Part shown: piece after piece, positions 1 to 64,000 of the stretch
Layout: every line of letters starts with the position of its first letter
Position numbering within the stretch: the stretch's first letter is position 1
Source: Bacteroidota bacterium
GTDB taxonomy: Bacteria; Bacteroidota; Bacteroidia; Chitinophagales; Saprospiraceae
Assembly (NCBI GenBank): GCA_030147525.1
Contig: JASBVF010000032.1
Coordinates: forward strand, 1-64,000
Length of the DNA: 64,000 nucleotides
Direction of reading: 5' to 3'
The notes under the pieces: model-generated
The model's input: only the letters and a program-made list of their open reading frames with translations
The model's database searches: none
What the model was told of the DNA's origin: nothing
Program-made: the position numbers and the translations under genes

Positions 1-1290
1 CGGCAAGGGGCCGTTCCAGTTCGCATGGACGGGCGGTGTTTCCGGTGAAACAGCCAACTCACTCGCCGCTGGCAGCTACGACGTGACCGTGACGGATGCG
101 ACTGGCACTACGGCGACCGGTAAAATTTCAGTAAAAGAACCCAAGCCCATCGAAGCCACGGCCAAAGTTGACGCCCCCGCCAGCACCGGAAATTCCGACG
201 GAAAAGCCACGGCGAAAGGCAACGGCGGCACCGGCAATTTTACTTTCAAATGGGACAATGGTGAAACGGCAGCGACGGCCATCAAACTTGCCCCCGGCAA
301 CCACACCGTCACCGTGACGGACGAGGCGGGCTGCACGGCCACGGCCTCCGTCTCGATTACCGAAAACATCCTGCCGCTGACCGTGAGTATTTCACAAAAA
401 ACAGAGATCAAGTGCGCCGGTGAAAAATCGGCCAGCCTGGCTGCGGAAGTTTCCGGCGGCAAGGGGCCGTTCCAGTTCGCATGGACTGGCGGTGTTTCAG
501 GTGAAACAGCCAACTCACTCGCCGCTGGCAGCTACGACGTGACCGTAACGGATGCGACCGGAACGACAGCGACCGGCAGAATTTCAGTGAAAGAACCGGC
601 AGCCGTGCAGGCCACCGCCAAAGTTGACGCCCCCGCCAGCACCGGCAACTCCGACGGAAAAGCCACTGCGAAGGGCAACGGCGGCACCGGCAATTTTACT
701 TTCAAATGGGACAATGGTGAAACGGCAGCAACGGCCACCAAACTTGCCCCCGGCAACCACACCGTCACCGTGACGGATGAGGCGGGATGCACGGCCACGG
801 CCTCCGTCTCGATTACCGAAAACATCCTGCCGCTGGCGGTGAGTATTTTACAAAAAACAGAAATCAAGTGTGCCGGTGAAAAATCGGCCAGCCTGGCTGC
901 GGAAGTTTCCGGTGGCAAAGGCCCGTTCCAGTTCGCCTGGACCGGCGGTGTTTCAGGTGAAACAGCCAACTCGCTCGCCGCTGGCAATTACGATTTGACC
1001 GTGACGGACATTACGGGAACGACCGCTACCGCTAAAATTTCAGTGACAGAACCGGCGCCGCTCAAGGCCGAGATCACTAAAACCCGACCTACCACGACCG
1101 AGAAAACCACCAACGGCAGGGCTTTCACCAAAGTAGAAGGCGGCGCTGGTGGTTACACTTTCCGCTGGGACAACGGCGAAACGACTGTTGACGCTACCAA
1201 CCTCGCCGCCGGGCCGCACAGCCTGACCGTCAGCGATGCGAACGGCTGTCAGACGGTGGTGAATTTTGAAACCAAAATCCGCATCATCCC
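1..1290 (+). repeat. 456-bp tandem repeat within the SprB-type gene
   Basis: The same sequence starting CGGCAAGGGGCCGTTCCAG appears at nt 1 and nt 457, and a slightly diverged copy starts at 913, giving an exact 456-bp period (152 codons, two SprB modules). The first two units differ at only scattered, often synonymous positions, while the last unit diverges strongly after about nt 1060. This is a sign of recent duplication or gene conversion. Confidence 0.9.
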
Positions 1291-1672
1291 CGAATTGACG
1301 GCGGAAACGCTGCGCAGCGGCGAGGTGATCAAACTGGAAAAAATCTACTTCCAGCCCGACAGCACGAACATGGACCCGACTTCCATCCCGACGGTGGACG
1401 AGTTGTTCGAGTTTTTGGAAGAAAACCCCGGCATCGTGATTGAGGTCGGTGGACACACGAACAACATCCCGTCGCATGAGTTTTGCGATGCGCTGTCATC
1501 GGCCCGTGCGAAATCAGTTGCCCAGTACCTCGTGGACAAGGGCCTGCCTACTAATCGTATCACTTACCGAGGCTACGGGAAGCGGAACCCGATTGCGACG
1601 AACGCCACGCCGGAGGGGCGGGCGAAAAATCAGCGGGTAGAGATTAAGATTGTGAGGTTGGATGGGGATTGA
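2..1672 (+). CDS. SprB-repeat protein with C-terminal OmpA domain (5' partial)
   Basis: The reading frame is open from the first bases of the window, so the N-terminus lies upstream. The visible 556 codons hold six alternating Ig-like SprB modules of about 76 residues: an A type (contains GPFQFAWTGG and YDVTVTD) and a B type (contains FTFKWDNGET and HTVTVTDEAGC). B modules begin near nt 152, 608 and 1064, and A modules near 380 and 836. The last 120 residues form an OmpA-like peptidoglycan-binding domain (YFQPDST, then GGHTNN, then SARAKSVAQYL, then NQRVEIKI). SprB repeats are known from gliding and cell-surface adhesins exported by T9SS. Here the chain ends in an OmpA domain rather than a T9SS sorting domain, which suggests periplasmic anchoring to peptidoglycan rather than a released adhesin. 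The repeats are nearly identical at DNA level, so their number may vary between strains. Confidence 0.9.
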   Translation, partial: GKGPFQFAWTGGVSGETANSLAAGSYDVTVTDATGTTATGKISVKEPKPIEATAKVDAPASTGNSDGKATAKGNGGTGNFTFKWDNGETAATAIKLAPGNHTVTVTDEAGCTATASVSITENILPLTVSISQKTEIKCAGEKSASLAAEVSGGKGPFQFAWTGGVSGETANSLAAGSYDVTVTDATGTTATGRISVKEPAAVQATAKVDAPASTGNSDGKATAKGNGGTGNFTFKWDNGETAATATKLAPGNHTVTVTDEAGCTATASVSITENILPLAVSILQKTEIKCAGEKSASLAAEVSGGKGPFQFAWTGGVSGETANSLAAGNYDLTVTDITGTTATAKISVTEPAPLKAEITKTRPTTTEKTTNGRAFTKVEGGAGGYTFRWDNGETTVDATNLAAGPHSLTVSDANGCQTVVNFETKIRIIPELTAETLRSGEVIKLEKIYFQPDSTNMDPTSIPTVDELFEFLEENPGIVIEVGGHTNNIPSHEFCDALSSARAKSVAQYLVDKGLPTNRITYRGYGKRNPIATNATPEGRAKNQRVEIKIVRLDGD

Positions 1673-1679
1673 TGCTGGA

Positions 1680-1720
1680 GTAGGCCGGCTGGAAAGCAGG
1701 CCGATAGGCAACTGCCTAAT
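1680..1720. repeat. Octad-periodic spacer element (GTAGGCCG words)
   Basis: Directly after the SprB-type gene the spacer reads as 8-nt words: GTAGGCCG at 1680, GCTGGAAA at 1688, GCAGGCCG at 1696, ATAGGCAA at 1704. It is followed by a short reverse-complement end (TTGCC/GGCAA type). The same word family recurs at 35872-35903. It is a weak, short member of the periodic spacer class described in the findings. Confidence 0.5.
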
Positions 1721-1785
1721 AGATTTTAGATAAAAACGGGCGGCGGGTGTGGTCGGAGAAGGTGGTGAGGTATTGAATATTGCGC

Positions 1786-1834
1786 CTTTCTTCCTACAGG
1801 GTGTGAATTGAATTCACACCCTGTAGGAAGAAAG
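1786..1834. repeat. Perfect 24-bp inverted repeat, 1-nt centre
   Basis: Nucleotides 1786-1809 and 1811-1834 are perfect reverse complements around a single G at 1810. The arms read outward from GTGTGAATT to CTTCCTACAGG. The right arm ends exactly one base before the stop codon of the minus-strand ATPase gene. There is no U-run, and the near-zero loop argues against an ordinary intrinsic terminator. It could extrude as a cruciform, fold in mRNA with a few unpaired bases at the tip, or mark an insertion boundary. Confidence 0.85.
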
Positions 1835-2998
1835 TCAAAGCGGGATATTTCCGAGGTGCCGCCAACCAAGGACTGTTGCCTGGCTCCGCTGTTGCGTTTC
1901 ATCGCCACCGTAAACCAAGTAGCTATTTTCAGGTTGGACTCCAGAGAGCGGTTGGAAATATTTCAAAGCATCGAAGTAGTTGGACGTGATGGTTCTGCCT
2001 GATTTGATTTCGACCGGAACCAAACTTGCTCCCTGATCAAGGAGCAAGTCAATTTCATGAGCGCCGGCAGCATTCCAAAAATAGGCCTTTGGGTAGAGGT
2101 TGCGATTCAAATGATTTTTCAAAATTTCATTGATGATGAAATTTTCAAACAAGGCCCCTTTCGCAAAATGGCGGTTCAAATCTTCAGTATTTTTAAGATT
2201 CATGAGGGCACAGGCAAGGCCGGTATCGTAAAAATAGAGCTTGGGAGTTTTAACGATGCGTTTATTGAAATTTTTATGGTAAGGTCTTAAAAGGTAAATT
2301 ATAAAACTGGTCTGAAGGACACTCAACCACTTGTTGATTGTTTGATAACTGACACCAACCAGGTTGCCGATTTCCGATAAATTTACAAGTTGCCCGATTC
2401 TCCCGGCACAAATTTCAAGAAATTGCCGGAAAGCCCCCAAATCCGAAACGTTCAGGACCTGCCTCAGATCACGTTCCACATATGTTTGTATATAATCAAG
2501 CAGCCACGGGGTTGGATCGAGTTCGAGATCATAAATTCTTGGATAAAATCCTTTAAAAATATAATCCTCATAAGCAGACATTGCAAAACTGGAATCCTTT
2601 ATTTCTTCTAATGAAAAAGGCAACAGGTTAAAAATAGACACCCGGCCTGCAAGGCTTTGTGATACGCTTTCCATCAAAAGCAGGTTTTGAGAACCAGATA
2701 TGATAAATTGCCCTGCAATTTTTTCCCGGTCAACTTTTACCTGAATATAGGAAAGCAAAGCCGGCACATGCTGAATTTCGTCGATAATGGCCTTTTCACC
2801 CAGGTTTAAGAGGAAACCTTTTGGATCATGTACTGCAAATTGACGTTGCTCTATATCTTCCAGGTTGATGTATTTGTATGCCGGGAATATTTGCTGAACA
2901 AGCGTGGATTTGCCACTTTGACGTGGCCCGGTGACTGCGACAACAGGCATTTTTTGTGCAGCTTCGATTATTTTTTGACCAATTATTCGCTGAATCAT
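1835..2998 (-). CDS. ATP-binding protein, AAA_14 plus DUF4143
   Basis: This 387-residue protein belongs to the widespread AAA_14/DUF4143 ATPase family, whose cellular role is not settled. The Walker A motif GPRQSGKST is at about residues 25-33, the Walker B-like strand KAIIDEIQHVP at about 70-80, and the sensor-like ISGSQN about 30 residues later. The DUF4143 part follows (YVERDLRQVLNVSD, then YFYDTGLAC, then a nuclease-like EIDLLLDQGASLVPVEIKSG near the C-terminus). I chose the ATG at 2998. A longer frame starts only with TTG at 3007. The gene stands alone and is bracketed by a 24-bp palindrome at its 3' end and a 14-bp dyad just upstream of the start, which fits a self-contained, possibly transferred cassette. 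The C-terminal part with the ExK pattern may be a degenerate restriction-like fold. Confidence 0.85.
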   Translation of the reverse strand: MIQRIIGQKIIEAAQKMPVVAVTGPRQSGKSTLVQQIFPAYKYINLEDIEQRQFAVHDPKGFLLNLGEKAIIDEIQHVPALLSYIQVKVDREKIAGQFIISGSQNLLLMESVSQSLAGRVSIFNLLPFSLEEIKDSSFAMSAYEDYIFKGFYPRIYDLELDPTPWLLDYIQTYVERDLRQVLNVSDLGAFRQFLEICAGRIGQLVNLSEIGNLVGVSYQTINKWLSVLQTSFIIYLLRPYHKNFNKRIVKTPKLYFYDTGLACALMNLKNTEDLNRHFAKGALFENFIINEILKNHLNRNLYPKAYFWNAAGAHEIDLLLDQGASLVPVEIKSGRTITSNYFDALKYFQPLSGVQPENSYLVYGGDETQQRSQATVLGWRHLGNIPL

Positions 2999-3000
2999 TC

Positions 3001-3035
3001 TTTGCAAATTAGAAGTTCAAGTTCTAATCTGCAAA
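3001..3035. promoter_or_regulatory. Dyad operator-like site upstream of the ATPase gene
   Basis: The arms 3001-3014 (TTTGCAAATTAGAA) and 3022-3035 are reverse complements with a single mismatch and a 7-nt spacer. The site lies 2 to 37 bases upstream of the ATG. On the minus strand the outer arm contains TTTCTTTGCAG, close to the Bacteroidota -7 box with a GCA extension, so the dyad could overlap the promoter and act as an operator. Regulation is inferred; the dyad is seen. Confidence 0.45.
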
Positions 3036-3091
3036 GAAAAGAACATTTTCTTCGATCAAAAAATCAAATTTTCCTGCCCATCAGCGTAAGG

Positions 3092-4762
3092 CTACCGCCC
3101 CAGTAGCACAATTCCAAACTCAGACTCCACCGTCACCCGCCCGCCGGTTACCGTCAGCATTTGACCTGAGTAGTAATCCTTCACTTTCATTCCATCTTCG
3201 AAAACGCCCCGCACGGGGATGTCCTTCCGGCCTTTTTCCAAATCCAAACCCACCAACACCACGTCTGAGAAACTGCCCGATTGATAAGTCCGCTTGAACA
3301 GGTAAGGCCGGGATGCCAGTTGCTCGTGAATGCCTGCGCCGACGGCAGGATGCGCCTTGCGGAATTGCCCGAGTTTTTGCCAGTGCGACAGCACGTCGTT
3401 GATTTTGAAACCATTGCGCTCGCTGTTGCGGATGACCTCGTCCCAGTTCATGAAGGAACGGAGGTTGGCGTCGCCCTCAGCGCCATTGACTTCGAGGGGG
3501 CGGCTTGTTTCATCGCCGTAATAAACCTGGGAGGCGCCGGGGCAAAGCAGCAGTTTCGTCGCCGCCTCGAGGGGCTTCATCCGCTGCCGGTCGAAGGGAC
3601 CACCGTCGTCGTGAGAGCTGAGGTAATTGACGACGGATTGATCCTTAAGCGGCCCGTGCAGCAGGTTGGAGTATTTTGAAAAAATGGCTTCATAGCTATT
3701 GTTGGCGTCGCTTTTGAATTCAAAATTGATGAGGCTGGTCATGCCGTGGGCAAAATAATCCACCTTGCGGTCGCCGAAATCGTACATCCTGCCGCCGGAA
3801 ATGCCGTAGCCATACACCTCACCGGTCATGTAGAACGGGTTGTTGTCAAGCACCTTTTTCGGGTTGGCTTTTTTCCAGTCAAGAAATGCGAGGTTGGCCT
3901 CTCTGCGCAAATCCGCCCAAACGGACTCCTCCGTATGCTTGGCCGTATCGACCCTGTATCCATCAACACCATACTTTCGAATGTAGTCTGTCAGCCATTT
4001 GATAATGTGATACCGGGGCGAACGGGGGTAACCGGTGCGTTTAAAAAAAGCATCCAATTCGGCCATTTCTTTATCCAGGCGGCCTTCCTGCTTCCATTTA
4101 TCTTTTAATAGCTGCGGCACGCCCACATTGGTCGAGCTTTCGGTTTTAATGTCCGGCAGGTTTTTGACCAGCGTACAGGCGGTGGTCGTTTCATATCCCT
4201 GATAGGTGCAGGCAGGACCAGTGCGAACCCAGCCGGAAGGCCAGACGGGATCCTGTTCCGTGACCGGGCCGGTATGGTTGATCACCACGTCGAGCAGGAT
4301 GCGGATGCCATGCTGATGGGCCGTTTCGACGAGTTTGGCGAGGTCGGCTTCGGTGCCGAAATTGGGGTCGAGGGCCGTCCAGTCTTTGGCCCAGTAGCCG
4401 TGGTAGCCGTAGGTGAGACCGGTGCCTTCGTCGGTGGGGCCGTGAATTTGCTCAACCACGGGGGTAAACCAAAGCGCCGTAATGCCAAGCTTATCAAAAT
4501 AGCCTTCTTCTATTTTTTGGGTAATGCCTTTCAGGTCGCCGCCCATGAACCCTCTGAGCTTGACAGCTCTTTCCGTGCGGTTAAAATTCAGGTCGTTGGT
4601 TTGGTCGCCGTTGGCAAACCGGTCGGTGAGCAAGAAATAAATATTGGCATTTTCCCAGAAAAACGGCGTTTGGCCGTCGCCGGCGCCGGCAGTTTTCTTC
4701 GGACCAAAACAGCCGGACAAGCAAAATGACAGTAAAAGCAGGAGGCTCAGGAATTTCTTCAT
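3092..4762 (-). CDS. GH13 alpha-amylase-family lipoprotein
   Basis: The 556-residue product has a lipoprotein signal peptide (MKKFLSLLLLLSFCLSGC) followed by a complete GH13 catalytic barrel. The conserved regions are visible in order: DVVINHTG (region I), GYRVDTAKH with the nucleophile Asp (region II), GEVYGYG with the acid/base Glu (region III) and SSHDDG (region IV, usually NHD). A C-terminal beta domain ends in FGIVLLGR. The predicted role is hydrolysis of alpha-glucans at the cell surface or in the periplasm. The start is the ATG at 4762; seven codons of open frame upstream give no better signal peptide. It is transcribed divergently from the outer-membrane receptor at 5085, and the pairing of a glycan hydrolase with a TonB-type receptor is suggestive but there is no SusD-like gene. 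Confidence 0.9.
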   Translation of the reverse strand: MKKFLSLLLLLSFCLSGCFGPKKTAGAGDGQTPFFWENANIYFLLTDRFANGDQTNDLNFNRTERAVKLRGFMGGDLKGITQKIEEGYFDKLGITALWFTPVVEQIHGPTDEGTGLTYGYHGYWAKDWTALDPNFGTEADLAKLVETAHQHGIRILLDVVINHTGPVTEQDPVWPSGWVRTGPACTYQGYETTTACTLVKNLPDIKTESSTNVGVPQLLKDKWKQEGRLDKEMAELDAFFKRTGYPRSPRYHIIKWLTDYIRKYGVDGYRVDTAKHTEESVWADLRREANLAFLDWKKANPKKVLDNNPFYMTGEVYGYGISGGRMYDFGDRKVDYFAHGMTSLINFEFKSDANNSYEAIFSKYSNLLHGPLKDQSVVNYLSSHDDGGPFDRQRMKPLEAATKLLLCPGASQVYYGDETSRPLEVNGAEGDANLRSFMNWDEVIRNSERNGFKINDVLSHWQKLGQFRKAHPAVGAGIHEQLASRPYLFKRTYQSGSFSDVVLVGLDLEKGRKDIPVRGVFEDGMKVKDYYSGQMLTVTGGRVTVESEFGIVLLGR

Positions 4763-5084
4763 TGGTATTAAATTTTTGATCAAACAATCAGCAAAACGGC
4801 ATCAGGCAAATATGCGATTAATATTTGTCTTTCCGGATGAGCAAGCCTACCCAATCAATTTTCATAAAATTCATGTAACCTGCCGGTTTCGCATCTCGTC
4901 TCTCCATCCAAACACGATGTTTTTACAAAAAAATAAGTGCGTTCATCGAAAAAAAAGGAGTTGGCTTACTGTACCCGGTAAATTTGCCGTCAGAAATCAC
5001 CAAACAATGTAAACTCAGATCAGCACCCGAATTTACCTGAGTAACACAACCATTTTTTTAAAACAATCTAAAATTACCCGACTT
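4763..5084. other. Divergent intergenic region between GH13 and receptor genes
   Basis: This 322-bp AT-rich spacer must carry the promoters of both flanking divergent genes. I see no convincing TAnnTTTG box, no periodic element and no RNA gene. Confidence 0.4.
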
Positions 5085-7538
5085 ATGAAAAAGCGAACAG
5101 TCCTGTCCGCCCTGTTATTGTTATGCATTTTCTCCACTGCTTTTGCTGCTAAAGAAAACGGAAAAGTGACCGGAAAGGTGGTCAGCCAGGATCATCAGCC
5201 GCTCTCTTTTGCCAACGTTTTACTTTACTCAGCAACCGACAGTTCTCTTGTAAAAGCTGAATACACCGACGATGATGGCTCCTTCCGGCTGCTCAACATT
5301 GCCGCAGGCAAATACTGGGTCAATATCAGTTACGTCGGCCTGCCGGAGTTCAATTCACAAACTTTCACCCTGACAACCGGCCAGGAACTTGTGCTGCCTG
5401 AAATTATCCTTTCTTCAAAAGGCGTGGACCTGACTGAAGTGACTGTCGTAGCCCGCAAACCCATTGTGGAAGTGCACCCCGACAAGACGGTTTTCAATGT
5501 GGAAGGAAGCATCAACGCCACTGGCAGCGATGCCATGGAGTTGCTGCGCAAAGCGCCCGGCGTGGTGGTGGACAACAACGACAACATCATCGTGAGCGGC
5601 AAAAACGGCGTGCAGGTGTACATCGACGGAAAGCCTTCTCAACTCAGCACCTCCGACCTGGCCGCTTACCTGCGCACCTTGCAATCCAGCGAGATTGCCA
5701 GCATCGAGGTCATCACCAACCCCAGCGCCAAGTGGGATGCCGAAGGCAACGCCGGCATCATCAACATCCGTATGAAAAAGGACAAGCGCCTGGGCGGCAA
5801 CGGCAGCGCCAATCTCGGTTACACCCGCGGCGCTTTCAACAATTACAATGGTTCCATCAGCGGAAACTACCGCAACCAGAAAATGAACACCTTCGGCAGC
5901 TACAACTACAGCGAGGGCAAAAACGAGAACATCTTCAACCTCTACCGGGAACAGGTGGGGCTGGCTTACGACCAGACGAACCCCGGCCAGCACGAGCACA
6001 ACTCGCACAATTTTAAACTGGGCAACGACTTCTTTTTAAATGATAAAAACACGATTGGCGTGCTGGTCAACGGCTACAACAGCGAATACTACGGCGTGCA
6101 GAACAGCACCATGCGCATCAGTTCTGCAGGTGCTTCCACAGTGGACAGTTCGCTCATCGCCAACAGCATGAACCGTGGCAAACGCCAGAATTATAATTTC
6201 AACCTGAACTACCGTTTCGACAACTCCAAAGGCGTGATCTGGAACATGGACGCCGATTACGGTTTTTTCAAAAATGATAACAACGACCTGAACCCGAACC
6301 GGGTGTACACCGGCGATGGCGGCACTAACAGTGAGTTGCTGAGCGAGGAAATTTTCCGCACTGTAGCACCGACCGACATCGACATCGCTACGTTCAAAGT
6401 GGATCACGAGCGGCCATTCCTGAAAGGCCAGCTCAGCACCGGCGCAAAGTTTTCCTACGTCAGCACCGACAACGATTTCAATTTTTTCAACGTCATCAAC
6501 GGCCAGGACGTGGTGGACGTGGACCGCACCAACCTGTTTGTTTACACGGAAAACGTGAACGCAGTGTACGGTAACTTCTCCCGTCAGTTTGGTAAAATCG
6601 GCATCCAGGCAGGTCTGCGGGTGGAGCAAACCAACTCCGAAGGTGATTTGACAGCCCTCAAGCCCGTCAACAACCAGAACGTGAAGCGGGACTACCTCGA
6701 CTTCTTCCCTTCGGGCGGCGTCACCTGGCAGATGAACGACAACAACATGTTCCAACTGACTTACAGCCGCCGCATCGACCGCCCGTCGTACCAGGATTTG
6801 AACCCCTTCGAGGGCCGGCTCGACAAGCTGACGTTTGAAAAAGGGAACCCGTTCCTGAACCCGCAGTACACGCACAGCGTGCAGTTGAACCACACGTTCA
6901 TGCACATGTTCAACACCTCGCTGAGCTACAGCCGCACGACGGATTTGATTACCCGCCTGACGTTCATCGACGACCGCAACGAACAGGCCAGTTTCATCAC
7001 CTGGGAAAACCTCGGCCTGCAAAACAACCTCAGCCTTAACATCAGCGCCCCCATTACCATCAGCAAATGGTGGAATGCCTACGCCAACCTGAGCGGCTAC
7101 CGCACCTACAACAAAGGCGACTTCGGCGATGGCGTGGAGGTGGACCTGGCCGTGTGGGCGTATAATTTTTATGCGCAAAACACCTTCACCCTGCCGATGG
7201 GCTTCGTGGCTGAAATTTCCGGCTGGTACAACTCCCCTTCCGTTTGGGGCGGCACCTTCGAGACGGACGCCATGTGGAGCATGGACGCCGGCCTGCAGAA
7301 GAAACTGATGCAGGATAAAATGACGGTGAAACTCTCCCTCAGCGACCTTTTCAAAACCAACGAATGGGCGGCTGAAAGCTTCTTCGGCCCGCTATATATG
7401 CGGGGCGGCGGAGGCTGGGACAGCCGCCGTTTCCGGGTGAATATGACCTACAACTTCGGCAACCAGCAGGTGAAAGGCGCACGCCGCCGGGCGACTGGTT
7501 TGGAAGATGAGAAGGGAAGGATTAAGTCGGGGGATTGA
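5085..7538 (+). CDS. Outer-membrane TonB-dependent-receptor-like beta-barrel protein
   Basis: The 817-residue protein starts with a Sec signal peptide (MKKRTVLSALLLLCIFSTAFA). A carboxypeptidase-regulatory-like domain (about residues 25-110; GKVTGKVVSQDHQPLSFANV) is followed by a plug domain (about 115-235; ELLRKAPGVVVDNNDNI, then VYIDGKPSQLS, then IEVITNPSAKWDAEGNAGII). The rest is a long barrel of the OMP_b-brl_3 family. It probably imports or binds an unknown ligand at the outer membrane. No SusD partner is adjacent, so it is not a classical PUL. Codon use is GC-rich like most neighbours. It is followed by an octad-periodic hairpin and a terminator. Confidence 0.9.
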   Translation: MKKRTVLSALLLLCIFSTAFAAKENGKVTGKVVSQDHQPLSFANVLLYSATDSSLVKAEYTDDDGSFRLLNIAAGKYWVNISYVGLPEFNSQTFTLTTGQELVLPEIILSSKGVDLTEVTVVARKPIVEVHPDKTVFNVEGSINATGSDAMELLRKAPGVVVDNNDNIIVSGKNGVQVYIDGKPSQLSTSDLAAYLRTLQSSEIASIEVITNPSAKWDAEGNAGIINIRMKKDKRLGGNGSANLGYTRGAFNNYNGSISGNYRNQKMNTFGSYNYSEGKNENIFNLYREQVGLAYDQTNPGQHEHNSHNFKLGNDFFLNDKNTIGVLVNGYNSEYYGVQNSTMRISSAGASTVDSSLIANSMNRGKRQNYNFNLNYRFDNSKGVIWNMDADYGFFKNDNNDLNPNRVYTGDGGTNSELLSEEIFRTVAPTDIDIATFKVDHERPFLKGQLSTGAKFSYVSTDNDFNFFNVINGQDVVDVDRTNLFVYTENVNAVYGNFSRQFGKIGIQAGLRVEQTNSEGDLTALKPVNNQNVKRDYLDFFPSGGVTWQMNDNNMFQLTYSRRIDRPSYQDLNPFEGRLDKLTFEKGNPFLNPQYTHSVQLNHTFMHMFNTSLSYSRTTDLITRLTFIDDRNEQASFITWENLGLQNNLSLNISAPITISKWWNAYANLSGYRTYNKGDFGDGVEVDLAVWAYNFYAQNTFTLPMGFVAEISGWYNSPSVWGGTFETDAMWSMDAGLQKKLMQDKMTVKLSLSDLFKTNEWAAESFFGPLYMRGGGGWDSRRFRVNMTYNFGNQQVKGARRRATGLEDEKGRIKSGD

Positions 7539-7541
7539 TTT

Positions 7542-7611
7542 GAAATTTAGAAATTAGGAAATTAGGAAATTGTCAGGTTGGCAATTTCCCAATTTCTAAT
7601 TTCAAATTTCA
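7542..7611. repeat. Octad-periodic hairpin (GAAATTAG words)
   Basis: The left arm reads as 8-nt words GAAATTTA (7542), GAAATTAG (7550 and 7558) and GAAATTGT (7566). The right arm carries the complementary words CAATTTCC (7582) and CAATTTCT (7590). It fills the gap between the receptor stop codon and the convergent T9SS gene, just ahead of a conventional terminator. Confidence 0.75.
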
Positions 7612-7618
7612 TTCCCCG

Positions 7619-7652
7619 GACGGCTGATGCAATGGTGCGTCAGCCGTTTTTT
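7619..7652 (+). terminator. Terminator between convergent genes
   Basis: The stem CGGCTGA pairs with TCAGCCG and is followed by TTTTTTATTT on the plus strand. It serves the receptor gene; the partner gene reads toward it from the other side. Confidence 0.7.
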
Positions 7653-8631
7653 ATTTCAATACCACCACCTTCCCCTCCCCCACACTCCTCCCCTGCGAGG
7701 CAACCTTCCAAAAATACAGCCCCGGTGGCAGCCCCTCCAGCGGGATGCTTAGTTTCGTCTGCCCGGCGGCTAAAACGGCCCGGAGGACGGGCTGGCCCGT
7801 GGCGGCGTGGAGCGTCCATATGGCGGCGACGGGCGGGGGGGCGGGGAGTTCGAGGGTGAGGGATTCGGTGGCGGGGTTGGGTGAAACGATGATTTCTTTT
7901 TCAGCCTCCGTCCAACTGACAGAGGTCGGAAAGTCACACATCATTTCATCGTTGCCGCCCAGTAACAACTCCTCGTCCTTATAACACACGAAATAGCCCT
8001 GACACGCTCCCAGAACAATGTCACACAACGATCCCGCCAGCCCGCCTGTGGTACATCCGACCTTTTCGAGGATGGTCTCAAATCTGCGGCATTCTTCCTC
8101 GCTGTCAGGGAACAACGGCTCGGTCTCCATTTGCCTGAGAAATTGACCGTCCACTTCCACCAGGGTAGACGAAGTAACCAGGTTCAGGATAGGACCTCTT
8201 ACTTGATCGCAACAATTATCTGAATAATTGAGCAGCCCAAAAGCAGCGGCATTGTAAGGCAGGTACGATTTCAGCGTGTCGCCTGCCGCAAGGTTAAAGT
8301 CGTACAACAGGTAAAATCCCTCCGGGCTGAAAAAATCAGTGGCGTAAAAATAGACCCGCCCGTTTTCTTCCCAGACAACGAGGCTGTCCGGCGTAGGGAG
8401 GAAGTCCGGCTCCGACTGGTGTTTGGAATATTTGCGGATGACGCCGCATAATTTCCCGTCGATTTCAATCTCCGATTCCACGGTCAGCAACACGTGATCT
8501 TCGCAGGGCATGTCCTCATAAACGCCAGCCACGAAACGCCATTCGGCGCCGAGAGGTGCAAAGTTTCGCTGAGCGTTGGCCGATAGCGACAGGCTGGCCG
8601 CCAGCAGATACAGAATTGTCAGTTTTTTCAT
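7651..8631 (-). CDS. Secreted protein with T9SS type A sorting domain
   Basis: This 326-residue protein has a Sec signal peptide ending ANAQ and a C-terminal T9SS sorting domain of about 75 residues (VSPNPATESLTLELP, later LPPGLYFWKV and GEGKVVVLK). The central 200 residues (EWRFVAGVYEDMPC onward) match no enzyme family that I recognise but are typical of secreted Saprospiria proteins of unknown function. It has six or more cysteines, suggesting disulfides in the exported form. The product is predicted to be exported across the outer membrane and attached or released by T9SS. It converges on the receptor gene. Confidence 0.85.
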   Translation of the reverse strand: MKKLTILYLLAASLSLSANAQRNFAPLGAEWRFVAGVYEDMPCEDHVLLTVESEIEIDGKLCGVIRKYSKHQSEPDFLPTPDSLVVWEENGRVYFYATDFFSPEGFYLLYDFNLAAGDTLKSYLPYNAAAFGLLNYSDNCCDQVRGPILNLVTSSTLVEVDGQFLRQMETEPLFPDSEEECRRFETILEKVGCTTGGLAGSLCDIVLGACQGYFVCYKDEELLLGGNDEMMCDFPTSVSWTEAEKEIIVSPNPATESLTLELPAPPPVAAIWTLHAATGQPVLRAVLAAGQTKLSIPLEGLPPGLYFWKVASQGRSVGEGKVVVLK

Positions 8632-8751
8632 TATCAGGGTTTTGAAAGTTAAAGTTTAAAAAATGCTCTGTTCACCCCAGATTGCGCCCGGTGCACTTCC
8701 TTCAAAAGGACTCTGCCCTGTACAAGTCCATCGCATAAGTTTAGCTATTAC

Positions 8752-8915
8752 CAGCCCCGGAGGGGCGATCATGTTTGTAGAATGAACCGGTCTCCCATTT
8801 TTTAGCCCCAGCGGGGCGATCATGTCTGACGGCTGAACATCAGGACCGCCCCTCCGGGGCTGAGTGATTGATTCTTGATCTCTATTTCTATAAACATCAC
8901 CGGGGCGCTGCCCCT
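8752..8915. repeat. Dispersed GC-rich palindrome cluster (GGGGCGATCATG)
   Basis: Copy 1 at 8752-8781 carries AGCCCCGGAGGGGCGATCAT followed by GTTTGTAGA. Copy 2 at 8803-8826 has AGCCCCAGCGGGGCGATCAT. Copies 3 (8846-8862, CCGCCCCTCCGGGGCTG) and 4 (8889-8915, TATAAACATCACCGGGGCG) are inverted and partial. Each copy has a short CCCC...GGGG palindrome plus a conserved one-sided tail. I recall similar elements being common between genes of related Bacteroidota, but cannot verify this here. Confidence 0.6.
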
Positions 8916-8923
8916 GTTACTGA

Positions 8924-9073
8924 TTAATAAATATCGCTTGCGACAGCCAACACCCGTCGCCCCTCCATTAAAAGCCCGGAGAATGAATCAACAAAAAAAG
9001 TCGCTTTATCAACATCGGTAAAATCAAACCATACAGGAAGGAACAGGTCGTCTCGGGTCGTCGTCAGGTTCAT
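8924..9073 (-). pseudogene. Possible remnant or small hypothetical ORF (49 codons)
   Basis: The minus strand has an ATG at 9073 and a TAA at 8924 encoding a plausible-looking peptide (MNLTTTRDDLFLPVWFDF, ending GRRVLAVASDIY). The frame continues upstream only a few codons to a stop. Its aromatic and acidic composition looks more protein-like than random spacer. No family is recognised and no neighbour supports it, so it may be the 3' end of a decayed gene. Confidence 0.25.
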
Positions 9074-9266
9074 CAGGTAGTCGTTAAGTTCGTGTGTATG
9101 CGGTATTTACCGGCAGGACAAGGATACGGTGAAATAAATTTCCAATCAACGCCCGGCAAGGGCTTTTGGGGTGATTTGCAAGTTGGGCTACGCAATTTTA
9201 TGTTTTTATCAATCCTATCATTCCCGCTTTAACCATAACACCAAGTGGACTTTTTAATCGATGTAA

Positions 9267-9302
9267 GATTCTTCGATTATTGATTATTGATTTTTGATTT
9301 GG
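9267..9302. repeat. Heptad-periodic run (GATTATT words)
   Basis: The spacer reads GATTCTT at 9267, then after one extra base GATTATT at 9275 and 9282, GATTTTT at 9289 and GATTTGG at 9296. Only the first arm is clear; the following CCAACCC-type sequence is a weak partner. Confidence 0.45.
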
Positions 9303-9449
9303 CCAACCCATTAAACCCCTCAAACAACAAAAGCCCCTACTCCCGGAAAGGCTTTCGTCAGCGTATTCCCGCTTTGAAAGGCGAAAAGGATGGTTAACCG
9401 GCCAAATACGAAAGCATCATTCAAAAATGAGGGTGTGGAAATTGGCAAG

Positions 9450-9483
9450 AAAAAAGCCTTGTAAATCGAAGACTTACAAGGCC
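9450..9483 (-). terminator. Terminator downstream of tRNA-Pro
   Basis: On the minus strand, GCCTTGTAAGT and ATTTACAAGGC form a stem with a short loop, followed by TTTTTTC. It lies immediately 3' of the tRNA-Pro gene. Confidence 0.75.
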
Positions 9484-9488
9484 ATGTG

Positions 9489-9562
9489 TCGGGGTGAAAG
9501 GATTCGAACCTTCGACCTCGTCGTCCCGAACGACGCGCGCTACCGGGCTGCGCTACACCCCG
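9489..9562 (-). tRNA. tRNA-Pro (CGG)
   Basis: A 74-nt cloverleaf on the minus strand: acceptor stem CGGGGTG with CACCCCG, D arm GCGCAGCCCGGTAGCGC, anticodon stem CGTCG/CGACG around loop TTCGGGA (anticodon CGG), T loop GGTTCGAATCC and discriminator A. The CCA end is not encoded. A tRNA-Thr gene lies 120 bp upstream on the same strand. Confidence 0.95.
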
Positions 9563-9570
9563 TTTTTAAT

Positions 9571-9676
9571 GAGAGAATGAATGAATGAGAGAATGAATGA
9601 ATGAGAGAATGTTCACGGTAAGTGTATTCCCTAATTCATTCATTCATCCATTCTATCATTTACTCATTTACTCATT
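9571..9676. repeat. Octad-periodic hairpin (GANNGAAT words) between tRNA genes
   Basis: The left arm is five exact 8-nt words: GAGAGAAT at 9571, 9587 and 9603 alternating with GAATGAAT at 9579 and 9595. The right arm is complementary in style: ATTCATTC (9634), ATTCATCC, ATTCTATC, ATTTACTC twice. It fills the spacer between tRNA-Pro and tRNA-Thr, so it would be in the precursor transcript if the two are co-transcribed. The same word family occurs at 22461 and 27028. Confidence 0.85.
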
Positions 9677-9683
9677 GCCAAAG

Positions 9684-9756
9684 AGCCACCCAGGAGACTC
9701 GAACTCCCGACCCACGCATTACGAATGCGTTGCTCTACCGGCTGAGCTAGGGTGGC
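9684..9756 (-). tRNA. tRNA-Thr (CGT)
   Basis: A 73-nt minus-strand cloverleaf: acceptor stem GCCACCC with GGGTGGC, D arm with AGCTCAGCCGGTAGAGC, anticodon stem ACGCA/TGCGT around TTCGTAA (anticodon CGT), T arm GGGAGTTCGAGTCTCC and discriminator U. CCA is not encoded. Confidence 0.95.
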
Positions 9757-9922
9757 GGAAATTTCAGCTGTTTCCGCTGCGTTCAGCGGCTCGCAAATTT
9801 ATAATATCTTCCTTCAGATTGCCAAAGCTGCTTTCAAATTTCTCGCCATATTTTACCACAAAAAAACCACTGCCCGAAGGCAATGGTTTCACACTCTTAA
9901 ACATTCTTATTAACAATATGGA

Positions 9923-10648
9923 CTATTTCGATCGTACGTCGCCGGAGCCGGTGATTTTTGATCTTACACTCGGTCTGCCTTTATAATAAACATCGCCGCT
10001 GCCAACTATGGCCACATCCAGTTGCTCTCTCACATTGACGGAGGAATCGCCGGAACCTGTGATTTTTACCGAACAGGAAGTAGCCTCAAGGTCAAAGGCT
10101 GAAATATCGCCGGAACCCGTGATTTTCATTTCACAGGCACCCGTAGTACCCTTGAGCTTTATATCCCCGGAGCCGCTGATCGAGACATCCATGGCTTTTG
10201 AACTGGACTCCAGCACGATGTCGCCGGAACCGGTTACCCATAGATCCAGGTTGCCCAGGTTGGTGAATTTTCCTTCACCGGTGACATTGCCGGAACCGCT
10301 TACACCAATTTTCCTGAGGTCGTCAACGGTGATCCAGATTTTGACGCCATCATGCCCCCGGACATTTTTATCAAAACCAATTTTCCAGGTACCATCCTTC
10401 ACGGCGGTTTCCAGGTTGTCGATGATATTTTGCTGGGCTTCAATTTTTACGGATTGCGGGCTACCCTGCCGCAGATAAACATCGGCGCTGATGCTTAGTG
10501 CAATTCCATCGAATGCATCAATGTTCAGGTTTTTCGTGACTTTGGGCCCCTGCCCTTTGATGCCGGCCCCCCAGTTTTGAGCGCCGGTAAATTGCACGGC
10601 TGTGACGGAGATGGCGAACAGCAAAACCAATATGCGGAATGATTTCAT
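9923..10648 (-). CDS. DUF2807 (GIN/head domain) secreted protein
   Basis: The 241-residue product has a signal peptide (cleavage near FTGAQ) and a right-handed parallel beta structure typical of DUF2807. From about residue 115 to the end, the motif GSGD or GSGN recurs seven or more times roughly every 20 residues (VSGSGNVTGEG, VTGSGDIVLES, ISGSGDIKLKG and so on), marking the turns of the coil. The opening block contains IDAFDGIALSISADVYLRQG, the usual family start. DUF2807 proteins are common exported proteins of Bacteroidota with unproven function, sometimes called putative auto-transporter adhesins. It is a single gene, separated from rlpA by a terminator. Confidence 0.9.
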   Translation of the reverse strand: MKSFRILVLLFAISVTAVQFTGAQNWGAGIKGQGPKVTKNLNIDAFDGIALSISADVYLRQGSPQSVKIEAQQNIIDNLETAVKDGTWKIGFDKNVRGHDGVKIWITVDDLRKIGVSGSGNVTGEGKFTNLGNLDLWVTGSGDIVLESSSKAMDVSISGSGDIKLKGTTGACEMKITGSGDISAFDLEATSCSVKITGSGDSSVNVREQLDVAIVGSGDVYYKGRPSVRSKITGSGDVRSK

Positions 10649-10744
10649 GTTGAAAGATTTTGGTGAAAAATATTTACGGTAACAAAGACATGGGATTGGA
10701 CGGCGGGTTGCCTGAACCTGTTACAGGAATTGAATTATTTTTAA

Positions 10745-10785
10745 CAAAAAAAGGCTCGTCTTGTGCAGACGAACCTTTTTTTTGG
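10745..10785 (-). terminator. Intrinsic terminator of the rlpA-like gene
   Basis: On the minus strand GGTTCGTCT and AGACGAGCC pair (one G-U) around a short loop, followed by TTTTTTT. A-rich sequence on the other side would also allow reverse use. Confidence 0.85.
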
Positions 10786-10801
10786 TTGAGAAAATGGTTT
10801 G

Positions 10802-11719
10802 TTATTCATTGCTGAGCGTGGAAAGATCGACCACAAAACCATCCATCTTCTTGTTTTTCTTCAGATTGGCTTTGTAAACGTTCGCCTCAGCTTCTGTGGC
10901 AAAAGTTCCAAGGATTACCTTGTAAAGCATTTCGTTCTTTTTCCCTTTCTGCACACTGACCAGGATGGTCGAGAACCAATCTCCCTGCAGGTCAGCCATT
11001 TTTTTGAAAAGGGCATCCTGCGTTGTCAAAGCTGCAACCTGAACGCCAAAACCTTTTTTCTCCGGGCGCTTCAGCTCGATTTGGTAAAGGTCGTAGGGCT
11101 GGTAATCCGATCCTTTCACAAGCACGGGCTCTGATAAAACAACCGGCTCGGCCTTGGCTTTGGTGGCGGCCTTTTCAGGTTTGGTATTCACCCTGGCAGT
11201 CTCTTTTTTGGCGTCGGCAGCTTTGGCGGTGGTTGCCGGACTGGTTTCAGCCGGTGCTTTAGTCACGGGTTTTTCAGGCTTTGAAGTTACAGCCTCCGGT
11301 TCCTGCGTGTAGGTTTTCGGAGTGGTTGCAGGCGGGGTGGTTACAACAGCGGGCTCCTCTTTTGCCTTTTCACTTACGACCTCAACTTTAACCCTTGCAG
11401 ACCCATCGTTGATGAGATCGACCTGGCTTGCAGCAGCTCTCGACAGCTCGATGACACGGCCGCTGATGAAAGGGCCACGGTCTGTTACCCGAACCTGTAC
11501 GGATTTATTATTGTCCAGGCGGGTTACTTTTACCAGCGTTCCAAATGGCAGGGTTTTATGTGCAGCGGTGAGTTTTCCTTTGTCATACAATTCGCCACTG
11601 GCGGTCGGTTTTCCGTGAAATAGGTCGGAATAGTATGATGCCAATCCAAACTCCTCCTGTGAAAACAGACCGGCAACGAATAAAATGTTTAAAATGATAA
11701 TACTTGCAAAACGTTTCAT
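10802..11719 (-). CDS. rlpA: RlpA-family septal ring protein with SPOR domain
   Basis: The 305-residue protein has a signal peptide (MKRFASIIILNILFVAGLFSQ), a double-psi beta-barrel (about residues 24-110; GLASYYSDLFHGKPTASGE, then HKTLPFGTLVKVTRLDN, then VTDRGPF and IELSRAAA), a low-complexity Ala/Lys/Pro/Thr linker (about 115-215) and a C-terminal SPOR domain (GFGVQVAALTTQDALF to the end). RlpA proteins are lytic transglycosylases or structural partners acting on denuded peptidoglycan at division sites, which SPOR binds. The start at 11719 gives the signal peptide; an upstream ATG at 11770 only adds a charged 17-residue tail in front of it. Confidence 0.9.
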   Translation of the reverse strand: MKRFASIIILNILFVAGLFSQEEFGLASYYSDLFHGKPTASGELYDKGKLTAAHKTLPFGTLVKVTRLDNNKSVQVRVTDRGPFISGRVIELSRAAASQVDLINDGSARVKVEVVSEKAKEEPAVVTTPPATTPKTYTQEPEAVTSKPEKPVTKAPAETSPATTAKAADAKKETARVNTKPEKAATKAKAEPVVLSEPVLVKGSDYQPYDLYQIELKRPEKKGFGVQVAALTTQDALFKKMADLQGDWFSTILVSVQKGKKNEMLYKVILGTFATEAEANVYKANLKKNKKMDGFVVDLSTLSNE

Positions 11720-11882
11720 GACAGCATGTTTGGTGATAAAATTAGGTTTAAAAAGGTTTTCTTCGTCCAAATGTACTACTTAATTCACTTACACTCAACG
11801 CAAAAACTTTCTCAATTATGCCCTGTCATTAAACTTTACCTGATTCTGAGGCATTCTTCTGAACCAACGCTGGCCAAAGTTG

Positions 11883-11890
11883 TACCTTTG
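11883..11890 (+). promoter_or_regulatory. Bacteroidota -7 box TACCTTTG for mnmA
   Basis: TACCTTTG matches the TAnnTTTG consensus and continues as CAG, as at other boxes in this window. No clear TTG lies 19-21 nt upstream, so the -33 element is weak. It would give a leader of about 150 nt for mnmA. Confidence 0.45.
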
Positions 11891-11926
11891 CAGTAGTTGT
11901 ATTTATTTATACTGACACACGGATAG

Positions 11927-12006
11927 TTTTGGCTTTTTGCGATTTGCAGCCAGCCTTTTGACATTGGAGCCGGCCAACAGCTAATAGCCAAAAGCTGACA
12001 GCGGTC
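11927..12006. repeat. Heptad-periodic hairpin (GCCAAAA/GCTAATA words)
   Basis: The left arm reads TTTTGGC (11927), TTTTTGC (11934), GATTTGC (11941). The right arm reads GCCAACA (11973), GCTAATA (11980), GCCAAAA (11987), GCTGACA (11994). The same words build the element at 20694-20765, and their complements appear at 43650. Confidence 0.8.
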
Positions 12007-12050
12007 ATTATAACTAACGGAAGTTTTCAGAATCATAATTTTTTTAGAAG

Positions 12051-13139
12051 ATGAGTAAGCATGGGAGAGTATTGGTCGCCATGAGCGGCGGAATTGATAG
12101 CACAGTGACGGCGATGCTGATGCATGAAGAAGGCTACGAAGTGGTAGGTATTACCATGAAAACCTGGGACTACGCTTCATCCGGCGGTTCTTCAAAGGAA
12201 ACCGGCTGCTGTAGCCTCGACTCCATCAACGACGCTCGCCGGGTGGCTGTTGACATGGGTTTTCATCATTTTATCGTGGATATCAGGGAAGAGTTCGGCG
12301 ACTACGTGATCGACAATTTCGTGGACGAGTACCTCGCAGGCCGCACGCCCAATCCCTGCGTTTTGTGCAACACGCACATCAAGTGGAATTCTCTTTTGAA
12401 ACGGGCCGATGCGCTCGATTGTGAGTTTATCGCCACCGGCCATTATGCCATCATCAAGGAGCATGAAGGACGCCGGTATGTCAAACGTGCTGTCGACCGG
12501 AACAAAGATCAGTCGTACGTGCTTTGGGGGCTGAGCCAGGAGTGTCTGGAAAGAAGCAGGTTTCCGTTGGGTGAGCTGACGAAACCCGAAGTGAGGCAAA
12601 TTGCTTTCGACCGTGGCTACGCTGAACTTTCGAAAAAAAGCGAAAGCTATGAAATCTGCTTCGTCCCTGACAACGACTACCGGGGCTTCCTCAAGCGCCG
12701 GGTGGACGGGCTGGAAGAGCGGGTGGCAGGCGGCCATTTCGTCAGCACTTCCGGTGAGGTGCTGGGCGAGCACAAAGGTTATCCGTTTTACACCATTGGT
12801 CAGCGGAAAGGGCTGGGCCTTGCATTCGGCCAGCCGATGTTCGTAACGGAAATCCGACCCGAAACCAACACTGTGGTGCTGGGTACGGAGGATCAATTGA
12901 TCCGCAACAGCATGAAAGTCGGGCAAGTGAATGTCATGAAATACGCCGAAATACCCGACGGGCTGGAAGCCGTTACCAAAATCAGATACCGTGACAACGG
13001 AACTTTCAGCACCCTGCACAACCAAAATGGAGAGGTGAAAGTGGAGTTTCTGGCCAATGTGAAAGGCGTAGCCCCCGGTCAGTCCGCCGTATTTTACGAA
13101 GAAGACGACGTCATCGGCGGAGGCATCATTTACCGGTAG
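12051..13139 (+). CDS. mnmA: tRNA-specific 2-thiouridylase MnmA
   Basis: The 362-residue enzyme inserts sulfur at C2 of the wobble uridine in Lys, Glu and Gln tRNAs. The PP-loop motif SGGIDS is at residues 12-17. The two catalytic cysteines are visible in NPCVLCNTHIK (about residue 105) and ICFVPDNDYRGF (about 203). TGHYA and DRNKDQSYVLWGL are the family's tRNA and ATP contacts, and the C-terminal beta-barrel ends in GGGIIYR. Length is normal. It is followed 22 bp later by a lipoprotein and rimM on the same strand, so the three may form one operon of translation-related genes. Confidence 0.97.
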   Translation: MSKHGRVLVAMSGGIDSTVTAMLMHEEGYEVVGITMKTWDYASSGGSSKETGCCSLDSINDARRVAVDMGFHHFIVDIREEFGDYVIDNFVDEYLAGRTPNPCVLCNTHIKWNSLLKRADALDCEFIATGHYAIIKEHEGRRYVKRAVDRNKDQSYVLWGLSQECLERSRFPLGELTKPEVRQIAFDRGYAELSKKSESYEICFVPDNDYRGFLKRRVDGLEERVAGGHFVSTSGEVLGEHKGYPFYTIGQRKGLGLAFGQPMFVTEIRPETNTVVLGTEDQLIRNSMKVGQVNVMKYAEIPDGLEAVTKIRYRDNGTFSTLHNQNGEVKVEFLANVKGVAPGQSAVFYEEDDVIGGGIIYR

Positions 13140-13161
13140 CATTAACTTCAAGTTTTGTTTT

Positions 13162-13908
13162 ATGAAAAACCTCTTATGTGCTTCCGCCATGCTGGCATGT
13201 TTGTTCTTGCTTGCCTCTTGTGAAACAACGCCTGACGACTATCAAACAGACCCGGGCTATGAGTATTTCCCGCTCGAGGTGGGTAAGTATGCGGTTTACG
13301 AAGTGGATTCGACCATTTTTGACCCCACTGGCGACACGATGGTTTTTTCATCCAAAACACAGGTGAAAGAGGAGGTCGTGGATACCATTTCTGACAACAA
13401 CGGCGAAACGCTTTACAAAATCGAACGGTATCAGCGACAGGCAGATACTTTGCCCTGGCAGGTTTCGAAAGTTTTCACCGCTTCCATTCAGGATAACAAA
13501 GCCATACTCACGGAGGACAACCTGCGTTTTATCAAACTCGTTTTTCCCGCAAGGAAAAACGCTGCCTGGAATGGCCACGTCCATTTCAACCCTTCCCTGA
13601 TTGTGACAGTAGCCGGCGAAAGCCTGGAGATGTTCAAAGGTTGGGCTTACAAAATTGAAGATATCATTGAACAGGACTCCGTGGGCAACCTCGCTTTCGA
13701 TGATGTGTTGACGGTGAGGGAGGCGAACAATGAGAATCTGATCGAGCTCCGGCGCTCCAACGTCAAATACGCCAGAGGCATTGGGCTCATTTACAGAGAG
13801 TTATGGATCCTGGATACTCAGTGCATCGAGGCTTGCGAGGGACAGTCCTGGGAAGAAAAAGCTGAAAAGGGATTTATTTTAAAACAAAGAATCATCGATC
13901 ATAACTAA
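13162..13908 (+). CDS. Hypothetical lipoprotein
   Basis: This 248-residue protein has a lipoprotein signal peptide (MKNLLCASAMLACLFLLASC) and no recognised enzymatic domain. The mature part begins with acidic residues and GYEYFPLEVGKYAVYEVD, a pattern frequent in Bacteroidota lipoproteins with a beta-sandwich-like body. Near the C-terminus are two close cysteines (DTQCIEACEG) that could form a disulfide. Its stop codon overlaps the rimM start by one base (TAATG), which implies translational coupling. Why a lipoprotein is coupled to rimM is unknown. Confidence 0.8.
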   Translation: MKNLLCASAMLACLFLLASCETTPDDYQTDPGYEYFPLEVGKYAVYEVDSTIFDPTGDTMVFSSKTQVKEEVVDTISDNNGETLYKIERYQRQADTLPWQVSKVFTASIQDNKAILTEDNLRFIKLVFPARKNAAWNGHVHFNPSLIVTVAGESLEMFKGWAYKIEDIIEQDSVGNLAFDDVLTVREANNENLIELRRSNVKYARGIGLIYRELWILDTQCIEACEGQSWEEKAEKGFILKQRIIDHN

Positions 13909-14423
13909 TGGCAGACTCCTTAATTCTAATTGGCCATACCAAAAAGACGCACGGCGCAGCAGGCGAAATCAAAGTCTTTGTCGAAGACCATTACCTGGAT
14001 GATTTTGCCCAATCTGAGGTCGTTTTCATCAACATACAGGGGAAGCCTGCCCCGTTTTTTATTGAAAACCTGCGAGTAGCCGGTGATTTGTTGTTAAAAC
14101 TGGAAGAAATCGATACACCGGCGCAGGCCAAAACCATCACTTCCAGCGAGATTTTTCTTCGCAAACAGGACATCAGCCATGTTGAAATAAACGAGGACCT
14201 CGCATCTTTTCGGCAATACGAGGGTTTTGAAATAGAAGACGAGCATCTGGGCAGAATCGGAAAGATCGTTGAAGTTATTGAATTGCCGCAGCAGGAATTA
14301 GCGGTAGTGATTTATCAGGACCGGGAGGTTATGATACCGCTGCATGCCGATTTGGTCAGGAAGATTGACAAAAAAACATCAACCTTGTTACTCCAACTAC
14401 CTGAAGGCATTCTGGACTTATAA
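13908..14423 (+). CDS. rimM: Ribosome maturation factor RimM
   Basis: The 171-residue protein has the RimM N-terminal beta-barrel (residues 5-85; LIGHTKKTHGAAGEIKVF) and the PRC-barrel C-terminal part (about 100-170; YEGFEIEDEHLGRIGKIVEV and REVMIPLHADLV). RimM binds S19 during 30S head assembly. In many bacteria it sits with rpsP and trmD; here trmD lies 39 kb away. It is followed immediately by a strong bidirectional terminator. Confidence 0.95.
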   Translation: MADSLILIGHTKKTHGAAGEIKVFVEDHYLDDFAQSEVVFINIQGKPAPFFIENLRVAGDLLLKLEEIDTPAQAKTITSSEIFLRKQDISHVEINEDLASFRQYEGFEIEDEHLGRIGKIVEVIELPQQELAVVIYQDREVMIPLHADLVRKIDKKTSTLLLQLPEGILDL

Positions 14424-14424
14424 A

Positions 14425-14459
14425 AAAAACGCCGGGCAAATTGTCCGGCGTTTTTTTTC
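14425..14459. terminator. Bidirectional terminator between rimM and HhH protein gene
   Basis: An A-run, the stem CGCCGG(G) with (T)CCGGCG and a T8 run lie between convergent genes, so the structure works in both directions. Confidence 0.9.
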
Positions 14460-15163
14460 TATTTACCCGGGTCGATCCCCCCGGACAGGCGGTCCTGCAG
14501 CGCATCCAGTTCTTCCCATTTTCCTTCAGCAGCCAGTTTTGCCTGCTGTGGCCAGGTTCCCGGATTGGCGATCCGATAGCGGGGACCTGCATCATCCAGC
14601 ATCTTTTGCAGCGTTTCAACAGGAGTTTCCGCTAACTTGGCAAAAGTGTGAATACCGATGTCGTTGCACAACTTTTCAATCTTGGGCCCGATGCCTTCGA
14701 CTTTTTTCAGGTCGTCTTTTGTTCCGGCAGCAGCGACGACGCCTTTCTTCGCTGCACCAAGTACGACCCCTGCTCCGGTAGCGACAGCGGTGGATGCTGT
14801 TGTGGTAGTCGCATTGGCAGCTGTGGCCGCATTCAGGTCAGCAATGCTTTTATCCAGCTTGAATTTCAGCCCGGAAACATCCCCTTCAAGGCTCCGCACC
14901 TTGTTGTGAAGTGTTGCATTCTCCTTTTCAGCCTGTTCAACTTTGTAGCGCATGCTTGCATGATCCTTTTCCAGGTCGAGGTGCTGAGCTTTCAGGCGCT
15001 CGTGTTCTGTCTCCAGTTCGAGGTACAACTTGCGCCAGCGGTACCAAAGAATGTAACCTAACAGCAGACCAAGCAAAAAAGCAACCAGCAGCATGATGAG
15101 AATTTCCCCCGTGTGGGCAGTAGCGCCAAGATGACCGGGGCCTTGAGTTATATCTTGAAACAT
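14459..15163 (-). CDS. Membrane-anchored coiled-coil protein with helix-hairpin-helix domain
   Basis: This 234-residue protein has one N-terminal transmembrane helix (ILIMLLVAFLLGLLLGYILWY), a coiled coil (about residues 50-110; ELETEHERLKAQHLDLEKDH), an Ala/Thr/Val-rich linker and a C-terminal helix-hairpin-helix domain (DDLKKVEGIGPKIEKLCNDIG through the terminal GGIDPGK). The C-terminal module with NPGTWPQQAKLAAEGKWEEL is recurrent in Bacteroidota, and is sometimes annotated as ribosomal L21-like or DUF4332-like. The function is unknown. It could link the membrane to DNA through the HhH fold, which is inference. Confidence 0.85.
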   Translation of the reverse strand: MFQDITQGPGHLGATAHTGEILIMLLVAFLLGLLLGYILWYRWRKLYLELETEHERLKAQHLDLEKDHASMRYKVEQAEKENATLHNKVRSLEGDVSGLKFKLDKSIADLNAATAANATTTTASTAVATGAGVVLGAAKKGVVAAAGTKDDLKKVEGIGPKIEKLCNDIGIHTFAKLAETPVETLQKMLDDAGPRYRIANPGTWPQQAKLAAEGKWEELDALQDRLSGGIDPGK

Positions 15164-15228
15164 GATTGTTGTATTTTATTGTTGAAAAATGAGTTGAAAT
15201 TAGCGTTCAAAAACAAATAAGAAACCCT

Positions 15229-16077
15229 TTACCCGTTCACGAGGAGCTCTGCCCTCCGGTTCAACCGGGTGCCTTCTTCTGTATCGTTGCTGGCAACGGG
15301 TTGGTCCTCGCCTTTGGATTCAATGGATGTTCTTTTTTTGTCAATGCCATTTTTTACCAGAATGGCCTGAATGTGCTTCGCCCGCTCCAGGCCGAGGCCC
15401 CTGTTGAATTCAGCAGAACCCGAATCATCGGTATGACCAGTGATCTTCACGGTCTTTCCCGGGCTCGCCTTCAGCAGGGTGACAATATCCTCCAGGCATT
15501 TTTCAATTTTCATATCGACTTCTCGCTGAGATTTTCCATATGGAAAATACACAGTCAAGCTATTTTCTCCCTCCTTGAAGCATTCAACTACCGGCGGATC
15601 GCTGGTTTTGATGATGGCTTTGGTGCCGAATCTGGCGGCGGAAAAAGGCTTACTTTCGGCATTTTCCGGCTTTGCCATAACCTCCGACCGGACGACGATT
15701 CTGTCAACGGGAAGAAATTCTGCGAAAAGCTTCTTGATAGCTTCTCCCCTGGCCAGCCCCATATTGGCAAACCCGGCAGGCGCTGCCTCTCCTTCGGCAT
15801 ATTGACCGGTAATTTCGAATAAACTTGTGTCAGTGACAGTCTTCAGAAGGGAATCTCTGAATGCTGCGAAAGCAGGCCGGGTAACGGGTTCCGGTGACTG
15901 CCAGTTAAAGACGAGCGGGAAGTTATCAACCGTTTCGTCCGGGGGTGGAGGTAACGGCTGTACTTGCTCCTCGCATACCTGCTTGATATGACAAACATAC
16001 CATTGCCTGCATACGAAGCACCAAATTATAAACAACCCGATAGGTAGTAGTGCTAAACGTGGAAACATAGCATGCAC
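15229..16077 (-). CDS. OmpA-family protein
   Basis: The 282-residue protein has an N-terminal hydrophobic segment (LALLPIGLFIIWCFVC), a proline-rich stretch (QPLPPPPDE), an uncharacterised region and a C-terminal OmpA domain (about 175-282; LTVYFPYGKSQREVD, then KITGHTDDSGSAEFNRGLG, then LNRRAELLV). The TGHTDD and NRRAEL motifs are those that hold the diaminopimelate of peptidoglycan. A first, weaker OmpA-like block may exist at 50-150 (ITGQYAEGEAAPAGFANMGLARGEA). It is probably a cell-envelope anchor. It may share transcription with the downstream HhH protein, 65 bp away. Confidence 0.85.
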   Translation of the reverse strand: MHAMFPRLALLPIGLFIIWCFVCRQWYVCHIKQVCEEQVQPLPPPPDETVDNFPLVFNWQSPEPVTRPAFAAFRDSLLKTVTDTSLFEITGQYAEGEAAPAGFANMGLARGEAIKKLFAEFLPVDRIVVRSEVMAKPENAESKPFSAARFGTKAIIKTSDPPVVECFKEGENSLTVYFPYGKSQREVDMKIEKCLEDIVTLLKASPGKTVKITGHTDDSGSAEFNRGLGLERAKHIQAILVKNGIDKKRTSIESKGEDQPVASNDTEEGTRLNRRAELLVNG

Positions 16078-16438
16078 AGTTTTTATTGGTGAAAAAAAAT
16101 ATTGTAACCAAAACAGGGATCGGTACTAACTATTTGATATTCTTCCCCTTACAAACAGGAACGGGTGATAACGTGTGCAAATATTTCGGAGAGAGTTTTC
16201 CTGGTTTTTACAATCCTTGTGTTGGGCACAGTATTACTGTGCAAAAGCCGGGAGCAGTAATTTAGTAGTTAAGTCAGGCCAAATGTAATATTTCCCTGAC
16301 CTAAAGAAGTATATTTTCTTAAGATTTTTCTAACATTTCGTAAAATAAAATGTGTCTAACAACCTGAACACCTGAATTATCTATCGAAAAGCTACGGCAA
16401 GATGATATCGAAAAGTTGTTTGCTGTAAGGCAGGGAGT
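16078..16438. other. Intergenic region, nothing recognised
   Basis: This 361-bp AT-rich spacer contains only a short dyad (GCACAG...CTGTGC near 16227). No gene, RNA or periodic element is seen. Confidence 0.4.
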
Positions 16439-17092
16439 TTACCGTGTGTAAGAATAAATTATTTCCATTCCTTCGATCTCCTCCATCGTCTCTGCTTCCT
16501 CTACGCTGACCTTGGCGATATGGGCCTTCAGCCGCACCAGCGTTTCTTCCCGAAGGCTTTGCCGGATGGCGATTTCGAGCTGACCGTCCAGATGGAATTC
16601 CTGTTTTAAAATTTGAAGCTCAAGGCGCTTCACTGCATTCATCACATCGCTCATGAGCGGATAATCGAACCGTAGCCGGAACACGTCTTCCACCACCCGT
16701 TCGACGATTTCGGCGTTTTGCAGGGCTTCCTGCGCACATGTTTTGTAGGCATTGATCAGGCCGGAAGTGCCGAGCAGCGTTCCGCCAAAATACCGCACGA
16801 CAATAACGATAACATTCGTGAGGCCAAAACTGTCGATCTGCCCGAGAATAGGACGGCCAGCTGTACCGGAGGGTTCGCCGTCGTCATTGGCTCTGTAGTT
16901 ATTCTCATCCATGCCGAGGCGATAGGCGTAGCAATAGTGGCGGGCTTTCGGGTGCTCTTTTTTTACTGTTTCGAGGTGCTGCTGCCACTCCTCTTCTTCC
17001 TCCACGGGAAATGCGTAGGCAAGAAATTTACTGCCCCTATCCCGGAACTCGCCGGTAGCAGGGGCCGCAAGGGTGGAATAGGTATCTTTCAC
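16439..17092 (-). CDS. yigZ: YigZ/IMPACT family protein
   Basis: The 217-residue product has the UPF0029/IMPACT N-terminal domain (DTYSTLAAPATGEFRDRGSK, HPKARHYCYAYRLG, NDDGEPSGTAGRPIL, VIVVRYFGGTLLG) and the DUF1949 C-terminal domain (FDYPLMSDVMNAVKRL). The biochemical function is not settled; the family is linked to translation control. The start is a GTG at 17092, 21 bp after the truB stop. A longer open frame upstream overlaps truB and has the Arg/Pro-rich look of a shadow frame. It is the last gene of the ftsX-uppP-truB cluster. Confidence 0.9.
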   Translation of the reverse strand: MKDTYSTLAAPATGEFRDRGSKFLAYAFPVEEEEEWQQHLETVKKEHPKARHYCYAYRLGMDENNYRANDDGEPSGTAGRPILGQIDSFGLTNVIVIVVRYFGGTLLGTSGLINAYKTCAQEALQNAEIVERVVEDVFRLRFDYPLMSDVMNAVKRLELQILKQEFHLDGQLEIAIRQSLREETLVRLKAHIAKVSVEEAETMEEIEGMEIIYSYTR

Positions 17093-17112
17093 TATAAAAT
17101 CAGGTGGTTTAC

Positions 17113-17835
17113 TCAGTAATTGCTTGCAGGCATGAGGCTGTCGATGTGGTCCACCAAATCCTCCAGGTTCCAGGCGTCGTCGACGCTGTACTTGCCTATT
17201 TTGGTGCGGCGAAGCGAAGCGAGATAGGCGCCGCTGCGGAGGGCTTTGCCAAGGTCGTGAGCAAGCGACCGGATGTAGGTTCCTTTGCTGCATTTCACCC
17301 TGAATTCAATCTCGGGCAATGCCACTTTTGTAAATTCAAATTCGTAGATCTTCACCGGCCGTGGCTGTACTTCCACGTGCTCGCCAAGGCGGGCTTTTTT
17401 ATACAGCGGCTGACCATCGACTTTTATTGCTGAAAACATGGGCGGCATCTGGTCGATTTCGCCGATGAATTGCAGCCTGGCCTGCTCCATCATCTCCGGA
17501 GTGATATGCTGAACCGGGAAGGTGCCGTCAGGTTCTGTTTCGGCATCGTAGGAAGGCGTGGTGGCGCCAAGCCTGATGGTGCCGGTGTATTCCTTTGGCA
17601 TGTCCTGGTATTCGGAAATCTTTTTGGTGAATTTGCCGGTGCAGACAATCAGAAGGCCGGTAGCCATCGGGTCGAGCGTTCCGGCGTGTCCGACTTTGAT
17701 TTTTTTGATGCCCAGACTGTACTTTAATCCGGTGCGGATTTTATTGACAACGTCGAAAGAAGTCCAGGTAAGTGGTTTGTCAATGAGAAGGCAAGCGCCT
17801 TCAATGAATTTTCGACTCGGCAAAGGATCTTCCAT
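17113..17835 (-). CDS. truB: tRNA pseudouridine-55 synthase TruB
   Basis: The 240-residue enzyme makes pseudouridine 55 in the T loop. The catalytic Asp lies in GHAGTLDPMATGLL (about residue 52). LLIDKPLTWTSFDVVNKIR, MPPMFSAIKVDGQPLYKKAR and CSKGTYIRSLAHDLG are the family's substrate-binding motifs. It lacks a PUA domain, as usual for short bacterial forms. It lies between uppP and yigZ on the same strand; the gap to uppP holds a heptad-periodic element. Confidence 0.96.
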   Translation of the reverse strand: MEDPLPSRKFIEGACLLIDKPLTWTSFDVVNKIRTGLKYSLGIKKIKVGHAGTLDPMATGLLIVCTGKFTKKISEYQDMPKEYTGTIRLGATTPSYDAETEPDGTFPVQHITPEMMEQARLQFIGEIDQMPPMFSAIKVDGQPLYKKARLGEHVEVQPRPVKIYEFEFTKVALPEIEFRVKCSKGTYIRSLAHDLGKALRSGAYLASLRRTKIGKYSVDDAWNLEDLVDHIDSLMPASNY

Positions 17836-17840
17836 ATTTT

Positions 17841-17923
17841 AACTAAGAACTATGAACGGCGAACCATGAACTTTTACACCTGAATTTTACAGACACCGGC
17901 TTGTTATTCATCGTTCATCGTTT
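17841..17923. repeat. Heptad-periodic hairpin (GAACNNN words)
   Basis: The left arm reads GAACTAT (17847), GAACGGC (17854), GAACCAT (17861), GAACTTT (17868). The right arm reads GTTATTC (17903), ATCGTTC (17910), ATCGTTT (17917). It fills most of the spacer between uppP and truB. Related words are at 19134 and 33883. Confidence 0.75.
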
Positions 17924-17938
17924 AAATTTAATCAAGTG

Positions 17939-18733
17939 TCATGCAAGGTAAAAAATAATTACTACCGCTGCAACGACGAAACAATAGATTGAAAAATATA
18001 CCAATTTACTGTTTTTTACCAGTTTTATCATCCAGGTGCAGGCTATCAGACCCGTTACAAAGGCTGCGCCAAAACCAGCCAGCATGGCTCCCGACGGTAA
18101 GGCTGAAGACACAAGCGCCCCGTCGAGCAGGTCTTTTGCAATTTTACCAAAAATCAACGGTACTACCATCAGGAAAGAAAAGCGGGCTGCCCGCTCTCGG
18201 TCGATACCCAGCAGAACAGAGGTGGAAATCGTCGCTCCGGAACGAGAAATTCCCGGCAGAATAGCGACGGCCTGCGATAAACCCACCATCAGTGCATTGC
18301 CGAAAGTGACGTCTTTTCCCGTTCTTTGAGAGCGGTTCGCCATGAACAGCAACAGGCCTGTAACTAACAGACAGATGCTTACCAGCAAAATCTGATGGTT
18401 GAAAAGGTCGTCGATTTTGTCTTCAAGAAAAACACCGACCAGGGCCGCAGGCACCATGGAAAGTATAATTTTCAGGGAAAAGCGGGATTGCTCATTCCAC
18501 GAAAATTGAAAAAGCCCTTTGAAGATTTCGGCTACTTCTTTTCGCAAAATGACCACTGTGCTCAGGGCGGTAGCAAAGTGCAGGATGACTGTCATCATCA
18601 TGCTCTCCTCGGCAAGGCTGGTATCTCCGAGAAAATATTTGGCCAGTTCGAGGTGTCCGCTACTGCTTACGGGAAGAAACTCTGTCAAGCCCTGAATGAC
18701 ACCCAGGATGACAGCTCTTAATAGCTCACTCAT
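17939..18733 (-). CDS. uppP: Undecaprenyl-diphosphatase UppP (BacA)
   Basis: This 264-residue polytopic membrane protein dephosphorylates undecaprenyl diphosphate so the lipid carrier can be reused in wall synthesis. The two conserved repeats are present: GLTEFLPVSSSGHL (residues 15-28) and LPGISRSGATIS (about 158-169), with the catalytic Glu and Arg. About eight membrane helices are visible. It follows the DUF3098 gene by only 3 bp, so the two are co-transcribed. Confidence 0.96.
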   Translation of the reverse strand: MSELLRAVILGVIQGLTEFLPVSSSGHLELAKYFLGDTSLAEESMMMTVILHFATALSTVVILRKEVAEIFKGLFQFSWNEQSRFSLKIILSMVPAALVGVFLEDKIDDLFNHQILLVSICLLVTGLLLFMANRSQRTGKDVTFGNALMVGLSQAVAILPGISRSGATISTSVLLGIDRERAARFSFLMVVPLIFGKIAKDLLDGALVSSALPSGAMLAGFGAAFVTGLIACTWMIKLVKNSKLVYFSIYCFVVAAVVIIFYLA

Positions 18734-18736
18734 GGT

Positions 18737-19093
18737 TTAGTTGGCGTTGTCAGCCGATGCTGTATTTTCCGCTGCGTCCGATTTTTTGAAAATGGCATAG
18801 ATTTCAACCACCAGGCCAAGAATAATGACCAATGGTGCAAGCAGGGTTCTCCGGCTGCTGTAAATGATGCTTTCATCCCACACATCCGGGTTGGGCATGG
18901 CGCCACCGCTCATCAGAATCAGGCCCAGCGCTATGAGGCCGACACCGGCCAGCATCCAGATATAATTGGTTTTACCAAATATCAGCTCGCCTTTTTTGGC
19001 AGAGGAGGGAGCCGGCTTACTTCTCGAAACAGTCGGTGATGTCCGCTGTGAGGTCGTGACTACAACTTTCTTTTTTGTGTTGCTTTTACTCAT
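18737..19093 (-). CDS. DUF3098 membrane protein
   Basis: The 118-residue protein has a Ser/Lys-rich cytoplasmic N-terminus, two transmembrane helices (YIWMLAGVGLIALGLILM and LLAPLVIILGLVVEIYAIF) and the DUF3098 hallmark MPNPDVWDESIIYSSRRTLLAP between them. The function is unknown. Position between ftsX and uppP is, to my knowledge, common in Bacteroidota and points to a role in division or wall synthesis. Confidence 0.9.
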   Translation of the reverse strand: MSKSNTKKKVVVTTSQRTSPTVSRSKPAPSSAKKGELIFGKTNYIWMLAGVGLIALGLILMSGGAMPNPDVWDESIIYSSRRTLLAPLVIILGLVVEIYAIFKKSDAAENTASADNAN

Positions 19094-19133
19094 TTCATTG
19101 AATGGTTATGGCCGCAAAGGTCGTTTTTTTAAT

Positions 19134-19232
19134 GATGAACGATGAATGCTGAACGATGAATTTTTTTCATGCGTCGATTTGTCGCTGAATTTTAACAGAA
19201 TACACCGGTACGCTCAGATCGTTCATTGGTTC
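19134..19232. repeat. Heptad-periodic element (GATGAAC words)
   Basis: The words GATGAAC (19134), GATGAAT (19141), GCTGAAC (19148) and GATGAAT (19155) are followed about 60 nt later by the partial reverse complement GATCGTTCATTGGTTCA (19216-19232). It lies between ftsX and the DUF3098 gene. Confidence 0.7.
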
Positions 19233-20094
19233 AATACAAATCATCCACCCGCATTTTTAGATATTTTTTCACAACGTAGTACGTACTAAGGGTAGTGATT
19301 AAAATACCCAGCAGTAACAATGCGCCAAATACCAAAGCGATTCCTTCCACATCGATCAGCGCCCGAAAATCGCTCACATTGCGCAGCACGAAGTATAAAA
19401 GCAATACGAGCGTCCCCACAGCCAGAAGCCCGCTCAGCAATCCGTGCCAGAAGCTTCTGGCCAGATAGGGCCGGCTGATGAAACCCCACGAAGCCCCCAC
19501 CAACTCCATGTTTTTGATCAAAAAACGATTGGCGTAAAGGGCCAGCCGGATGGTGTTCAGAATGAGCGCTACCGCCACGATGATGAAAAAAATGCCGGAT
19601 GCCAGCACTGCCAGTCCAACTTTCTTCAGGTTCTCAGCAATAGCATTGGTCACGCTTTCCTGGTAATACACGTCGCTGACATAGTTGAATTCACGGAGTG
19701 TCTCCCTAATTTGCCGCATGCTGTCAGGCTCCATCCATTCGGAACGTACATTGAAAGTCAGCACGTCGTAGAGCGGATTGGCCATGTCCAATTTCAAGAA
19801 TTCTTCTCCGAATTCTTCCCGCATCATGGCAGTGCCGTCTTCCTTGCTGATAAAATGCGCCGAGTTGGCTTTAAAAAAACTGCTGCCGGCCAGGAATTGC
19901 TGCAGAGAATCCACACCGGCGGGCGAGGTGTCCGGCTGAAATTCCACGATGATCTCCACTTGTTCTTTCAGCGTTTTGATGAACTGCTGCCCCTGCACCA
20001 CCAATAATCCGAACAGCCCTAATAGAAATAACACCAACGTGACACTCACGATGCTGTACAGGTAATTCGGCTTGTTTGATGGCGGTTTTTTCAT
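19231..20094 (-). CDS. ftsX: Cell division protein FtsX
   Basis: The 287-residue permease has one N-terminal helix (LYSIVSVTLVLFLLGLFGLLV), a periplasmic domain (about 50-160; VEIIVEFQPD...VSDVYYQESV) and three C-terminal helices typical of FtsX/MacB permeases (LAVLASGIFFIIVAVALILN, GLLSGLLAVGTLVLLLYF, LVFGALLLLGILITTLSTYYVV). With FtsE it regulates peptidoglycan hydrolases at the septum. No ftsE is adjacent here. It heads the ftsX-DUF3098-uppP-truB-yigZ cluster. Confidence 0.93.
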   Translation of the reverse strand: MKKPPSNKPNYLYSIVSVTLVLFLLGLFGLLVVQGQQFIKTLKEQVEIIVEFQPDTSPAGVDSLQQFLAGSSFFKANSAHFISKEDGTAMMREEFGEEFLKLDMANPLYDVLTFNVRSEWMEPDSMRQIRETLREFNYVSDVYYQESVTNAIAENLKKVGLAVLASGIFFIIVAVALILNTIRLALYANRFLIKNMELVGASWGFISRPYLARSFWHGLLSGLLAVGTLVLLLYFVLRNVSDFRALIDVEGIALVFGALLLLGILITTLSTYYVVKKYLKMRVDDLY

Positions 20095-20142
20095 CAGCTG
20101 ATTTTAGAAACGGGCGCTAAAATAGAAAAATTTAAACTGTAA

Positions 20143-20177
20143 GCCGTTGGCTGATTGACTGTTGACTGTTGGCCGGA
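20143..20177. repeat. Heptad-periodic run (GACTGTT words)
   Basis: The words GCCGTTG (20143), GCTGATT (20150), GACTGTT (20157 and 20164) and GGCCGGA (20171) follow each other without gaps between ftsX and the coiled-coil gene. No clear facing arm is seen. Confidence 0.55.
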
Positions 20178-20202
20178 AATTGACAGCGTATTTGTGATAA
20201 AG

Positions 20203-20670
20203 CTACTTATTCGACTCCATGTCGTTGATGAGCGCTTCCGTATCTTTCAGCAGTTGCTCCAGTTCACGCTTGATGTTGGATGAGTCCTGCCCGCCTTTAG
20301 GTGTGAATTCATCCCTGCCATCTGTGATGCGTTTGCTTTCCTCTTCGTAATCCGAGAGTGCTCGGCGCAGCTCCCTGCGCTTCGCTTCCAGTTCGTCGAT
20401 GCGGTCGAGGTATTTTTCATCAAACTCTTTGGCATTGCGCTTCAGGCCGTCGAGGACGTTGCCGATCTTGTCAACGGCGTTGTCGTATTTGCCGGCGTCG
20501 AATTTTTCTTTCTCCGACTTGAGCAGGTCTTTCACTGCTACACCGACATCTTTCATTTCACTGAAAATCTTCTTCGCACCCTGTTTTTCCTGCTCCGTAC
20601 CAAGGAAGTAGTTGTAGATAAGGATACCCAGTACGAGGATGACGAGAAGTTTAAAAAGACTCTTTATCAT
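20203..20670 (-). CDS. Hypothetical membrane-anchored coiled-coil protein
   Basis: The 155-residue protein has one N-terminal membrane helix (LLVILVLGILIYNYFLG) and a highly charged, mainly helical body (about residues 30-155) with coiled-coil heptads (DELEAKRRELRRALSDYEEE, IKRELEQLLKDTEALIND). No family is recognised. It starts at the ATG at 20670; seven more codons are open upstream. The spacer upstream of it is filled by a heptad-periodic hairpin. Confidence 0.7.
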   Translation of the reverse strand: MIKSLFKLLVILVLGILIYNYFLGTEQEKQGAKKIFSEMKDVGVAVKDLLKSEKEKFDAGKYDNAVDKIGNVLDGLKRNAKEFDEKYLDRIDELEAKRRELRRALSDYEEESKRITDGRDEFTPKGGQDSSNIKRELEQLLKDTEALINDMESNK

Positions 20671-20693
20671 GAAAGTATTGATTTGTTGCATTT

Positions 20694-20766
20694 GGCTATT
20701 TGCCTTGGGTTATTTGCTGTTTGCAAAAAGCAAACGGCCAACAGCCAAAAGCTAATAGCCAAAAGC
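20694..20766. repeat. Heptad-periodic hairpin (GCCAAAA/GCTAATA words)
   Basis: The left arm reads GGCTATT (20694), TGCCTTG, GGTTATT, TGCTGTT. The right arm reads GCAAACG (20730), GCCAACA (20737), GCCAAAA (20744), GCTAATA (20751), GCCAAAA (20758). It spans nearly the whole spacer between the 5'-nucleotidase stop and the next gene. Words are shared with 11973-12000. Confidence 0.85.
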
Positions 20767-20773
20767 ATTAACA

Positions 20774-22402
20774 TTATTTCTTACTTTTCAAATACGCTAC
20801 CACTGCTTTTCTTATATCGCTTCGCAAATCATCCGAATTCCCCGGCTGTGCCATGTCTGTTTTGATGAAATTCTTCGGGTTGAAAAAGTCCAGCCGGGTT
20901 TCCTTGCCCTGCGAGGTGTAATCATTGGTGGCGATGTGGTACGTTTTACTATCATTCAGCGGTTGTCCGCCGATTTTCCAGGTTTTAGCGGCTTCGTTGT
21001 ATTCGATGTTGTGCCATTGCAGATAGCCGCCGATACCTTTGTTCTCCAGACCGGCTTCGAGGGCTTTTTTTAATACCGATCCCTTCAGGTCGATCTCGAC
21101 AATGCCGCCGCCGAAAGGCAGTGTACGAAAAATATCCACCGGTGTTACCGCCCCTTTCAACTGATCGTCCACCCGGATGGAGCCGCCGTTAAAAAAGGCG
21201 CAGTCCACTGGCTTTTTCGCTGCATAAGCCATCGATGCGGCGATAATGCCGCCCAGGTTCGTCTGAAAATTACGGACACTGGCCTCCCTTCCATCCAACG
21301 GTTCGGTAGCGGTAAAAATTACCTCGCCGGGGTTTTCGAATAGCAGCGCAATCTGCTCCCGCTGTATTTCCTGCCATTTCTCCACGACATCGCCAACGAG
21401 TTGATCGTCCGGAATTTCATCCGTGATGGGTACCAATTCAGAGTACAGCTCGGTGGTTTTGGTATCAGGGTACCAGGTGAAATGGTGTACGTAAACGCTC
21501 TTGGCGTTGGCATCGGCTTTGGTGATGATGACGTTGCCCACCGTGTCGATATGGTTTTCATGCTCATGACCGCCCATGATGAGTTTTGTTTTGGGCAACA
21601 TGGAAGCCAGCTTCAGGTCCTGGTTCAACTCCAGGTGCGTCAGGCCAATGACGACGTCGCATGTAGCGCTTAACTCAAGGTACGCCTTGGTAGCTTCCTG
21701 GTAGGGGTCTTCGTAATAAACATAAGGCACCTGGTTGTCATTCAGCACGGCACTGTAAAAGCCTACTTTCAGCGTTTTACCGCTCATGTAATCAGTGATT
21801 TCCCAGATGTAAGTCTCCGGCAGGTAGTATTTGTAGCCGTAAGATTCCTTGTAAAACGGCTCGACCCTGTTGCCCCGCTGATGCATGATATTGGTGCCGA
21901 GCCAGTCGAAGTAGGATTCATTCAAACGCTCCTGCAACTCGTGTTCTTTTACATCAAATTCATGATTGCCGAAGGCCACCAGGTTTACACCCAGTTCATT
22001 CATCACATCCACCATTTGCCGGCCTTTGATGGATTTGCCTTCATATTTCAATGTGCCCAGCAGCGAAGGGCTGAGGAAATCGCCGGCCATGACGGTAAAC
22101 AGGTTAAAGTTTTCTTCCATTAACTGCCTGCGAACGGTAGCCACCCTTGCCATGCCCCCTACCCTGCCCTCGTCCAGCGGCGCTATTTCATACACATCAT
22201 TCATTTGTAAAATGGTGAAGCTGACCGGACCGGCCTCGGAGTAATCGAAATCCGGCGGCATTTCCGTCGTATCGCCGCCGCCCGCAGCACCCATGCCTGC
22301 GATCAATGCAGCGCAGGAATGCAGGCTCAACATCAACGCCAGCAGCATGGCCAGGCCTGCCGCCTTTTTCATTAATCCAGTTGGTATCGTCTTATTTTTC
22401 AT
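20774..22402 (-). CDS. Metallophosphatase/5'-nucleotidase lipoprotein
   Basis: The 542-residue protein has a lipoprotein signal (lipobox near LSLHSC), a calcineurin-like metallophosphoesterase domain (about 58-330; QMNDVYEIAPL, MAGDFLSPS, AFGNHEFDVKEHEL, IGLTHLELNQD, MGGHEHENH) and a 5'-nucleotidase C-terminal domain (about 350-520; FFNGGSIRVDD, FRTLPFGGGIVEIDLKG). The predicted action is release of phosphate from extracellular nucleotides. The usual His in the first metal motif (NDxH) is Tyr here (NDVY), so metal binding may differ from that of UshA. It is divergent from the acetoacetyl-CoA synthetase gene. Confidence 0.9.
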   Translation of the reverse strand: MKNKTIPTGLMKKAAGLAMLLALMLSLHSCAALIAGMGAAGGGDTTEMPPDFDYSEAGPVSFTILQMNDVYEIAPLDEGRVGGMARVATVRRQLMEENFNLFTVMAGDFLSPSLLGTLKYEGKSIKGRQMVDVMNELGVNLVAFGNHEFDVKEHELQERLNESYFDWLGTNIMHQRGNRVEPFYKESYGYKYYLPETYIWEITDYMSGKTLKVGFYSAVLNDNQVPYVYYEDPYQEATKAYLELSATCDVVIGLTHLELNQDLKLASMLPKTKLIMGGHEHENHIDTVGNVIITKADANAKSVYVHHFTWYPDTKTTELYSELVPITDEIPDDQLVGDVVEKWQEIQREQIALLFENPGEVIFTATEPLDGREASVRNFQTNLGGIIAASMAYAAKKPVDCAFFNGGSIRVDDQLKGAVTPVDIFRTLPFGGGIVEIDLKGSVLKKALEAGLENKGIGGYLQWHNIEYNEAAKTWKIGGQPLNDSKTYHIATNDYTSQGKETRLDFFNPKNFIKTDMAQPGNSDDLRSDIRKAVVAYLKSKK

Positions 22403-22460
22403 GTTGAATTTTTTTTGGCTTTATCAAAAGTACCCAGATTTTCTAATTTTACTTTTCAAT

Positions 22461-22547
22461 GAGTGAATGATAGTATGATAGAATGAATGAATATTTCAAA
22501 GCAGCGCCTCACATTCACTCATTTCATCATTCAATCATTCTATCATT
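22461..22547. repeat. Octad-periodic hairpin (GANNGAAT words) upstream of acetoacetyl-CoA synthetase
   Basis: The left arm is GAGTGAAT (22461), GATAGTAT, GATAGAAT, GAATGAAT. The right arm is ATTCACTC (22513), ATTTCATC, ATTCAATC, ATTCTATC (22537). The right arm ends 12 bases before the start codon at 22560, so it occupies the position of the leader. Confidence 0.85.
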
Positions 22548-22559
22548 AAAATAAATACC

Positions 22560-24560
22560 ATGCTCTGGCAGCCCTCAACTGAATTTATCCAAAACTCCCA
22601 CCTGCGCCGTTACTTCGAATGGATGTCGCAAAACTACAATTTGAAATTTCAAAACTACCATGAAGCCTGGCAATGGTCGGTAGAAAATATCCCCGATTTC
22701 TGGGAAAGCATCTGGAAATATTTCAAAGTCATTTCTCACAGCCCCTACCGGCAGGTTTTATCCGGTGAAATGCCCACGGCCAAATGGTTTGAAGGTGCAA
22801 CGCTGAACTACGCCGAGCACATCTTCCGCATGGCAGATAACGAGCGTACCGCCATTATTTTTTCATCGGAAAGACACGACCTGATCGAAATCAGCTGGCC
22901 GGAACTGCACAGCCAGGTCGCATCCATGGCTGCCTATCTGAAAGAGATTGGCGTGGAAAAGGGCGACCGGGTAGCTGCCTATTTACCCAACATCCCCGAA
23001 GCGACCATCGCTTTCCTCGCTGCCTCTTCCATCGGCGCTATCTGGTCGAGTTGCTCGCCGGACTTTGGCGCCAACAGCGTCATCGACCGTTTTGCCCAGA
23101 TCGAACCCAAAGTGCTTTTCGCCGTGGATGGCTACACTTACAACGGTAAACCGTTTGACAAAAAACAGGTGGTGAGTGAATTGTGTGAAAAATTACCCAC
23201 TATCCAGCAGGTCATCCTGATCCCGTATTTAAACAGTGAAACCCAGCCTCACGCAATTGCCCCCCAATCACCAGTCACCAATCACCAATCACCCCGTCTG
23301 ACCGGATCATCCGGGCAGGCAATCATCACCCTCTGGAACAACACCTTCCGCCACTCCCAAACCCTCACTTTCGAGCCGGTGCCTTTCGATCATCCGATTT
23401 ACGTGCTGTACTCCTCCGGCACGACGGGCATTCCGAAGGCCATTACGCACTCGCACGGCGGGAATCTTTTGGAGCATCTGAAATACCTACACTTTCATAA
23501 TGACGTGCATCCCGGCGAGCGCTTTTTCTGGTTCAGCACCACGGGCTGGATGATGTGGAACTTCGTCAACGCCAGCTTTCTGGCAGGCGCTACGGTTGTG
23601 TTGTTCGACGGCAGCCCCGGCTACCCTGACCTTAATCGCCTTTGGGATTTTACCGAAAAAGCCCGCATCACGCACTTCGGCACGAGCGCCCCGTTCCTTA
23701 CAGCCTGCATGAAACAGGGCATTGCTCCCGGCAAGGATTTCGACCTTTCCGCACTGCGCAGCATTGGCTCCACTGGTTCGCCGCTGCCACCCGAAGCCTT
23801 TGCCTATGTTTATGATGAAATAAAAAAAGACCTCTGGCTCAGCTCCATGGCCGGCGGCACGGACGTCTGCACGGCCTGGGTGGGCGGTTGTCCCACGGAG
23901 CCGGTTTACAAGGGCGAAATTCAATGCCGCTGCCTCGGCGCAGCCATCGAGGCCTGGAACGAAGACGGCGAACCGGTGACGCAGGAGGTCGGCGAGCTGA
24001 TCGTGACGAAGCCCATGCCTTCCATGCCGGTTTTCTTTTGGGGCGATGAAAACAACGAGCGCTACCGCAGCAGTTATTTTGAAATGTACCCCGGCGTCTG
24101 GCGGCACGGCGACTGGATCGAGATCACAAATCACAACGGCATCGTCATCTATGGCCGATCAGACGCTACGCTCAACCGGGGCGGCGTACGCATCGGCACG
24201 GCGGAGATCTACCGGGCGATGGATAAGATTCCGGAGATCAAAGACAGCCTGATCGTGAGCATCGAGCAGGAAGGCGGCAGCGACTACATGCCGCTGTTTG
24301 TGGTGTTGAACGAGGATGTCGAGTTGACGGATGTTTTAAAAAAGAAGATAAAAACCACGCTCCGCTCGGAGTATTCGCCCCGCCACGTGCCGGACGAAAT
24401 CATCGTGGCGCCCGAGGTGCCTTACACGATCAGCGGGAAGAAGCTGGAAGCCCCGGTGAAGAAAATTCTGATGGGAAAACCTGTTGAGAAGGCAGCGAAT
24501 GTGGATTCGATGAAGAACCCGGAGAGTCTGGAGTTTTTTGTGGGGTTTGCGAAAAAATAA
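22560..24560 (+). CDS. Acetoacetate-CoA ligase
   Basis: The 666-residue enzyme of the ANL superfamily activates acetoacetate to acetoacetyl-CoA. An ACS-type N-terminal cap (YHEAWQWSVENIPDFWESIW) is followed by the AMP-binding core. The P-loop YSSGTTGIPKAITHSHGG is at about residues 285-302, with WFSTTGWMMWNF, the A5-like GSTGSPLPPEAF, and the C-terminal GRSDATLNRGGVRIGTAEIYR and TISGKKLEAPVKK (catalytic Lys). About 26 residues before the P-loop region (around 230-255; SPVTNHQSPRLTGSSGQ) look like an insertion. At DNA level they are a run of CCAATCA heptamers (23264-23298). The gene is preceded by an octad hairpin and followed directly by a GC-rich hairpin. Confidence 0.92.
   Translation: MLWQPSTEFIQNSHLRRYFEWMSQNYNLKFQNYHEAWQWSVENIPDFWESIWKYFKVISHSPYRQVLSGEMPTAKWFEGATLNYAEHIFRMADNERTAIIFSSERHDLIEISWPELHSQVASMAAYLKEIGVEKGDRVAAYLPNIPEATIAFLAASSIGAIWSSCSPDFGANSVIDRFAQIEPKVLFAVDGYTYNGKPFDKKQVVSELCEKLPTIQQVILIPYLNSETQPHAIAPQSPVTNHQSPRLTGSSGQAIITLWNNTFRHSQTLTFEPVPFDHPIYVLYSSGTTGIPKAITHSHGGNLLEHLKYLHFHNDVHPGERFFWFSTTGWMMWNFVNASFLAGATVVLFDGSPGYPDLNRLWDFTEKARITHFGTSAPFLTACMKQGIAPGKDFDLSALRSIGSTGSPLPPEAFAYVYDEIKKDLWLSSMAGGTDVCTAWVGGCPTEPVYKGEIQCRCLGAAIEAWNEDGEPVTQEVGELIVTKPMPSMPVFFWGDENNERYRSSYFEMYPGVWRHGDWIEITNHNGIVIYGRSDATLNRGGVRIGTAEIYRAMDKIPEIKDSLIVSIEQEGGSDYMPLFVVLNEDVELTDVLKKKIKTTLRSEYSPRHVPDEIIVAPEVPYTISGKKLEAPVKKILMGKPVEKAANVDSMKNPESLEFFVGFAKK
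23264..23298 (+). repeat. Heptad-periodic run inside the acetoacetate-CoA ligase gene
   Basis: CCAATCA at 23264, CCAGTCA at 23271, CCAATCA at 23278 and 23285, then CCCCGTC at 23292. The 7-nt period is out of phase with codons yet the frame stays open, encoding PQSPVTNHQSP. This is the only periodic element that I found within a gene body. Confidence 0.8.
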
Positions 24561-24598
24561 GCCCGGCTGCCTGTCAGTCACGTGCAGGCATACCGGGC
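24561..24598 (+). terminator. GC-rich hairpin after acetoacetate-CoA ligase
   Basis: GCCCGG and CCGGGC pair outside a second stem (TGCCTG with CAGGCA). The structure starts at the base after the stop codon but has no T-run, so it may stabilise the 3' end rather than terminate on its own. Confidence 0.4.
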
Positions 24599-24620
24599 AC
24601 TTTCTGGATGCAAGGAATAA

Positions 24621-24956
24621 TCATGGATGGATATCTTTAACCTTTTCGCCGTATAGTTCAGCGCCCCTGTCTTCGGCTTTTTCACCGGCAGCGGCTTCGT
24701 GAAGTTCTTTGTCCAGGTCAGCTTCCATTTCATCATCAAGGTCTTCGCCCTGCATTTCGCCGATCGAGCCAAGGCCACGGTTCATACCGCCTTTGCCACG
24801 ATCCGTCTCTGCGTCCATGCTTTCCTGAAGGTTCTCGTCAATTTGTTCATCGATGGCGTCGGTGGATGATGTGCCTTCGGATTTGCTGATATCATCGGAC
24901 AGCGTTATTCTGACTTGTTTGCGTTTTTGTTCGTCGGAGGGTTGCTTGCTTTCCAT
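24621..24956 (-). CDS. Small acidic hypothetical protein
   Basis: The 111-residue protein is very acidic and probably disordered (SDDISKSEGTSSTDAIDEQI, EDLDDEMEADLDKELHEAA) with a central Gly-rich MNRGLGSIGEM. No signal peptide, membrane helix or known domain is visible. It lies 98 bp downstream of the Rho-N-like gene on the same strand, and both resemble the small stress-type proteins often clustered in Bacteroidota. The function is unknown. Confidence 0.65.
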   Translation of the reverse strand: MESKQPSDEQKRKQVRITLSDDISKSEGTSSTDAIDEQIDENLQESMDAETDRGKGGMNRGLGSIGEMQGEDLDDEMEADLDKELHEAAAGEKAEDRGAELYGEKVKDIHP

Positions 24957-25054
24957 GCTTTCTGTTTTACAATTAAATAATAAGGGATTTCATAGGTTGG
25001 AACGACCCTAAAGCCCCAATGTTCAAGCGCTGAAGCGCAAGCAAACAGTATCTT

Positions 25055-25303
25055 TCAATGGTTGCGGATGGCGTCGATCAGTTCCTCCTTGTTCATTTTG
25101 GAACGCCCTTCGATACCGATCTTTTTAGCCTGATAGTAAAGTTCCTTCTTGGTTCGGTCTTCAAGTTTGCTGGCCTTTCCGCCTTTTTTACCGGCATCGG
25201 GCGTATTGGCGATGCGGGCCGCTTTTTCTTTACTCATGCCCTTCTCACGCAGGGCTTCATATTGTTCTTCATTTTTGATGGTTTTATACTTATCGCCTGG
25301 CAT
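25055..25303 (-). CDS. Small Rho-N-like domain protein
   Basis: The 82-residue protein has an N-terminal segment found in plant- and bacteria-type small proteins (YEALREKGMSKEKAARIANT) and a C-terminal SAP/Rho-N-like helix pair (TKKELYYQAKKIGIEGRSKM followed by NKEELIDAIRNH). It resembles DUF7218-type proteins annotated as Rho termination factor N-terminal-like. Nucleic-acid binding is likely from the fold; the biological role is unknown. Confidence 0.8.
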   Translation of the reverse strand: MPGDKYKTIKNEEQYEALREKGMSKEKAARIANTPDAGKKGGKASKLEDRTKKELYYQAKKIGIEGRSKMNKEELIDAIRNH

Positions 25304-25468
25304 GACTTAGTTTTTTTGGTGAAACAGGTAGGTGATCATGTGTTTTGGAAAACGATCATGACAAGCCGGTGTTCAAATTTTGCCACGCTGCCAACAACCG
25401 GAAAAGCGATTGGTCGGAGATAAAGTTGGTTCAGATTTTTTAATCCACTGTAGATACAATCAATAATT

Positions 25469-25505
25469 CCCCGGCATGTGCATACGTGCCGGGGTTATTT
25501 TTTTG
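25469..25505 (+). terminator. Orphan plus-strand terminator
   Basis: CCCCGGCATG and CGTGCCGGGG form a 10-bp stem (one G-T) with a 6-nt loop, followed by TTATTTTTTT on the plus strand. Both flanking genes are on the minus strand. On the minus strand only a poor U-run follows. Confidence 0.65.
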
Positions 25506-25513
25506 GGTTGTTT

Positions 25514-25624
25514 GATTGACGATGGACGATGGACGATTTTATATTTTCCGGGACTCATCCGATAACTTAGATCTTGGAGAAATCTAAAATCTAAAGTCGT
25601 TAATCATCAATCGTCAATCAAACA
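25514..25624. repeat. Heptad-periodic hairpin (GATGGAC words)
   Basis: The left arm is GATTGAC (25514), GATGGAC (25521 and 25528), GATTTTA (25535). The right arm is GTCGTTA (25596), ATCATCA (25603), ATCGTCA (25610), ATCAAAC (25617). The outer GTTGTTTGATTGACGAT of the left side is mirrored exactly at the right end. Confidence 0.8.
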
Positions 25625-25657
25625 ACAAACTTCAACAGAACCGAAGCCTGCCCGTAC

Positions 25658-26152
25658 CTACCTTCCCATCACATACCGCACGCCCACGTTCCCATACGTA
25701 GCGCCGAAGCCGGTACGGTAACCGGAAAGGAACACCGTCGGAATCCAGTCAACAGTCAGGTTGAGCGGCACTTCGTCGAAGGTGTAGTCAATGCCGAGAT
25801 AAGCCTGCACGCCAAGCCCGACCTGCGATTCTCTTTCACTGCCAAACACTTTGTAATTCCAGAAATAAAGGCCGCCGCCACCGCCTACATACCACTGTAA
25901 ATTCGGGACTTCTTCGATGGGGAAATGAAGCAGGTAAGCGCCGTTGACGGACACCCAGCGGTAGTTGGGCCAATTGCGGAACCCGACGTAGCCTTCCAGG
26001 GCACTTTCATTTGAAATAAACGTTTTGTAAGAAAGTGACAGCGGGTAGCCCAGCCTTGCGCCAATGGCCGAATTGTAAACCTGTGCGTTTGTGTTTTGAG
26101 TAAAAAAGAAGAGAATGACGGTAAAAATACCGGAGATGGTGATTGCTTTCAT
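25658..26152 (-). CDS. Hypothetical secreted beta-barrel-like protein
   Basis: The 164-residue product has a signal peptide (MKAITISGIFTVILFFFTQNTNA) and alternating hydrophobic strands (IGARLGYPLSLSYKTF, LEGYVGFRNWPNYRWVS, LQWYVGGGGGLYFWNY, VGLGVQAYLGIDYTF, ending GNVGVRYVMGR). This suggests an eight-stranded outer-membrane barrel. The start at 26152 gives the best signal peptide; eight codons upstream are also open. It stands alone between two spacer elements. Confidence 0.75.
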   Translation of the reverse strand: MKAITISGIFTVILFFFTQNTNAQVYNSAIGARLGYPLSLSYKTFISNESALEGYVGFRNWPNYRWVSVNGAYLLHFPIEEVPNLQWYVGGGGGLYFWNYKVFGSERESQVGLGVQAYLGIDYTFDEVPLNLTVDWIPTVFLSGYRTGFGATYGNVGVRYVMGR

Positions 26153-26234
26153 GACAAGTAAATTTAGTATGTTCAAAAATGGTTTGATGTATTACTTGTC
26201 AAAGGTTTTAAAGCGGCGCAATGTTCAATTTATA

Positions 26235-26297
26235 GTGGAGAGTGGAGAGTTGATAGTGACTATCCGTTATACACTCTCCTCCATCCTCTATCCACTA
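26235..26297. repeat. Heptad-periodic hairpin (GTGGAGA words) overlapping the 3' end of the RluA-type gene
   Basis: The words run without a break: GTGGAGA (26235, 26242), GTTGATA, GTGACTA, TCCGTTA, TACACTC, TCCTCCA, TCCTCTA, TCCACTA (26291). The minus-strand stop codon at 26288-26290 lies inside the word TCCTCTA. Confidence 0.85.
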
Positions 26298-27019
26298 CCC
26301 CACTTCCGCAGCTGTTTCACCACAGCGCCAAAGTCCTTGGGTAGTTCTGCCTCAAAAGTTACGGGTTGATTCGAACTGGGATGGGTGAAAGAAAGGCGGC
26401 CGGCGTGCAGACTGGTGCGGGCCATTAGCGGGCGTTCTTCTTCCTGAAACTTGCCCATGCGGTACTTGCCCAGTTTTACGTCGGAAAGCTTGAACTCCGT
26501 CTTGCGGCCATACATCGCATCCACGGCCAGCGGATAGCCGATCGATTGAAAATGAACACGGATCTGGTGCATGCGGCCCGTTTTGATATCCGCCTCAGCG
26601 AGGGTGAAATTTTTAAAACTTTCCCTCACCTTGTAGTGTGTGATGGAACGCTTACCCCGCTGCGCAACGATCATTTTGCCCGGTTCGGTGGGATGCTCCG
26701 CAAGGGCCTTGTCGATGACGCCCTCCTGCTGATGCATCACGCCTTCCACGAGGGCGAAATAAATCTTTTCCACGCTGCGCTCCTGAAACTGCCGGGACAG
26801 CTCCCGGTGCGCCTCTTCCGTTTTTGCAAAAACAAGAATACCGCTCGTCTCCCGGTCGAGCCGGTGAACGGTATAGATTTTACCGTAGCGGTCACCCAAC
26901 TGATGATAGAGATTAGGCTTATCCGGCGAGTGACGATCAGGGATCGTCAGCAAAAACGGCGGCTTATTCACCACGACCAGGTCGTCGTCTTCGTAGATTA
27001 TTTCAGTTTGAAGTTTCAT
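26288..27019 (-). CDS. RluA-family pseudouridine synthase
   Basis: The 243-residue enzyme isomerises uridine in rRNA or tRNA. The catalytic Asp is in VHRLDRETSGILVFAKT (about residue 56). Other family motifs are VVVNKPPFLLTIPDRH, YFALVEGV, KTGRMHQIRVHFQSIGYPL and LHAGRLSFTHP. There is no S4 domain, so it resembles the short RluA/RluC-type forms; the target position cannot be told. The last codons (GSG and stop) are supplied by a heptad-periodic element. Confidence 0.93.
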   Translation of the reverse strand: MKLQTEIIYEDDDLVVVNKPPFLLTIPDRHSPDKPNLYHQLGDRYGKIYTVHRLDRETSGILVFAKTEEAHRELSRQFQERSVEKIYFALVEGVMHQQEGVIDKALAEHPTEPGKMIVAQRGKRSITHYKVRESFKNFTLAEADIKTGRMHQIRVHFQSIGYPLAVDAMYGRKTEFKLSDVKLGKYRMGKFQEEERPLMARTSLHAGRLSFTHPSSNQPVTFEAELPKDFGAVVKQLRKWGSG

Positions 27020-27020
27020 T

Positions 27021-27110
27021 ATTCAATGAGTGAATGAGAGAATGAGTGAATGAGTGAATGAAGGATGCGTGCTAATTTCATTCATTCCATCATTCAGTCA
27101 TTCTCTCATT
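27021..27110. repeat. Octad-periodic hairpin (GAGTGAAT words) filling the rluA-ubiX spacer
   Basis: The left arm is GAGTGAAT (27028), GAGAGAAT (27036), GAGTGAAT (27044, 27052). The right arm is TTTCATTC (27076), ATTCCATC, ATTCAGTC, ATTCTCTC (27100). The element runs from the base next to the RluA-type start codon into the ubiX stop codon (27106-27108). Confidence 0.9.
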
Positions 27111-27669
27111 GTTCGCTCCCCCATCGGTACGACTGCAAATCGAAGCCCGCCAGGTCGAGCACCCGATCAACCACCGTTGCGGCCAGCTCTTCGAAATCTT
27201 TCGGTTTGCTGTAAAACGACGGGATGGCCGGACAAATAATGCCGCCCGCTTCACTGATGGTGACCATATTGCGCAGGTGGATCAGGCTCAGCGGCGTGTC
27301 CCTCGGCACAAGAATGAGGCGGCGGCGTTCTTTTAACACCACATCGGCAGCACGGGTAACGAGGTCATCCGAGATGCCGGCAGCGATGCGGCCCATCAGC
27401 CCCATCGAACACGGACAGACGATCATCGTCTCGTAACGTGCCGAACCGGAGGCAAACGGGGCGGCAAAGTTATTTTTTTCGTAAAAATCAAAAGGATAAT
27501 CCTGATAGTCGTTGCTGCCCAGCTCGTATTTCCAGTTGAATTTGGCGTTGTCGCTCATCACGATGCCGACCGCCGACCACTGATCCTTCAACTGAAGCAG
27601 GCGATCGAACAATACTTTGGCGTAAATAGAACCGCTTGAGCCCCCCACTGCAATCACAATTTTCCTCAT
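27106..27669 (-). CDS. ubiX: Flavin prenyltransferase UbiX
   Basis: The 187-residue protein makes prenylated FMN for UbiD-type decarboxylases. It starts with the flavoprotein fold IVIAVGGSSGSIYAKVLFD and carries CPCSMGLMGRIAAGISDDLVTRAADVVLKE and LVPRDTPLSLIHLRNM, the prenyl and flavin binding segments. Length is normal. No ubiD gene is nearby. Its stop codon TGA is part of an octad repeat word, and the RluA-type gene follows on the same strand. Confidence 0.95.
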   Translation of the reverse strand: MRKIVIAVGGSSGSIYAKVLFDRLLQLKDQWSAVGIVMSDNAKFNWKYELGSNDYQDYPFDFYEKNNFAAPFASGSARYETMIVCPCSMGLMGRIAAGISDDLVTRAADVVLKERRRLILVPRDTPLSLIHLRNMVTISEAGGIICPAIPSFYSKPKDFEELAATVVDRVLDLAGFDLQSYRWGSEQ

Positions 27670-27845
27670 CTTGACCGGTTTACGTTAATTTTTATTTAAA
27701 CATTATACCCAAAAACCATCAAATCGGGGCTTTTGGTACTTTCGTTGCACAGGGTAAAAAAATCAAAGGGTAATTTTGCCCTGCGAACTTTAAATGTTCT
27801 CATTATTATTGAATTCAATCCTTGAACAAGTTTAAAACATCATTC

Positions 27846-28406
27846 ATGAAAAAAGTTTTCTTTGTTGCCATTGCTATCCTCGCCGCAGGTTTGATTTTCG
27901 CTTTTATGCCAAAAAGCGATTCCGTTGCGGAAACCACCACCACATCCGCCGCCGCAGAAGGCGAAATCAACTGGATGACCTGGGACGAGGCCGTCAAAGC
28001 TAATGAAAAGGCGCCTAAAAAAATCTTTATTGACTTCTACACCGATTGGTGTGGCTGGTGCAAGCGCATGGACGCCACCACTTTCGTTGACCCGGCCGTC
28101 GTGGCTTACGTCAATAAAAACTTTTACGCTGTAAAATTTGATGCTGAACAAAAGGAAGATGTGGTCTTTCAGGGCACTACCTTCAAATGGCAGCCCGGCG
28201 GCCGCAACGGCTACCACCAGCTCGCTTTTGAACTGCTCAGCGGTCGCCTCGGCTATCCAAGCTATGTTTACCTTACGCCCAACTACGAGCGTATCCTGAT
28301 CTCCCCCGGCTACAAGCAGGCTCCCGACCTTCAGAAAGAAATGCAGTTTGTTTCGGAAGATCATTACCTGTCAAGAACCTGGGAGCAATTCAGCACAGCC
28401 AACTAA
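27846..28406 (+). CDS. Thioredoxin-fold protein (CGWC)
   Basis: The 186-residue product has an N-terminal signal or anchor (VFFVAIAILAAGLIFAF) and a thioredoxin domain of the thioredoxin_7/DUF255-like type with the active site DWCGWCKRMDATTF (about residue 76) and cis-Pro region GYPSYVYLTPNYE. It probably acts as a periplasmic thiol oxidoreductase. The ATG at 27846 gives the signal peptide; eight further codons are open upstream. A strong terminator follows. Confidence 0.9.
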   Translation: MKKVFFVAIAILAAGLIFAFMPKSDSVAETTTTSAAAEGEINWMTWDEAVKANEKAPKKIFIDFYTDWCGWCKRMDATTFVDPAVVAYVNKNFYAVKFDAEQKEDVVFQGTTFKWQPGGRNGYHQLAFELLSGRLGYPSYVYLTPNYERILISPGYKQAPDLQKEMQFVSEDHYLSRTWEQFSTAN

Positions 28407-28447
28407 GCCGGAGAGACACCGCAGGTCTTGGTTTTAACCAAAAAAAG

Positions 28448-28486
28448 AACAGGTAACGATCACATGACCGTTACCTGTTTTTATTT
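28448..28486 (+). terminator. Terminator after the thioredoxin-fold gene
   Basis: AACAGGTAACG and CGTTACCTGTT form an 11-bp stem around ATCACATGAC, followed by TTTATTTTG. An A-run on the opposite side allows use by the convergent kinase gene too. Confidence 0.85.
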
Positions 28487-31075
28487 TGAAAAAAAAGAAG
28501 TGCCTCTCTTCCCCCTCATTAACCATTAAAAATTAAGCATTCTTGTAAATCTCCAGACACGCCCCGATTTTCTCCAGCAATTCATCCGGGCTGAAAGGTT
28601 TCCCGACGTGGTCGTTCATACCGAAAAGCACCGCCTTTTCCTTTTCCGTTAAAAAAGCCGAAGCCGTTAGTGCAATGATGGGTACGTCCCGCTTCGACTC
28701 ATCGGGATGCGTCCGGATTTCAGCCGTGGTGCGGTAGCCATCCATCACCGGCATTTGAATATCCATCAGAATGAGGTCGAAATCTGCCGTTTCGTAGATT
28801 TCGAGGGCCTCCATGCCGTGGTTCGCAGTCACGACCTCGATGCCGAGTTTGCGCAGAATCTTTGCCACCACCAATTGATTGATTTTATTGTCTTCCACCA
28901 CCAGAATGCGGGTGCCAGCCAGGTGTTGATATTCAGCGGCGGGCTTTCTGGCAGCCGGCTTGTCGGATTCGGTAACCAGTTTGAAAGGCAACCGGATGAC
29001 GAAAGCCGTGCTCACTCCAGGCTGTACTTCCACCTCGAACTTTCCGTTTTGCAGCTCCACCAGCCGCTTGGCAATCGCCAGGGAGAGCTGCTCGCTGTCG
29101 GTGGTCCGTCTTTCCTCGTCCTGTCCGCTCCATGGGTAGGTTCTGTTCTTTAATATTTTACGGCCGAAGCCTCCGTCGGTACCTTCGATGGTGATTTTCA
29201 GCATGGCCTCACGGCTGTTCAGGCCCTCCATTACCACATCCGTGTTGATGCTTCCGAATTCGGTATGCTGCAGGGTGTTGGTCAGCAGGTAAGTAAGAAT
29301 CTGGTGCAGCCGGGCATTGTCGCCCATGAGTGTATCCGGTATTTTTTTATCAAAATCATACTGAAACTGAAGCTTCTTGCGGTCAGCCTTTTCTTTAAAC
29401 AATTGGCTGACCTCCTGAAAAGTAATGGCGGGATTAAACTCCCTGTCTTCGAGGTTCAGCTTGCCGGCTTCAATTTTAGAAAAGTCGAGCACATCGTTGA
29501 TGAAAACAATCAGGTCATTGGCGGAGTATTGCAGGGTTCGAAGATTTTCTGCCTGATCTGGCCTCGGCTCCGAATCAAGCAGAATGTGCGAGAGCCCGAT
29601 GATGATGTTGAGCGGGGTTCGCATTTCGTGACTCATGGTGGCCAGGAAGCGGTCACGAGCGAAGGACGATTTTTCAATATTTTCCCGTTCTGCCATTTCA
29701 TCCACCAGTTTTTTATTGAGCAAATCGAGGCTGATGTTTTTCTGACGCAGTTCGTTGTTAATGCTGTCAATTTCGTTTTTCTGCCGTTCGATTTCGTCGT
29801 TTTTAGCACGCAGCAGCCGGTTGTCTTTTTGCTTCCGGCGGTAAAAAAAATAAAGTAAACCCAGCAAAACGCCCACCAGTCCTATACCTAAGGTCAGATA
29901 GCACTTCATTTTGACGTTGGCAGCATTTTCAATCTCAAGCATTTCGATGCGTTGCTGCTTTTCTCTGGCAGCAAACTCTGACTCATACTTAGCGGTCAGG
30001 TCGAGCAGGGCTTTGGCTTTTTCCTGGTTAAAAATTTCATGGCGGGTCGTTGCATAATTTTGTTGATGTTCATACGCCCCGCTGAAGTCATTCACTGCTG
30101 CAAGCCCCTGAGCGATGGACTGGTAAATACCGGGCGTTTCAGTTTGCACCGGCAGATATGCCAGCAGGGCGGCGCTTCGGTTGAAATTAAGTTTTACCTC
30201 TTGCTTTCTACCCATTTTTAAATAGATCAACCCCATGTCTCTCGCACTGACAGCCAGCCCCAGGGTGTCGTCCAGCAATTGTTGTAAGCTCAGTGCTTTC
30301 CGGCAATGCTCCAGGGCCTCCTGGTAAGCTCCCTGCGCCAGATACACCATCGAAATCTTATTCAATCCAGTTGCTACCTGCAACGAGTCATCCAGCTCAC
30401 GATACTGGTCGAGCGCCATTCGGTAATAGCTCTTAGCTGCTTCGTAATTCCAAAGCTCCATGGCAATTCCACCGAGCAGCATTGCAATGTCAGCCGCACC
30501 TTTTGCATCGCCTGCAGCCAGTTTCAGCTCCATTGAACGCTGGAAGTTTAGTTCTGCTTTACCATAGATTTCACTGGCCAGGTAAAGGTCACCGAGGTAT
30601 TTCAATACCCTCGCCATGCCTTTTTGGTCACTAACAACCGTCCAGCCGTTGCGGGCTTTCACAAGATATTCTTCGGCGTGAATGAAATCTTCCGTCAGGT
30701 AAAATAACCTACCCATGTTCGTTCTGGACACCGCCTGTCCTTTTTCATCCTGATGTTTAGTGCTGATTTTCAGGGCCTCCAGAAAGGCCTCTACGGCACG
30801 CTTGTAGTCCAGTTTCGCCTGAAAAGCCAACCCCTGGTTGTTGAGGGCGGCAATCTCGCCGGATACATTTCCCAGCATCCGGGCAAGAGTGAGAGCAGCT
30901 TCAGCATTGGAAAGCGAGTGATCGGAATATTTTGGGAGTTGCGCTTCGGCAAGTGTATTCAGCGCCTCTACTTTTGAAATGCCTTCACTGTTCTCCATAA
31001 CCTTATTCAGGCTGTCCAGACCCGGGTTTTGAGAAAAAACAACTGTAGACTTGTTGGGGCATAAGTAGCTGATTT

Positions 31076-31516
31076 TCAAGCGATGTTCAAGCTGAGTTTG
31101 TAATTCCAAAGACCAGCACAAATGCCGATTATTCTGTCAATAAAACGATCACATTTCATTCTCAGGGGATAGACAAGTACGTTATATCTTTTCATTCCCC
31201 GAATGGCATGTTCGATGATAATTCGCTCTTTTGAAATATTTCGGTTTGTTTCTTTTTGCTCTTCTGTCAAGGAAGGCTCAGGGTTGTTTTTTGATTTTCG
31301 GGGTTTCTTCTGTGGCTGATAAACCGCTTTTGCAGAGTAGTTTTTATTGAATCCCTGGTAGCCACTGTCCAACCAAACTTGAAGACTTTCGAACCAATTT
31401 TGGCCAGGTGAAAAATCTTTTTTTAACAAAGAGAAATCGTGATAAGCTCCTCCCCAGACGGTCGCACTCAGAAACAAAATAAACCGTTGCGTATTACAAA
31501 TGACTGTGTTCTTCAA
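31076..31516 (-). CDS. Transposase, second part (ORF B)
   Basis: The 146-codon frame carries the second Asp (WLDSGYQGF), the catalytic Glu (RIIIEHAIRGMKRYNVL) and the usual C-terminal end. It begins with TTG if read alone, but its natural entry is a -1 frameshift from ORF A. Across the junction the fused product reads YSGKKKAHTLKN, matching the family's usual YSGKKK(R)HTLK. Confidence 0.85.
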   Translation of the reverse strand: MKNTVICNTQRFILFLSATVWGGAYHDFSLLKKDFSPGQNWFESLQVWLDSGYQGFNKNYSAKAVYQPQKKPRKSKNNPEPSLTEEQKETNRNISKERIIIEHAIRGMKRYNVLVYPLRMKCDRFIDRIIGICAGLWNYKLSLNIA

Positions 31517-31992
31517 CGTATGTGCTTTTTTTTACCACTGTATGCCTCTTCCTGATCTGCCTGATTTTCAGGACGTTGTAAACGGCGCTCGGTGGCATCG
31601 ACGAATATTTTTTCAGCAGTGGTCAAAAGTAGTTTGAGTTCCTTTTCTTCCGTGGAACTTCTGGCCGGAAGCATTTTCAAACGCTGCAAGGTTTTTTCAA
31701 GAACAAACTGAAGCTGTTGAATATGCTGTTCTGCTGTAGAGCCATCCATGCCGAAACAAATTCCCAGCACATCAAATGTTGGGTACACCTTGAGGTAGTA
31801 GAGCGTGAAAAATAGCCGCTCTTCGACATTTGAAAGAACTTTGGTCGGCTGATAATTGGTCAGCCTTTCACCAAACAGGTCTTGTTCTGTTTGGTCGAAC
31901 TCATAGACCAGATCATAGAACTGGATTTTTGTAAATCCGGTCGTTGCGCTGAATTGACGATCTGTTTTGACATTTGTAAATATGGTGCTCAT
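31513..31992 (-). CDS. Transposase, first part (ORF A)
   Basis: The frame encodes the N-terminal helix-turn-helix of a DDE_Tnp_4 transposase (SNVEERLFFTLYYLKVYPTF, a typical HTH_Tnp_4 segment) and the first catalytic Asp in FVDATERRLQRPENQ. It ends a few codons after A8G on the minus strand (31525-31533), which contains the slippery heptamer A-AAA-AAG. An alternative ATG is at 32010. Confidence 0.85.
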   Translation of the reverse strand: MSTIFTNVKTDRQFSATTGFTKIQFYDLVYEFDQTEQDLFGERLTNYQPTKVLSNVEERLFFTLYYLKVYPTFDVLGICFGMDGSTAEQHIQQLQFVLEKTLQRLKMLPARSSTEEKELKLLLTTAEKIFVDATERRLQRPENQADQEEAYSGKKKHIR

Positions 31993-32057
31993 AGCTCGTT
32001 TTTGAAGCAAAAATACAACGATTGATTCTCAACGAGTTATGCCCCAACAAGTCTTGT

Positions 32058-32423
32058 GATGAACAAAAATAGCAGCGCCGTAATATTCAGTATTCTCATG
32101 CAGGAAGTATGTGGAATATGCAAATGGGTAAAAACCTGAATATGTTGGCAAATACAATGCCGGGAAAAGCAGCTGCCGATAACCAGTGCGAAGGAAAAAC
32201 CCTTTTTACCGCCAAAAAGTAAAACCAATGTTAACCACGGCGATCAGGATTTCAGAAAGTCGTACGCAATGCCGGAATGTAAACCTGACGAAATGAGTTG
32301 GTATTCTGAAACATTGATAGGACATTTGCGCCGCACGGCTCATTTCCATCTATGGCATGAAATTTTAATAAAAACAACCAGCCCTGGCCACATAGCCGTC
32401 ATTTTCCAAAAACTTCAAGCAAT
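32058..32423. other. 5' kinase fragment and divergent spacer to proC
   Basis: Bases 32055-32099 hold the 5' codons of the interrupted kinase. The remaining 324 bp between its ATG and proC must contain both promoters. No TAnnTTTG box with a good -33 partner and no periodic element is seen. Confidence 0.4.
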
Positions 32424-33224
32424 ATGAAAATCCTCATCATCGGTGGCGGAAACATGGGTATGACCTATGCCCACGCCTTCCTGCGTTCCCACATCACCAA
32501 AAAAAACGACCTCATGATCCTCGAACGCTCCGAGGAAAAATGGCCCGAACTCGAAAAGCTCGACGTGGGTACAGTATGTAAAAAGCCGGAAGACTGCCTC
32601 TCCCGTGCCGACCTCGTCATCCTGGCTGTCAAACCGCAGGATGCTGCTTCCCTGTTCGAGAAAATCCGCCCAATGGTCGACCCGCAGCAGGTATTCCTCA
32701 GCATCATGGCCGGGGTCAAAATGAAGTCCATCGCCGAGGGTCTCGGCATCAGCAAAGTCATTCGGGCGATGCCCAACCTGCCGGCCCAGATCGGCATGGG
32801 CATGACGGCCTTCACTTCCACCGACGAAGTGACCCGCATCGAGCTGGTGATGGTGCAAAACCTCATCAACACCACCGGCAAAAGCATCTACGTGGACAAC
32901 GAAGCACTGATCGATGCCGCCACGGCAATTTCCGGCAGTGGTCCGGCTTATGTCTGGTTGTTCATGCAGGCGCTGATCAAGGCGGGCAGGGAGTTGGGAT
33001 TCAGCGAGGCAGAAGCGGAACTGCTTGTTAGCCAGACCTTCCAGGGCGCCATCGACCTGTTTCACCAATCCGATTTTTCATGCGAGGAGTGGATAAAAAA
33101 AGTAGCCTCCAAAGGCGGAACCACCGAAGCCGCCCTGGATTCCTTTGCGCAAACATCTCTGTTTCAGGATATTATTTCAGGCGCTGAAGCAGCTTACCTG
33201 CGGGCGAAGGAACTGGGAGGATAA
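32424..33224 (+). CDS. proC: Pyrroline-5-carboxylate reductase
   Basis: The 266-residue enzyme carries out the last step of proline synthesis with NAD(P)H. The dinucleotide motif ILIIGGGNMGMTYA is at residues 3-16, then ILAVKPQD, IRAMPNLPAQIGMGMTAF, and the family signature ISGSGPAYVWLFMQALIKAG with the C-terminal ASKGGTTEAAL. It is monocistronic. It diverges from the interrupted kinase gene. Confidence 0.96.
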   Translation: MKILIIGGGNMGMTYAHAFLRSHITKKNDLMILERSEEKWPELEKLDVGTVCKKPEDCLSRADLVILAVKPQDAASLFEKIRPMVDPQQVFLSIMAGVKMKSIAEGLGISKVIRAMPNLPAQIGMGMTAFTSTDEVTRIELVMVQNLINTTGKSIYVDNEALIDAATAISGSGPAYVWLFMQALIKAGRELGFSEAEAELLVSQTFQGAIDLFHQSDFSCEEWIKKVASKGGTTEAALDSFAQTSLFQDIISGAEAAYLRAKELGG

Positions 33225-33443
33225 AACTGCCTGCAATTTTGCAACCTGCTGATTTTCATACTTTTTGGAATTTCGAGCTTCCTAATTTTCAGTTTTCGGA
33301 ATGACCCTATTGTGATTTTTCTTTGTATGAAAAACATCCTTTTTGGCATTACGTCAGGTTTTCCGACGAAAACCATGTTTATTTGCAGGTGTAAAAACCA
33401 AAAGCACGATCTTCTGTTTTAAACCCACAACAAGCTTTAACAA

Positions 33444-33881
33444 ATGGAATTTTCTAAAACAGCAAGTCTGATCATCTATCGCATCCGGGAAAAAGGCCTG
33501 GAGGTTTTCATGCTGAACAATGAAAAAGAAGATGGAAAATGGCAATTGCCACAACGGGAAGTAGCACAGGCATCCGCTATCCCGCTCGGTAACGATGAAA
33601 AATTCATTGCGCTCGATCCCGTTCACCAGGAAGACGGCAAAGTGGAGGAAGGTATTGCTGTTGAAGGCGACTGGCACGACATTCCTTCTCTGAAATCCTT
33701 GCTCATGGAAGATGTTGAATTCGTCAAAACTCAAATCAAACAAATGGGTAGCGATGTAATGGAAAAAGGCACTTTCGTCGCCGTCAAAGAAGCCATCAAG
33801 CGGGTTGCTCCGCATCAATACGAAATGCTCAAGGAGTTGAAAGATATTATCACCGACCGGAATTCTGTTAAGGATCTGTGA
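33444..33881 (+). CDS. Nudix-like protein lacking the Nudix box
   Basis: The first 40 residues of this 145-residue protein resemble the opening strands of a Nudix hydrolase (TASLIIYRIREKGLEVFMLN, then DGKWQLPQREV). The catalytic GX5EX7REUXEEXGU motif that should follow is absent. Instead there is QASAIPLGNDEKFIALDPVH and then helical sequence. It may be a catalytically dead Nudix relative with a binding or regulatory role, or a different fold with a chance match. No signal peptide or membrane segment is present. Terminator and heptad words follow the stop. Confidence 0.6.
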   Translation: MEFSKTASLIIYRIREKGLEVFMLNNEKEDGKWQLPQREVAQASAIPLGNDEKFIALDPVHQEDGKVEEGIAVEGDWHDIPSLKSLLMEDVEFVKTQIKQMGSDVMEKGTFVAVKEAIKRVAPHQYEMLKELKDIITDRNSVKDL

Positions 33882-33882
33882 G

Positions 33883-34015
33883 AAACGATAAATGTTGAAC
33901 GATGAATGTTGAACGAAGGCCCGGCAGTTTTGCCGGGCCTTCGTTTTTTAGAATAAAACCAAAATGGATTTTACTTTTGCTCCCGTTCATCATTCATCAT
34001 TCATAGTTCATAGTT
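33883..34015. repeat. Heptad-periodic hairpin enclosing a terminator (GAACGAT words)
   Basis: The left arm is AAACGAT (33883), AAATGTT, GAACGAT, GAATGTT, GAACGAA (33911). The right arm is GTTCATC (33985), ATTCATC, ATTCATA, GTTCATA (34006), ending 3 bases before the purC start codon. A conventional terminator lies between the arms. Confidence 0.85.
33914..33950 (+). terminator. Terminator upstream of purC
   Basis: CGAAGGCCCGGCA and TGCCGGGCCTTCG form a 13-bp perfect stem with a 4-nt loop, followed by TTTTTT. Confidence 0.95.
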
Positions 34016-34018
34016 AAA

Positions 34019-34972
34019 ATGACTTCTATCGAAAAACGCACCGTCAGCCGCACCAACTTCAACTTTCCGGGGCAAACCAAAGTCTATCACGGCAAAGTCC
34101 GGGATGTCTATTTCATCAATGACCTGCTGGTCATGATCGCTTCGGACCGCATTTCAGCGTTCGATCACATTTTACCAAGGCCGATCCCCTACAAGGGGCA
34201 GGTTTTGAATCAAATCGCCGCCCACTTCCTCGAAGCTACCAAAGATATTTGTCCCAACTGGCTGCTCGCCACCCCCGATCCGAACGTCGCCGTCGGCCAC
34301 CGTTGCGAGGCTTTTCCGGTTGAAATGGTCGTGAGGGGTTACCTCACCGGCCATGCCTGGCGCACTTACCGGTCAGGCCTGCGGGAACTCTGCGGCGTAG
34401 CTTTGCCGGAAGGCATGAAGGAACACGACCGTTTCCCCCAACCCATCATCACCCCTGCTACCAAAGCGGAGGAGGGCCACGACGAAGATATTTCAAAGGA
34501 AGAAATCATTGCACAGGGCATCGTAAGTGCTGAAGATTACGCCGTGCTTGAAAAATACACCCTCGCCCTCTTCGAACGGGGAACGAAAATGGCCGCCGAG
34601 CGGGGCCTTATCCTCGTGGACACCAAGTATGAATTCGGTAAAAAAGACGGCCAAATTTACCTCATCGACGAAATCCACACGCCCGACAGCTCCCGCTATT
34701 TCCACCTCGACGGCTATGCCGAACGCCAGGCTAAAGGTTTGGAACAGAAGCATTTATCCAAAGAATTCGTTCGGGAATGGCTCATCGATCACGGATTTCA
34801 GGGCAGAGATGGCGAGGTCATGCCCGCCATGCCGGATGTGTTCGTGGAAGAAGTTTCCGAGCGCTACATCCAGCTCTTTGAACTGGTGACAGGCAAGACA
34901 TTCGAGCGGGTCGAAACCGGCCAGATTTTGGAACGGATTGAAAAGAATGTCAGGGGGTATCTGGAAGGTTAA
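34019..34972 (+). CDS. purC: SAICAR synthase PurC
   Basis: The 317-residue enzyme joins CAIR and aspartate in purine synthesis. Family motifs are [21 protein letters not shown] (residues 25-45), [39 protein letters not shown] and [20 protein letters not shown] with TPDSSRY. This is the longer form typical of Bacteroidota. The region for a ribosome binding site is occupied by the right arm of a heptad element. Confidence 0.96.
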
Positions 34973-35028
34973 CAGACGCTCCGGGTATCCATCGTATTTC
35001 GTCTAAAGGCGAAAGCCCTGGTTTCAGG

Positions 35029-35090
35029 CAGGCATAAACAACAAGGCCCGATTCATGACAATATGAATCGGGCCTTGTTGTTTATGCCTG
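35029..35090. repeat. Perfect 28-bp inverted repeat between purC and sod
   Basis: Arms 35029-35056 and 35063-35090 are perfect reverse complements (outer end CAGGCATAAACAACAAGGCC) with loop GACAAT. It lies between convergent genes and probably ends both transcripts, though it lacks long U-runs. The stem is roughly twice as long as the other terminators of the window. Confidence 0.85.
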
Positions 35091-35102
35091 TTTTAAAAGA
35101 AA

Positions 35103-35738
35103 TTAAACAAGCGCTGCGATTTTCCGTGCCGCCTCAAAGGATTCGTTGACGACTTTCCAGTTAATCAGGTTGAAAAATGCATCCACGTAATCCGCACGCC
35201 GGTTTTGGTACTTCAGGTAGTAGGCATGCTCCCATACGTCGAGACCAAGAATGGGTCTCCCCTGGAAACGGGCGATGTCCATCAGCGGATTGTCCTGATT
35301 GGGTGTTGAAGTAATGAACAGGTCACCGGTCGGTTCGTCGACGCAAAGCCAAGCCCATCCTGATCCAAATCGGCTGGTGGCCACGTTTTTAAAGTCTTTT
35401 TTGAAATTTTCAAAATTGCCGAATTTACGGATCAGCGATTTTGAAACACCTGTTTTTTCATCGGGAGCCCCGCCGCCTTCCGGCGACAAAATCCGCCAGA
35501 AAAGCGAGTGATTGTAAAATCCGCCGCCATTGTTGCGCACCGCATCCGAATGTTGGGAAACATTGGCCAGTATCTTTTCGATGGTCATGCCTTCCAGTTC
35601 GGTGCCTTCAATGGCTTTGTTGAGTTTATCGGTATATCCCTGGTGGTGTTTTTCGTGGTGTACGTGCATGGTTTTCGCATCGATGTGCGGTTCCAGCGCA
35701 TCGTAATCGTAGGGGAGGTCGGGCAGTTTAAATTTCAT
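35103..35738 (-). CDS. Superoxide dismutase (Fe/Mn type)
   Basis: The 211-residue enzyme has metal ligands His in MHVHHEKHHQGY and YNHSLFW, and Asp and His in LGLDVWEHAYYLKYQNRR. The active-site stretch NNGGGFYNHSLFW is closer to Mn-type enzymes (NNGGG-x-NHS), but metal use cannot be settled from sequence. No signal peptide, so it acts in the cytoplasm. Length is normal. Confidence 0.95.
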   Translation of the reverse strand: MKFKLPDLPYDYDALEPHIDAKTMHVHHEKHHQGYTDKLNKAIEGTELEGMTIEKILANVSQHSDAVRNNGGGFYNHSLFWRILSPEGGGAPDEKTGVSKSLIRKFGNFENFKKDFKNVATSRFGSGWAWLCVDEPTGDLFITSTPNQDNPLMDIARFQGRPILGLDVWEHAYYLKYQNRRADYVDAFFNLINWKVVNESFEAARKIAALV

Positions 35739-35871
35739 AATAAATTATTTTTGATTTATAAAAAGCCTGACTCGTAACCGAAGACAAACGGAGTTACAAA
35801 ATTTTCGGTCTTAAAATAGGAAAGCCGGTTGACTCACAATCTCATTTGCCCACAGAATAGCTTTATTTAAA

Positions 35872-35903
35872 GTAGGCAGGTTGGCCAGTAGGCCGGTAGG
35901 CAA
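35872..35903. repeat. Octad-periodic run (GTAGGCCG words)
   Basis: GTAGGCAG (35872), GTTGGCCA (35880), GTAGGCCG (35888), GTAGGCAA (35896). Single arm, in the spacer between sod and the queuosine-precursor transporter. The words match those at 1680-1711. Confidence 0.6.
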
Positions 35904-36030
35904 ACAGAATGATTTTCAATTGCTTGAAAGCCAGACATTTTCGTAAACCGCTTGTCTCCGGATAAAATCCAGGCAATGAGTTCGGTCCTAAAACGAACGC
36001 CCACAGGCCATGTTCAACACCGGTCGTAAT

Positions 36031-36810
36031 TCACGCCAACTCATCGCCCCTCGCCTGCAACCTCAACTTTTGCGACATCTCTGCGCCCAGGTACCGGTCG
36101 ATGAAATAATGAGCCAGGTAGATCACCGGCGTGAGCACTACAGCCACAATGAATTTGTAGCAATAGTTGACCGTACCCACTGCAAGGAACAGCCCCATAC
36201 TCCACTTTTGCGGCCCCAGCACGAAAGCGATGTACAGCACCACGAAGCTGTCCACGAACTGTGAGATGAGCGTGGAACCGGTCGCCCGCAGCCATAGTTT
36301 TTTCTCGCCGGTGAAAACCCGCAGCCGGTGAAATACCGCCGCATCCAGCACCTGCCCGATGAGGAACGCCACCAGCGACCCCGCAATGATCCAAAGCCCC
36401 TGCCCGAATACCTGCGAAAATGCCGCCTGCATATCCGGCACGCCATCCGCTTCGTAAATATTCACCCACCACCCGGCCGGCACCAGCCAGATAGCGCCAA
36501 ATACCATCAGAAATGCATAACTGATCAGCCCGGCCGTCATGTACGAGAGGATGCGAACGGCCCGCTTGCCGTAATATTCGTTGATCAAATCCGTCATCAC
36601 AAATACGACTGGCCAGAGCAGCACCCCCGCCGTCAGCGACAGGGAACCCGACTGGCCGAACAGCTTCCACTCCAGGGGCGAAAAACCAAGCGTATCTTCC
36701 AGTGCAAATATTTTTACACCGATGAACTCCGCCACAATGGCATTTGTAACAAAAAATCCGCTGAGGATGACGAACAGCCGGACGGCCTTGTTGGAAAGCA
36801 AATTCTTCAT
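36031..36810 (-). CDS. yhhQ: Queuosine precursor transporter, YhhQ/VUT family
   Basis: The 259-residue membrane protein has six to seven helices and the family blocks VAEFIGVKIFAL, VFVMTDLINEYYGKRAVRIL, AFLIGQVLDAAVFHRLR and LRATGSTLISQFVDSFVVLYI. Members import queuosine precursors (preQ0/preQ1) for tRNA modification. No que genes are adjacent. The spacer upstream of it holds an octad hairpin shared with the divergent gene at 37035. Confidence 0.92.
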   Translation of the reverse strand: MKNLLSNKAVRLFVILSGFFVTNAIVAEFIGVKIFALEDTLGFSPLEWKLFGQSGSLSLTAGVLLWPVVFVMTDLINEYYGKRAVRILSYMTAGLISYAFLMVFGAIWLVPAGWWVNIYEADGVPDMQAAFSQVFGQGLWIIAGSLVAFLIGQVLDAAVFHRLRVFTGEKKLWLRATGSTLISQFVDSFVVLYIAFVLGPQKWSMGLFLAVGTVNYCYKFIVAVVLTPVIYLAHYFIDRYLGAEMSQKLRLQARGDELA

Positions 36811-36821
36811 GCAGGCGTATT

Positions 36822-36909
36822 GGTTGGGGTTGAGAGAGGTTATTTAGGGTTGAGAAGGGTTAGCTGCACGCTTCTCAACCCTCTCACCCCTAATCAACTT
36901 CTCTCAACC
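36822..36909. repeat. Octad-periodic hairpin (GGTTGAGA words)
   Basis: The left arm is GGTTGGGG (36822), TTGAGAGA, GGTTATTT, AGGGTTGA, GAAGGGTT. The right arm is TTCTCAAC (36872), CCTCTCAC, CCCTAATC, AACTTCTC, TCAACC. It lies 12 bp upstream of the yhhQ start. Confidence 0.85.
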
Positions 36910-37034
36910 ATAAATTCAGTCTGGCATTAACCAAAAACAAGGCGTTAAGTTGCGAAAATTTTCCGGTAGCCAACTAATTTCGTTGCTTTGCCGGTCTTAC
37001 TTATCAAGATTGTTTACCTCAGCACACAAAACGT

Positions 37035-38315
37035 ATGAATCCATTCCGCATTCTTCTGACTGCCTCCCTGATTTTCCTGGCTGGCATTGCCTTTTCCCAA
37101 ATCACAGTGAAAGGAGAACTTCGCCTCGGCGACACCAGCCAGGTCCATCTCCTGAACCTCAAAGACGGCAGCCGTCTGACCGGCCGTGTGATCGGGTTTG
37201 ACCAGGATCAACTGACCTTCCTGTTTAAAAATAAAAACACGCTGGTCTTTCAGTTTTCAGAAATTGAAAACATTGAAATCCAATCAGTTGCAATGCAAAA
37301 TGAACCGAAAACCACAATGCCTGCCCCTCCTGCAGCAAAACCGCTCAGCCCCGCTCCGTTCATGTATGCGATTTCCACTTCCAACGGCAAAAGTTTTAAA
37401 GGAAAACTCCTCAAAGGAAACGACTCTTCCATCCGCCTGCAAAATGACGACGGCAGTTTCAAATACCTCAACTGGCGTGAAATCGATACCCTCCGCTACA
37501 TCGGAACTTTACCGGATTGGGCCGACCAGGAAAAGCACATCCTGACGACTTTCCGGGGCGACCGGTTTACCGGCTACGTTTCAGCTTTTGAAGATGCCAC
37601 GCTGTATTTTATCCTCGAAAACGGTGCAGATCTTAAATTTTCAACCAAAGATATCAGACGCCTCGAGCTTACCGAAAAAGTCACTGACATCGCACTTCAA
37701 AACAACAATGATTACGTCGAGATGCAGGGGCACGAGCGACTTTACTTCTCGCCAACTGCCTTTATGCTTAAAAAAGGCCAGGGCGAATTTCGCACCGTCA
37801 TCCTCAACAACTCGGTAGACTACGGGATTTCGGATAACTTCACAATCGGTGGCTCCTTTGCCACGGTTATAGCGGCAAGCCTCATCAGCGGCAAGGCCAA
37901 ATTTGGCGGCAGCCTCAACGATTATCTCCATGTAGCGGGCGGCGTGCATCTATTTGGCGCCTTTGCGATAGAAACCGAGCCGATCGGCGCTGCGCTTGCT
38001 TACGGCTCGCTCACGGTCGGTACACCCGAAAAATTTCTCAGCGTGTCAGTCGGCAGAGGAACTTCCAGCGAATCAGACGGAGGAACCACCGGAATCAGTT
38101 TCAGCGGATCTTTCCGAATTGCCGAACGGTTCCGCCTGTACGGAGAGTACCTCAACTTCTTCGATCCTTACGGCGACAACTATGGGTTTGCCGTATTGGG
38201 CGGCAGCTGGTTCAACGCCCGGCATCGGGTCGATTTCGGGTTCGGGGCTGCACCGATATATGACGATGCGACCCTGATTCCGTTCCCGTTGGTCTCTTAT
38301 GCCTACAGGTTTTAA
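37035..38315 (+). CDS. Outer-membrane protein with three N-terminal Sm-like repeats
   Basis: The 426-residue protein has a signal peptide (cleaved near AGIAFSQ). Residues about 38-80, 113-155 and 165-210 are three copies of a beta-rich repeat: GSRLTGRVIGFDQDQLTFLF, GKSFKGKLLKGNDSSIRLQN and GDRFTGYVSAFEDATLYFIL. Each is followed by a D/E-I-x-x-(I/L)-x-(I/L) strand. The second half looks like an outer-membrane beta-barrel ending in aromatic PLVSYAYRF. The repeats resemble the strongly bent sheet of Sm-like domains, but that is a guess. The function is unknown. Confidence 0.75.
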   Translation: MNPFRILLTASLIFLAGIAFSQITVKGELRLGDTSQVHLLNLKDGSRLTGRVIGFDQDQLTFLFKNKNTLVFQFSEIENIEIQSVAMQNEPKTTMPAPPAAKPLSPAPFMYAISTSNGKSFKGKLLKGNDSSIRLQNDDGSFKYLNWREIDTLRYIGTLPDWADQEKHILTTFRGDRFTGYVSAFEDATLYFILENGADLKFSTKDIRRLELTEKVTDIALQNNNDYVEMQGHERLYFSPTAFMLKKGQGEFRTVILNNSVDYGISDNFTIGGSFATVIAASLISGKAKFGGSLNDYLHVAGGVHLFGAFAIETEPIGAALAYGSLTVGTPEKFLSVSVGRGTSSESDGGTTGISFSGSFRIAERFRLYGEYLNFFDPYGDNYGFAVLGGSWFNARHRVDFGFGAAPIYDDATLIPFPLVSYAYRF

Positions 38316-38552
38316 GGGAATCCCTACCATCTTTTTTATGGAAAACCCTACAGGCATTGCTCCTTTCTGTTAGTTTTGTGAAAGAGATACACACCTGATG
38401 CACCCTGCCTTTTGGCTGAGAATTAATGGTTGAAAGTTTACCGGTTGAATCGAACAACGCACCCGCCTGCCTGTTCAGGCGAGGTCATTGTTTCAATCTT
38501 CAAAACCTGCTGCCAGTTTCTCGCTTCCACTTTTCATCAAATCATCCAATCC

Positions 38553-40388
38553 ATGCAAAAACGCCTTCACTTTCGGTTTTTGACTTCCACGCTTTTGGTG
38601 CTGGGTATGTTTTTTTCAAATGCCATCCAGGCCCAAAGCGGTTGCACCGGCTGCCTGACCAGCCTCCCTACCCTGCCCGGCGACACCATCTACATCAGTG
38701 ATGCGCCCGACGGCACCGCCAATGAATACTACGACGGAGACATCAGCTTCAGGATGCCAAAAACAACGACGCCGGTCAACGCAGTCGACCCCGGCACTCC
38801 TCCCGGCCTTAACATCAGCAATATCACCATCGTTTCCGTGGTCAATGTGCCGCCAGGACTAAGCTGGGAGCCCAACCAGTTTTCGTTTAACCCCGGCAAC
38901 AATACGGATGGTTGCGTGAAATTCTGTGGGACGCCGCTGCAACCCGGCTACTACGACGTGCAGGTGTTCGTAACGGCAACAGTGCTGCTGGTCAATCAAT
39001 CCACTTCGTTTTCCTTCCCGATGTACATCGCACCGGCGGTTAGCAGCAACGATGGTTTCACCATGGAAAACAACTACGGCTGCGGCAGTGTGACGGTCGG
39101 TTTCGAAAACAACATCCCAAGCAACGGCGACCCCGGCTTTACCTACGCATGGGATTTCGGCAACGGCAATACCTCCAACGCCGAAAATCCAGGCGAGCAA
39201 ACTTACTCAACGCCCGGCCAGTACGAAGTCAATTACGAGGCCACCATCGACACCTTCGGCTACCAGCTAACGACCGTGCAAGTGCTGGCTGCAGGCTGCG
39301 ACGACATTGGCCTGCCGACCAGCGTACCGCCTGATCTTTATATTAAAATAAAAGACCCGAACGGCAACCTGCTGGTTTCCACCACACCGGCTTCCAACGT
39401 TTCATTCCCCTTTGCCGTCAACATCAACCTGATGCTGGGCGATGGCGTGTACGAGCTGGAAGTCCGGGACGATGATACTTTTGGTTCGGAGAGCTGCGGT
39501 TATGTCTATTTTGATAAAAACAATACCTCCACCCTCGTCAGCGGAAGCCTGCAAGTGGCGACCAACATCATCCATCCTGTTTCGACGATCAGTTCGAAAG
39601 ATACCGTGTTCGTTTTCGAAGTGCCGGAAGCGCCTGCCATTCAGCCGAATGCTGCGCAGGAAATCTGCACCGGTGAACATACAGAGCTGGAGATCAACAA
39701 CTACGTGGACAACCTGCAATGGTACCGGGACACCACCGTGCTTTTTGGTGAAACAACCTGGAGCCTTTTCGTCTCCGGCCCCGGCGCCTATTGGGCAGAA
39801 TACACCAGTGAAGACGGCTGCAAGTCGCAATCCGATGTGGTAACTGTCGGTTTGCTGCCGCTGCCTGCCGCCCCCGCTTTCCATTCCGAAGGCAATGAGC
39901 TGGTACTCAATGACCCCGCTCTGCTGCCCGCCAGTTACTCCCTGCAGTGGTACCAGGACGGCAACCTGCTGCCCGGAGAAACGGAAGATACTTACTGCGT
40001 AACGACTCCCGGCACTTCGCTCTACACACTGGAAGTGACCGATAATACGACCGGATGCTCCCAGGTTTTCAGCATCGGCGTCACGTTAGATCCTGCTTTC
40101 AACTGCGCTGTCTCCGCCGGAGAACTGGCTGCACTGGAGTCTAATCTGATCATTTCACCCAACCCAACCAGCGATGTGGTGACGGTTGAGTTTGAAACAA
40201 GCACCCCGGAGTCCGTCCGGCTGACATTGCTGGATGCCGTTGGCAGAATGGTTTTTGATGAAAAAACCCAAACGCAAAGCGGGGAAGTCCGCCATAAAAT
40301 TGACCTGACCAACCTGAGCAGCGGCGTTTATTTTCTCAAAATTCAATTGGGAAATGAAGTGACCGGAAGGAAAATTGTGAAACGTTAA
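38553..40388 (+). CDS. Secreted protein with PKD-like domain and T9SS sorting domain
   Basis: The 611-residue product has a signal peptide (MQKRLHFRFLTSTLLVLG...IQAQ), a Cys-rich start (SGCTGCLTSLP), a PKD domain (about 200-280; FTYAWDFGNGNTSNAENPGE), two Ig-like modules (around NLQWYRDTTVLFGETTWSL and YSLQWYQDGNLLPGETEDTY) and a C-terminal T9SS type A sorting domain (IISPNPTSDVVTVEFE, SGVYFLKIQLG, GRKIVKR). It is predicted to be exported and surface-attached. I moved the start to 38553; an upstream ATG at 38430 adds 41 residues without signal character. A 15-bp hairpin follows. Confidence 0.88.
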   Translation: MQKRLHFRFLTSTLLVLGMFFSNAIQAQSGCTGCLTSLPTLPGDTIYISDAPDGTANEYYDGDISFRMPKTTTPVNAVDPGTPPGLNISNITIVSVVNVPPGLSWEPNQFSFNPGNNTDGCVKFCGTPLQPGYYDVQVFVTATVLLVNQSTSFSFPMYIAPAVSSNDGFTMENNYGCGSVTVGFENNIPSNGDPGFTYAWDFGNGNTSNAENPGEQTYSTPGQYEVNYEATIDTFGYQLTTVQVLAAGCDDIGLPTSVPPDLYIKIKDPNGNLLVSTTPASNVSFPFAVNINLMLGDGVYELEVRDDDTFGSESCGYVYFDKNNTSTLVSGSLQVATNIIHPVSTISSKDTVFVFEVPEAPAIQPNAAQEICTGEHTELEINNYVDNLQWYRDTTVLFGETTWSLFVSGPGAYWAEYTSEDGCKSQSDVVTVGLLPLPAAPAFHSEGNELVLNDPALLPASYSLQWYQDGNLLPGETEDTYCVTTPGTSLYTLEVTDNTTGCSQVFSIGVTLDPAFNCAVSAGELAALESNLIISPNPTSDVVTVEFETSTPESVRLTLLDAVGRMVFDEKTQTQSGEVRHKIDLTNLSSGVYFLKIQLGNEVTGRKIVKR

Positions 40389-40410
40389 CAGGTATTTTAT
40401 CCTGAAACCA

Positions 40411-40448
40411 CTTACAGGTTTTGCGTTTTTGTCCGCAAAACCTGTAAG
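40411..40448. terminator. 15-bp perfect hairpin after the PKD/T9SS gene
   Basis: CTTACAGGTTTTGCG and CGCAAAACCTGTAAG pair perfectly around TTTTTGTC. No U-run follows, so it may be a 3'-end stabilising hairpin or a Bacteroidota-style terminator. Confidence 0.6.
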
Positions 40449-40525
40449 CACAATTTATTACGCCCCCTGTTTATTCCTGAAATACCCTATCCACTCCCCG
40501 TTCTCCTTTTTCTCCTTATTTTTTG

Positions 40526-40533
40526 CATCTTTG
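40526..40533 (+). promoter_or_regulatory. -7 box-like CATCTTTG upstream of the subtilase
   Basis: CATCTTTG followed by CC lies 24 bp before the ATG at 40557. It differs at one base from TAnnTTTG. No clear -33 element is present. Confidence 0.3.
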
Positions 40534-40556
40534 CCAGGCACCAATTTTAAACACCA

Positions 40557-41516
40557 ATGATACAATTTGACTGGAGCGAAAAAATTCAACCCTGGGTTTA
40601 CAAAACCTGGCTCGAAAACAAAGGCGCTGATGTAAAAATTGCCGTCCTCGATACCGGCGTCGACCTCGCCCACCCTTCCCTCAACAGCCTGGATCAATTG
40701 GATCATAAAATCAATGCCGCCGTACCCGGTTTCGACCCCGACCGACTGCACGACTTTTGCAACGGCGACGTCACCGACCGCCATCAGCAGCGGGGGCATG
40801 GAACGCAATGCACCAGCATACTGTCGGCGCAGGCCGAAGGCGATAACGACCTGCAAGGTTTTATCAGCAAATCCGATATTTTTATCATCAAGGTCAACAC
40901 CGTCGATCACAAGTTTTTCCTGGTAAAAGACTTCCTGAAAGGGCTGGAAGCCGCCGCCAAACTGAAAGTGGACATCGTCATTTCCAGCGTCTGTTTTCCG
41001 AAGGAAGATGTTGAAGCGGAAAACATTCCACCGGCGGAGATCGACCGGGTTTTCACCTTGCTCCGCAATTCCGGCGCCGTGCTGTTCGCAGCCCTGCCCA
41101 ACACCTCGCTGCTGACGCCCTGGGCCGGTCTTGCCGCTGAAAACTTCCCGAATTACCGGCCGGAAGCGATCAACACGGGCGTGGTTTCAGAAAAAATTTT
41201 TAATAAAAGAAAAACGGAAATCGACCAGCAGCCGGATATCCATTTTATCGCCTCCGACCCCACCTGCGCTTTTTGTAAAATCAACAACGGATATGCCGTG
41301 GAAGCCGCCACCAGCAGTCACGCGGTGTACATGCTGGGCGGGGTCGCCGCTTTGTATATCGCCTCCATTAAAAGAAGAGAAAAAGAAGAATACGAACCCC
41401 GTGAACGCGACGACTTCCTGAAGGGACTCAGTCAGTTGTTTCAACCCCTGGCCACTGCAAACGGCTGGGATGCTTCGCAATTGACCTTGTTTAAAACGAA
41501 GGGAGTAGATGGGTAG
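40557..41516 (+). CDS. Subtilisin-like serine peptidase (S8), no signal peptide
   Basis: The 319-residue protein has the S8 catalytic triad: Asp in VLDTGVDLAHP (about residue 35), His in RGHGTQCTSIL (about 82) and Ser in EAATSSHAVYMLGGVAALYI (about 250, usually GTSMA). The oxyanion Asn is probably in ALPNTSLL. No signal peptide or pro-domain is present, so it is unusual among S8 enzymes in being apparently cytoplasmic. The last codons (GVDG, stop TAG) fall in an octad element. It lies upstream of the 41610 gene on the same strand. Confidence 0.85.
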   Translation: MIQFDWSEKIQPWVYKTWLENKGADVKIAVLDTGVDLAHPSLNSLDQLDHKINAAVPGFDPDRLHDFCNGDVTDRHQQRGHGTQCTSILSAQAEGDNDLQGFISKSDIFIIKVNTVDHKFFLVKDFLKGLEAAAKLKVDIVISSVCFPKEDVEAENIPPAEIDRVFTLLRNSGAVLFAALPNTSLLTPWAGLAAENFPNYRPEAINTGVVSEKIFNKRKTEIDQQPDIHFIASDPTCAFCKINNGYAVEAATSSHAVYMLGGVAALYIASIKRREKEEYEPRERDDFLKGLSQLFQPLATANGWDASQLTLFKTKGVDG

Positions 41517-41594
41517 ATGATTGGATGGTTAAAGGCTTTACGGCAAATGCTTTGAACCATCCAGCCACTCAACCATCCAGCCATCCAACCATTT
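41505..41594. repeat. Octad-periodic hairpin (GGATGG words) overlapping the subtilase stop
   Basis: The left arm is GTAGATGG (41505), GTAGATGA (41513), TTGGATGG (41521). The right arm is AACCATCC (41555), AGCCACTC, AACCATCC, AGCCATCC, AACCATTT (41587). The subtilase TAG at 41514-41516 is inside the second word. The right arm ends 16 bp before the next start codon. Confidence 0.85.
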
Positions 41595-41609
41595 AAAACT
41601 TCACAATTG

Positions 41610-43643
41610 ATGAAAACTTTCATACTATCCCTTCTGATCAGCAGCATGTTACCCATCGGCATAATGGCACAAAGCGCCTGGCTCGATGCCGGGGAACTGA
41701 ACAAATACCTGGAATTCAACCCTGCCCGCAACCGGGTCGAACTGGACAACTCCGTGGAGATAGACCCGGTGGCCATGTTGACCACCCTGCAGCGCTACTG
41801 CCCGGATGCCGTGATGCAGGACGGCGATTCCATCATCGTAGACCTTGATCTTTGTTTTAAAAACAACCCGTTCATCTCCATGCGCTCGTATGCGCAAAAG
41901 GGCCTGCCATTCAGTTATTCAAAAAACGTGGCGCCGCCTGCCAGGGATGCCATGTTCGAATCGGCCCCGGCAGCGCAGGGCGGTTCTTTTGTCACCAACC
42001 TGGCGGACGGGCTGGCCATGTTTCTCGTTCAACGGACGAAGGAAGAGTTGAATGCGGCCTTTTTTGACCGGCTTAAAAAGGTCATGAACAATCAGCCGAC
42101 CTTCAGGGCGCTGTTCCCTTCCACTTACAATCTGCTGTACATCATCGGCGATGAAATTTACAACTACAACGCTTATCTCGAAGCCCTGCGGGAAAGCTTC
42201 ACCAGGGACATGAAAACCCTGCCGTTGCAGGTGCGGGATTATTCAGTGAATACGAATTTTATTACAAAAGAAGAGTTCAGAATACTGACGGAAGACGTGC
42301 TGACGACGGCGCAGTTCATGATCGACGGCGAGGCGCCGCTGGATATTGTCGAGTACCTGTCCACCACAGCGGCGCTGCAAATCGACGAGCGCCGGGCCAG
42401 TATCAAAGACGAACCGGTGAGGAAAGGAGTGGAAAGTCTGGCGATGGGTCTGCGCACGCTGAACCTGTTTTCCAACTCGCTGCGGGTGCGTCAAACGGGA
42501 CAGACCTGGGCCACGACGAGGGCTATTTCCGATTCGCTGAAGGATGTTTCTTTCACCTATATATATCTGGGTTTGCTCTATCAGCAGGCGCCCGGCATTC
42601 AGTACAACGACACCGTTTCGCTGCAAAGCGTACTGAAGAAAATGCACGGCGCTACGCAGGCGCCGCTGTCTTTCCGCAATTACCTTGTTTCGCTGGCGCA
42701 AACCGGAAACCTGCTCGACGAAAGCATCAAAACGCTGAAGCAAAAAGTGGGGACGGAGCAAATCGTTTACGATGATTACTACCGTTTCGCTGATCTGATG
42801 TTTGATTTTCTGGATCAAATAGCCAATTTCAGAAAGCAGGTAGTTTTGCCCAACTGGAAGATAGAAAACGGCAAGCCCCTCGTCATCGGTCAGATCAACC
42901 TGCCCAACATTCAGGTGGAAAAGGTGGAGCAAAAGTTCCTGATCATCCTCCGGCAGGTGTACGAGCTGGAATTCAACATTCGCCAAAACCACTACACTTC
43001 CGCCGTCAACAACGTGGCGTTTCTGCTGAACGAGGTGCTGGAGGATGATTTCACTTTCAAAAAAGATTTCCTGCGCTACGCCAATTTCATGGCCACCGTT
43101 GCTGAGGCCCAGACTTCAGAAGACGTGGCTGCCGCCATCGATATGTTTGCCTTGCCACCGGGCAGCTCACGCCTGAAGAAACAGTCGCAGTTTTCCGTCT
43201 CGCTCAACTCTTACGGCGGCCTGGCTTACGGCTGGGAAAACGACGTGAACCCCGACGTGAACGAAGCTTTGGATAATAAGAACGTGCTGGCCACCTCTGC
43301 GCCCGTGGGTATCGGCCTCAACTTCGGCATTCCCCGGAACAGCAGCAGCATCAGCCTTTACACGCAGCTGATCGACGTGGGAGCCATCTTTGCCTATCGA
43401 TTTTCGGATCAAACGGAGCGCATACCGGAGATCAAATTTGAAAACATCATCGCACCGGGCTTTTATGCCATTTATGGTTTTGGAAAAAACATTCCGGTCT
43501 CCGCAGGCGTCGGCGCACAATTAGGCCCCAACCTCCGCAAAATCGACCCCTCCGCCGGACTATCCGTAGATGAAACGAGCGCCTGGCGCTTCGGATTTAT
43601 TTTATCGGTCGATATTCCCATCACGCATTTTTATACGAAGTAA
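41610..43643 (+). CDS. Large secreted hypothetical protein with barrel-like C-terminus
   Basis: The 677-residue protein has a signal peptide (MKTFILSLLISSMLPIGIMAQ). Residues 40-520 are largely helical and not recognised (for example FVTNLADGLAMFLVQRTKEEL, ITKEEFRILTEDVLTTAQFM). The last 150 residues have barrel-like strands (FSVSLNSYGGLAYGWEND, GIGLNFGIPRNSSSISLYTQ, ending FGFILSVDIPITHF). This suggests a helical periplasmic body with an outer-membrane domain. It starts at ATG 41610; TTG 41607 is also in frame. Confidence 0.75.
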   Translation: MKTFILSLLISSMLPIGIMAQSAWLDAGELNKYLEFNPARNRVELDNSVEIDPVAMLTTLQRYCPDAVMQDGDSIIVDLDLCFKNNPFISMRSYAQKGLPFSYSKNVAPPARDAMFESAPAAQGGSFVTNLADGLAMFLVQRTKEELNAAFFDRLKKVMNNQPTFRALFPSTYNLLYIIGDEIYNYNAYLEALRESFTRDMKTLPLQVRDYSVNTNFITKEEFRILTEDVLTTAQFMIDGEAPLDIVEYLSTTAALQIDERRASIKDEPVRKGVESLAMGLRTLNLFSNSLRVRQTGQTWATTRAISDSLKDVSFTYIYLGLLYQQAPGIQYNDTVSLQSVLKKMHGATQAPLSFRNYLVSLAQTGNLLDESIKTLKQKVGTEQIVYDDYYRFADLMFDFLDQIANFRKQVVLPNWKIENGKPLVIGQINLPNIQVEKVEQKFLIILRQVYELEFNIRQNHYTSAVNNVAFLLNEVLEDDFTFKKDFLRYANFMATVAEAQTSEDVAAAIDMFALPPGSSRLKKQSQFSVSLNSYGGLAYGWENDVNPDVNEALDNKNVLATSAPVGIGLNFGIPRNSSSISLYTQLIDVGAIFAYRFSDQTERIPEIKFENIIAPGFYAIYGFGKNIPVSAGVGAQLGPNLRKIDPSAGLSVDETSAWRFGFILSVDIPITHFYTK

Positions 43644-43649
43644 AATGGC

Positions 43650-43730
43650 GGTTGGCTTTTTGCTATTGGCGGTTGGCTAAAAGCCCACCAAACCCTTCAA
43701 ACCCCTCTAACCAATCAAACCAATCATTTT
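43650..43730. repeat. Heptad-periodic element (GGTTGGC words)
   Basis: The left arm is GGTTGGC (43650), TTTTTGC, TATTGGC, GGTTGGC, TAAAAGC (43678), complementary in style to the GCCAAAA/GCTAATA family. A C-rich partner (AAACCC, CCAATCAAACC) follows to about 43725 but pairs only loosely. Confidence 0.65.
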
Positions 43731-43789
43731 CCCCCAAATTATTTCCAAAAAACCCGAATATTTGCGCCAGAAAATAAAACCGAATTCAA

Positions 43790-44728
43790 ATGTTCAAACC
43801 AATCGCTCAAACTACCTCCCATCTTTTGATGGTACGCCCGGCCAACTTTCGATTCAATGAGGAAACAGCCGAAAACAATGCATTTCAGACCGACGACGGC
43901 TCCATGAGCAATGCGGAGCTCCGTGAGGCAGCCAAGGTAGAATTTGATGCATTCGTTGAAAAACTCCGGGCCGTCGGAATTGACGTTACCGTGGCAGAAG
44001 ATACAGCACTACCCGTGAAGCCCGACGCTGTATTTCCCAACAACTGGGTCACTTTTCACCAGGACGGCACCGTGGTCACCTATCCGATGTTTGCTACGGC
44101 AAGGAGGCTTGAGCGTCGGGCGGACATCCTTGAAAAAATTCAGGATAGATTCCGGGTGGAACGTAAAATTCAACTGGAAGAATACGAAACCATCGACCAG
44201 TACCTCGAAGGCACCGGCAGCATGATCATCGACCGGCCCAACAAACTGGTGTACGCCTGCCTGAGCCCTCGCACAACGCTGGATTTGTTGCAGCGTTTCT
44301 GCAAATTAATGAATTACGAAGCCGTACCGTTTCACGCCACCGATCAGGACGGTATTGAAATCTATCACACCAACGTGATGATGGCTTTGGGTGAAACCTT
44401 CGTCGTCATCTGCTTCGACACCGTGGTCAATGCCACTGAAAAAGCCCTGCTCCAGCAGAAATTCACGCAAACGAACAAGGAAGTCATTGAGATTTCACAT
44501 CATCAAATGATGAACTTCGCCGGCAATATGCTGCAGGTAAAAAACAAAAAAGGCGAAACCTATCTCGTCATGTCGGAGCAGGCCTACAAATCGCTGGAAG
44601 CCCAGCAAATCTCCAAAATCCTCCGGCACACCAATATTCTTTACAGTCCGATTCCTACCATCGAGACCTACGGCGGCGGCAGTGCGCGGTGTATGTTGGC
44701 GGAGATATTTTTACCGGAAAAGGGGTGA
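43790..44728 (+). CDS. ctlX: Citrulline hydrolase-like amidinotransferase family protein CtlX
   Basis: The 312-residue protein belongs to the guanidino-group modifying (amidinotransferase/pentein) superfamily. Catalytic residues are visible: Asp/Glu region in DAVFPNNWVTFHQDGTVV, His in EISHHQMMNFAGNMLQV and nucleophile Cys in YGGGSARCMLAEIF near the C-terminus. The CtlX subfamily was linked to citrulline or arginine catabolism; that assignment comes from family knowledge. Arginine-pathway genes are not adjacent. Confidence 0.88.
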   Translation: MFKPIAQTTSHLLMVRPANFRFNEETAENNAFQTDDGSMSNAELREAAKVEFDAFVEKLRAVGIDVTVAEDTALPVKPDAVFPNNWVTFHQDGTVVTYPMFATARRLERRADILEKIQDRFRVERKIQLEEYETIDQYLEGTGSMIIDRPNKLVYACLSPRTTLDLLQRFCKLMNYEAVPFHATDQDGIEIYHTNVMMALGETFVVICFDTVVNATEKALLQQKFTQTNKEVIEISHHQMMNFAGNMLQVKNKKGETYLVMSEQAYKSLEAQQISKILRHTNILYSPIPTIETYGGGSARCMLAEIFLPEKG

Positions 44729-44737
44729 GGTTTTGTT

Positions 44738-44775
44738 GAAATTGGGATATTGATGGATATTATGAAATTGGGTGG
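44738..44775. repeat. Octad-periodic run (GAAATTGG words)
   Basis: GAAATTGG (44738), GATATTGA (44746), TGGATATT (44754), ATGAAATT (44762), GGGTGG. Single arm directly after ctlX. Confidence 0.45.
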
Positions 44776-45148
44776 CTGCCTAATTATGAAAGCAGCAGGT
44801 GACTTTCGGCCCATGAACATTTGGCGTAGAGCAACGCCCCTTGCCGTCACCGACCCTTCTCATCACCCTACCCTACCTGACGAATATCACACAAAACACC
44901 TGCGATACGTCATTTCATCCGGCCAGTAAAAACGATATATTCCGGCAGTAAAACCTGCCTCTCTCCTGCCTCTTCTCTATCCTCAACCTTGATCATCCGA
45001 AACACAGCACGCCCGGCCCGCAAACCTGCCTCTTGCCAGCAAAGAATGATAGCTCTCATTTAACTCCTCAACTCATGGCAAGGTAATCACCCGCAGCGGA
45101 GCGCCAAAGCCGCTTTTTCCCAAGTAGGCAACTTCAAAATGAACTACA
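44776..45148. other. Intergenic region, nothing recognised
   Basis: About 370 bp, pyrimidine-rich on the plus strand (CCTGCCTCTCTCCTGCCTCT and similar). No gene, RNA or clear dyad is seen other than a small GCGG...CCGC hairpin near 45097. Confidence 0.4.
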
Positions 45149-47020
45149 ATGAAAAAACTGATTTTGAAAGGACTGATGCTTCTGCTGATCGCAGCGGGCA
45201 CGTTTGTCTCCTGCCAAAAAGATCTGCACGAAGCAGCTTCTGATGTGGTGTCTGCTTCCAAATACACCAGCCTGACGCTAAACGACAACTTCGACTTACC
45301 CGACCCGGCCGCTTCCGAGCAATACGCCCTGCGGCTGTTCGAACTGAAAGAAGACAGCGATGGCCTGACGGAAAAGGAATTACTTTCCGTTGGCGATCCC
45401 ACACAAAATGAAGATCTGGTGTACGCCCTCCTGTTTGTGGAGGCTTACGACCGGGATGAAATTCTCTGGAGTTGGGATGAGCCTGCCGTTTCAGACAATG
45501 AAACCGGCGACCGTTCCTACAATGGCGCCTGGAAATGGACCGGTGGCGATCCTATCGCTTCAATGTACGCCAGTGGTTTTAAAAAGTGGCCTGCTTACCA
45601 GGTAAAAAATCGCTTTCAGGACCCCTGCGGCGAAATCATCAAATCCGGACCGGTTTACCAGATTTGTTACAACCTCTGCGACGGCAACCTGCCCGGACCC
45701 TGCCAGACCGGCGCTTACAAGCAGGCGGTACTGAACAAAATTATCGACGACGCACCCGTTAACCCCTACTCCATTGCGAAGCAACTGCTGAACCAAAGCG
45801 GCTGGACGCAAACTGCGAATGTAAACCTGGCGACTACGCCGGTCAGCCTGATGAATTTTGAAAGAAAGACCGTCAGTGGCAACATCGCATACTATACCTT
45901 TGAAGTGTCCGTCGGTACGGACCCGAATGACAAAATCGCCCTTCACAGAGTGGTGAAAGAAACCGCACCCAACAAGCCCATCAACACCGGCAAAGTGCTG
46001 TTCTTACAGCCGGGCGACCACACCCGGTTTATGAGTTTCGCCATGCCGGGATATTATTCCGGCGCTAATCCGGCTGACTTTGGTCTTGCTGTTTTTATGG
46101 CAAAAAACGATGTGGACGTCTGGGGAATTGACCAGGCCTGGGGGCTTCTTCCTGAAGCTACGCCCGCATTTGGGTTCATGAAAGAATGGGGCCTCGGTAA
46201 AAACATGACCGACCTTCGCACGGGCATGGCCGTTGCGAGAGTTACCCGTTACCTGACCATGAATTACTTTGACCGCATGACGCTCGCAGGATGGAGCGGC
46301 GGAGGCATCACCGGTTTCGCTGCCATCAATCACGAAACACAACTCGACCAGGATGTGCGCCATGCGAAGAATTACATCGTACTGGATATTACCGCCAAAA
46401 CCAACCACCCGGCTTACCGGAATGCCCGCATCAACGAAGTACAAACCAACCTTGGATTGTGGAACGGAGGAACCTACCAGGAGCATGTTTTCTTTGCAAC
46501 CCTTGGGTTCCTTGCCGTCAATGATCCCGGCGGCAATTCGCCATTTTTTCCGGGCTTCACGAATGAACAAACTGCCATGTTCGGCGGCATCATTCAGTGG
46601 TACGCCCCGATCCCGTTCCACTACATGGCCGGTGTTTTTGAGAACAACATGCCGGTCGGTTTCCAATTCGTCAAAAAAGCGCAGTGGTTCGATTACATGA
46701 CGACGCTCGCTCCATACCTGCCAACGAAATACCTTGTTGACAGGAGTAATTTCATCAGTGAATTCACCGATTCACCGTTTGACGATCACTTGGGGAAAGT
46801 CAGGCTGCCGATTCTCAATGTTGCACCGGCAGGCGGCTTTGGAGACCTGACCATGTTTGGTTTCACCAAAATGCCCAAAGCCGAAGTCACACACCTGATG
46901 CCGTCGTTCATGCCGCCTCATCTTGCCATGATTGACTACGGGCACATCGACCTGTTTCTGGCAAACAATGCTGAAACTACCGTTTGGCAGCCCATGTTAG
47001 ACTGGCTGAAGCAGCATTGA
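45149..47020 (+). CDS. Alpha/beta hydrolase lipoprotein
   Basis: The 623-residue lipoprotein (lipobox LIAAGTFVSC) has an N-terminal region of about 270 residues with several cysteines (DPCGEIIKSGPVYQICYNLC) and a C-terminal alpha/beta hydrolase domain. The oxyanion strand is KVLFLQPGDHTRF, the nucleophile elbow LAGWSGGGITG with the Ser at about residue 385, and the likely catalytic His near IDYGHIDLFLA. The substrate is unknown. It may be a surface esterase or lipase. It stands alone and is followed by a terminator. Confidence 0.85.
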   Translation: MKKLILKGLMLLLIAAGTFVSCQKDLHEAASDVVSASKYTSLTLNDNFDLPDPAASEQYALRLFELKEDSDGLTEKELLSVGDPTQNEDLVYALLFVEAYDRDEILWSWDEPAVSDNETGDRSYNGAWKWTGGDPIASMYASGFKKWPAYQVKNRFQDPCGEIIKSGPVYQICYNLCDGNLPGPCQTGAYKQAVLNKIIDDAPVNPYSIAKQLLNQSGWTQTANVNLATTPVSLMNFERKTVSGNIAYYTFEVSVGTDPNDKIALHRVVKETAPNKPINTGKVLFLQPGDHTRFMSFAMPGYYSGANPADFGLAVFMAKNDVDVWGIDQAWGLLPEATPAFGFMKEWGLGKNMTDLRTGMAVARVTRYLTMNYFDRMTLAGWSGGGITGFAAINHETQLDQDVRHAKNYIVLDITAKTNHPAYRNARINEVQTNLGLWNGGTYQEHVFFATLGFLAVNDPGGNSPFFPGFTNEQTAMFGGIIQWYAPIPFHYMAGVFENNMPVGFQFVKKAQWFDYMTTLAPYLPTKYLVDRSNFISEFTDSPFDDHLGKVRLPILNVAPAGGFGDLTMFGFTKMPKAEVTHLMPSFMPPHLAMIDYGHIDLFLANNAETTVWQPMLDWLKQH

Positions 47021-47050
47021 TGAAATCTAGTTAAACCCCACATACAGGCA

Positions 47051-47083
47051 GCGGCCTCCCGGAGCGGGAGGCCGTTTTTTTTT
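47051..47083 (+). terminator. Terminator after the alpha/beta hydrolase
   Basis: CGGCCTCCC and GGGAGGCCG form a 9-bp stem around GGAGC, followed by T9. Confidence 0.95.
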
Positions 47084-47128
47084 AAAGTTGAGGAGATTGA
47101 AAAAGTTAAGCGCTCAACCTCCTCAACC
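47084..47128. repeat. Octad-periodic hairpin (AAAGTTGA words)
   Basis: AAAGTTGA (47084), GGAGATTG (47092), AAAAAGTT (47100), then the facing arm CGCTCAACCTCCTCAACC (47111-47128). A short member lying between convergent genes. Confidence 0.65.
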
Positions 47129-47132
47129 AAAA

Positions 47133-47771
47133 TCAAGGCGCCAGCCTGTCGATTCTCCAAACCCCTCCCTCTTCCCGGGTGTAAGTAAACCGGTCGTGAA
47201 GGCGGCTCTCCCTACCCTGCCAGAACTCAAATTGATCGGACACCACCCGGTATCCACCCCAAAACGAAGGGAGCGGGACTTCCTTGTTTTCAAACTTCCG
47301 TTTCAGTTCTTCAAACTTTGAGAGCAACATTTGCCGGCTGCTGATGACGTTGCTCTGGTTCGATACCCAGGCGCCGATCTGGCTTCCCCTGGGGCGGGTG
47401 ATGAAATATTTCACCGATTCTGCTGCAGTGACCTGCTCAGCCCTGCCGGTGATCTTCACCTGCCGTTCGAGATCGTGCCAGGGAAAGTGCAGGGCCACTT
47501 TCGGGTTCCCTTCGATATCTCTGGCTTTCTGGCTTTCAAAATTGGTGAAAAACACAAAGCCTTTTTCATCAAAAAACTTAAGTAAAACAATGCGCATGGT
47601 GGGTTGCCCTTCGGGCGATACCGTAGCCAGGGTCATGGCGTTGGGCATGCGCATGCCGGCCTTTTCCGCATCTTCAAACCAGGTGGCAAACTGAGTCACG
47701 GGGTTTGCGTCGAGATCAGCTCTTGTGAGCCCGGCTATCATGAATTCGTCACGCATCAAACTTAGATCCAT
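47133..47771 (-). CDS. pdxH: Pyridoxamine 5'-phosphate oxidase
   Basis: The 212-residue FMN enzyme makes pyridoxal 5'-phosphate. Motifs are PNAMTLATVSPEGQPTMRIVLLK, FFTNFESQKARDIEGNP, ITRPRGSQIGAWVSNQS and the C-terminal EFWQGRESRLHDRFTYTRE with WRIDRLAP at the end. Length is normal. Confidence 0.96.
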   Translation of the reverse strand: MDLSLMRDEFMIAGLTRADLDANPVTQFATWFEDAEKAGMRMPNAMTLATVSPEGQPTMRIVLLKFFDEKGFVFFTNFESQKARDIEGNPKVALHFPWHDLERQVKITGRAEQVTAAESVKYFITRPRGSQIGAWVSNQSNVISSRQMLLSKFEELKRKFENKEVPLPSFWGGYRVVSDQFEFWQGRESRLHDRFTYTREEGGVWRIDRLAP

Positions 47772-47904
47772 ACAGTGTTTTTTTAAAGCTCAATGGTCCG
47801 CTCCTTTTTTGGTGTGGCTGGTGACTTTCCTTAGTTCAAATAGTGATTTTGATCATTTTTATACCAGGCTGTTCGTGTAAACTTTACGCAAAAATTTGAT
47901 CATT

Positions 47905-50727
47905 ATGAATACAGAAGTAATGGACCTTCCAACGGTCAAAAAATCACCATCACAAAAGGAGAAATTCGTTTTCTCATTTAAAGAAGGAGACGGTAAAAAC
48001 AAGCACCTGCTTGGCGGTAAAGGCGCCAACCTGTGTGAAATGACCCAGATCGGTCTAAACGTGCCGCCGGGCTTTGTCATTTCAACCAAAGCCTGTCTCA
48101 CCTACCTCGACAATCCGGACAGGGAACTTCCTGACGGCGTAATGGACGAAGTCAGACAGCAAATTGAAGACGTGGAAAAAGCTACGGGCAAAATATTTGG
48201 CGATCCCGCCAATCCGTTGCTCGTCTCTGTACGTTCAGGCTCCGCCATGTCTATGCCGGGTATGATGGACACTATCCTCAACCTTGGTTTAAACAAGGAA
48301 ACCCTTCACGGCCTGATCGAACAGACCAAAAACGAACGCTTTGGCTACGATGCATACCGTCGTTTCATTCAGCTGTTCGGAAAGGTGGCGCTCGGCGTGC
48401 CGGATGAGAAGTTTGATGTGGAATTTGAAGCGGTGAAACGCTCCGCAGGCGTGAAAGTAGATATCGGCCTCAACGCTGAAAACCTGAAAGAAATTAGCCA
48501 ACGCTTCCTTAAAGTCGTAAAAGAAGTTACCGGCAAACCATTCCCGGAAGACGTATTTGAACAACTCGAAATCGCCATCAAGGCCGTTTTCAACTCATGG
48601 ATGGGCAAACGTGCGGTGGACTATCGCCGTGAATTCAAGATTACCCCCGCCATGGCCAACGGTACTGCTGTCAACGTCGTGACGATGGTTTTCGGGAACA
48701 TGGGCAACGACAGTGCCACGGGCGTCGGTTTTACCCGTGACCCCGGCACCGGCGAAAATGTCATGTTCGGTGAATACCTGACTGATGCGCAGGGCGAAGA
48801 CGTGGTTGCAGGTATCCGCACGCCGAAGCCAGTCGCTGAACTGGAAAAGGAAATGCCGGAAATGTACCGCCAGCTCGAAGAATTGCGCAGCAAACTCGAG
48901 AACCACTACCGGGAAGTGCAGGACTTCGAATACACCATCGAAAAACAAACGCTCTACTGCCTCCAGACCCGCAACGGTAAAATGAACGCTACCGCCATGG
49001 TGCGCACCTCCGTTGAAATGGCTGAACAGGGCCTCGTCACCAAAGATGAAGCACTGCTTCGCATCAAGCCGGAATTACTGGAGCAATTGCTTTACCCACG
49101 TCTCGACCCAAACCACAAAGCTACTCCGCTTGCCCAGGGCTTACCTGCCTCTCCGGGTGCAGCCTCCGGTCACTGTATTTTTGATGCTGACCGGGCCGAA
49201 CAACTGGGCCGTGCCGGTGAAAAAGTGATCCTCGTAAGAGAAGAAACCAAACCGGAAGACATCCACGGTTTCTTTGCTTCGCAAGGTATCCTTACCAGCC
49301 GGGGCGGTAAAACCTCTCACGCAGCCGTTGTCGCCCGTGGCATGGGCAAACCTTGCGTGGCAGGCGCCGAAGGTATTTCTGTTGACGTAAAATTACGCCA
49401 GGCAGTCATCGGTGAAAAAATCCTCCACGAGGGCGATTTCATCACCATCGACGGTGGTACCGGATTGGTTTACCAGGGAGAAATCCCGACCGTGGAGCCT
49501 AAGTTCTCCGACGATCTGAAGACATTGCTCTCCTGGGCGGACCAAACAGCAACGTTGAAAGTATTTGCCAACGCTGACACACCGGCTGCAGCCAAGCGGG
49601 CCGTCGAGTTCGGCGCCATGGGTATCGGGCTTTGCCGCACGGAGCGTATGTTCAACGCCGCAGAGCGCCTTCCGATCGTAATCGATATGATTTTAGCGAA
49701 CACAACTGAAGAGCGGGAAGTAGCACTGAACCGGTTGCTCCCCATTCAGCGCCAGGATTTCAAAGAAGTTTTCAAAGTCATGGCTCCCCGGCCGGTGACG
49801 GTTCGTCTGCTCGATCCGCCTATCCACGAATTCCTCCCCAACGAAGAAGACGTGGTGGCAGAACTCGAACACCTGAACCACCTGAAAACAACGGTGGACG
49901 GCGTGAACAACCTCTTCGGAAGCCTGCGTTTGCTGGAAACTGACGAAGACGTCGAGCACGAATATCCATCGCCATTTACCCAGAAAGGTGGTGATCTGGT
50001 GCGCAAGGCGATCATGAAAAAAGAACGGATGTTGAAGAAAATCAAGGAGTTGCACGAGGTGAACCCAATGCTGGGCCACCGGGGTGTACGCCTTGGAATT
50101 ACCTATCCGGAAATTTACAAGATGCAGATACAGGCCATTCTTGAGGCAGCTGCCGAATGCCAGCTGGAGGGCGCAGATGTCAATCCTGAGATCATGGTAC
50201 CCCAGGTTTGTACAGCTGTCGAGTTGGAAAACGTGAAAAAATTCGTGGACGAGCTGCAGGAGAAAATTGAAAGAGAGAAGAAAGTAAAACTCAATTTCAA
50301 ATATGGCTCCATGATCGAAGTCGTTCGTGCCTGTATGAAAGCAGAAAAACTGGCGCAGGTGGCCGAATTTTTCTCCTTCGGAACCAACGACCTGACACAG
50401 GCCACCTTCTCCTTCAGCCGGGAGGACGCAGAGAATAAATTCCTGCCGCTTTACCAGCAAATGGACGTACTGCACGACAACCCGTTCGAGGTGCTTGACA
50501 CCGGCGGTGTTGGCAAACTGATGCAAATTACTGTGGAATGGGGTCGCCGCTCACGTCCCGATCTGAAAATCGGCATCTGCGGCGAACAGGGCGGACACCC
50601 TGAGTCCATCAAATTCTGCCACCACATTGGCCTGAATTACGTCTCCTGCTCCGGCCCGAGGGTACCAATCGCACGATTGGCTGCCGCTCATGCCAAGCTG
50701 GGAGAAAGAACTTATTCTACGGATTAA
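47905..50727 (+). CDS. ppdK: Pyruvate, phosphate dikinase
   Basis: The 940-residue enzyme interconverts pyruvate and phosphoenolpyruvate with ATP and phosphate. The N-terminal ATP-grasp part has LLGGKGANLCEMTQIGLNVP and VSVRSGSAMSMPGMMDTIL. The central phospho-His domain has TSRGGKTSHAAVVARGMGKP. The C-terminal PEP/pyruvate barrel has GIGLCRTERMF, GHRGVRLGITYPEIY and the catalytic Cys in GICGEQGGHPES. ATG at 47905 is chosen over the in-frame TTG at 47896. A strong terminator follows. It is relevant to gluconeogenesis in an organism that probably lives on proteins or polymers. Confidence 0.97.
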   Translation: MNTEVMDLPTVKKSPSQKEKFVFSFKEGDGKNKHLLGGKGANLCEMTQIGLNVPPGFVISTKACLTYLDNPDRELPDGVMDEVRQQIEDVEKATGKIFGDPANPLLVSVRSGSAMSMPGMMDTILNLGLNKETLHGLIEQTKNERFGYDAYRRFIQLFGKVALGVPDEKFDVEFEAVKRSAGVKVDIGLNAENLKEISQRFLKVVKEVTGKPFPEDVFEQLEIAIKAVFNSWMGKRAVDYRREFKITPAMANGTAVNVVTMVFGNMGNDSATGVGFTRDPGTGENVMFGEYLTDAQGEDVVAGIRTPKPVAELEKEMPEMYRQLEELRSKLENHYREVQDFEYTIEKQTLYCLQTRNGKMNATAMVRTSVEMAEQGLVTKDEALLRIKPELLEQLLYPRLDPNHKATPLAQGLPASPGAASGHCIFDADRAEQLGRAGEKVILVREETKPEDIHGFFASQGILTSRGGKTSHAAVVARGMGKPCVAGAEGISVDVKLRQAVIGEKILHEGDFITIDGGTGLVYQGEIPTVEPKFSDDLKTLLSWADQTATLKVFANADTPAAAKRAVEFGAMGIGLCRTERMFNAAERLPIVIDMILANTTEEREVALNRLLPIQRQDFKEVFKVMAPRPVTVRLLDPPIHEFLPNEEDVVAELEHLNHLKTTVDGVNNLFGSLRLLETDEDVEHEYPSPFTQKGGDLVRKAIMKKERMLKKIKELHEVNPMLGHRGVRLGITYPEIYKMQIQAILEAAAECQLEGADVNPEIMVPQVCTAVELENVKKFVDELQEKIEREKKVKLNFKYGSMIEVVRACMKAEKLAQVAEFFSFGTNDLTQATFSFSREDAENKFLPLYQQMDVLHDNPFEVLDTGGVGKLMQITVEWGRRSRPDLKIGICGEQGGHPESIKFCHHIGLNYVSCSGPRVPIARLAAAHAKLGERTYSTD

Positions 50728-50763
50728 ACGATTGGAGAAAGCCTAAAATAGGCAAGACAGAAG

Positions 50764-50810
50764 GAAGGCGCATTCGGGACTCCAGACCCGGTGCGCCTTT
50801 TCTTTTTTTT
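50764..50810 (+). terminator. Terminator after ppdK
   Basis: AAGGCGCA and TGCGCCTT pair around an internal CGGG/CCCG stem and are followed by TTTCTTTTTTTT. Confidence 0.9.
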
Positions 50811-51277
50811 AAAAATCGGTACCTCTGCCATTGAAATGTCTCCCGGAAGCGAATGCCCGGGTACACAAAAATTTCATCCTCACCACCTTTTTGGCGTATT
50901 GACAAAAATCATGATCAAAAAAAACGATCAGCTAAAATCAATTAAAAAGATTGCCAGGGGTCAAATTGTGAATTCTTAAAGATTTCATTCCAAAGACTAA
51001 TCAAAATTTATCAAATCATTTTAAAACTATCGCAGAATTTAAATAAATCAAACAAGGTAATTTGAATGTAAATTTTAGATAAAATTTTGTCAACAGACTT
51101 GACTACCAACATTCCTGTCTTCACCTTTGCACCATTATTTTTAATTGATCATTCACAACTATTTTATCAAAAGCTCATCCCCGTTTCACCCGAATGACCA
51201 CCGATGAACTAACATTCAGGAAGCGATCTTCGGACCGAAACTTCGTATGAGTCATTAGAGAACACAATCCCATTTTT
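50811..51277. other. AT-rich intergenic region with a promoter
   Basis: About 470 bp, very AT-rich around 50900-51080, with one good promoter (51099-51129) for the gene at 51278. A 62-codon frame at 50791 starts in the terminator and looks spurious. No RNA gene is recognised. Confidence 0.45.
51099..51129 (+). promoter_or_regulatory. Bacteroidota-type promoter (TTG, 20 bp, CACCTTTG)
   Basis: TTG at 51099-51101 is separated by exactly 20 bp from CACCTTTG at 51122-51129, which differs at one base from the TAnnTTTG consensus and continues as CAC. It lies 149 bp upstream of the ATG at 51278. Confidence 0.5.
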
Positions 51278-51868
51278 ATGAAAAATCAGACTTTCGCTGC
51301 GCTCACGATCTTAGTTTTTTCAACCCTGACGCTGACCGCACAAAACAACGCCAACCGCCTTTCCAAATTCAATCTCTCGGTAGGTGCCGGCCTCGTTACA
51401 ACCTTCGTCGCTGATGGCGTAAACACTTCTCTGCCGCCACTTACTTTCAAAGCCGGCTACCAAATCAGCCGGAACTTCAGCCTCAACGGTTTCGTCGGTT
51501 TTGCGGAGGCAGATTCAAAGCCCGGCCTCGTTTCTGACGGCAAACTCATTTATACCCGAAACACACAATTCGTGACAGCATTGCGTGGAGAGTGGAAAAA
51601 GCCCGTCAATAACAAACTCGACATTTATGGCGGTGGTATGCTGGGCTTGAGCAGCTCCCGCATCCGGCAGTATGAGGTAGCCAGCGGGCAGGAGTTCATC
51701 CGCCAATCCGGTACGCCTACCCCATTTGACCCAAACGCCCGCGCCGGTAAATTTTTCTACAGCGGCTTCGTCGGTGGCCAGTATTTTTTCAGGAAAAACA
51801 TCGGCCTGTTTCTGGAAGCAGGATTCGGCGTTTCGCTGCTGAACACAGGCATTGTAGTTCGTCTTTAA
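51278..51868 (+). CDS. Outer-membrane beta-barrel protein
   Basis: The 196-residue protein has a signal peptide (MKNQTFAALTILVFSTLTLTAQ) and amphipathic strands typical of OmpW/OMP_b-brl barrels (FNLSVGAGLVTTFVADG, ISRNFSLNGFVGFAEAD, LDIYGGGMLGLSSSRIRQY, KFFYSGFVGGQYFF, ending LNTGIVVRL). The ligand or function is unknown. It is followed by two hairpins, one being a terminator. Confidence 0.85.
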   Translation: MKNQTFAALTILVFSTLTLTAQNNANRLSKFNLSVGAGLVTTFVADGVNTSLPPLTFKAGYQISRNFSLNGFVGFAEADSKPGLVSDGKLIYTRNTQFVTALRGEWKKPVNNKLDIYGGGMLGLSSSRIRQYEVASGQEFIRQSGTPTPFDPNARAGKFFYSGFVGGQYFFRKNIGLFLEAGFGVSLLNTGIVVRL

Positions 51869-51924
51869 AAGCTGCCAATTCTACGGATTTCCGGAGTTCC
51901 ACACTCCGGTTTAGCCCAAAAAAA

Positions 51925-51968
51925 CAGGCGCATCGAGGTTTTTTCACTTCGGTGCGCCTTTGTTTTTA
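51925..51968 (+). terminator. Terminator after the barrel gene
   Basis: AGGCGCA pairs with TGCGCCT with an inner CGA/TCG extension and a T-rich loop, followed by TTTGTTTTT. A second small hairpin (CCGGAGT/ACTCCGG) lies at 51889-51908. Confidence 0.75.
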
Positions 51969-52024
51969 TACAACCTTTTTCAGCCTCGCAACCTCTATAA
52001 ACCGCACAACCAGTAAAATACTTC

Positions 52025-52549
52025 ATGAAATTTATCATTCTGATTTCAAGTTTGGCCTTTTTTTGGCAGGCGCAATGGCAGGAATTTGTAAGCCTGGACG
52101 GCAAATTCAAAGTACTGACCCCCGGCGAGTTGATTGAAAAAGTGGACACCTCCGACACCTCGATCGGCAAGCTGGCTTATCATGTTTTTTACTACCAGCC
52201 GCCCGATGAAAACGCCGACAATCTGTTTTACGCAGTGCATTACTGCCAGTATCCGGAAGGCACTCTTTCCGCTGACACAACGGGTTTGGTCGAAGATTTT
52301 CTGGAAAGCACCCTGGAAAGTGCAGCAGAAAGCGTGGGTGGCAAGGTTTTGTATTCTAATGACATTTTGCTTGACAACACCCATCCCGGCAAGCTGTGGC
52401 GGATAGATTTTAACAACGGGAAAGCGGTGGTGAAGTCAAAAGCTTTTGTCGTGAAAGACCGGTTTTACATGATCCAAACGGTTTCAAAACAGGAAAAAAA
52501 TATTAACCTGGACGCCGAGAAGTTTCTGGATTCGTTCAGGATATTTTGA
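52025..52549 (+). CDS. Hypothetical secreted protein
   Basis: The 174-residue product has a short hydrophobic N-terminus (MKFIILISSLAFFWQAQ) and a mixed alpha/beta body beginning WQEFVSLDGKFKVLTPG and ending AEKFLDSFRIF. This beginning and end are seen in small Bacteroidota proteins related to DUF1795/PsbP-like or LpqN-like folds, but I cannot assign one with confidence. No catalytic motif is visible. Confidence 0.65.
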   Translation: MKFIILISSLAFFWQAQWQEFVSLDGKFKVLTPGELIEKVDTSDTSIGKLAYHVFYYQPPDENADNLFYAVHYCQYPEGTLSADTTGLVEDFLESTLESAAESVGGKVLYSNDILLDNTHPGKLWRIDFNNGKAVVKSKAFVVKDRFYMIQTVSKQEKNINLDAEKFLDSFRIF

Positions 52550-52689
52550 TAAGTCAAACCCTCCGAAACAAACTTCCAGGCTCGTAAAAACGCCTCCCCG
52601 GCCGGCAGCCCAAAAGCATCAGAAAAATGAGGAATTCCGCCAATTCCTTACAATTGTTACCGCCCGGAAAAATTCAAGTCACAAACTTT

Positions 52690-52697
52690 TACCTTTG
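52690..52697 (+). promoter_or_regulatory. -7 box TACCTTTG upstream of the FKBP gene
   Basis: TACCTTTG, continuing CAA, fits TAnnTTTG and lies 30 bp before the ATG at 52728. No TTG is present at the expected spacing. Confidence 0.5.
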
Positions 52698-52727
52698 CAA
52701 ACTTTAAATCTAAAAACGCTACATTCG

Positions 52728-53387
52728 ATGAAAAAATCAATGATTTTACTGGTTTCGCTTTTCAGCTTTTCCGTGCTCAATGCGCAGGAATTAAAAAACG
52801 CTGAAGACTCACTCAGCTATGCGGTAGGCATCCTCTGGGGGCAAGCCATCAAACAGCAGGGCATTACCTCCATCAACACGGATTTGGTGGGCCATGCGAT
52901 CGGCGATGCACTGAAAGGAGAAGAAGGAAAGATGGATATCAAAGCTGCAAACACAGTGTTGCGCAACTACATGGAGCAGAAAAAAGCTATTGAAAAAAAC
53001 AGGAACATGGCAGAAGGCGAGGCTTTTTTACGTGAAAATGCCAAGCGGGAATCCGTCGTCACACTACCAAGTGGTTTGCAATATGAAATTTTACGGGAAG
53101 GCTCAGGTGCAACGCCGGTTGCCACTGACCGGGTGAAAGTTCACTACGAAGGTCGCCTCATCGATGGCACCGTTTTCGACAGCTCCGTTCAGCGGGGCGA
53201 ACCGGCTAGCTTTGGCGTCACCCAGGTGATCAAAGGCTGGGTGGAAGCGTTGCAGCTCATGCAGGTAGGTTCCAAGTGGAAGCTGTACATCCCGCAAGAC
53301 CTTGCTTACGGCGACCGTGGCGCAGGCGGACAAATCGGCCCTTACGCCACCCTGATTTTTGAAGTGGAACTGCTTGACATAGAGTAA
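52728..53387 (+). CDS. FKBP-type peptidyl-prolyl isomerase, exported
   Basis: The 219-residue protein has a signal peptide (MILLVSLFSFSVLNAQ), a Mip-like dimerisation region (about 25-105; DSLSYAVGILWGQAIKQQG and helical KAANTVLRNYMEQKK) and a C-terminal FKBP domain (about 115-219; VKVHYEGRLIDGTVFDSS, VIKGWVEALQLMQVG, YIPQDLAYGDRGAG, LIFEVELL). It probably assists folding in the periplasm. It lies 63 bp upstream of trmD and may be co-transcribed. Confidence 0.93.
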   Translation: MKKSMILLVSLFSFSVLNAQELKNAEDSLSYAVGILWGQAIKQQGITSINTDLVGHAIGDALKGEEGKMDIKAANTVLRNYMEQKKAIEKNRNMAEGEAFLRENAKRESVVTLPSGLQYEILREGSGATPVATDRVKVHYEGRLIDGTVFDSSVQRGEPASFGVTQVIKGWVEALQLMQVGSKWKLYIPQDLAYGDRGAGGQIGPYATLIFEVELLDIE

Positions 53388-53450
53388 AGCCTGAAACGAG
53401 CATTGGGAATGGTTTTTATTCTCAATGCTCATTTCTAATACCCTCCAGGT

Positions 53451-54140
53451 ATGCGTATTGATATTATCACCGTCCATCCTGAACTGCTGGAAAGCCCTTT
53501 TCAGCACAGCATCATGAAACGGGCGCAGGAAAAAGGACTGCTCGAAGTTGTCATCAATGACTTGCGGGAGTTCGGTATTGGTCGCCACCAACAGGTGGAC
53601 GATTACCAGTTCGGCGGCGGTGCAGGCATGGTGATGATGGTGGAACCGCTGACGAACTGCATCGAAAAATTGCAGTCGCAGCGGACTTACGACGAAATCA
53701 TTTACCTCACACCTGACGGTCAGCGCCTTGACCAGGGAATCGCTAACCGACTTTCACTGAAAAACAATCTGATGCTCATCTGCGGCCACTACAAAGGCAT
53801 TGACGAGCGCATCCGGGAACAATTCGTTACGATGGAAATCTCCATCGGCGACTTTGTGCTTTCCGGCGGCGAGTTGCCGGCCGCTGTGTTAGTTGACGCC
53901 ATTGGCCGGTTGATTCCGGGCGTATTGGGAGACGAGACCTCTGCACTTTTTGATTCGTTCCAGGACCAACTGCTGGCCCCGCCTGTTTACACACGCCCGG
54001 CTGAGTTTCGGGGGTGGAAAGTGCCCGAAATACTGATGTCAGGTCATTTCCCCAAAATAGAAGAATGGCGGCACGAACAGGCATTGAAACGCACGGAAGA
54101 GCGCAGGCCGGATTTGCTTGAAAAATTGAAGGACCAATGA
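53451..54140 (+). CDS. trmD: tRNA (guanine37-N1)-methyltransferase TrmD
   Basis: The 229-residue SPOUT enzyme methylates G37 of tRNA. The knot motifs are [56 protein letters not shown] and the C-terminal [20 protein letters not shown]. Its stop overlaps the next start by four bases (ATGA). It is not next to rimM, which lies 39 kb away, so the usual rpsP-rimM-trmD-rplS order is broken in this genome. Confidence 0.96.
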
Positions 54141-54496
54141 ATATCCAGGATTTCCACCAATATTGCCTTTCAAAAAAAGGCGTCGAAGAGACCTTTCCTT
54201 TTGACGAAGTCACCCTTGTTTTTAAAGTCATGGGTAAAATGTTTGCGCTCACAGGCCTGGATTCCGAGGAATTCACTGTCAACCTCAAGTGTGACCCGGA
54301 TTGGGCCATTGAGTTGCGGGAAACATACCCGGAAGAAGTTCTGCAAGGCTGGCACATGAGTAAAAAACATTGGAACACCGTCCACTTCGAAGGCGGGCTG
54401 GATGATGCTTTTTTGAAAAAATTGATCGACCATTCCTACGAACTTGTCGTGAAGGGCCTGCCCAAGAAAGATCGTGAAACGCTTCAACAGCTGTAA
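54137..54496 (+). CDS. MmcQ/YjbR family protein
   Basis: The 119-residue protein matches the MmcQ/YjbR double-stranded-DNA-binding-like fold: [59 protein letters not shown] and [16 protein letters not shown]. It is translationally coupled to trmD by a 4-base overlap. The function is unknown in general. Confidence 0.9.
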
Positions 54497-54499
54497 GTT

Positions 54500-55606
54500 T
54501 TGAACACAACCAACACGGAAGAACTGGATTACCTCATTGTGGGGCAAGGACTTGCCGGCACGCTGCTTTCCTTTTTTCTTTTAAATAAAAACCAGCGGAT
54601 CAAAGTCATTGACTTTCCCCACCCCGGCGCCTCTTCAAAAATTGCTGCCGGGGTAGTAAACCCCGTCACCGGAAGGCGCATCGCCAAAAGCTGGCGTTTT
54701 GAGGAGCTTCTGCCGGCAGCCAGGCAAACCTACCGTGAACTGGAATTGCTGCTCGGCATCGAAATCTGGCAGGAACGAAACATCTTGCGGGCCCTTCACA
54801 ACAATTTTGAAGAAAGCGAATGGGATCGCCGTGGGGCCTTCCCTGAGTACGAACCTTACTTTGAGCCAACAGCGGACGCAAGCAGCTTTCAGGGAAAAAT
54901 TCACCAGCCGTTCGCCTGGGGCGAGCTGAAACAATCAGCACAGGCGGCCATGCCGGAGTTGGTTTTTGCTTACCGCCGGTGGTTGGAAAAACAGGGACTT
55001 ATTTTAGAAGAAAACTTTGACTACCAGCAAGTTAAACCTGACAGGGCCCGGGTGATCTACGGGCGTTTTTCAGCTAAAAAAATTGTGTTTTGTGAAGGTG
55101 CAAGGGCATTGGACAACCCGTTTTTTAACTACCTGCCATTCGTGCCAACGAAGGGCGAGTTGTTGATTGTTCGCATACCCGGCGCCGGTTTTGATAAAAT
55201 GCTGAAACATAAAACCTTCATCGTACCGATAAAATCCGACCCTGAAAATCCCGGCATACCGGAAGGTGAATTATTTTGGGTGGGCTCCACCAGCCGCTGG
55301 GAATATGACGGCCCCGAGCCAACGGAAGAGCGCCGGAAATGGCTGGTTAAGCAATTGGACGCCGTCCTCGAACTTCCGTACGAAATCATCAGACAGTTTG
55401 CCGGCATCCGGCCGACAGTTCAGGACATCCGGCCTTTTTTAGGGACGCATCCGAAGTACCCCGCACTCGCAATTTTTAACGGGCTCGGAACCAAAGGCGC
55501 ATCATTGGGGCCATTTTTTGCCAGTCAAATGGCAGCATTTTTACTTGGGACAACCAAACTGGATGACGAGGTAAATATTTCAAGGTATTCAATTCCTGAT
55601 GCCTAA
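54500..55606 (+). CDS. FAD-dependent oxidoreductase (DAO family)
   Basis: The 368-residue protein has an N-terminal FAD-binding motif DYLIVGQGLAGTLLSFFLL and a DAO-type C-terminal end (IRQFAGIRPTVQDIRPFLG, NGLGTKGASLGPFFASQMA). The substrate is unknown. No ATG is available before the FAD motif, so the start is the TTG at 54500, 3 bp after the upstream stop; this spacing suggests coupling with the yjbR-like gene. Confidence 0.85.
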   Translation: MNTTNTEELDYLIVGQGLAGTLLSFFLLNKNQRIKVIDFPHPGASSKIAAGVVNPVTGRRIAKSWRFEELLPAARQTYRELELLLGIEIWQERNILRALHNNFEESEWDRRGAFPEYEPYFEPTADASSFQGKIHQPFAWGELKQSAQAAMPELVFAYRRWLEKQGLILEENFDYQQVKPDRARVIYGRFSAKKIVFCEGARALDNPFFNYLPFVPTKGELLIVRIPGAGFDKMLKHKTFIVPIKSDPENPGIPEGELFWVGSTSRWEYDGPEPTEERRKWLVKQLDAVLELPYEIIRQFAGIRPTVQDIRPFLGTHPKYPALAIFNGLGTKGASLGPFFASQMAAFLLGTTKLDDEVNISRYSIPDA

Positions 55607-55633
55607 CTTTACCCGGTAATTAACCTGAACGGA

Positions 55634-56218
55634 ATGTACGACTCCCTACTTCGACATGTTGCAAAATTCATCCGGCTCAACGAGGAGGAACAGGCCTTCT
55701 TCCTTTCTCAGTTGCAATTCCGGAAATTGCGTAAGCGCCAGTATTTTCTGCAGGAAGGCGATGTCAGCAAGCATGAGGCTTTCATATTAAAAGGCTGTCT
55801 TCGCACCTATGAAGTGGATGAAAATGGCAATGAGCACGTTCTCAGTTTTGCAATTGAAGATTGGTGGGTAGGTGATTTGTACAGTTTTTTCACAGGTTTG
55901 CCCAGCAGCTACAATATTGATGCACTCGAAGCTACCGAAATCGTTTACCTCGATCATGCGACTCAGGAAATGTTGTATGAAAAAATCCCAAAATTTGAGC
56001 GATACTTCCGGCTGCTGATCCAGAATGCTTTTATCGCTACGCAACGACGGGTGATTTCCAGCATTTCCAAGCCCGCCGAAGACCGATACCTCGAATTCCT
56101 TGAAAAATATCCGCTGCTCGACCAGCGGATTCCCCAGCATCAGATTGCATCTTACCTTGGCATCACGCCTGAAAGCCTCAGCAGAATCCGCAAGCAACTT
56201 CACCGGAAAAAAGGCTGA
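55634..56218 (+). CDS. Crp/Fnr-family transcription regulator
   Basis: The 194-residue regulator has a cyclic-nucleotide-binding-like domain (about 25-120; YFLQEGDVSKHEAFILKGCLRTY) and a short C-terminal helix-turn-helix (HQIASYLGITPESLSRIRKQL). The four cysteines of an FNR iron-sulfur cluster are absent (only one Cys), and the cAMP-contact motif RxS is not seen. The effector is therefore unknown. Tandem TTGAT-N4-ATCAA sites start 6 bp after its stop and precede the yceI gene, its likely target. Confidence 0.9.
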   Translation: MYDSLLRHVAKFIRLNEEEQAFFLSQLQFRKLRKRQYFLQEGDVSKHEAFILKGCLRTYEVDENGNEHVLSFAIEDWWVGDLYSFFTGLPSSYNIDALEATEIVYLDHATQEMLYEKIPKFERYFRLLIQNAFIATQRRVISSISKPAEDRYLEFLEKYPLLDQRIPQHQIASYLGITPESLSRIRKQLHRKKG

Positions 56219-56223
56219 TTTTC

Positions 56224-56237
56224 TTGATCTACATCAA
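56224..56237. promoter_or_regulatory. FNR-like site 1, TTGATCTACATCAA
   Basis: A perfect TTGAT-N4-ATCAA palindrome, the consensus of FNR/DNR/NnrR-type regulators. It lies between the Crp/Fnr gene and yceI. Confidence 0.75.
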
Positions 56238-56245
56238 GATTTTTT

Positions 56246-56259
56246 TTGACCTGCATCAA
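56246..56259. promoter_or_regulatory. FNR-like site 2, TTGACCTGCATCAA
   Basis: One mismatch from the consensus palindrome. Its centre is 22 bp from that of site 1, two helical turns, so two dimers would bind on one face of the DNA. Confidence 0.65.
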
Positions 56260-56282
56260 TGAATTTCGAATGATGATACCCG

Positions 56283-56290
56283 CATCTTTG
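56283..56290 (+). promoter_or_regulatory. -7 box-like CATCTTTG upstream of yceI
   Basis: CATCTTTG continues as CAACG, like the other extended boxes. With a start of transcription near 56297, site 2 would be centred at about -44 and site 1 at about -66, positions typical of activation. Confidence 0.4.
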
Positions 56291-56385
56291 CAACGTCTTA
56301 CAAAAAGACAACCAGGGTTTACTTCGTTTTAAACGACGTCAAACCCGAACTAAATCATTGTAAATTAAACCTTTAAGTTATCATC

Positions 56386-56988
56386 ATGAAAAATTCTTTT
56401 TTCTCTGCACTTATTGCTACGATCGCTCTGCTGGGTATGTCTTTTACCTTTGCTGACGGCACATCAACAACGCTCAACATTGACACACAAAACAGTGTGA
56501 TCTACTGGAAAGGATACAAAGTAACCGGCGAACATGCAGGTGTTATCAACATCAAAAATGGCAATCTTGCTTTTGACAAAGGTGTTTTAACCGGCGGTTC
56601 TTTTGATATAGACATGAACACCATTACCTGTACAGACATGACCGGCGAGTATGCTGACAAACTGGTTGGCCACCTGAAGTCTGATGATTTCTTTGGTGTT
56701 GCAACTTATCCGACTTCAAAATTTGTGATCACAAAAGTGGTCTCAAGAGGCAAGCCGGGCGAGTACAAAATCATTGGCAACCTGACCATCAAGAACAAGA
56801 CAAAAGAAATCAAATTTGATGCAAACGTTAAAGAATCAGGCGCAAACTACGTGGCTGAAGCTGCAATCAAAATTGACCGCACTGACTTCGATGTTCGCTA
56901 CGGCTCCGGCAGCTTTTTCGACAGCCTGGGCGATAAGACTATCTACGATGAGTTTGACCTGAATGTCAAAGTTGTTACGAAGAAATAA
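56386..56988 (+). CDS. YceI-family lipid-binding protein
   Basis: The 200-residue protein has a signal peptide (cleaved near SFTFA) and the YceI lipocalin-like barrel: STTLNIDTQNSVIYWKGYKV, GSFDIDMNTITCTD, LVGHLKSDDFFGVATYPTSK, IGNLTIKNKTKEIKFD, and DRTDFDVRYGSGSFFDSLGD. YceI proteins bind isoprenoid or other amphiphilic molecules in the periplasm. Control by the upstream Crp/Fnr regulator is inferred from the two FNR-like sites. A terminator follows. Confidence 0.93.
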   Translation: MKNSFFSALIATIALLGMSFTFADGTSTTLNIDTQNSVIYWKGYKVTGEHAGVINIKNGNLAFDKGVLTGGSFDIDMNTITCTDMTGEYADKLVGHLKSDDFFGVATYPTSKFVITKVVSRGKPGEYKIIGNLTIKNKTKEIKFDANVKESGANYVAEAAIKIDRTDFDVRYGSGSFFDSLGDKTIYDEFDLNVKVVTKK

Positions 56989-57037
56989 AAAGGATAGTAT
57001 TTAATCACCCGATTGAATTCGTCAAAATAAATTGGAA

Positions 57038-57076
57038 GCCACTTGTGAATCAACTCGCAAGTGGCTTTTTATTTTA
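57038..57076 (+). terminator. Terminator after yceI
   Basis: GCCACTTG and CAAGTGGC pair around a 13-nt loop, followed by TTTTTATTTT. Confidence 0.9.
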
Positions 57077-57288
57077 GTAAAAACACTGCCGGGAAATCAA
57101 AACATCTTCGCCTCTCTCAAAAGGAAAAAGTGACGCCGCAATTACTTTGATAAAATTAAACGTTGTCCAATCGACAAAGAGAGTGTAAGTTTACCTGTGA
57201 GAAACTTCCCTTCATTAGTTTTGCCCAATACACCTTTTCCCTTCAGGCAAACCATATCACTCACTTTTTTAAATCAAAATCCACTTCC

Positions 57289-58719
57289 ATGAAACGACGT
57301 AAATTTATCCAACAATTAGGCTATGCCCTGCCTGCGTCGGTTGCTGCTCCTTACCTTTTTAGCTCCTGCGATAAACAAGATGACGACCTCATTCCGACCA
57401 TCAAGAAATTCAAGAATTACAAAGTAATTGTGGTAGGTGCCGGCGCCGCCGGGCTTTACGCAGGCTGGTACCTCAACGAACGGGGGTTCGATGTCACCAT
57501 TCTCGAAGCCTCCGGGCAAGTAGGCGGCAGGGTCAGACACCTGAGTGGTTTTGCTGATTTTGACATAGAACTGGGCGCTGAAGAAATTCACGGTAAACAG
57601 TCGGAGTGGTACAATATCGTTAAGCAATCCGGAGCAGAACTATTGAATGCAGACACGGAAGACTTTTACTTTTTCAGGCAGGACCTCTCCAACCCAAACG
57701 AACTTGCACTAAAAAGTGAGCCCCAGGCAAATCAGTACAATGAATTCATCAAGTCCATGAATTTTGTTGAAAACGCCACCACTTACACTGGCCCGGACAA
57801 AACAGTCGAGCAACACCTGGCCACTTCCGGAATTTCCTGGAACATGTTCGGCGTAGTCAACGGTCTCATCGGCAATGAATACGGCACTTCCAACAACAGA
57901 CTGAGCATCAAGGGCATCGCTGAGGAAGATGCTTTATGGACTGCCGGCGATCAAAGTTATGGTTTGAAAAACAGAAGTATGCTCTCCGTTCTGGAATCAA
58001 AATTCAGCCCGGTGATGAGCAAGGTAAAAAAAGGTGTCCAGGTAAAAGTGATTGATTATCAAAGCAATAAAGTTCGCCTTACCGATCAGACTGGCAAGGT
58101 CTGGGAAGCTGACCGTGCGATCGTCACCGTTCCCCTGAAAATCCTTCAGGATGGTGATATCACATTCAGCCCAAGCCTGCCGTCCACTAAAACGGCTGCG
58201 ATTGACAATATTGGTATGGGGGCGGGTATGAAAGTCATCTTTAAATTCAGTCAGCGGTTTTGGAAGGACATACTGGTGCCTAATCTGGGCTCCATTATTG
58301 GCTACAACGATGTTCCCGAAATTTGGGCGCCAAGTTACAGCAGGAGTGACATGCCGGTGTTAACGGCATTCATCATGGGTGAAAAGGCAGAACAATTCAG
58401 TGCTCAGGGAAGCAATGCCGCAGGCACCATTCTTTCACATCTAGATAGTATTTTTTCTTCCGGCAGTGTTGCTTCTCAAAGCCTGCTCGAAAATGGCTCC
58501 TACATCATGGACTGGTCCAAAGAGCCCTTCATCAAAGGTGCTTACTCCTACCCTATTGTCGGAGGAGGATTGATTTTCAGAAAAGAACTGGCTGCCCCCG
58601 TTGATGACAGAATATTTTTTGCCGGCGAGGCAACCCACTTCAAGGGACACAGCGGCACCGTTCACGGCGCCATCGAATCTGGCATTAGGGTCATAGAAGA
58701 GGTTGAAGCCTCAGTCTAA
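57289..58719 (+). CDS. FAD amine oxidase, Tat-type lipoprotein
   Basis: The 476-residue protein starts with a twin-arginine-like signal (MKRRKFIQQLGYALPASVAA) ending in a lipobox-like LFSSC, so it may be a Tat-exported lipoprotein. The FAD fingerprint VIVVGAGAAGLYAGWYLNERG is followed by EASGQVGGRV, and the C-terminal FAD contact is FFAGEATHFKGHSGTVHGAI, typical of flavin monoamine oxidases. The substrate is unknown. I used the ATG at 57289; the longer frame from 57163 has no signal character before it. Confidence 0.88.
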   Translation: MKRRKFIQQLGYALPASVAAPYLFSSCDKQDDDLIPTIKKFKNYKVIVVGAGAAGLYAGWYLNERGFDVTILEASGQVGGRVRHLSGFADFDIELGAEEIHGKQSEWYNIVKQSGAELLNADTEDFYFFRQDLSNPNELALKSEPQANQYNEFIKSMNFVENATTYTGPDKTVEQHLATSGISWNMFGVVNGLIGNEYGTSNNRLSIKGIAEEDALWTAGDQSYGLKNRSMLSVLESKFSPVMSKVKKGVQVKVIDYQSNKVRLTDQTGKVWEADRAIVTVPLKILQDGDITFSPSLPSTKTAAIDNIGMGAGMKVIFKFSQRFWKDILVPNLGSIIGYNDVPEIWAPSYSRSDMPVLTAFIMGEKAEQFSAQGSNAAGTILSHLDSIFSSGSVASQSLLENGSYIMDWSKEPFIKGAYSYPIVGGGLIFRKELAAPVDDRIFFAGEATHFKGHSGTVHGAIESGIRVIEEVEASV

Positions 58720-59118
58720 GCGTTTTAACCTTCAAACGGCAAGGCTTTATTTTTTAAGGGCTTTCTGTAAATTCTTCCTTCACGACCTGCTGAGGGATGA
58801 AAGAACATTTCCCATCCGCTGCCCGACGCCTTCGAATCGGCTGATTTACATTGGTTTAGATGTAAAGGCGCATTCAGCCTAATGCAATGAATCCAGATGC
58901 TGGATCAATGATAAAAATCAGCACAGATATTTTTTAACATAAATTGGCCGCAAATTTGTTTATTTGGTTTCATCCAAAACGAATTTTGTTTTTATAAGAT
59001 TTCCCATAGCATATCCCCTCGTATTTTTTAATTGACTAACGACGGCTGAATCTTCATGTTCAGCACTTTCACAGTCTTACAGTGATTAAACACTGTATTG
59101 ACTCAAACCCGGCGTGCT
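58720..59118. other. Intergenic region with a small dyad
   Basis: About 400 bp. Only ACAGTG-N6-CACTGT at 59079-59096 stands out, lying 22 bp before the next ATG. No RNA or periodic element is seen. Confidence 0.4.
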
Positions 59119-59952
59119 ATGAGATCACATCACATTATTGCATTGACAGTAACACTGTCCCTGTTGCCTGCATTGGTTATTGGCCAGCGAAACCTGGACG
59201 TTGGTTTCTTTTTCGGAATTTCCCACTATATGGGAGACCTTCAGCAACAGCATTTTGAAGTGCTTGAAATTCACCAGGCAAGAGGGCTATTCCTACGATA
59301 CAACATCGACAACTGCTTTTCCATCAAGACGCACTTCTACGAAGGGGCAATTTCGGGCAACGACTCCCACTATCCGACCGTAGAGCGGGCCTGGAAGCGC
59401 AACCTTAGTTTCTATTCGCCTATTTACGAAGCCGGCGTACAGGCAGAATTCAATTTCATGAATTTTGGCATACGCAAAGAACACCACTCCAAACGACTGG
59501 TCGGATACATGGCTTCAGCTTACCTTTTTGGGGGTGTTTCAGGGTTTTACTTTAACCCAAAAACATTATACCTGGACAAATGGTACGAGCTTCAGCCCTT
59601 AGGCACGGAAGGACAAGGTATGGAAGGCTACTCTGAAAAGTATAATCGAATTCAGGCTGCCATCCCTTTTGGTTTCGGCTTCAAAATTCGATCTACCAGA
59701 TGGTCTTGCATGGGTGTTGAACTTGGATTCAGGAGAACTTTCACCGACTACCTCGACGACGTAAGTGGTGATTATCCCGACCTGCAAATGCTGACCGAAT
59801 TTAACCCCATGGCTGCAACACTGGCATACCGGAGCCCTGAGGTAGATGCAACGGCTGCCCATAACCCTCACGGCAGCGAGCGGGGAAATCCAAATGGAAA
59901 TGACATGTACTTTTTTGCAGGTCTGTCAATTGCCGTAACGATTGGCAAATAA
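59119..59952 (+). CDS. PorG-like DUF6089 outer-membrane protein
   Basis: The 277-residue protein has a signal peptide (IALTVTLSLLPALVIGQ) and the DUF6089 pattern: LDVGFFFGISHYMGDLQ, YNIDNCFSIKTHFYEG, AEFNFMNFGIRKEHHSK, CMGVELGFRRTFTDYLDDVSGDYPD. Related proteins include PorG, an outer-membrane part of the T9SS. The conserved DYLDDVSG motif supports the assignment, but a direct T9SS role is inference. Start at ATG 59119; a TTG at 59098 is also in frame. Confidence 0.85.
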   Translation: MRSHHIIALTVTLSLLPALVIGQRNLDVGFFFGISHYMGDLQQQHFEVLEIHQARGLFLRYNIDNCFSIKTHFYEGAISGNDSHYPTVERAWKRNLSFYSPIYEAGVQAEFNFMNFGIRKEHHSKRLVGYMASAYLFGGVSGFYFNPKTLYLDKWYELQPLGTEGQGMEGYSEKYNRIQAAIPFGFGFKIRSTRWSCMGVELGFRRTFTDYLDDVSGDYPDLQMLTEFNPMAATLAYRSPEVDATAAHNPHGSERGNPNGNDMYFFAGLSIAVTIGK

Positions 59953-60305
59953 AATTTGGGAATACAGTATCATGTAGAATCTTTGTGCAGAAATAATTTG
60001 ATTTGGTAGGGAAATTCAGATTGAAAGTATTGCAAAGAAAAAATTTCATTTACTTCCAAAGAAAAATCAATTTACATTTTTTAAAATGAATAAAGTTTTT
60101 ATCTTTGCACACGAAAGAGAGATTTTTAATCCAGGAAGGCCAATTTCCCATTATTTACCCTCAAATTATCTCCTACTCCCCTATTTTTATAGGCTACAGC
60201 CTATTTTCAGTTCTGCATTAGAGTTTCTTCCCATGGTATTCTTTGTTGAAGTACCCTAAAATTTCATTTGAACATTTTTTGATAACCGACTAAACACAAA
60301 CAGCA
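59953..60305. other. AT-rich intergenic region
   Basis: 353 bp between two plus-strand genes. It contains a TATCTTTG box (60100) and no other recognised feature. Confidence 0.4.
60100..60107 (+). promoter_or_regulatory. -7 box TATCTTTG
   Basis: TATCTTTG, continuing CAC, fits TAnnTTTG. The upstream 20 bp are AT-rich without a clear TTG. It would give a leader of about 200 nt for the beta-helix gene. Confidence 0.45.
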
Positions 60306-61283
60306 TTGAAACCGACCATGCTTGCTGTTCTGTTCATGGCAACTGTTTGCCTGGCAGACGCACAAATTATTTACGTCCAGCAGGACGCCAAAGGGAAAGG
60401 AACTTCATGGTCAGACGCCACCGGCGATCTGGCTAAATCCATCAAATCTGCCACTCCCGGCACCCAGATTTGGGTGGCTAAAGGGATCTACAAGCCAACA
60501 AGTGGGACAGATAGAAATATCTCCTTTGAAATAAAAAATGGAATTAAAATTTTCGGTGGCTTTGTTGGCACTGAAACATCGCCTGAGCAGCGGAATATCT
60601 CTGAAAATCAGACAATTCTTTCCGGTGAAATAGCCCAGCCAGGTGTTGCAGACAACTCTTACAATGTCCTGCTTATCAAAGGCGTAGCTGCAGAAACATT
60701 ATTGGATGGGCTGACGATAACAGGTGGAAATGCAAACGGCGATGCCTCCGAAGGACACCGAACCCGCTGCGGCGGCGGCCTTTTTAATGATGGTCATAAT
60801 TCAACTTCAACTCCTGTTATCCGTAATTGCACTTTCATTGGTAATTTCGGTCGGGATGGTGCAGCAGTTTACAACAACGGAAGAGCAGGCAACAGCAGCC
60901 CTGTTTTTGTGAATTGTGTTTTTAAAAATAATGAAGCAGGACTTGATGGCGGAGCCGTTTACAATGATGGCAGGCTGAATGGCAAAAGCAATCCGACCTT
61001 CACAAACTGTACTTTTGAAAGGAATATGGGCACCTACGGCGGTGCCATTTGCAACGCAACTGAAACAGGTGTATGCAGCCTCACACTTGACAATTGTACT
61101 TTCAGGGAAAACGCAGCCTACCTTCGTGGCGGTGCAGTCTTCTCTCTGAACGGAGATGAGAAGTGTTACCTGGAAATGTCCGATTGCGATTTCGTTGGAA
61201 ATTACCCTGATGACAACAACATGATTTTTACCAGTAATACTGCACGGAGTGAAGCATATAAAATCAACCGTTCAGAGCCTTAA
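60306..61283 (+). CDS. Secreted right-handed beta-helix protein
   Basis: The 325-residue protein has a signal peptide ending CLADAQ, then IIYVQQDAKGKGTSWSDATG, a common start of Bacteroidota beta-helix proteins. From about residue 140 the coil turns are marked by repeats of NCTFIGNFGRDGAAVYNN, NCVFKNNEAGLDGGAVYND, NCTFERNMGTYGGAICNA and NCTFRENAAYLRGGAVFS. Each turn ends in GGAVY or similar, as in polymorphic outer-membrane-type helices. No T9SS sorting domain is present at the C-terminus, unlike most relatives. The start is TTG at 60306 or ATG at 60318. Confidence 0.85.
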   Translation: MKPTMLAVLFMATVCLADAQIIYVQQDAKGKGTSWSDATGDLAKSIKSATPGTQIWVAKGIYKPTSGTDRNISFEIKNGIKIFGGFVGTETSPEQRNISENQTILSGEIAQPGVADNSYNVLLIKGVAAETLLDGLTITGGNANGDASEGHRTRCGGGLFNDGHNSTSTPVIRNCTFIGNFGRDGAAVYNNGRAGNSSPVFVNCVFKNNEAGLDGGAVYNDGRLNGKSNPTFTNCTFERNMGTYGGAICNATETGVCSLTLDNCTFRENAAYLRGGAVFSLNGDEKCYLEMSDCDFVGNYPDDNNMIFTSNTARSEAYKINRSEP

Positions 61284-61382
61284 TCACTCCGGGAATTGAC
61301 AGCTTTAAAAGCAAACAAACAAAACCAATTTTTGACGACTCACCAGCAATGTTAGTTCCAAAATCAAATCTCTATTTTTTGG

Positions 61383-61420
61383 AAAAGGTGTTTGGGTGTA
61401 CTACCTAAACACCTTTTTAC
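61383..61420 (+). terminator. Terminator upstream of recQ
   Basis: AAAAGGTGTTTGGGT and ACCTAAACACCTTTT pair (one G-T) and are followed by TACTTTT. It ends the beta-helix gene and argues against the recQ start at 61433. Confidence 0.85.
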
Positions 61421-61504
61421 TTTTGAAAATTTGTGGGTTCACAGGTTTCTCTAACTTCGTATTTCATTAAATACTCAGACCCGAAACCCTCAAATGCTGT
61501 TTTT

Positions 61505-63403
61505 GTGAATCAACCACACGAGATACTTAAAAAATACTGGGGATACGATGGATTCAGGCCTATGCAGGACGAGGTCATCCAATCTGTTCTCGACGGGCAT
61601 GATACCCTTGCGCTCATGCCGACCGGAGGTGGCAAATCAATATGCTTCCAGGTACCCGGGCTTTGTAAAGAAGGTATCTGCATCGTGGTCTCTCCACTTA
61701 TCGCCCTGATGAAAGATCAGGTCAGCAACCTCAAAAAACGGGGAATCACAGCCGAGGCCATCTTCTCCGGCATGCATTACAGAGATATTGATCGCATTCT
61801 GGACAACTGCGCTCATGGCGCCGTGAAATTTCTATACCTCTCCCCTGAACGCTTAACTACCGACCTGGCCCGGGAACGCATCAAACGCATGGATGTTAAC
61901 CTTTTGGCCGTTGATGAAGCCCACTGTATCTCACAATGGGGTTATGACTTTCGCCCACCTTACCTTCAGATTGCAGAAATCCGACAGTTTATCCCTGACA
62001 CACCGGTACTCGCACTCACCGCCACTGCCACTGCTGAAGTAATCAACGACATTCAGGAACGGCTTGATTTCAAAAAAAAGCATGTTCATAAAAAAAGTTT
62101 CAGCAGGGAAAACCTGGCCTACGTGGTATTGCCGGAGGAAAACAAAAAGGAGAAAATGTTAGACATCGTCCGCAAAATCAAAGGTAGCGGCATCGTTTAC
62201 GCTCGAAACCGGAAGCTGACCAAAGAAATGGCCCGTTTCCTTGCGGAGCATAAAATCTCAGCTGACTACTACCACGCAGGCCTCACAACCGAGCAGCGGT
62301 CCAGGAAGCAGGACGACTGGGTCGCTGGTAAAATCCGCATCATGGTTTGCACCAATGCCTTCGGCATGGGCATCGACAAACCGGACGTGCGGTCAGTGGT
62401 TCACCTCGACTTGCCCGACAGCCTCGAAGCTTATTTTCAGGAAGCCGGCAGGGGTGGCAGGGATGGAAAAAAATCGTTTGCTGTCCTGCTTTACGCTCAC
62501 GGTGATCGACTGATGCTGGAACGCAGCCTTGAAGTATCCTTCCCTCCCCTTTCTGAAATCCGGCAAACTTACCGGGCGCTGGGTAGCTTTTTCCAATTGG
62601 CGGTTGGAGGGGGTGAATTTCAAAGTTTCGACTTCGACATCACTCTTTTTTGTAAAAACTTCAAACTGGATGTACTGAAAACTTACTCCTGCCTTAAAAT
62701 TCTGGAGCAGGAAGGATGGATTGCCATGACGGAGTCCATTTATCTGCCGTCAAGTTTTATGGTAAAAGTCAACAGGGAACAGCTTTACGATTTTCAACTA
62801 AAAAACCCAAAACTCGACATCCTCATCAAAACACTGCTCAGGCTCACCGAGGGGGCCTTTAATAACTTTGCTAACATCAATGAATACCAAATAGCAAGAG
62901 TGCTGAAAGCCCCGGTCGAATCCGTCATACCGGCATTGCACCAAATGGACAAGGAAAATATTATTGACTACCGGCCCGCCAAAGACAAACCGCAAATCGT
63001 TTTCATCCGGGAGCGAGTGAACGCCGACAACCTGACCATCGACCTCGAACAGTACAACTTCCGGAAGGAACGATACGCATGGAGAATCCGAAAAGCGATT
63101 GAATACGCAACAACACCCCGCTGCCGCAGTGAGCAACTGCTGGCGTATTTTGGTGAAAAATCAGCACCCTGCGGCGTATGCGATGTTTGCCTCGGCAGAA
63201 CAAAGTCAGAGCTTTCCACCAATGATTACGAACGTTACAAATTGAAAATCAGCCAGTTGCTAAAAAAGGAACGACTCAGCGAACGACAAATACTGGAAGC
63301 TTTTTCATCTAACCGGCACCCTTTCGTCCTAAAGGCTCTGGAGTTTTTACTCGACGAAGGACTCATCGTAAGGGAAAGTGATTTGCTGACCTGGAAATCC
63401 TGA
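61505..63403 (+). CDS. RecQ-family ATP-dependent DNA helicase
   Basis: The 632-residue helicase has all motifs: FRPMQDEVIQ (motif 0), PTGGGKSICFQVP (Walker A), AVDEAHCISQWGYDFRP (DEAH and aromatic loop), ALTATAT, and AFGMGIDKPDVRSVVHLD with EAGRGGRDGK (V and VI). The zinc site is CRSEQLLAYF...CGVCDVC near residue 570. The C-terminal tail is short and no HRDC domain is visible, so it may be a RecQ1-type enzyme that is not full length. I chose the GTG at 61505; the earlier GTG at 61433 starts 13 bp after a terminator stem. Confidence 0.93.
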   Translation: MNQPHEILKKYWGYDGFRPMQDEVIQSVLDGHDTLALMPTGGGKSICFQVPGLCKEGICIVVSPLIALMKDQVSNLKKRGITAEAIFSGMHYRDIDRILDNCAHGAVKFLYLSPERLTTDLARERIKRMDVNLLAVDEAHCISQWGYDFRPPYLQIAEIRQFIPDTPVLALTATATAEVINDIQERLDFKKKHVHKKSFSRENLAYVVLPEENKKEKMLDIVRKIKGSGIVYARNRKLTKEMARFLAEHKISADYYHAGLTTEQRSRKQDDWVAGKIRIMVCTNAFGMGIDKPDVRSVVHLDLPDSLEAYFQEAGRGGRDGKKSFAVLLYAHGDRLMLERSLEVSFPPLSEIRQTYRALGSFFQLAVGGGEFQSFDFDITLFCKNFKLDVLKTYSCLKILEQEGWIAMTESIYLPSSFMVKVNREQLYDFQLKNPKLDILIKTLLRLTEGAFNNFANINEYQIARVLKAPVESVIPALHQMDKENIIDYRPAKDKPQIVFIRERVNADNLTIDLEQYNFRKERYAWRIRKAIEYATTPRCRSEQLLAYFGEKSAPCGVCDVCLGRTKSELSTNDYERYKLKISQLLKKERLSERQILEAFSSNRHPFVLKALEFLLDEGLIVRESDLLTWKS

Positions 63404-63405
63404 GC

Positions 63406-64000
63406 ATGAAAAAAATTATCTGCACCGTCACCAACGACCTCACTTTCGATCAACGGATGCTAAGGATTTGCTCGAGTCTGGCTGCTGCCGGGTTTGAAGT
63501 CACGTTGGTGGGGAGGGTGCTTCCTTCGTCCATTCCGCTTTCGCCTCAGCCATTCCGGCAAAAGCGGCTCCGGCTTTTTTTCAAAAAAGGCAAACTGTTC
63601 TACCTGGAGTACAATCTGCGACTGACGCTTTTTCTGCTTTTTTCCAAATTTGACATAGTCAATTCCATTGATCTCGACACCTTGCTTCCGGGTTTCGTTG
63701 TGTCAAAAATTCGAGGCAAAATCTGCGTGTACGATGCCCACGAGTACTTTACCGAAGTACCCGAAGTCGTCGAACGGCCGGGAGTTCAGCGTGTCTGGGA
63801 GTGGGTGGCCCGCATGATTATTCCAAGGTTAAAATACGCATACACGGTGTGCCACAGTTTGGCTGAAGTTTTTGAAAAAAAATACGGCACCAGCTTCGAA
63901 GTCATTCGCAACGTACCCTGGCAAAAGCCGCTTCCTCCCGAAAATTTTGAACAAAAAACTCAACCCTTCACCCTGCTCTACCAGGGCGTTTTAAACGATG
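63406..64000 (+). CDS. Glycosyltransferase family 4-like protein (3' partial)
   Basis: The frame starts with ATG 2 bp after the recQ stop and is still open at the window end (198 codons). It begins MKKIICTVTNDLTFDQRMLR and continues with the GT4 N-terminal half (FEVTLVGRVLP, FDIVNSIDLDTLLPGFVVSK, VYDAHEYFTEVPEVVERP, VIRNVPWQKP), ending at LLYQGVLND, where the C-terminal GT-B domain begins. The VTNDLTFDQRM start is common in Bacteroidota GT4 enzymes. Role in capsule, O-antigen or glycoprotein sugar transfer is inferred. Confidence 0.88.
   Translation, partial: MKKIICTVTNDLTFDQRMLRICSSLAAAGFEVTLVGRVLPSSIPLSPQPFRQKRLRLFFKKGKLFYLEYNLRLTLFLLFSKFDIVNSIDLDTLLPGFVVSKIRGKICVYDAHEYFTEVPEVVERPGVQRVWEWVARMIIPRLKYAYTVCHSLAEVFEKKYGTSFEVIRNVPWQKPLPPENFEQKTQPFTLLYQGVLND

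Follow-up and report, generated by a model that had tools for sequence, protein, structure and literature searches.

The STRR of cyanobacteria are tandem heptanucleotides dispersed through intergenic DNA, and REP/BIME sequences are extragenic inverted repeats found a short distance after stop codons. The closest published match that we found is the (GGGANTN)n or GGGGA(C/T)T heptamers of Xanthomonas and Nostoc, which, in the accessible portion of their report (PMC4692102), are intergenic, combine fixed with variable columns, mostly comprise four units, form convergent inverted pairs, and are fewer between divergent genes. Their G-strand enters the spacer from the gene edge, being the coding strand after stops and the non-coding strand before starts; most repeats have the same flanking genes in two species, and that portion of the text discusses them mainly through G-quadruplexes and records no function found (PMC4692102). 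It also mentions heptanucleotides of Calothrix, and the accessible part of a second report describes TAACTGA direct repeats in Beggiatoaceae, Cyanobacteria, and five Bacteroidetes (PMC4679880). Here, we describe a Saprospiraceae-like bacterium in which many intergenic gaps are filled by paired, facing, loosely repeated words of 7–10 nt. "The window" denotes the whole stretch of DNA analysed, 64,000 nt in length.

Periodic arrays in intergenic spacers

The initial annotation had claimed a 7- or 8-nt period at 20 loci of the window. When self-match scores at the claimed lag over a 141-nt stretch were compared with those of 500 dinucleotide shuffles, 16 of the 20 carried the period (p ≤ 0.006), and it was not borne out at 1680 (p 0.18), 36822 (p 0.48), 44738 (p 0.16), and 47084 (p 0.998); the heptad reported at 43650 is better described by a period of 9 (Table 1). 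Facing arms, taken as a hairpin score of at least 11, were recovered at 13 of the 20 loci (7542, 9571, 11927, 17847, 20694, 22461, 25514, 26235, 27028, 33883, 36822, 41505, and 47084) and were weak or absent at 9267, 19134, 20143, 35872, 43650, and 44738, while the hairpin found at 1680 is distinct from the claimed element, a perfect inverted repeat spanning 1790–1830. A search of the 64-kb window against Rfam placed no element above the gathering score, the sole matches being two tRNAs.

Table 1 Repeat elements located in the window, with arm coordinates and paired positions where assigned.
Feature	Span	Arms	Pairs	Remarks
Octad element, two-armed, word GAAATTAG	7541–7611	7541–7575 / 7579–7611	31/33	Lag-8 score 24; convergent spacer, ordinary terminator adjoining
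Heptad array, GATTATT/GATTTTT	9275–9299			Without strong facing arm
Octad element, two-armed, core GAATGA+NN	9568–9676	9568–9610 / 9634–9676	35/43	Flanked by two tRNA genes
Heptad element, two-armed, GCCAANA/TTTTGGC family	11907–12013	11907–11947 / 11973–12013	30/40	Lag-7 p 0.002; divergent spacer
Heptad element, two-armed, core ATGAA+NN	17836–17927	17836–17856 / 17907–17927	17/21	Lag-7 p 0.002; spacer separates TruB and BacA genes
Heptad array, core ATGAA+YG	19131–19161			Facing arm weak
Heptad array, TTGACTG	20146–20171			Without clear facing arm
Heptad element, two-armed, GCCAANA	20687–20767	20687–20724 / 20730–20767	30/38	Spacer filled by element
Octad element, two-armed, GAATGA+NN	22448–22555	22448–22492 / 22513–22555	36/43	Divergent spacer
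Heptad element, two-armed, GATGGAC/GATTGAC	25507–25626	25507–25547 / 25586–25626	35/41	
Heptad element, two-armed, AGTGGAG	26232–26291	26232–26255 / 26268–26291	18/24	
Octad element, two-armed, GAATGA+NN	27024–27110		29/33	Outermost array word coincides with last codons CAA TGA of minus-strand gene
Heptad element, two-armed, ATGAA+NN	33884–34015	33884–33915 / 33984–34015	25/32	Intrinsic terminator inside loop
Octad array, GTAGGC+NN	35871–35901			Facing arm weak
Hairpin, GGTTGAGA-like words	36828–36909	36828–36861 / 36877–36909	29/33	Without strict 8-nt period (lag-8 p 0.48)
Octad element, two-armed, AACCATCC (GGATGGTT)	41506–41595	41506–41537 / 41563–41595	25/32	
Array, 9-nt unit fits better (AAACCCCTC)	43650–43726			Facing arm weak; lag-9 score 21 vs 11 at lag 7
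Hairpin, AGTTGAGG-like words	47087–47127		13/14	Without 8-nt period; downstream of ordinary terminator

Across 864 kb of the genome (547 spacers, delimited with a home-made gene caller), we counted 84 arrays of period 7 or 8 in 111 kb of spacer, against 0.8 in shuffles and 9 in 674 kb of coding sequence. With T of at least 11, spacer arrays numbered 34, 50, 10, and 3 at lags 7, 8, 9, and 10 (0.4, 0.4, 0, and 0 in shuffled spacers) and 0, 1, 0, and 1 at lags 5, 6, 11, and 12; coding sequence held 9 at lag 7, none at lag 8, and 9 at lag 9, the last being expected of a multiple of 3. Spacer autocorrelation exceeded that of shuffled spacers at lag 7 (z 9.7) and lag 8 (z 12.5), and lags 4 (z 16.3) and 3 (z 7.8) were raised too, but without runs of 14/16 matches. 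The initial annotation had named in advance the lack of an excess at lags 7 and 8, or an equal excess in coding sequence, as the result on which its class would fall; the excess was present and was not equalled in coding sequence, and the class was rightly described as intergenic and defined by architecture rather than by one sequence. Among 205 arrays, the period was 8 in 113, 7 in 67, 9 in 19, and 10 in 6. Hairpins occurred in 100 of 938 sampled spacers of the genome and in 27 of 223 from Saprospiraceae-like named loci; with about one in ten sampled spacers affected, these elements shape intergenic evolution, and they can confuse the annotation of terminators and RNAs.

Word anatomy and independence of the arms

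Words consist of a fixed core and variable columns. In the unique words of 79 arrays, tested with no word assumed, variable columns clustered (168 vs 79.5, sd 8.2, z 10.8), and the earlier remark that a leading GA is held while other bases vary is true as a general rule of this kind. Columns with at least two different variant bases were no commoner than random (38 vs 33.8, sd 4.4), so part of the clustering may reflect one variant passed between words. Heptad arms hold 3–5 words and octad arms 4–6, mostly 4 or 5, with regular outer borders: AA stands at −3 and −4 in 37–39 of 46 heptad arms, and 27 of 43 octad arms begin YAATGA.

The variable bases of the two arms are independent in the two largest families. 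In 18 heptad elements, in-register identity between arms was 0.596 (0.612 when shuffled) and word-set likeness 0.611 (0.608); the values for 9 octad elements were 0.444 (0.409) and 0.324 (0.244, P 0.10). Neighbouring words in the two families are no more alike than chance. Both results argue against fold-back and simple slippage, an origin suggested in the initial annotation that is unsupported for these families and possible for a minority that behaves differently, with order-specific complementarity (k9 ACGGATT, CGCAGATT, CACATAAG, and long GATTTTT stems). Over all arrays, adjacent words differed by 1.46 and distant words by 1.73, as slippage predicts, in a comparison where the array finder itself favours such arrays. 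Octad loops had at least 7 nt in common in 4 of 36 pairs, against none in shuffled loops, a likeness that stems partly from array letters spilling into the stretch counted as loop.

Polarity, position, and a tentative origin

The arm with more G than C is the 5′ arm in 91 of 100 hairpins of the genome, in all 21 from ten sampled relatives, of which nine had hairpins, and in 22 of 27 from Saprospiraceae-like named loci. Arrays likewise run from the nearest gene edge towards the inside of the spacer in 42 of 50 cases without a facing arm and 114 of 132 with one (156 of 182 skewed arrays in all). This polarity persists in arrays that lack a facing arm, so the hairpin itself may be secondary, which weakens the earlier proposal of an RNA hairpin as the unit; such arrays may, however, be decayed pairs, and their polarity would then not be independent evidence. 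Elements fill tight spacers, leaving 12, 22.5, and 86.5 nt outside the element in convergent, same-direction, and divergent gaps, where array-free spacers measure 73, 95, and 176 nt.

Our leading reading, which we hold tentatively, is that these are fast-turnover, non-coding intergenic repeats produced by a polar DNA-level process and perhaps tolerated as 3′-end elements. The basic unit would be a single array of about four to five words of 7–10 nt, with a fixed core and variable columns, C-poor on the strand that enters the spacer from the nearest gene edge; a pair of these arrays, one per side and facing over a short loop, would give the look of a hairpin. A strand-polar process would build arrays outward from gene edges that are themselves preserved, either within tight spacers or into them; selection would afterwards keep the arrays that leave start and stop codons intact. 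Between convergent or same-direction genes, the elements may substitute for intrinsic terminators. Period, core with variable columns, polarity, position, turnover, and, in two families, arm independence are observed; that a generating process and not a bound factor is the cause, and any 3′-end role, we infer. Selection on binding sites would account equally well for fixed cores beside free columns. Arm independence and polarity provide concrete tests between generating process and bound factor.

Somewhat unlikely, in our judgement, is that the elements are primarily functional 3′-end elements, whose RNA from either strand would fold into a long, imperfect hairpin that ends transcription bidirectionally or protects mRNA in place of intrinsic terminators, a kind of action also ascribed to REP/BIME sequences. 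The more stop codons face a spacer, the more often it contains a hairpin (divergent 10/151, or 6.6%; same-direction 68/649; convergent 22/138; trend z 2.55; divergent vs convergent p 0.014), and 72% of same-direction elements begin within 7 nt of the stop. Ordinary terminators, reported at several of the same loci, do occur at a few, but on the whole spacers with an element contain terminator-like sites less often than those without (convergent 2/22 vs 34/116, same-direction 2/68 vs 48/581; Mantel-Haenszel odds ratio 0.29, z −2.48). Taken singly, neither class shows a significant difference (p 0.06 and 0.15). Against such a role, elements still occupy divergent spacers, arrays in the first 864 kb follow no orientation trend (convergent 9/67, same-direction 52/330, divergent 8/68), variable bases are unpaired between arms, some arrays have no facing arm, and most elements are not kept in relatives. 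Intrinsic terminators themselves, with a GC-rich stem and T-run after genes, were rejected as the identity of the elements on the low counts of terminator-like sites in element spacers and on the divergent occurrences.

Turnover, copies, and remaining alternatives

Elements change quickly, and the corresponding spacers of relatives mostly lack them. In 28 spacers common to G003 and G005 (median protein identity 85%), arrays were present in both genomes once and in one only three times. The spacer holding the element at 27024–27110 measures 86 nt here and 6 nt in two same-genus genomes, that of the TTGACTG array 108 nt against 7 and 10 nt in two such genomes, and in G003 spacers of 86 and 82 nt correspond to 6 and 21 nt.

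Such insertion-like length differences, with the regular outer borders and phase, could suggest a MITE- or REP-like hairpin, mobile or dispersed, moved by a transposase such as Y1/RAYT, its families being old subfamilies with worn-out loops. We consider this unlikely: in a comparison of 54 elements, full-length matches inside the main families reach only ~77–82% identity, as expected from common words, and word order is not common to different elements (42 vs 36.1, sd 5.9; 4 vs 3.1, sd 1.4). The genome's four Y1_Tnp matches are not discriminating, since 32 of 39 relatives have them too. In the minority families, one pair is alike over 88 nt at 88.6%, loop included, and represents ordinary dispersed copies.

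It is quite unlikely that the elements are arrays of protein-binding sites, on DNA or RNA, with a 7–10-nt step, the core being the site and the variable columns spacers. Such sites would suit the fixed core columns, the independent arms, and the keeping of one core per family genome-wide (GANNGAATx3 has 72 matches; its reversed control, 0), but the genome holds many unrelated cores in four periods, and for the DNA-binding array suggested earlier the number of cores makes a single binder improbable; the octad family is patchy, with no GANNGAATx3 match in 8 of 13 same-genus genomes searched.

Very unlikely are Rho-utilisation arrays, in which a G-poor 3′ arm would offer YC steps every 7–9 nt on both strands. 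Rho step length matches this spacing, the 3′ arm has 29% C and 8% G, and the C-over-G bubble is 10.6 against 7.6 in other same-direction spacers. Yet 14 of 19 stop-nearer arrays without a facing arm in same-direction spacers have a G-rich sense strand, and the sense RNA would therefore lack a C-array; all 32 same-direction arrays without a facing arm are even (17 C, 15 G), and a C-arm would be hidden by its facing arm.

Also very unlikely is a telomerase-like enzyme that would extend DNA 3′ ends at spacer breaks with C-poor words from a degenerate template, making arrays de novo. Independent extension of both break ends, then joining, would give a G-arm and after it a C-arm that share one core but not their variable bases; start and end phase would be regular and word counts similar, loci would not be copies of one another, and lexicons would differ between genomes. 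Against this, reverse transcriptase is represented in the genome by one PF00078 match only, and the 3.7 kb surrounding that match contain neither octad nor heptad words.

Comparison with known systems

Like the TAACTGA repeats, as the accessible part of PMC4679880 presents them, our elements are intergenic heptamer arrays at strain-specific positions with other heptamers mixed in; those repeats, however, use one word and lie mostly just upstream of start codons (PMC4679880), and TAACTGA is not among the array words listed for our genome. Our inverted elements resemble REP/BIME in being extragenic and adjoining stop codons, but the main families have no conserved element sequence and have words, not word order, in common; only the k9 minority has related copies, and no transposase link was found beyond Y1_Tnp matches of a kind that most relatives also have. 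With STRR, the likeness is one of description: both are dispersed intergenic tandem heptanucleotides, and our facing arms and octads were not found in the descriptions of STRR consulted.

The earlier comparison with cyanobacterial heptanucleotides was a good one, but the nearest match found is the Xanthomonas and Nostoc heptamers, and on present analysis our elements would be of the same general kind (PMC4692102, accessible portion). Our genome differs in its many unrelated cores, its phylum (Bacteroidota), the few sites common to relatives, and, in part, the period, which is 7 in only a minority of arrays and otherwise 8–10. Among the 205 arrays, only 4 contain at least four GGG or CCC runs, while 60 contain four GG or CC runs, and most words would thus be unable to form the G-quadruplex proposed for those heptamers. 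The same anatomy nevertheless recurs in this distant phylum, in arrays of about four units with fixed and variable columns, in facing pairs at gene ends with the G-strand inward, and in the rarity of hairpins between divergent genes (PMC4692102, accessible portion); found with words mostly devoid of GGG runs, it needs a cause other than G-quadruplexes.

Results

Periodic word arrays in intergenic spacers

Intergenic spacers of this genome (7.08 Mb in 59 contigs, with the window covering 64 kb at the start of contig 58) carry dense periodic word arrays. In 864 kb of contigs already showing octad or heptad matches, a sample later enlarged to 1.66 of the 7.08 Mb and including the window, spacer self-matches exceed those of shuffles at lag 7 (z 9.7) and lag 8 (z 12.5); they are also raised at lags 4 (z 16.3) and 3 (z 7.8), without dense runs. 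Dense runs (14 of 16 matches) occur in spacers at 1.33, 2.51, 1.06, 1.75 and 0.83 per kb at lags 7, 8, 14, 16 and 21, and in coding sequence at 0.067 per kb at lag 7. Spacer arrays with T of at least 11 number 34, 50, 10 and 3 at lags 7, 8, 9 and 10 (shuffles: 0.4, 0.4, 0 and 0), as against 9, 0 and 9 at lags 7, 8 and 9 in 674 kb of coding sequence. The excess at lags 7 and 8 is therefore one of spacers, with no equal in coding sequence. Genes were called with a home-made script, and thresholds are not uniform across analyses.

The initial annotation had described a class of strict 7- or 8-nt period; both periods are borne out, and the description is too narrow, since the class spans 7–10 nt. 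Against dinucleotide-shuffled controls, the period claimed at 20 window loci was recovered at 16. The four exceptions, and a fifth locus at which a different unit fits better, are listed in the table with further features.

Features located in the window, its genome and related sequences
Location	Feature	Remark
Window 1-1060	456-bp tandem repeat	Two-and-a-bit copies in a long open frame at the left end
Window 1680	Claimed octad	Period not recovered
Window 1786-1834	Perfect 23-bp inverted repeat, 3-nt loop	Convergent genes; non-periodic
Window 23264-23293	Heptad array CCAATCA/CCAGTCA	Intragenic (acetyl-CoA-synthetase-like coding sequence)
Window 33884-34015	Ordinary GC-rich terminator	Within the loop between two heptad arms
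Window 36822	Claimed octad	Period not recovered
Window 43650	Claimed heptad	Array present; 9-nt unit fits better
Window 44738	Claimed octad	Period not recovered
Window 47084	Claimed octad	Period not recovered
Own genome, C25:179435 (L049) and C56:21700 (L062)	Hairpin family of 9-nt unit CGCAGATT	Common loop; 88.6% over 88 nt; opposite G/C polarity
L018, 1497 and 1619	Same octad array plus next 50 nt, twice	122 nt apart; local duplication
G000:C33:143792-147466 (L248)	497-aa frame matching PF00078	Beside a metallopeptidase-like frame (judged by eye)
G010:C391 (L175), near 2000 and 6400	Spacer hairpin repeat: CCCCAGCGGGGC cores plus a long inverted repeat	No relation to the periodic arrays

Placement and polarity of the hairpins

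Scoring was limited to spacers of 25–350 nt, and 100 of 938 such spacers in 1.66 Mb hold a periodic hairpin, that is, two word arrays facing each other around a loop. Their frequency rises from divergent (10/151) through same-direction (68/649) to convergent spacers (22/138; trend z 2.55); when arrays are counted instead, within the first 864 kb, the orientations are not clearly different (8/68, 52/330 and 9/67, respectively). G exceeds C in the 5′ arm of 91 of the 100 hairpins and nine are reversed, a statement that is identical on both strands. Same-direction elements start a median of 2 nt past the stop and end 16.5 nt short of the next start, and the spacer remaining outside the hairpin amounts to 12 (convergent), 22.5 (same-direction) and 86.5 nt (divergent), compared with 73, 95 and 176 nt in array-free spacers.

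Set beside this closeness to stop codons, a true 3′-end function of the elements deserves consideration, although we regard it as unlikely. An intrinsic terminator was rejected as their identity: terminator-like sites are rare in element spacers, and rarer than in spacers lacking an element (pooled odds ratio 0.29, z -2.48; not significant in the convergent or same-direction class singly, p 0.06 and 0.15), and elements lie in divergent spacers too.

Relatives and turnover

The closest named matches to one window protein come from Bacteroidetes and Saprospiraceae metagenome-assembled genomes (MAGs; best 65–69% identity), which point to Saprospiraceae as the probable family of the source, and Rfam matches within the window are confined to two tRNAs. 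Among named loci, grouped by record title (the Saprospiraceae-like group includes titles saying only Bacteroidetes or Chitinophagales, and L077 and L171 of this survey are one and the same contig), the same anatomy, built of different words, is found in 27 of 223 Saprospiraceae-like spacers, 22 of them of the usual polarity, and in 4 of 384 others. Ten genomes of the same genus or family yielded 21 hairpins, all of usual polarity, with none in one genome; stretches L180-L188 from relatives were chosen around octad matches, so that densities in relatives are biased. The pattern GANNGAATx3 is patchy: it matches in 11 of 59 relatives, 299 times in a single genome from a different genus, and is absent from 8 of the 13 genomes of the same genus.

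Elements come and go at gene pairs common to relatives. Between the same-genus genomes G003 and G005, 28 common spacers hold arrays in both once and in one genome three times; the window's genome and G003 share 21 (both 1, own only 4, G003 only 3), and it shares 19 with G005 (both 1, own only 4, G005 only 1). For all three spacers with arrays in both genomes, the two fitted periods disagree, and G003/G005 is the sole pair with similar words. The best example of an empty site follows a 5′-nucleotidase gene: this spacer measures 21 nt in G003 and 128 nt in G005, where an element lies directly past the stop. We consider a mobile hairpin an improbable explanation; Y1 transposase does not discriminate.

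Among 295 other Bacteroidota genomes, 13 have plain AATGATG arrays (a reversed-pattern control matched in 3), and the facing arm was absent at all 11 such loci inspected. Octad arrays with facing arms were seen as CACGGAGG in L088, from a Thermoanaerobaculia MAG, and as CGCAAAGG in L179, from the same-genus genome G008; arrays of words such as CACGGAG and CGCAAAG may recur in other phyla, and both sources contain arrays of this kind.

Word grammar and independence of the arms

Substitutions pile up in the same columns (168 vs 79.5, sd 8.2; unique words, 79 arrays, no word prior), a clustering that the array finder's adjacency rule slightly favours, and columns with at least two different variant bases are no commoner than random (38 vs 33.8). 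The largest families have the octad core GAATGA plus two variable columns and the heptad core ATGAA plus mainly YG; further cores are GTAGGC, GGATTG and GGTTTG, each plus NN. GANNGAATx3 matches 72 times in this genome (reversed control 0). The outer ends of the arms are regular: octad arms start with YAATGA in 27 of 43 cases (GAATGA in 13), and AA occupies positions -3 and -4 in 37–39 of 46 heptad arms. Fixed cores of this kind would suit protein-binding arrays, to which we assign a low probability. A three-frame stop cassette was rejected: stops in C-poor arms number 354 (280 in mononucleotide and 306 in dinucleotide shuffles), with the excess through TGA alone (239 vs 86) and TAG (47 vs 87) and TAA (68 vs 107) below expectation.

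In the two largest families the variable bases of facing arms agree no better than shuffled words, either for heptads (0.596 vs 0.612, 18 elements) or for octads (0.444 vs 0.409, register 0, 9 elements), and other registers stay within two standard deviations of shuffles. For heptads, the word sets of one element show no greater likeness than sets from different elements (P 0.46); for octads, an apparent sharing within elements shrinks, in this genome with reused arms removed, to a weak likeness (P 0.10 by Jaccard, 0.06 by shared fraction). Adjoining words resemble each other no more than shuffled words do (heptad 0.184 vs 0.267, octad 0.311 vs 0.309); over all arrays, fewer differences separate adjacent than distant words (1.46 vs 1.73), which the array finder favours. 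The two largest families show no common word order between elements. Heptad loops match one another no better than shuffled loops do, and octad loops slightly better (4 of 36 pairs share at least 7 letters vs none shuffled, partly array letters in the loop). Fold-back copying was rejected for the two main families, whose variable bases lack complementarity between arms. On balance, these results speak against any simple account by slippage, fold-back or copy-paste, and against selection for pairing at variable columns. In a minority (9-nt units and long GATTTTT stems) the arms pair in order, among elements picked by a hairpin score that favours this; we treat these elements as ordinary dispersed inverted repeats, and one pair of them, from the CGCAGATT family, a repeat of a different, copy type, has 88 nt in common, loop included.

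Discussion

Origin of the arrays

With weakly skewed arrays omitted and both arms of an element counted separately, the G-strand points away from the nearest gene edge, into the spacer, in 156 of 182 arrays, and in 42 of the 50 without a detectable facing arm. Of these 50, 32 lie in same-direction spacers, either nearer the stop (14 G-sense, 5 C-sense) or nearer the start (12 C-sense, 1 G-sense). The inward rule holds at stops and starts alike and thus tracks gene edges, not transcription; should the arrays without a facing arm be remnants of decayed pairs, their polarity adds nothing to that of the hairpins. Rho arrays are very improbable, since unpaired arrays near stops have the wrong sign on the sense strand in 14 of 19 cases. 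Telomerase-like writing at break ends, if it took place, would account for the polarity, the independence of the arms, the regular phase and the lexicons, and we give it scarcely any credence: we found no candidate enzyme, the genome's single PF00078 match, possibly a defence reverse transcriptase, having no array words nearby.

Our best reading, held tentatively, is that a polar process acting at the DNA level would generate the arrays, that selection would afterwards retain those harmlessly placed, and that some were perhaps recruited to 3′ ends.

Comparison with known repeats

A search limited to open papers found neither an account of such arrays in Saprospiraceae nor any match to literal word strings. 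The closest published class found is that of the G-rich heptamers of Xanthomonas and Nostoc (PMC4692102), mostly of four units with fixed and variable positions. That paper counts 70 convergent inverted pairs in one Xanthomonas genome and 75 in another, has the G-strand leaving the gene edge, places few arrays between divergent genes and reports that no function was found. In contrast to that class, the words here are mostly without GGG, four or more GGG/CCC runs occurring in 4 of 205 arrays; G-quadruplexes, which need such runs, therefore cannot be the general reason for the arrays. Because the GGG feature is lacking and the periods extend beyond 7 nt, we regard the present arrays as of the same general kind as the Xanthomonas/Nostoc class, though not as members of it.
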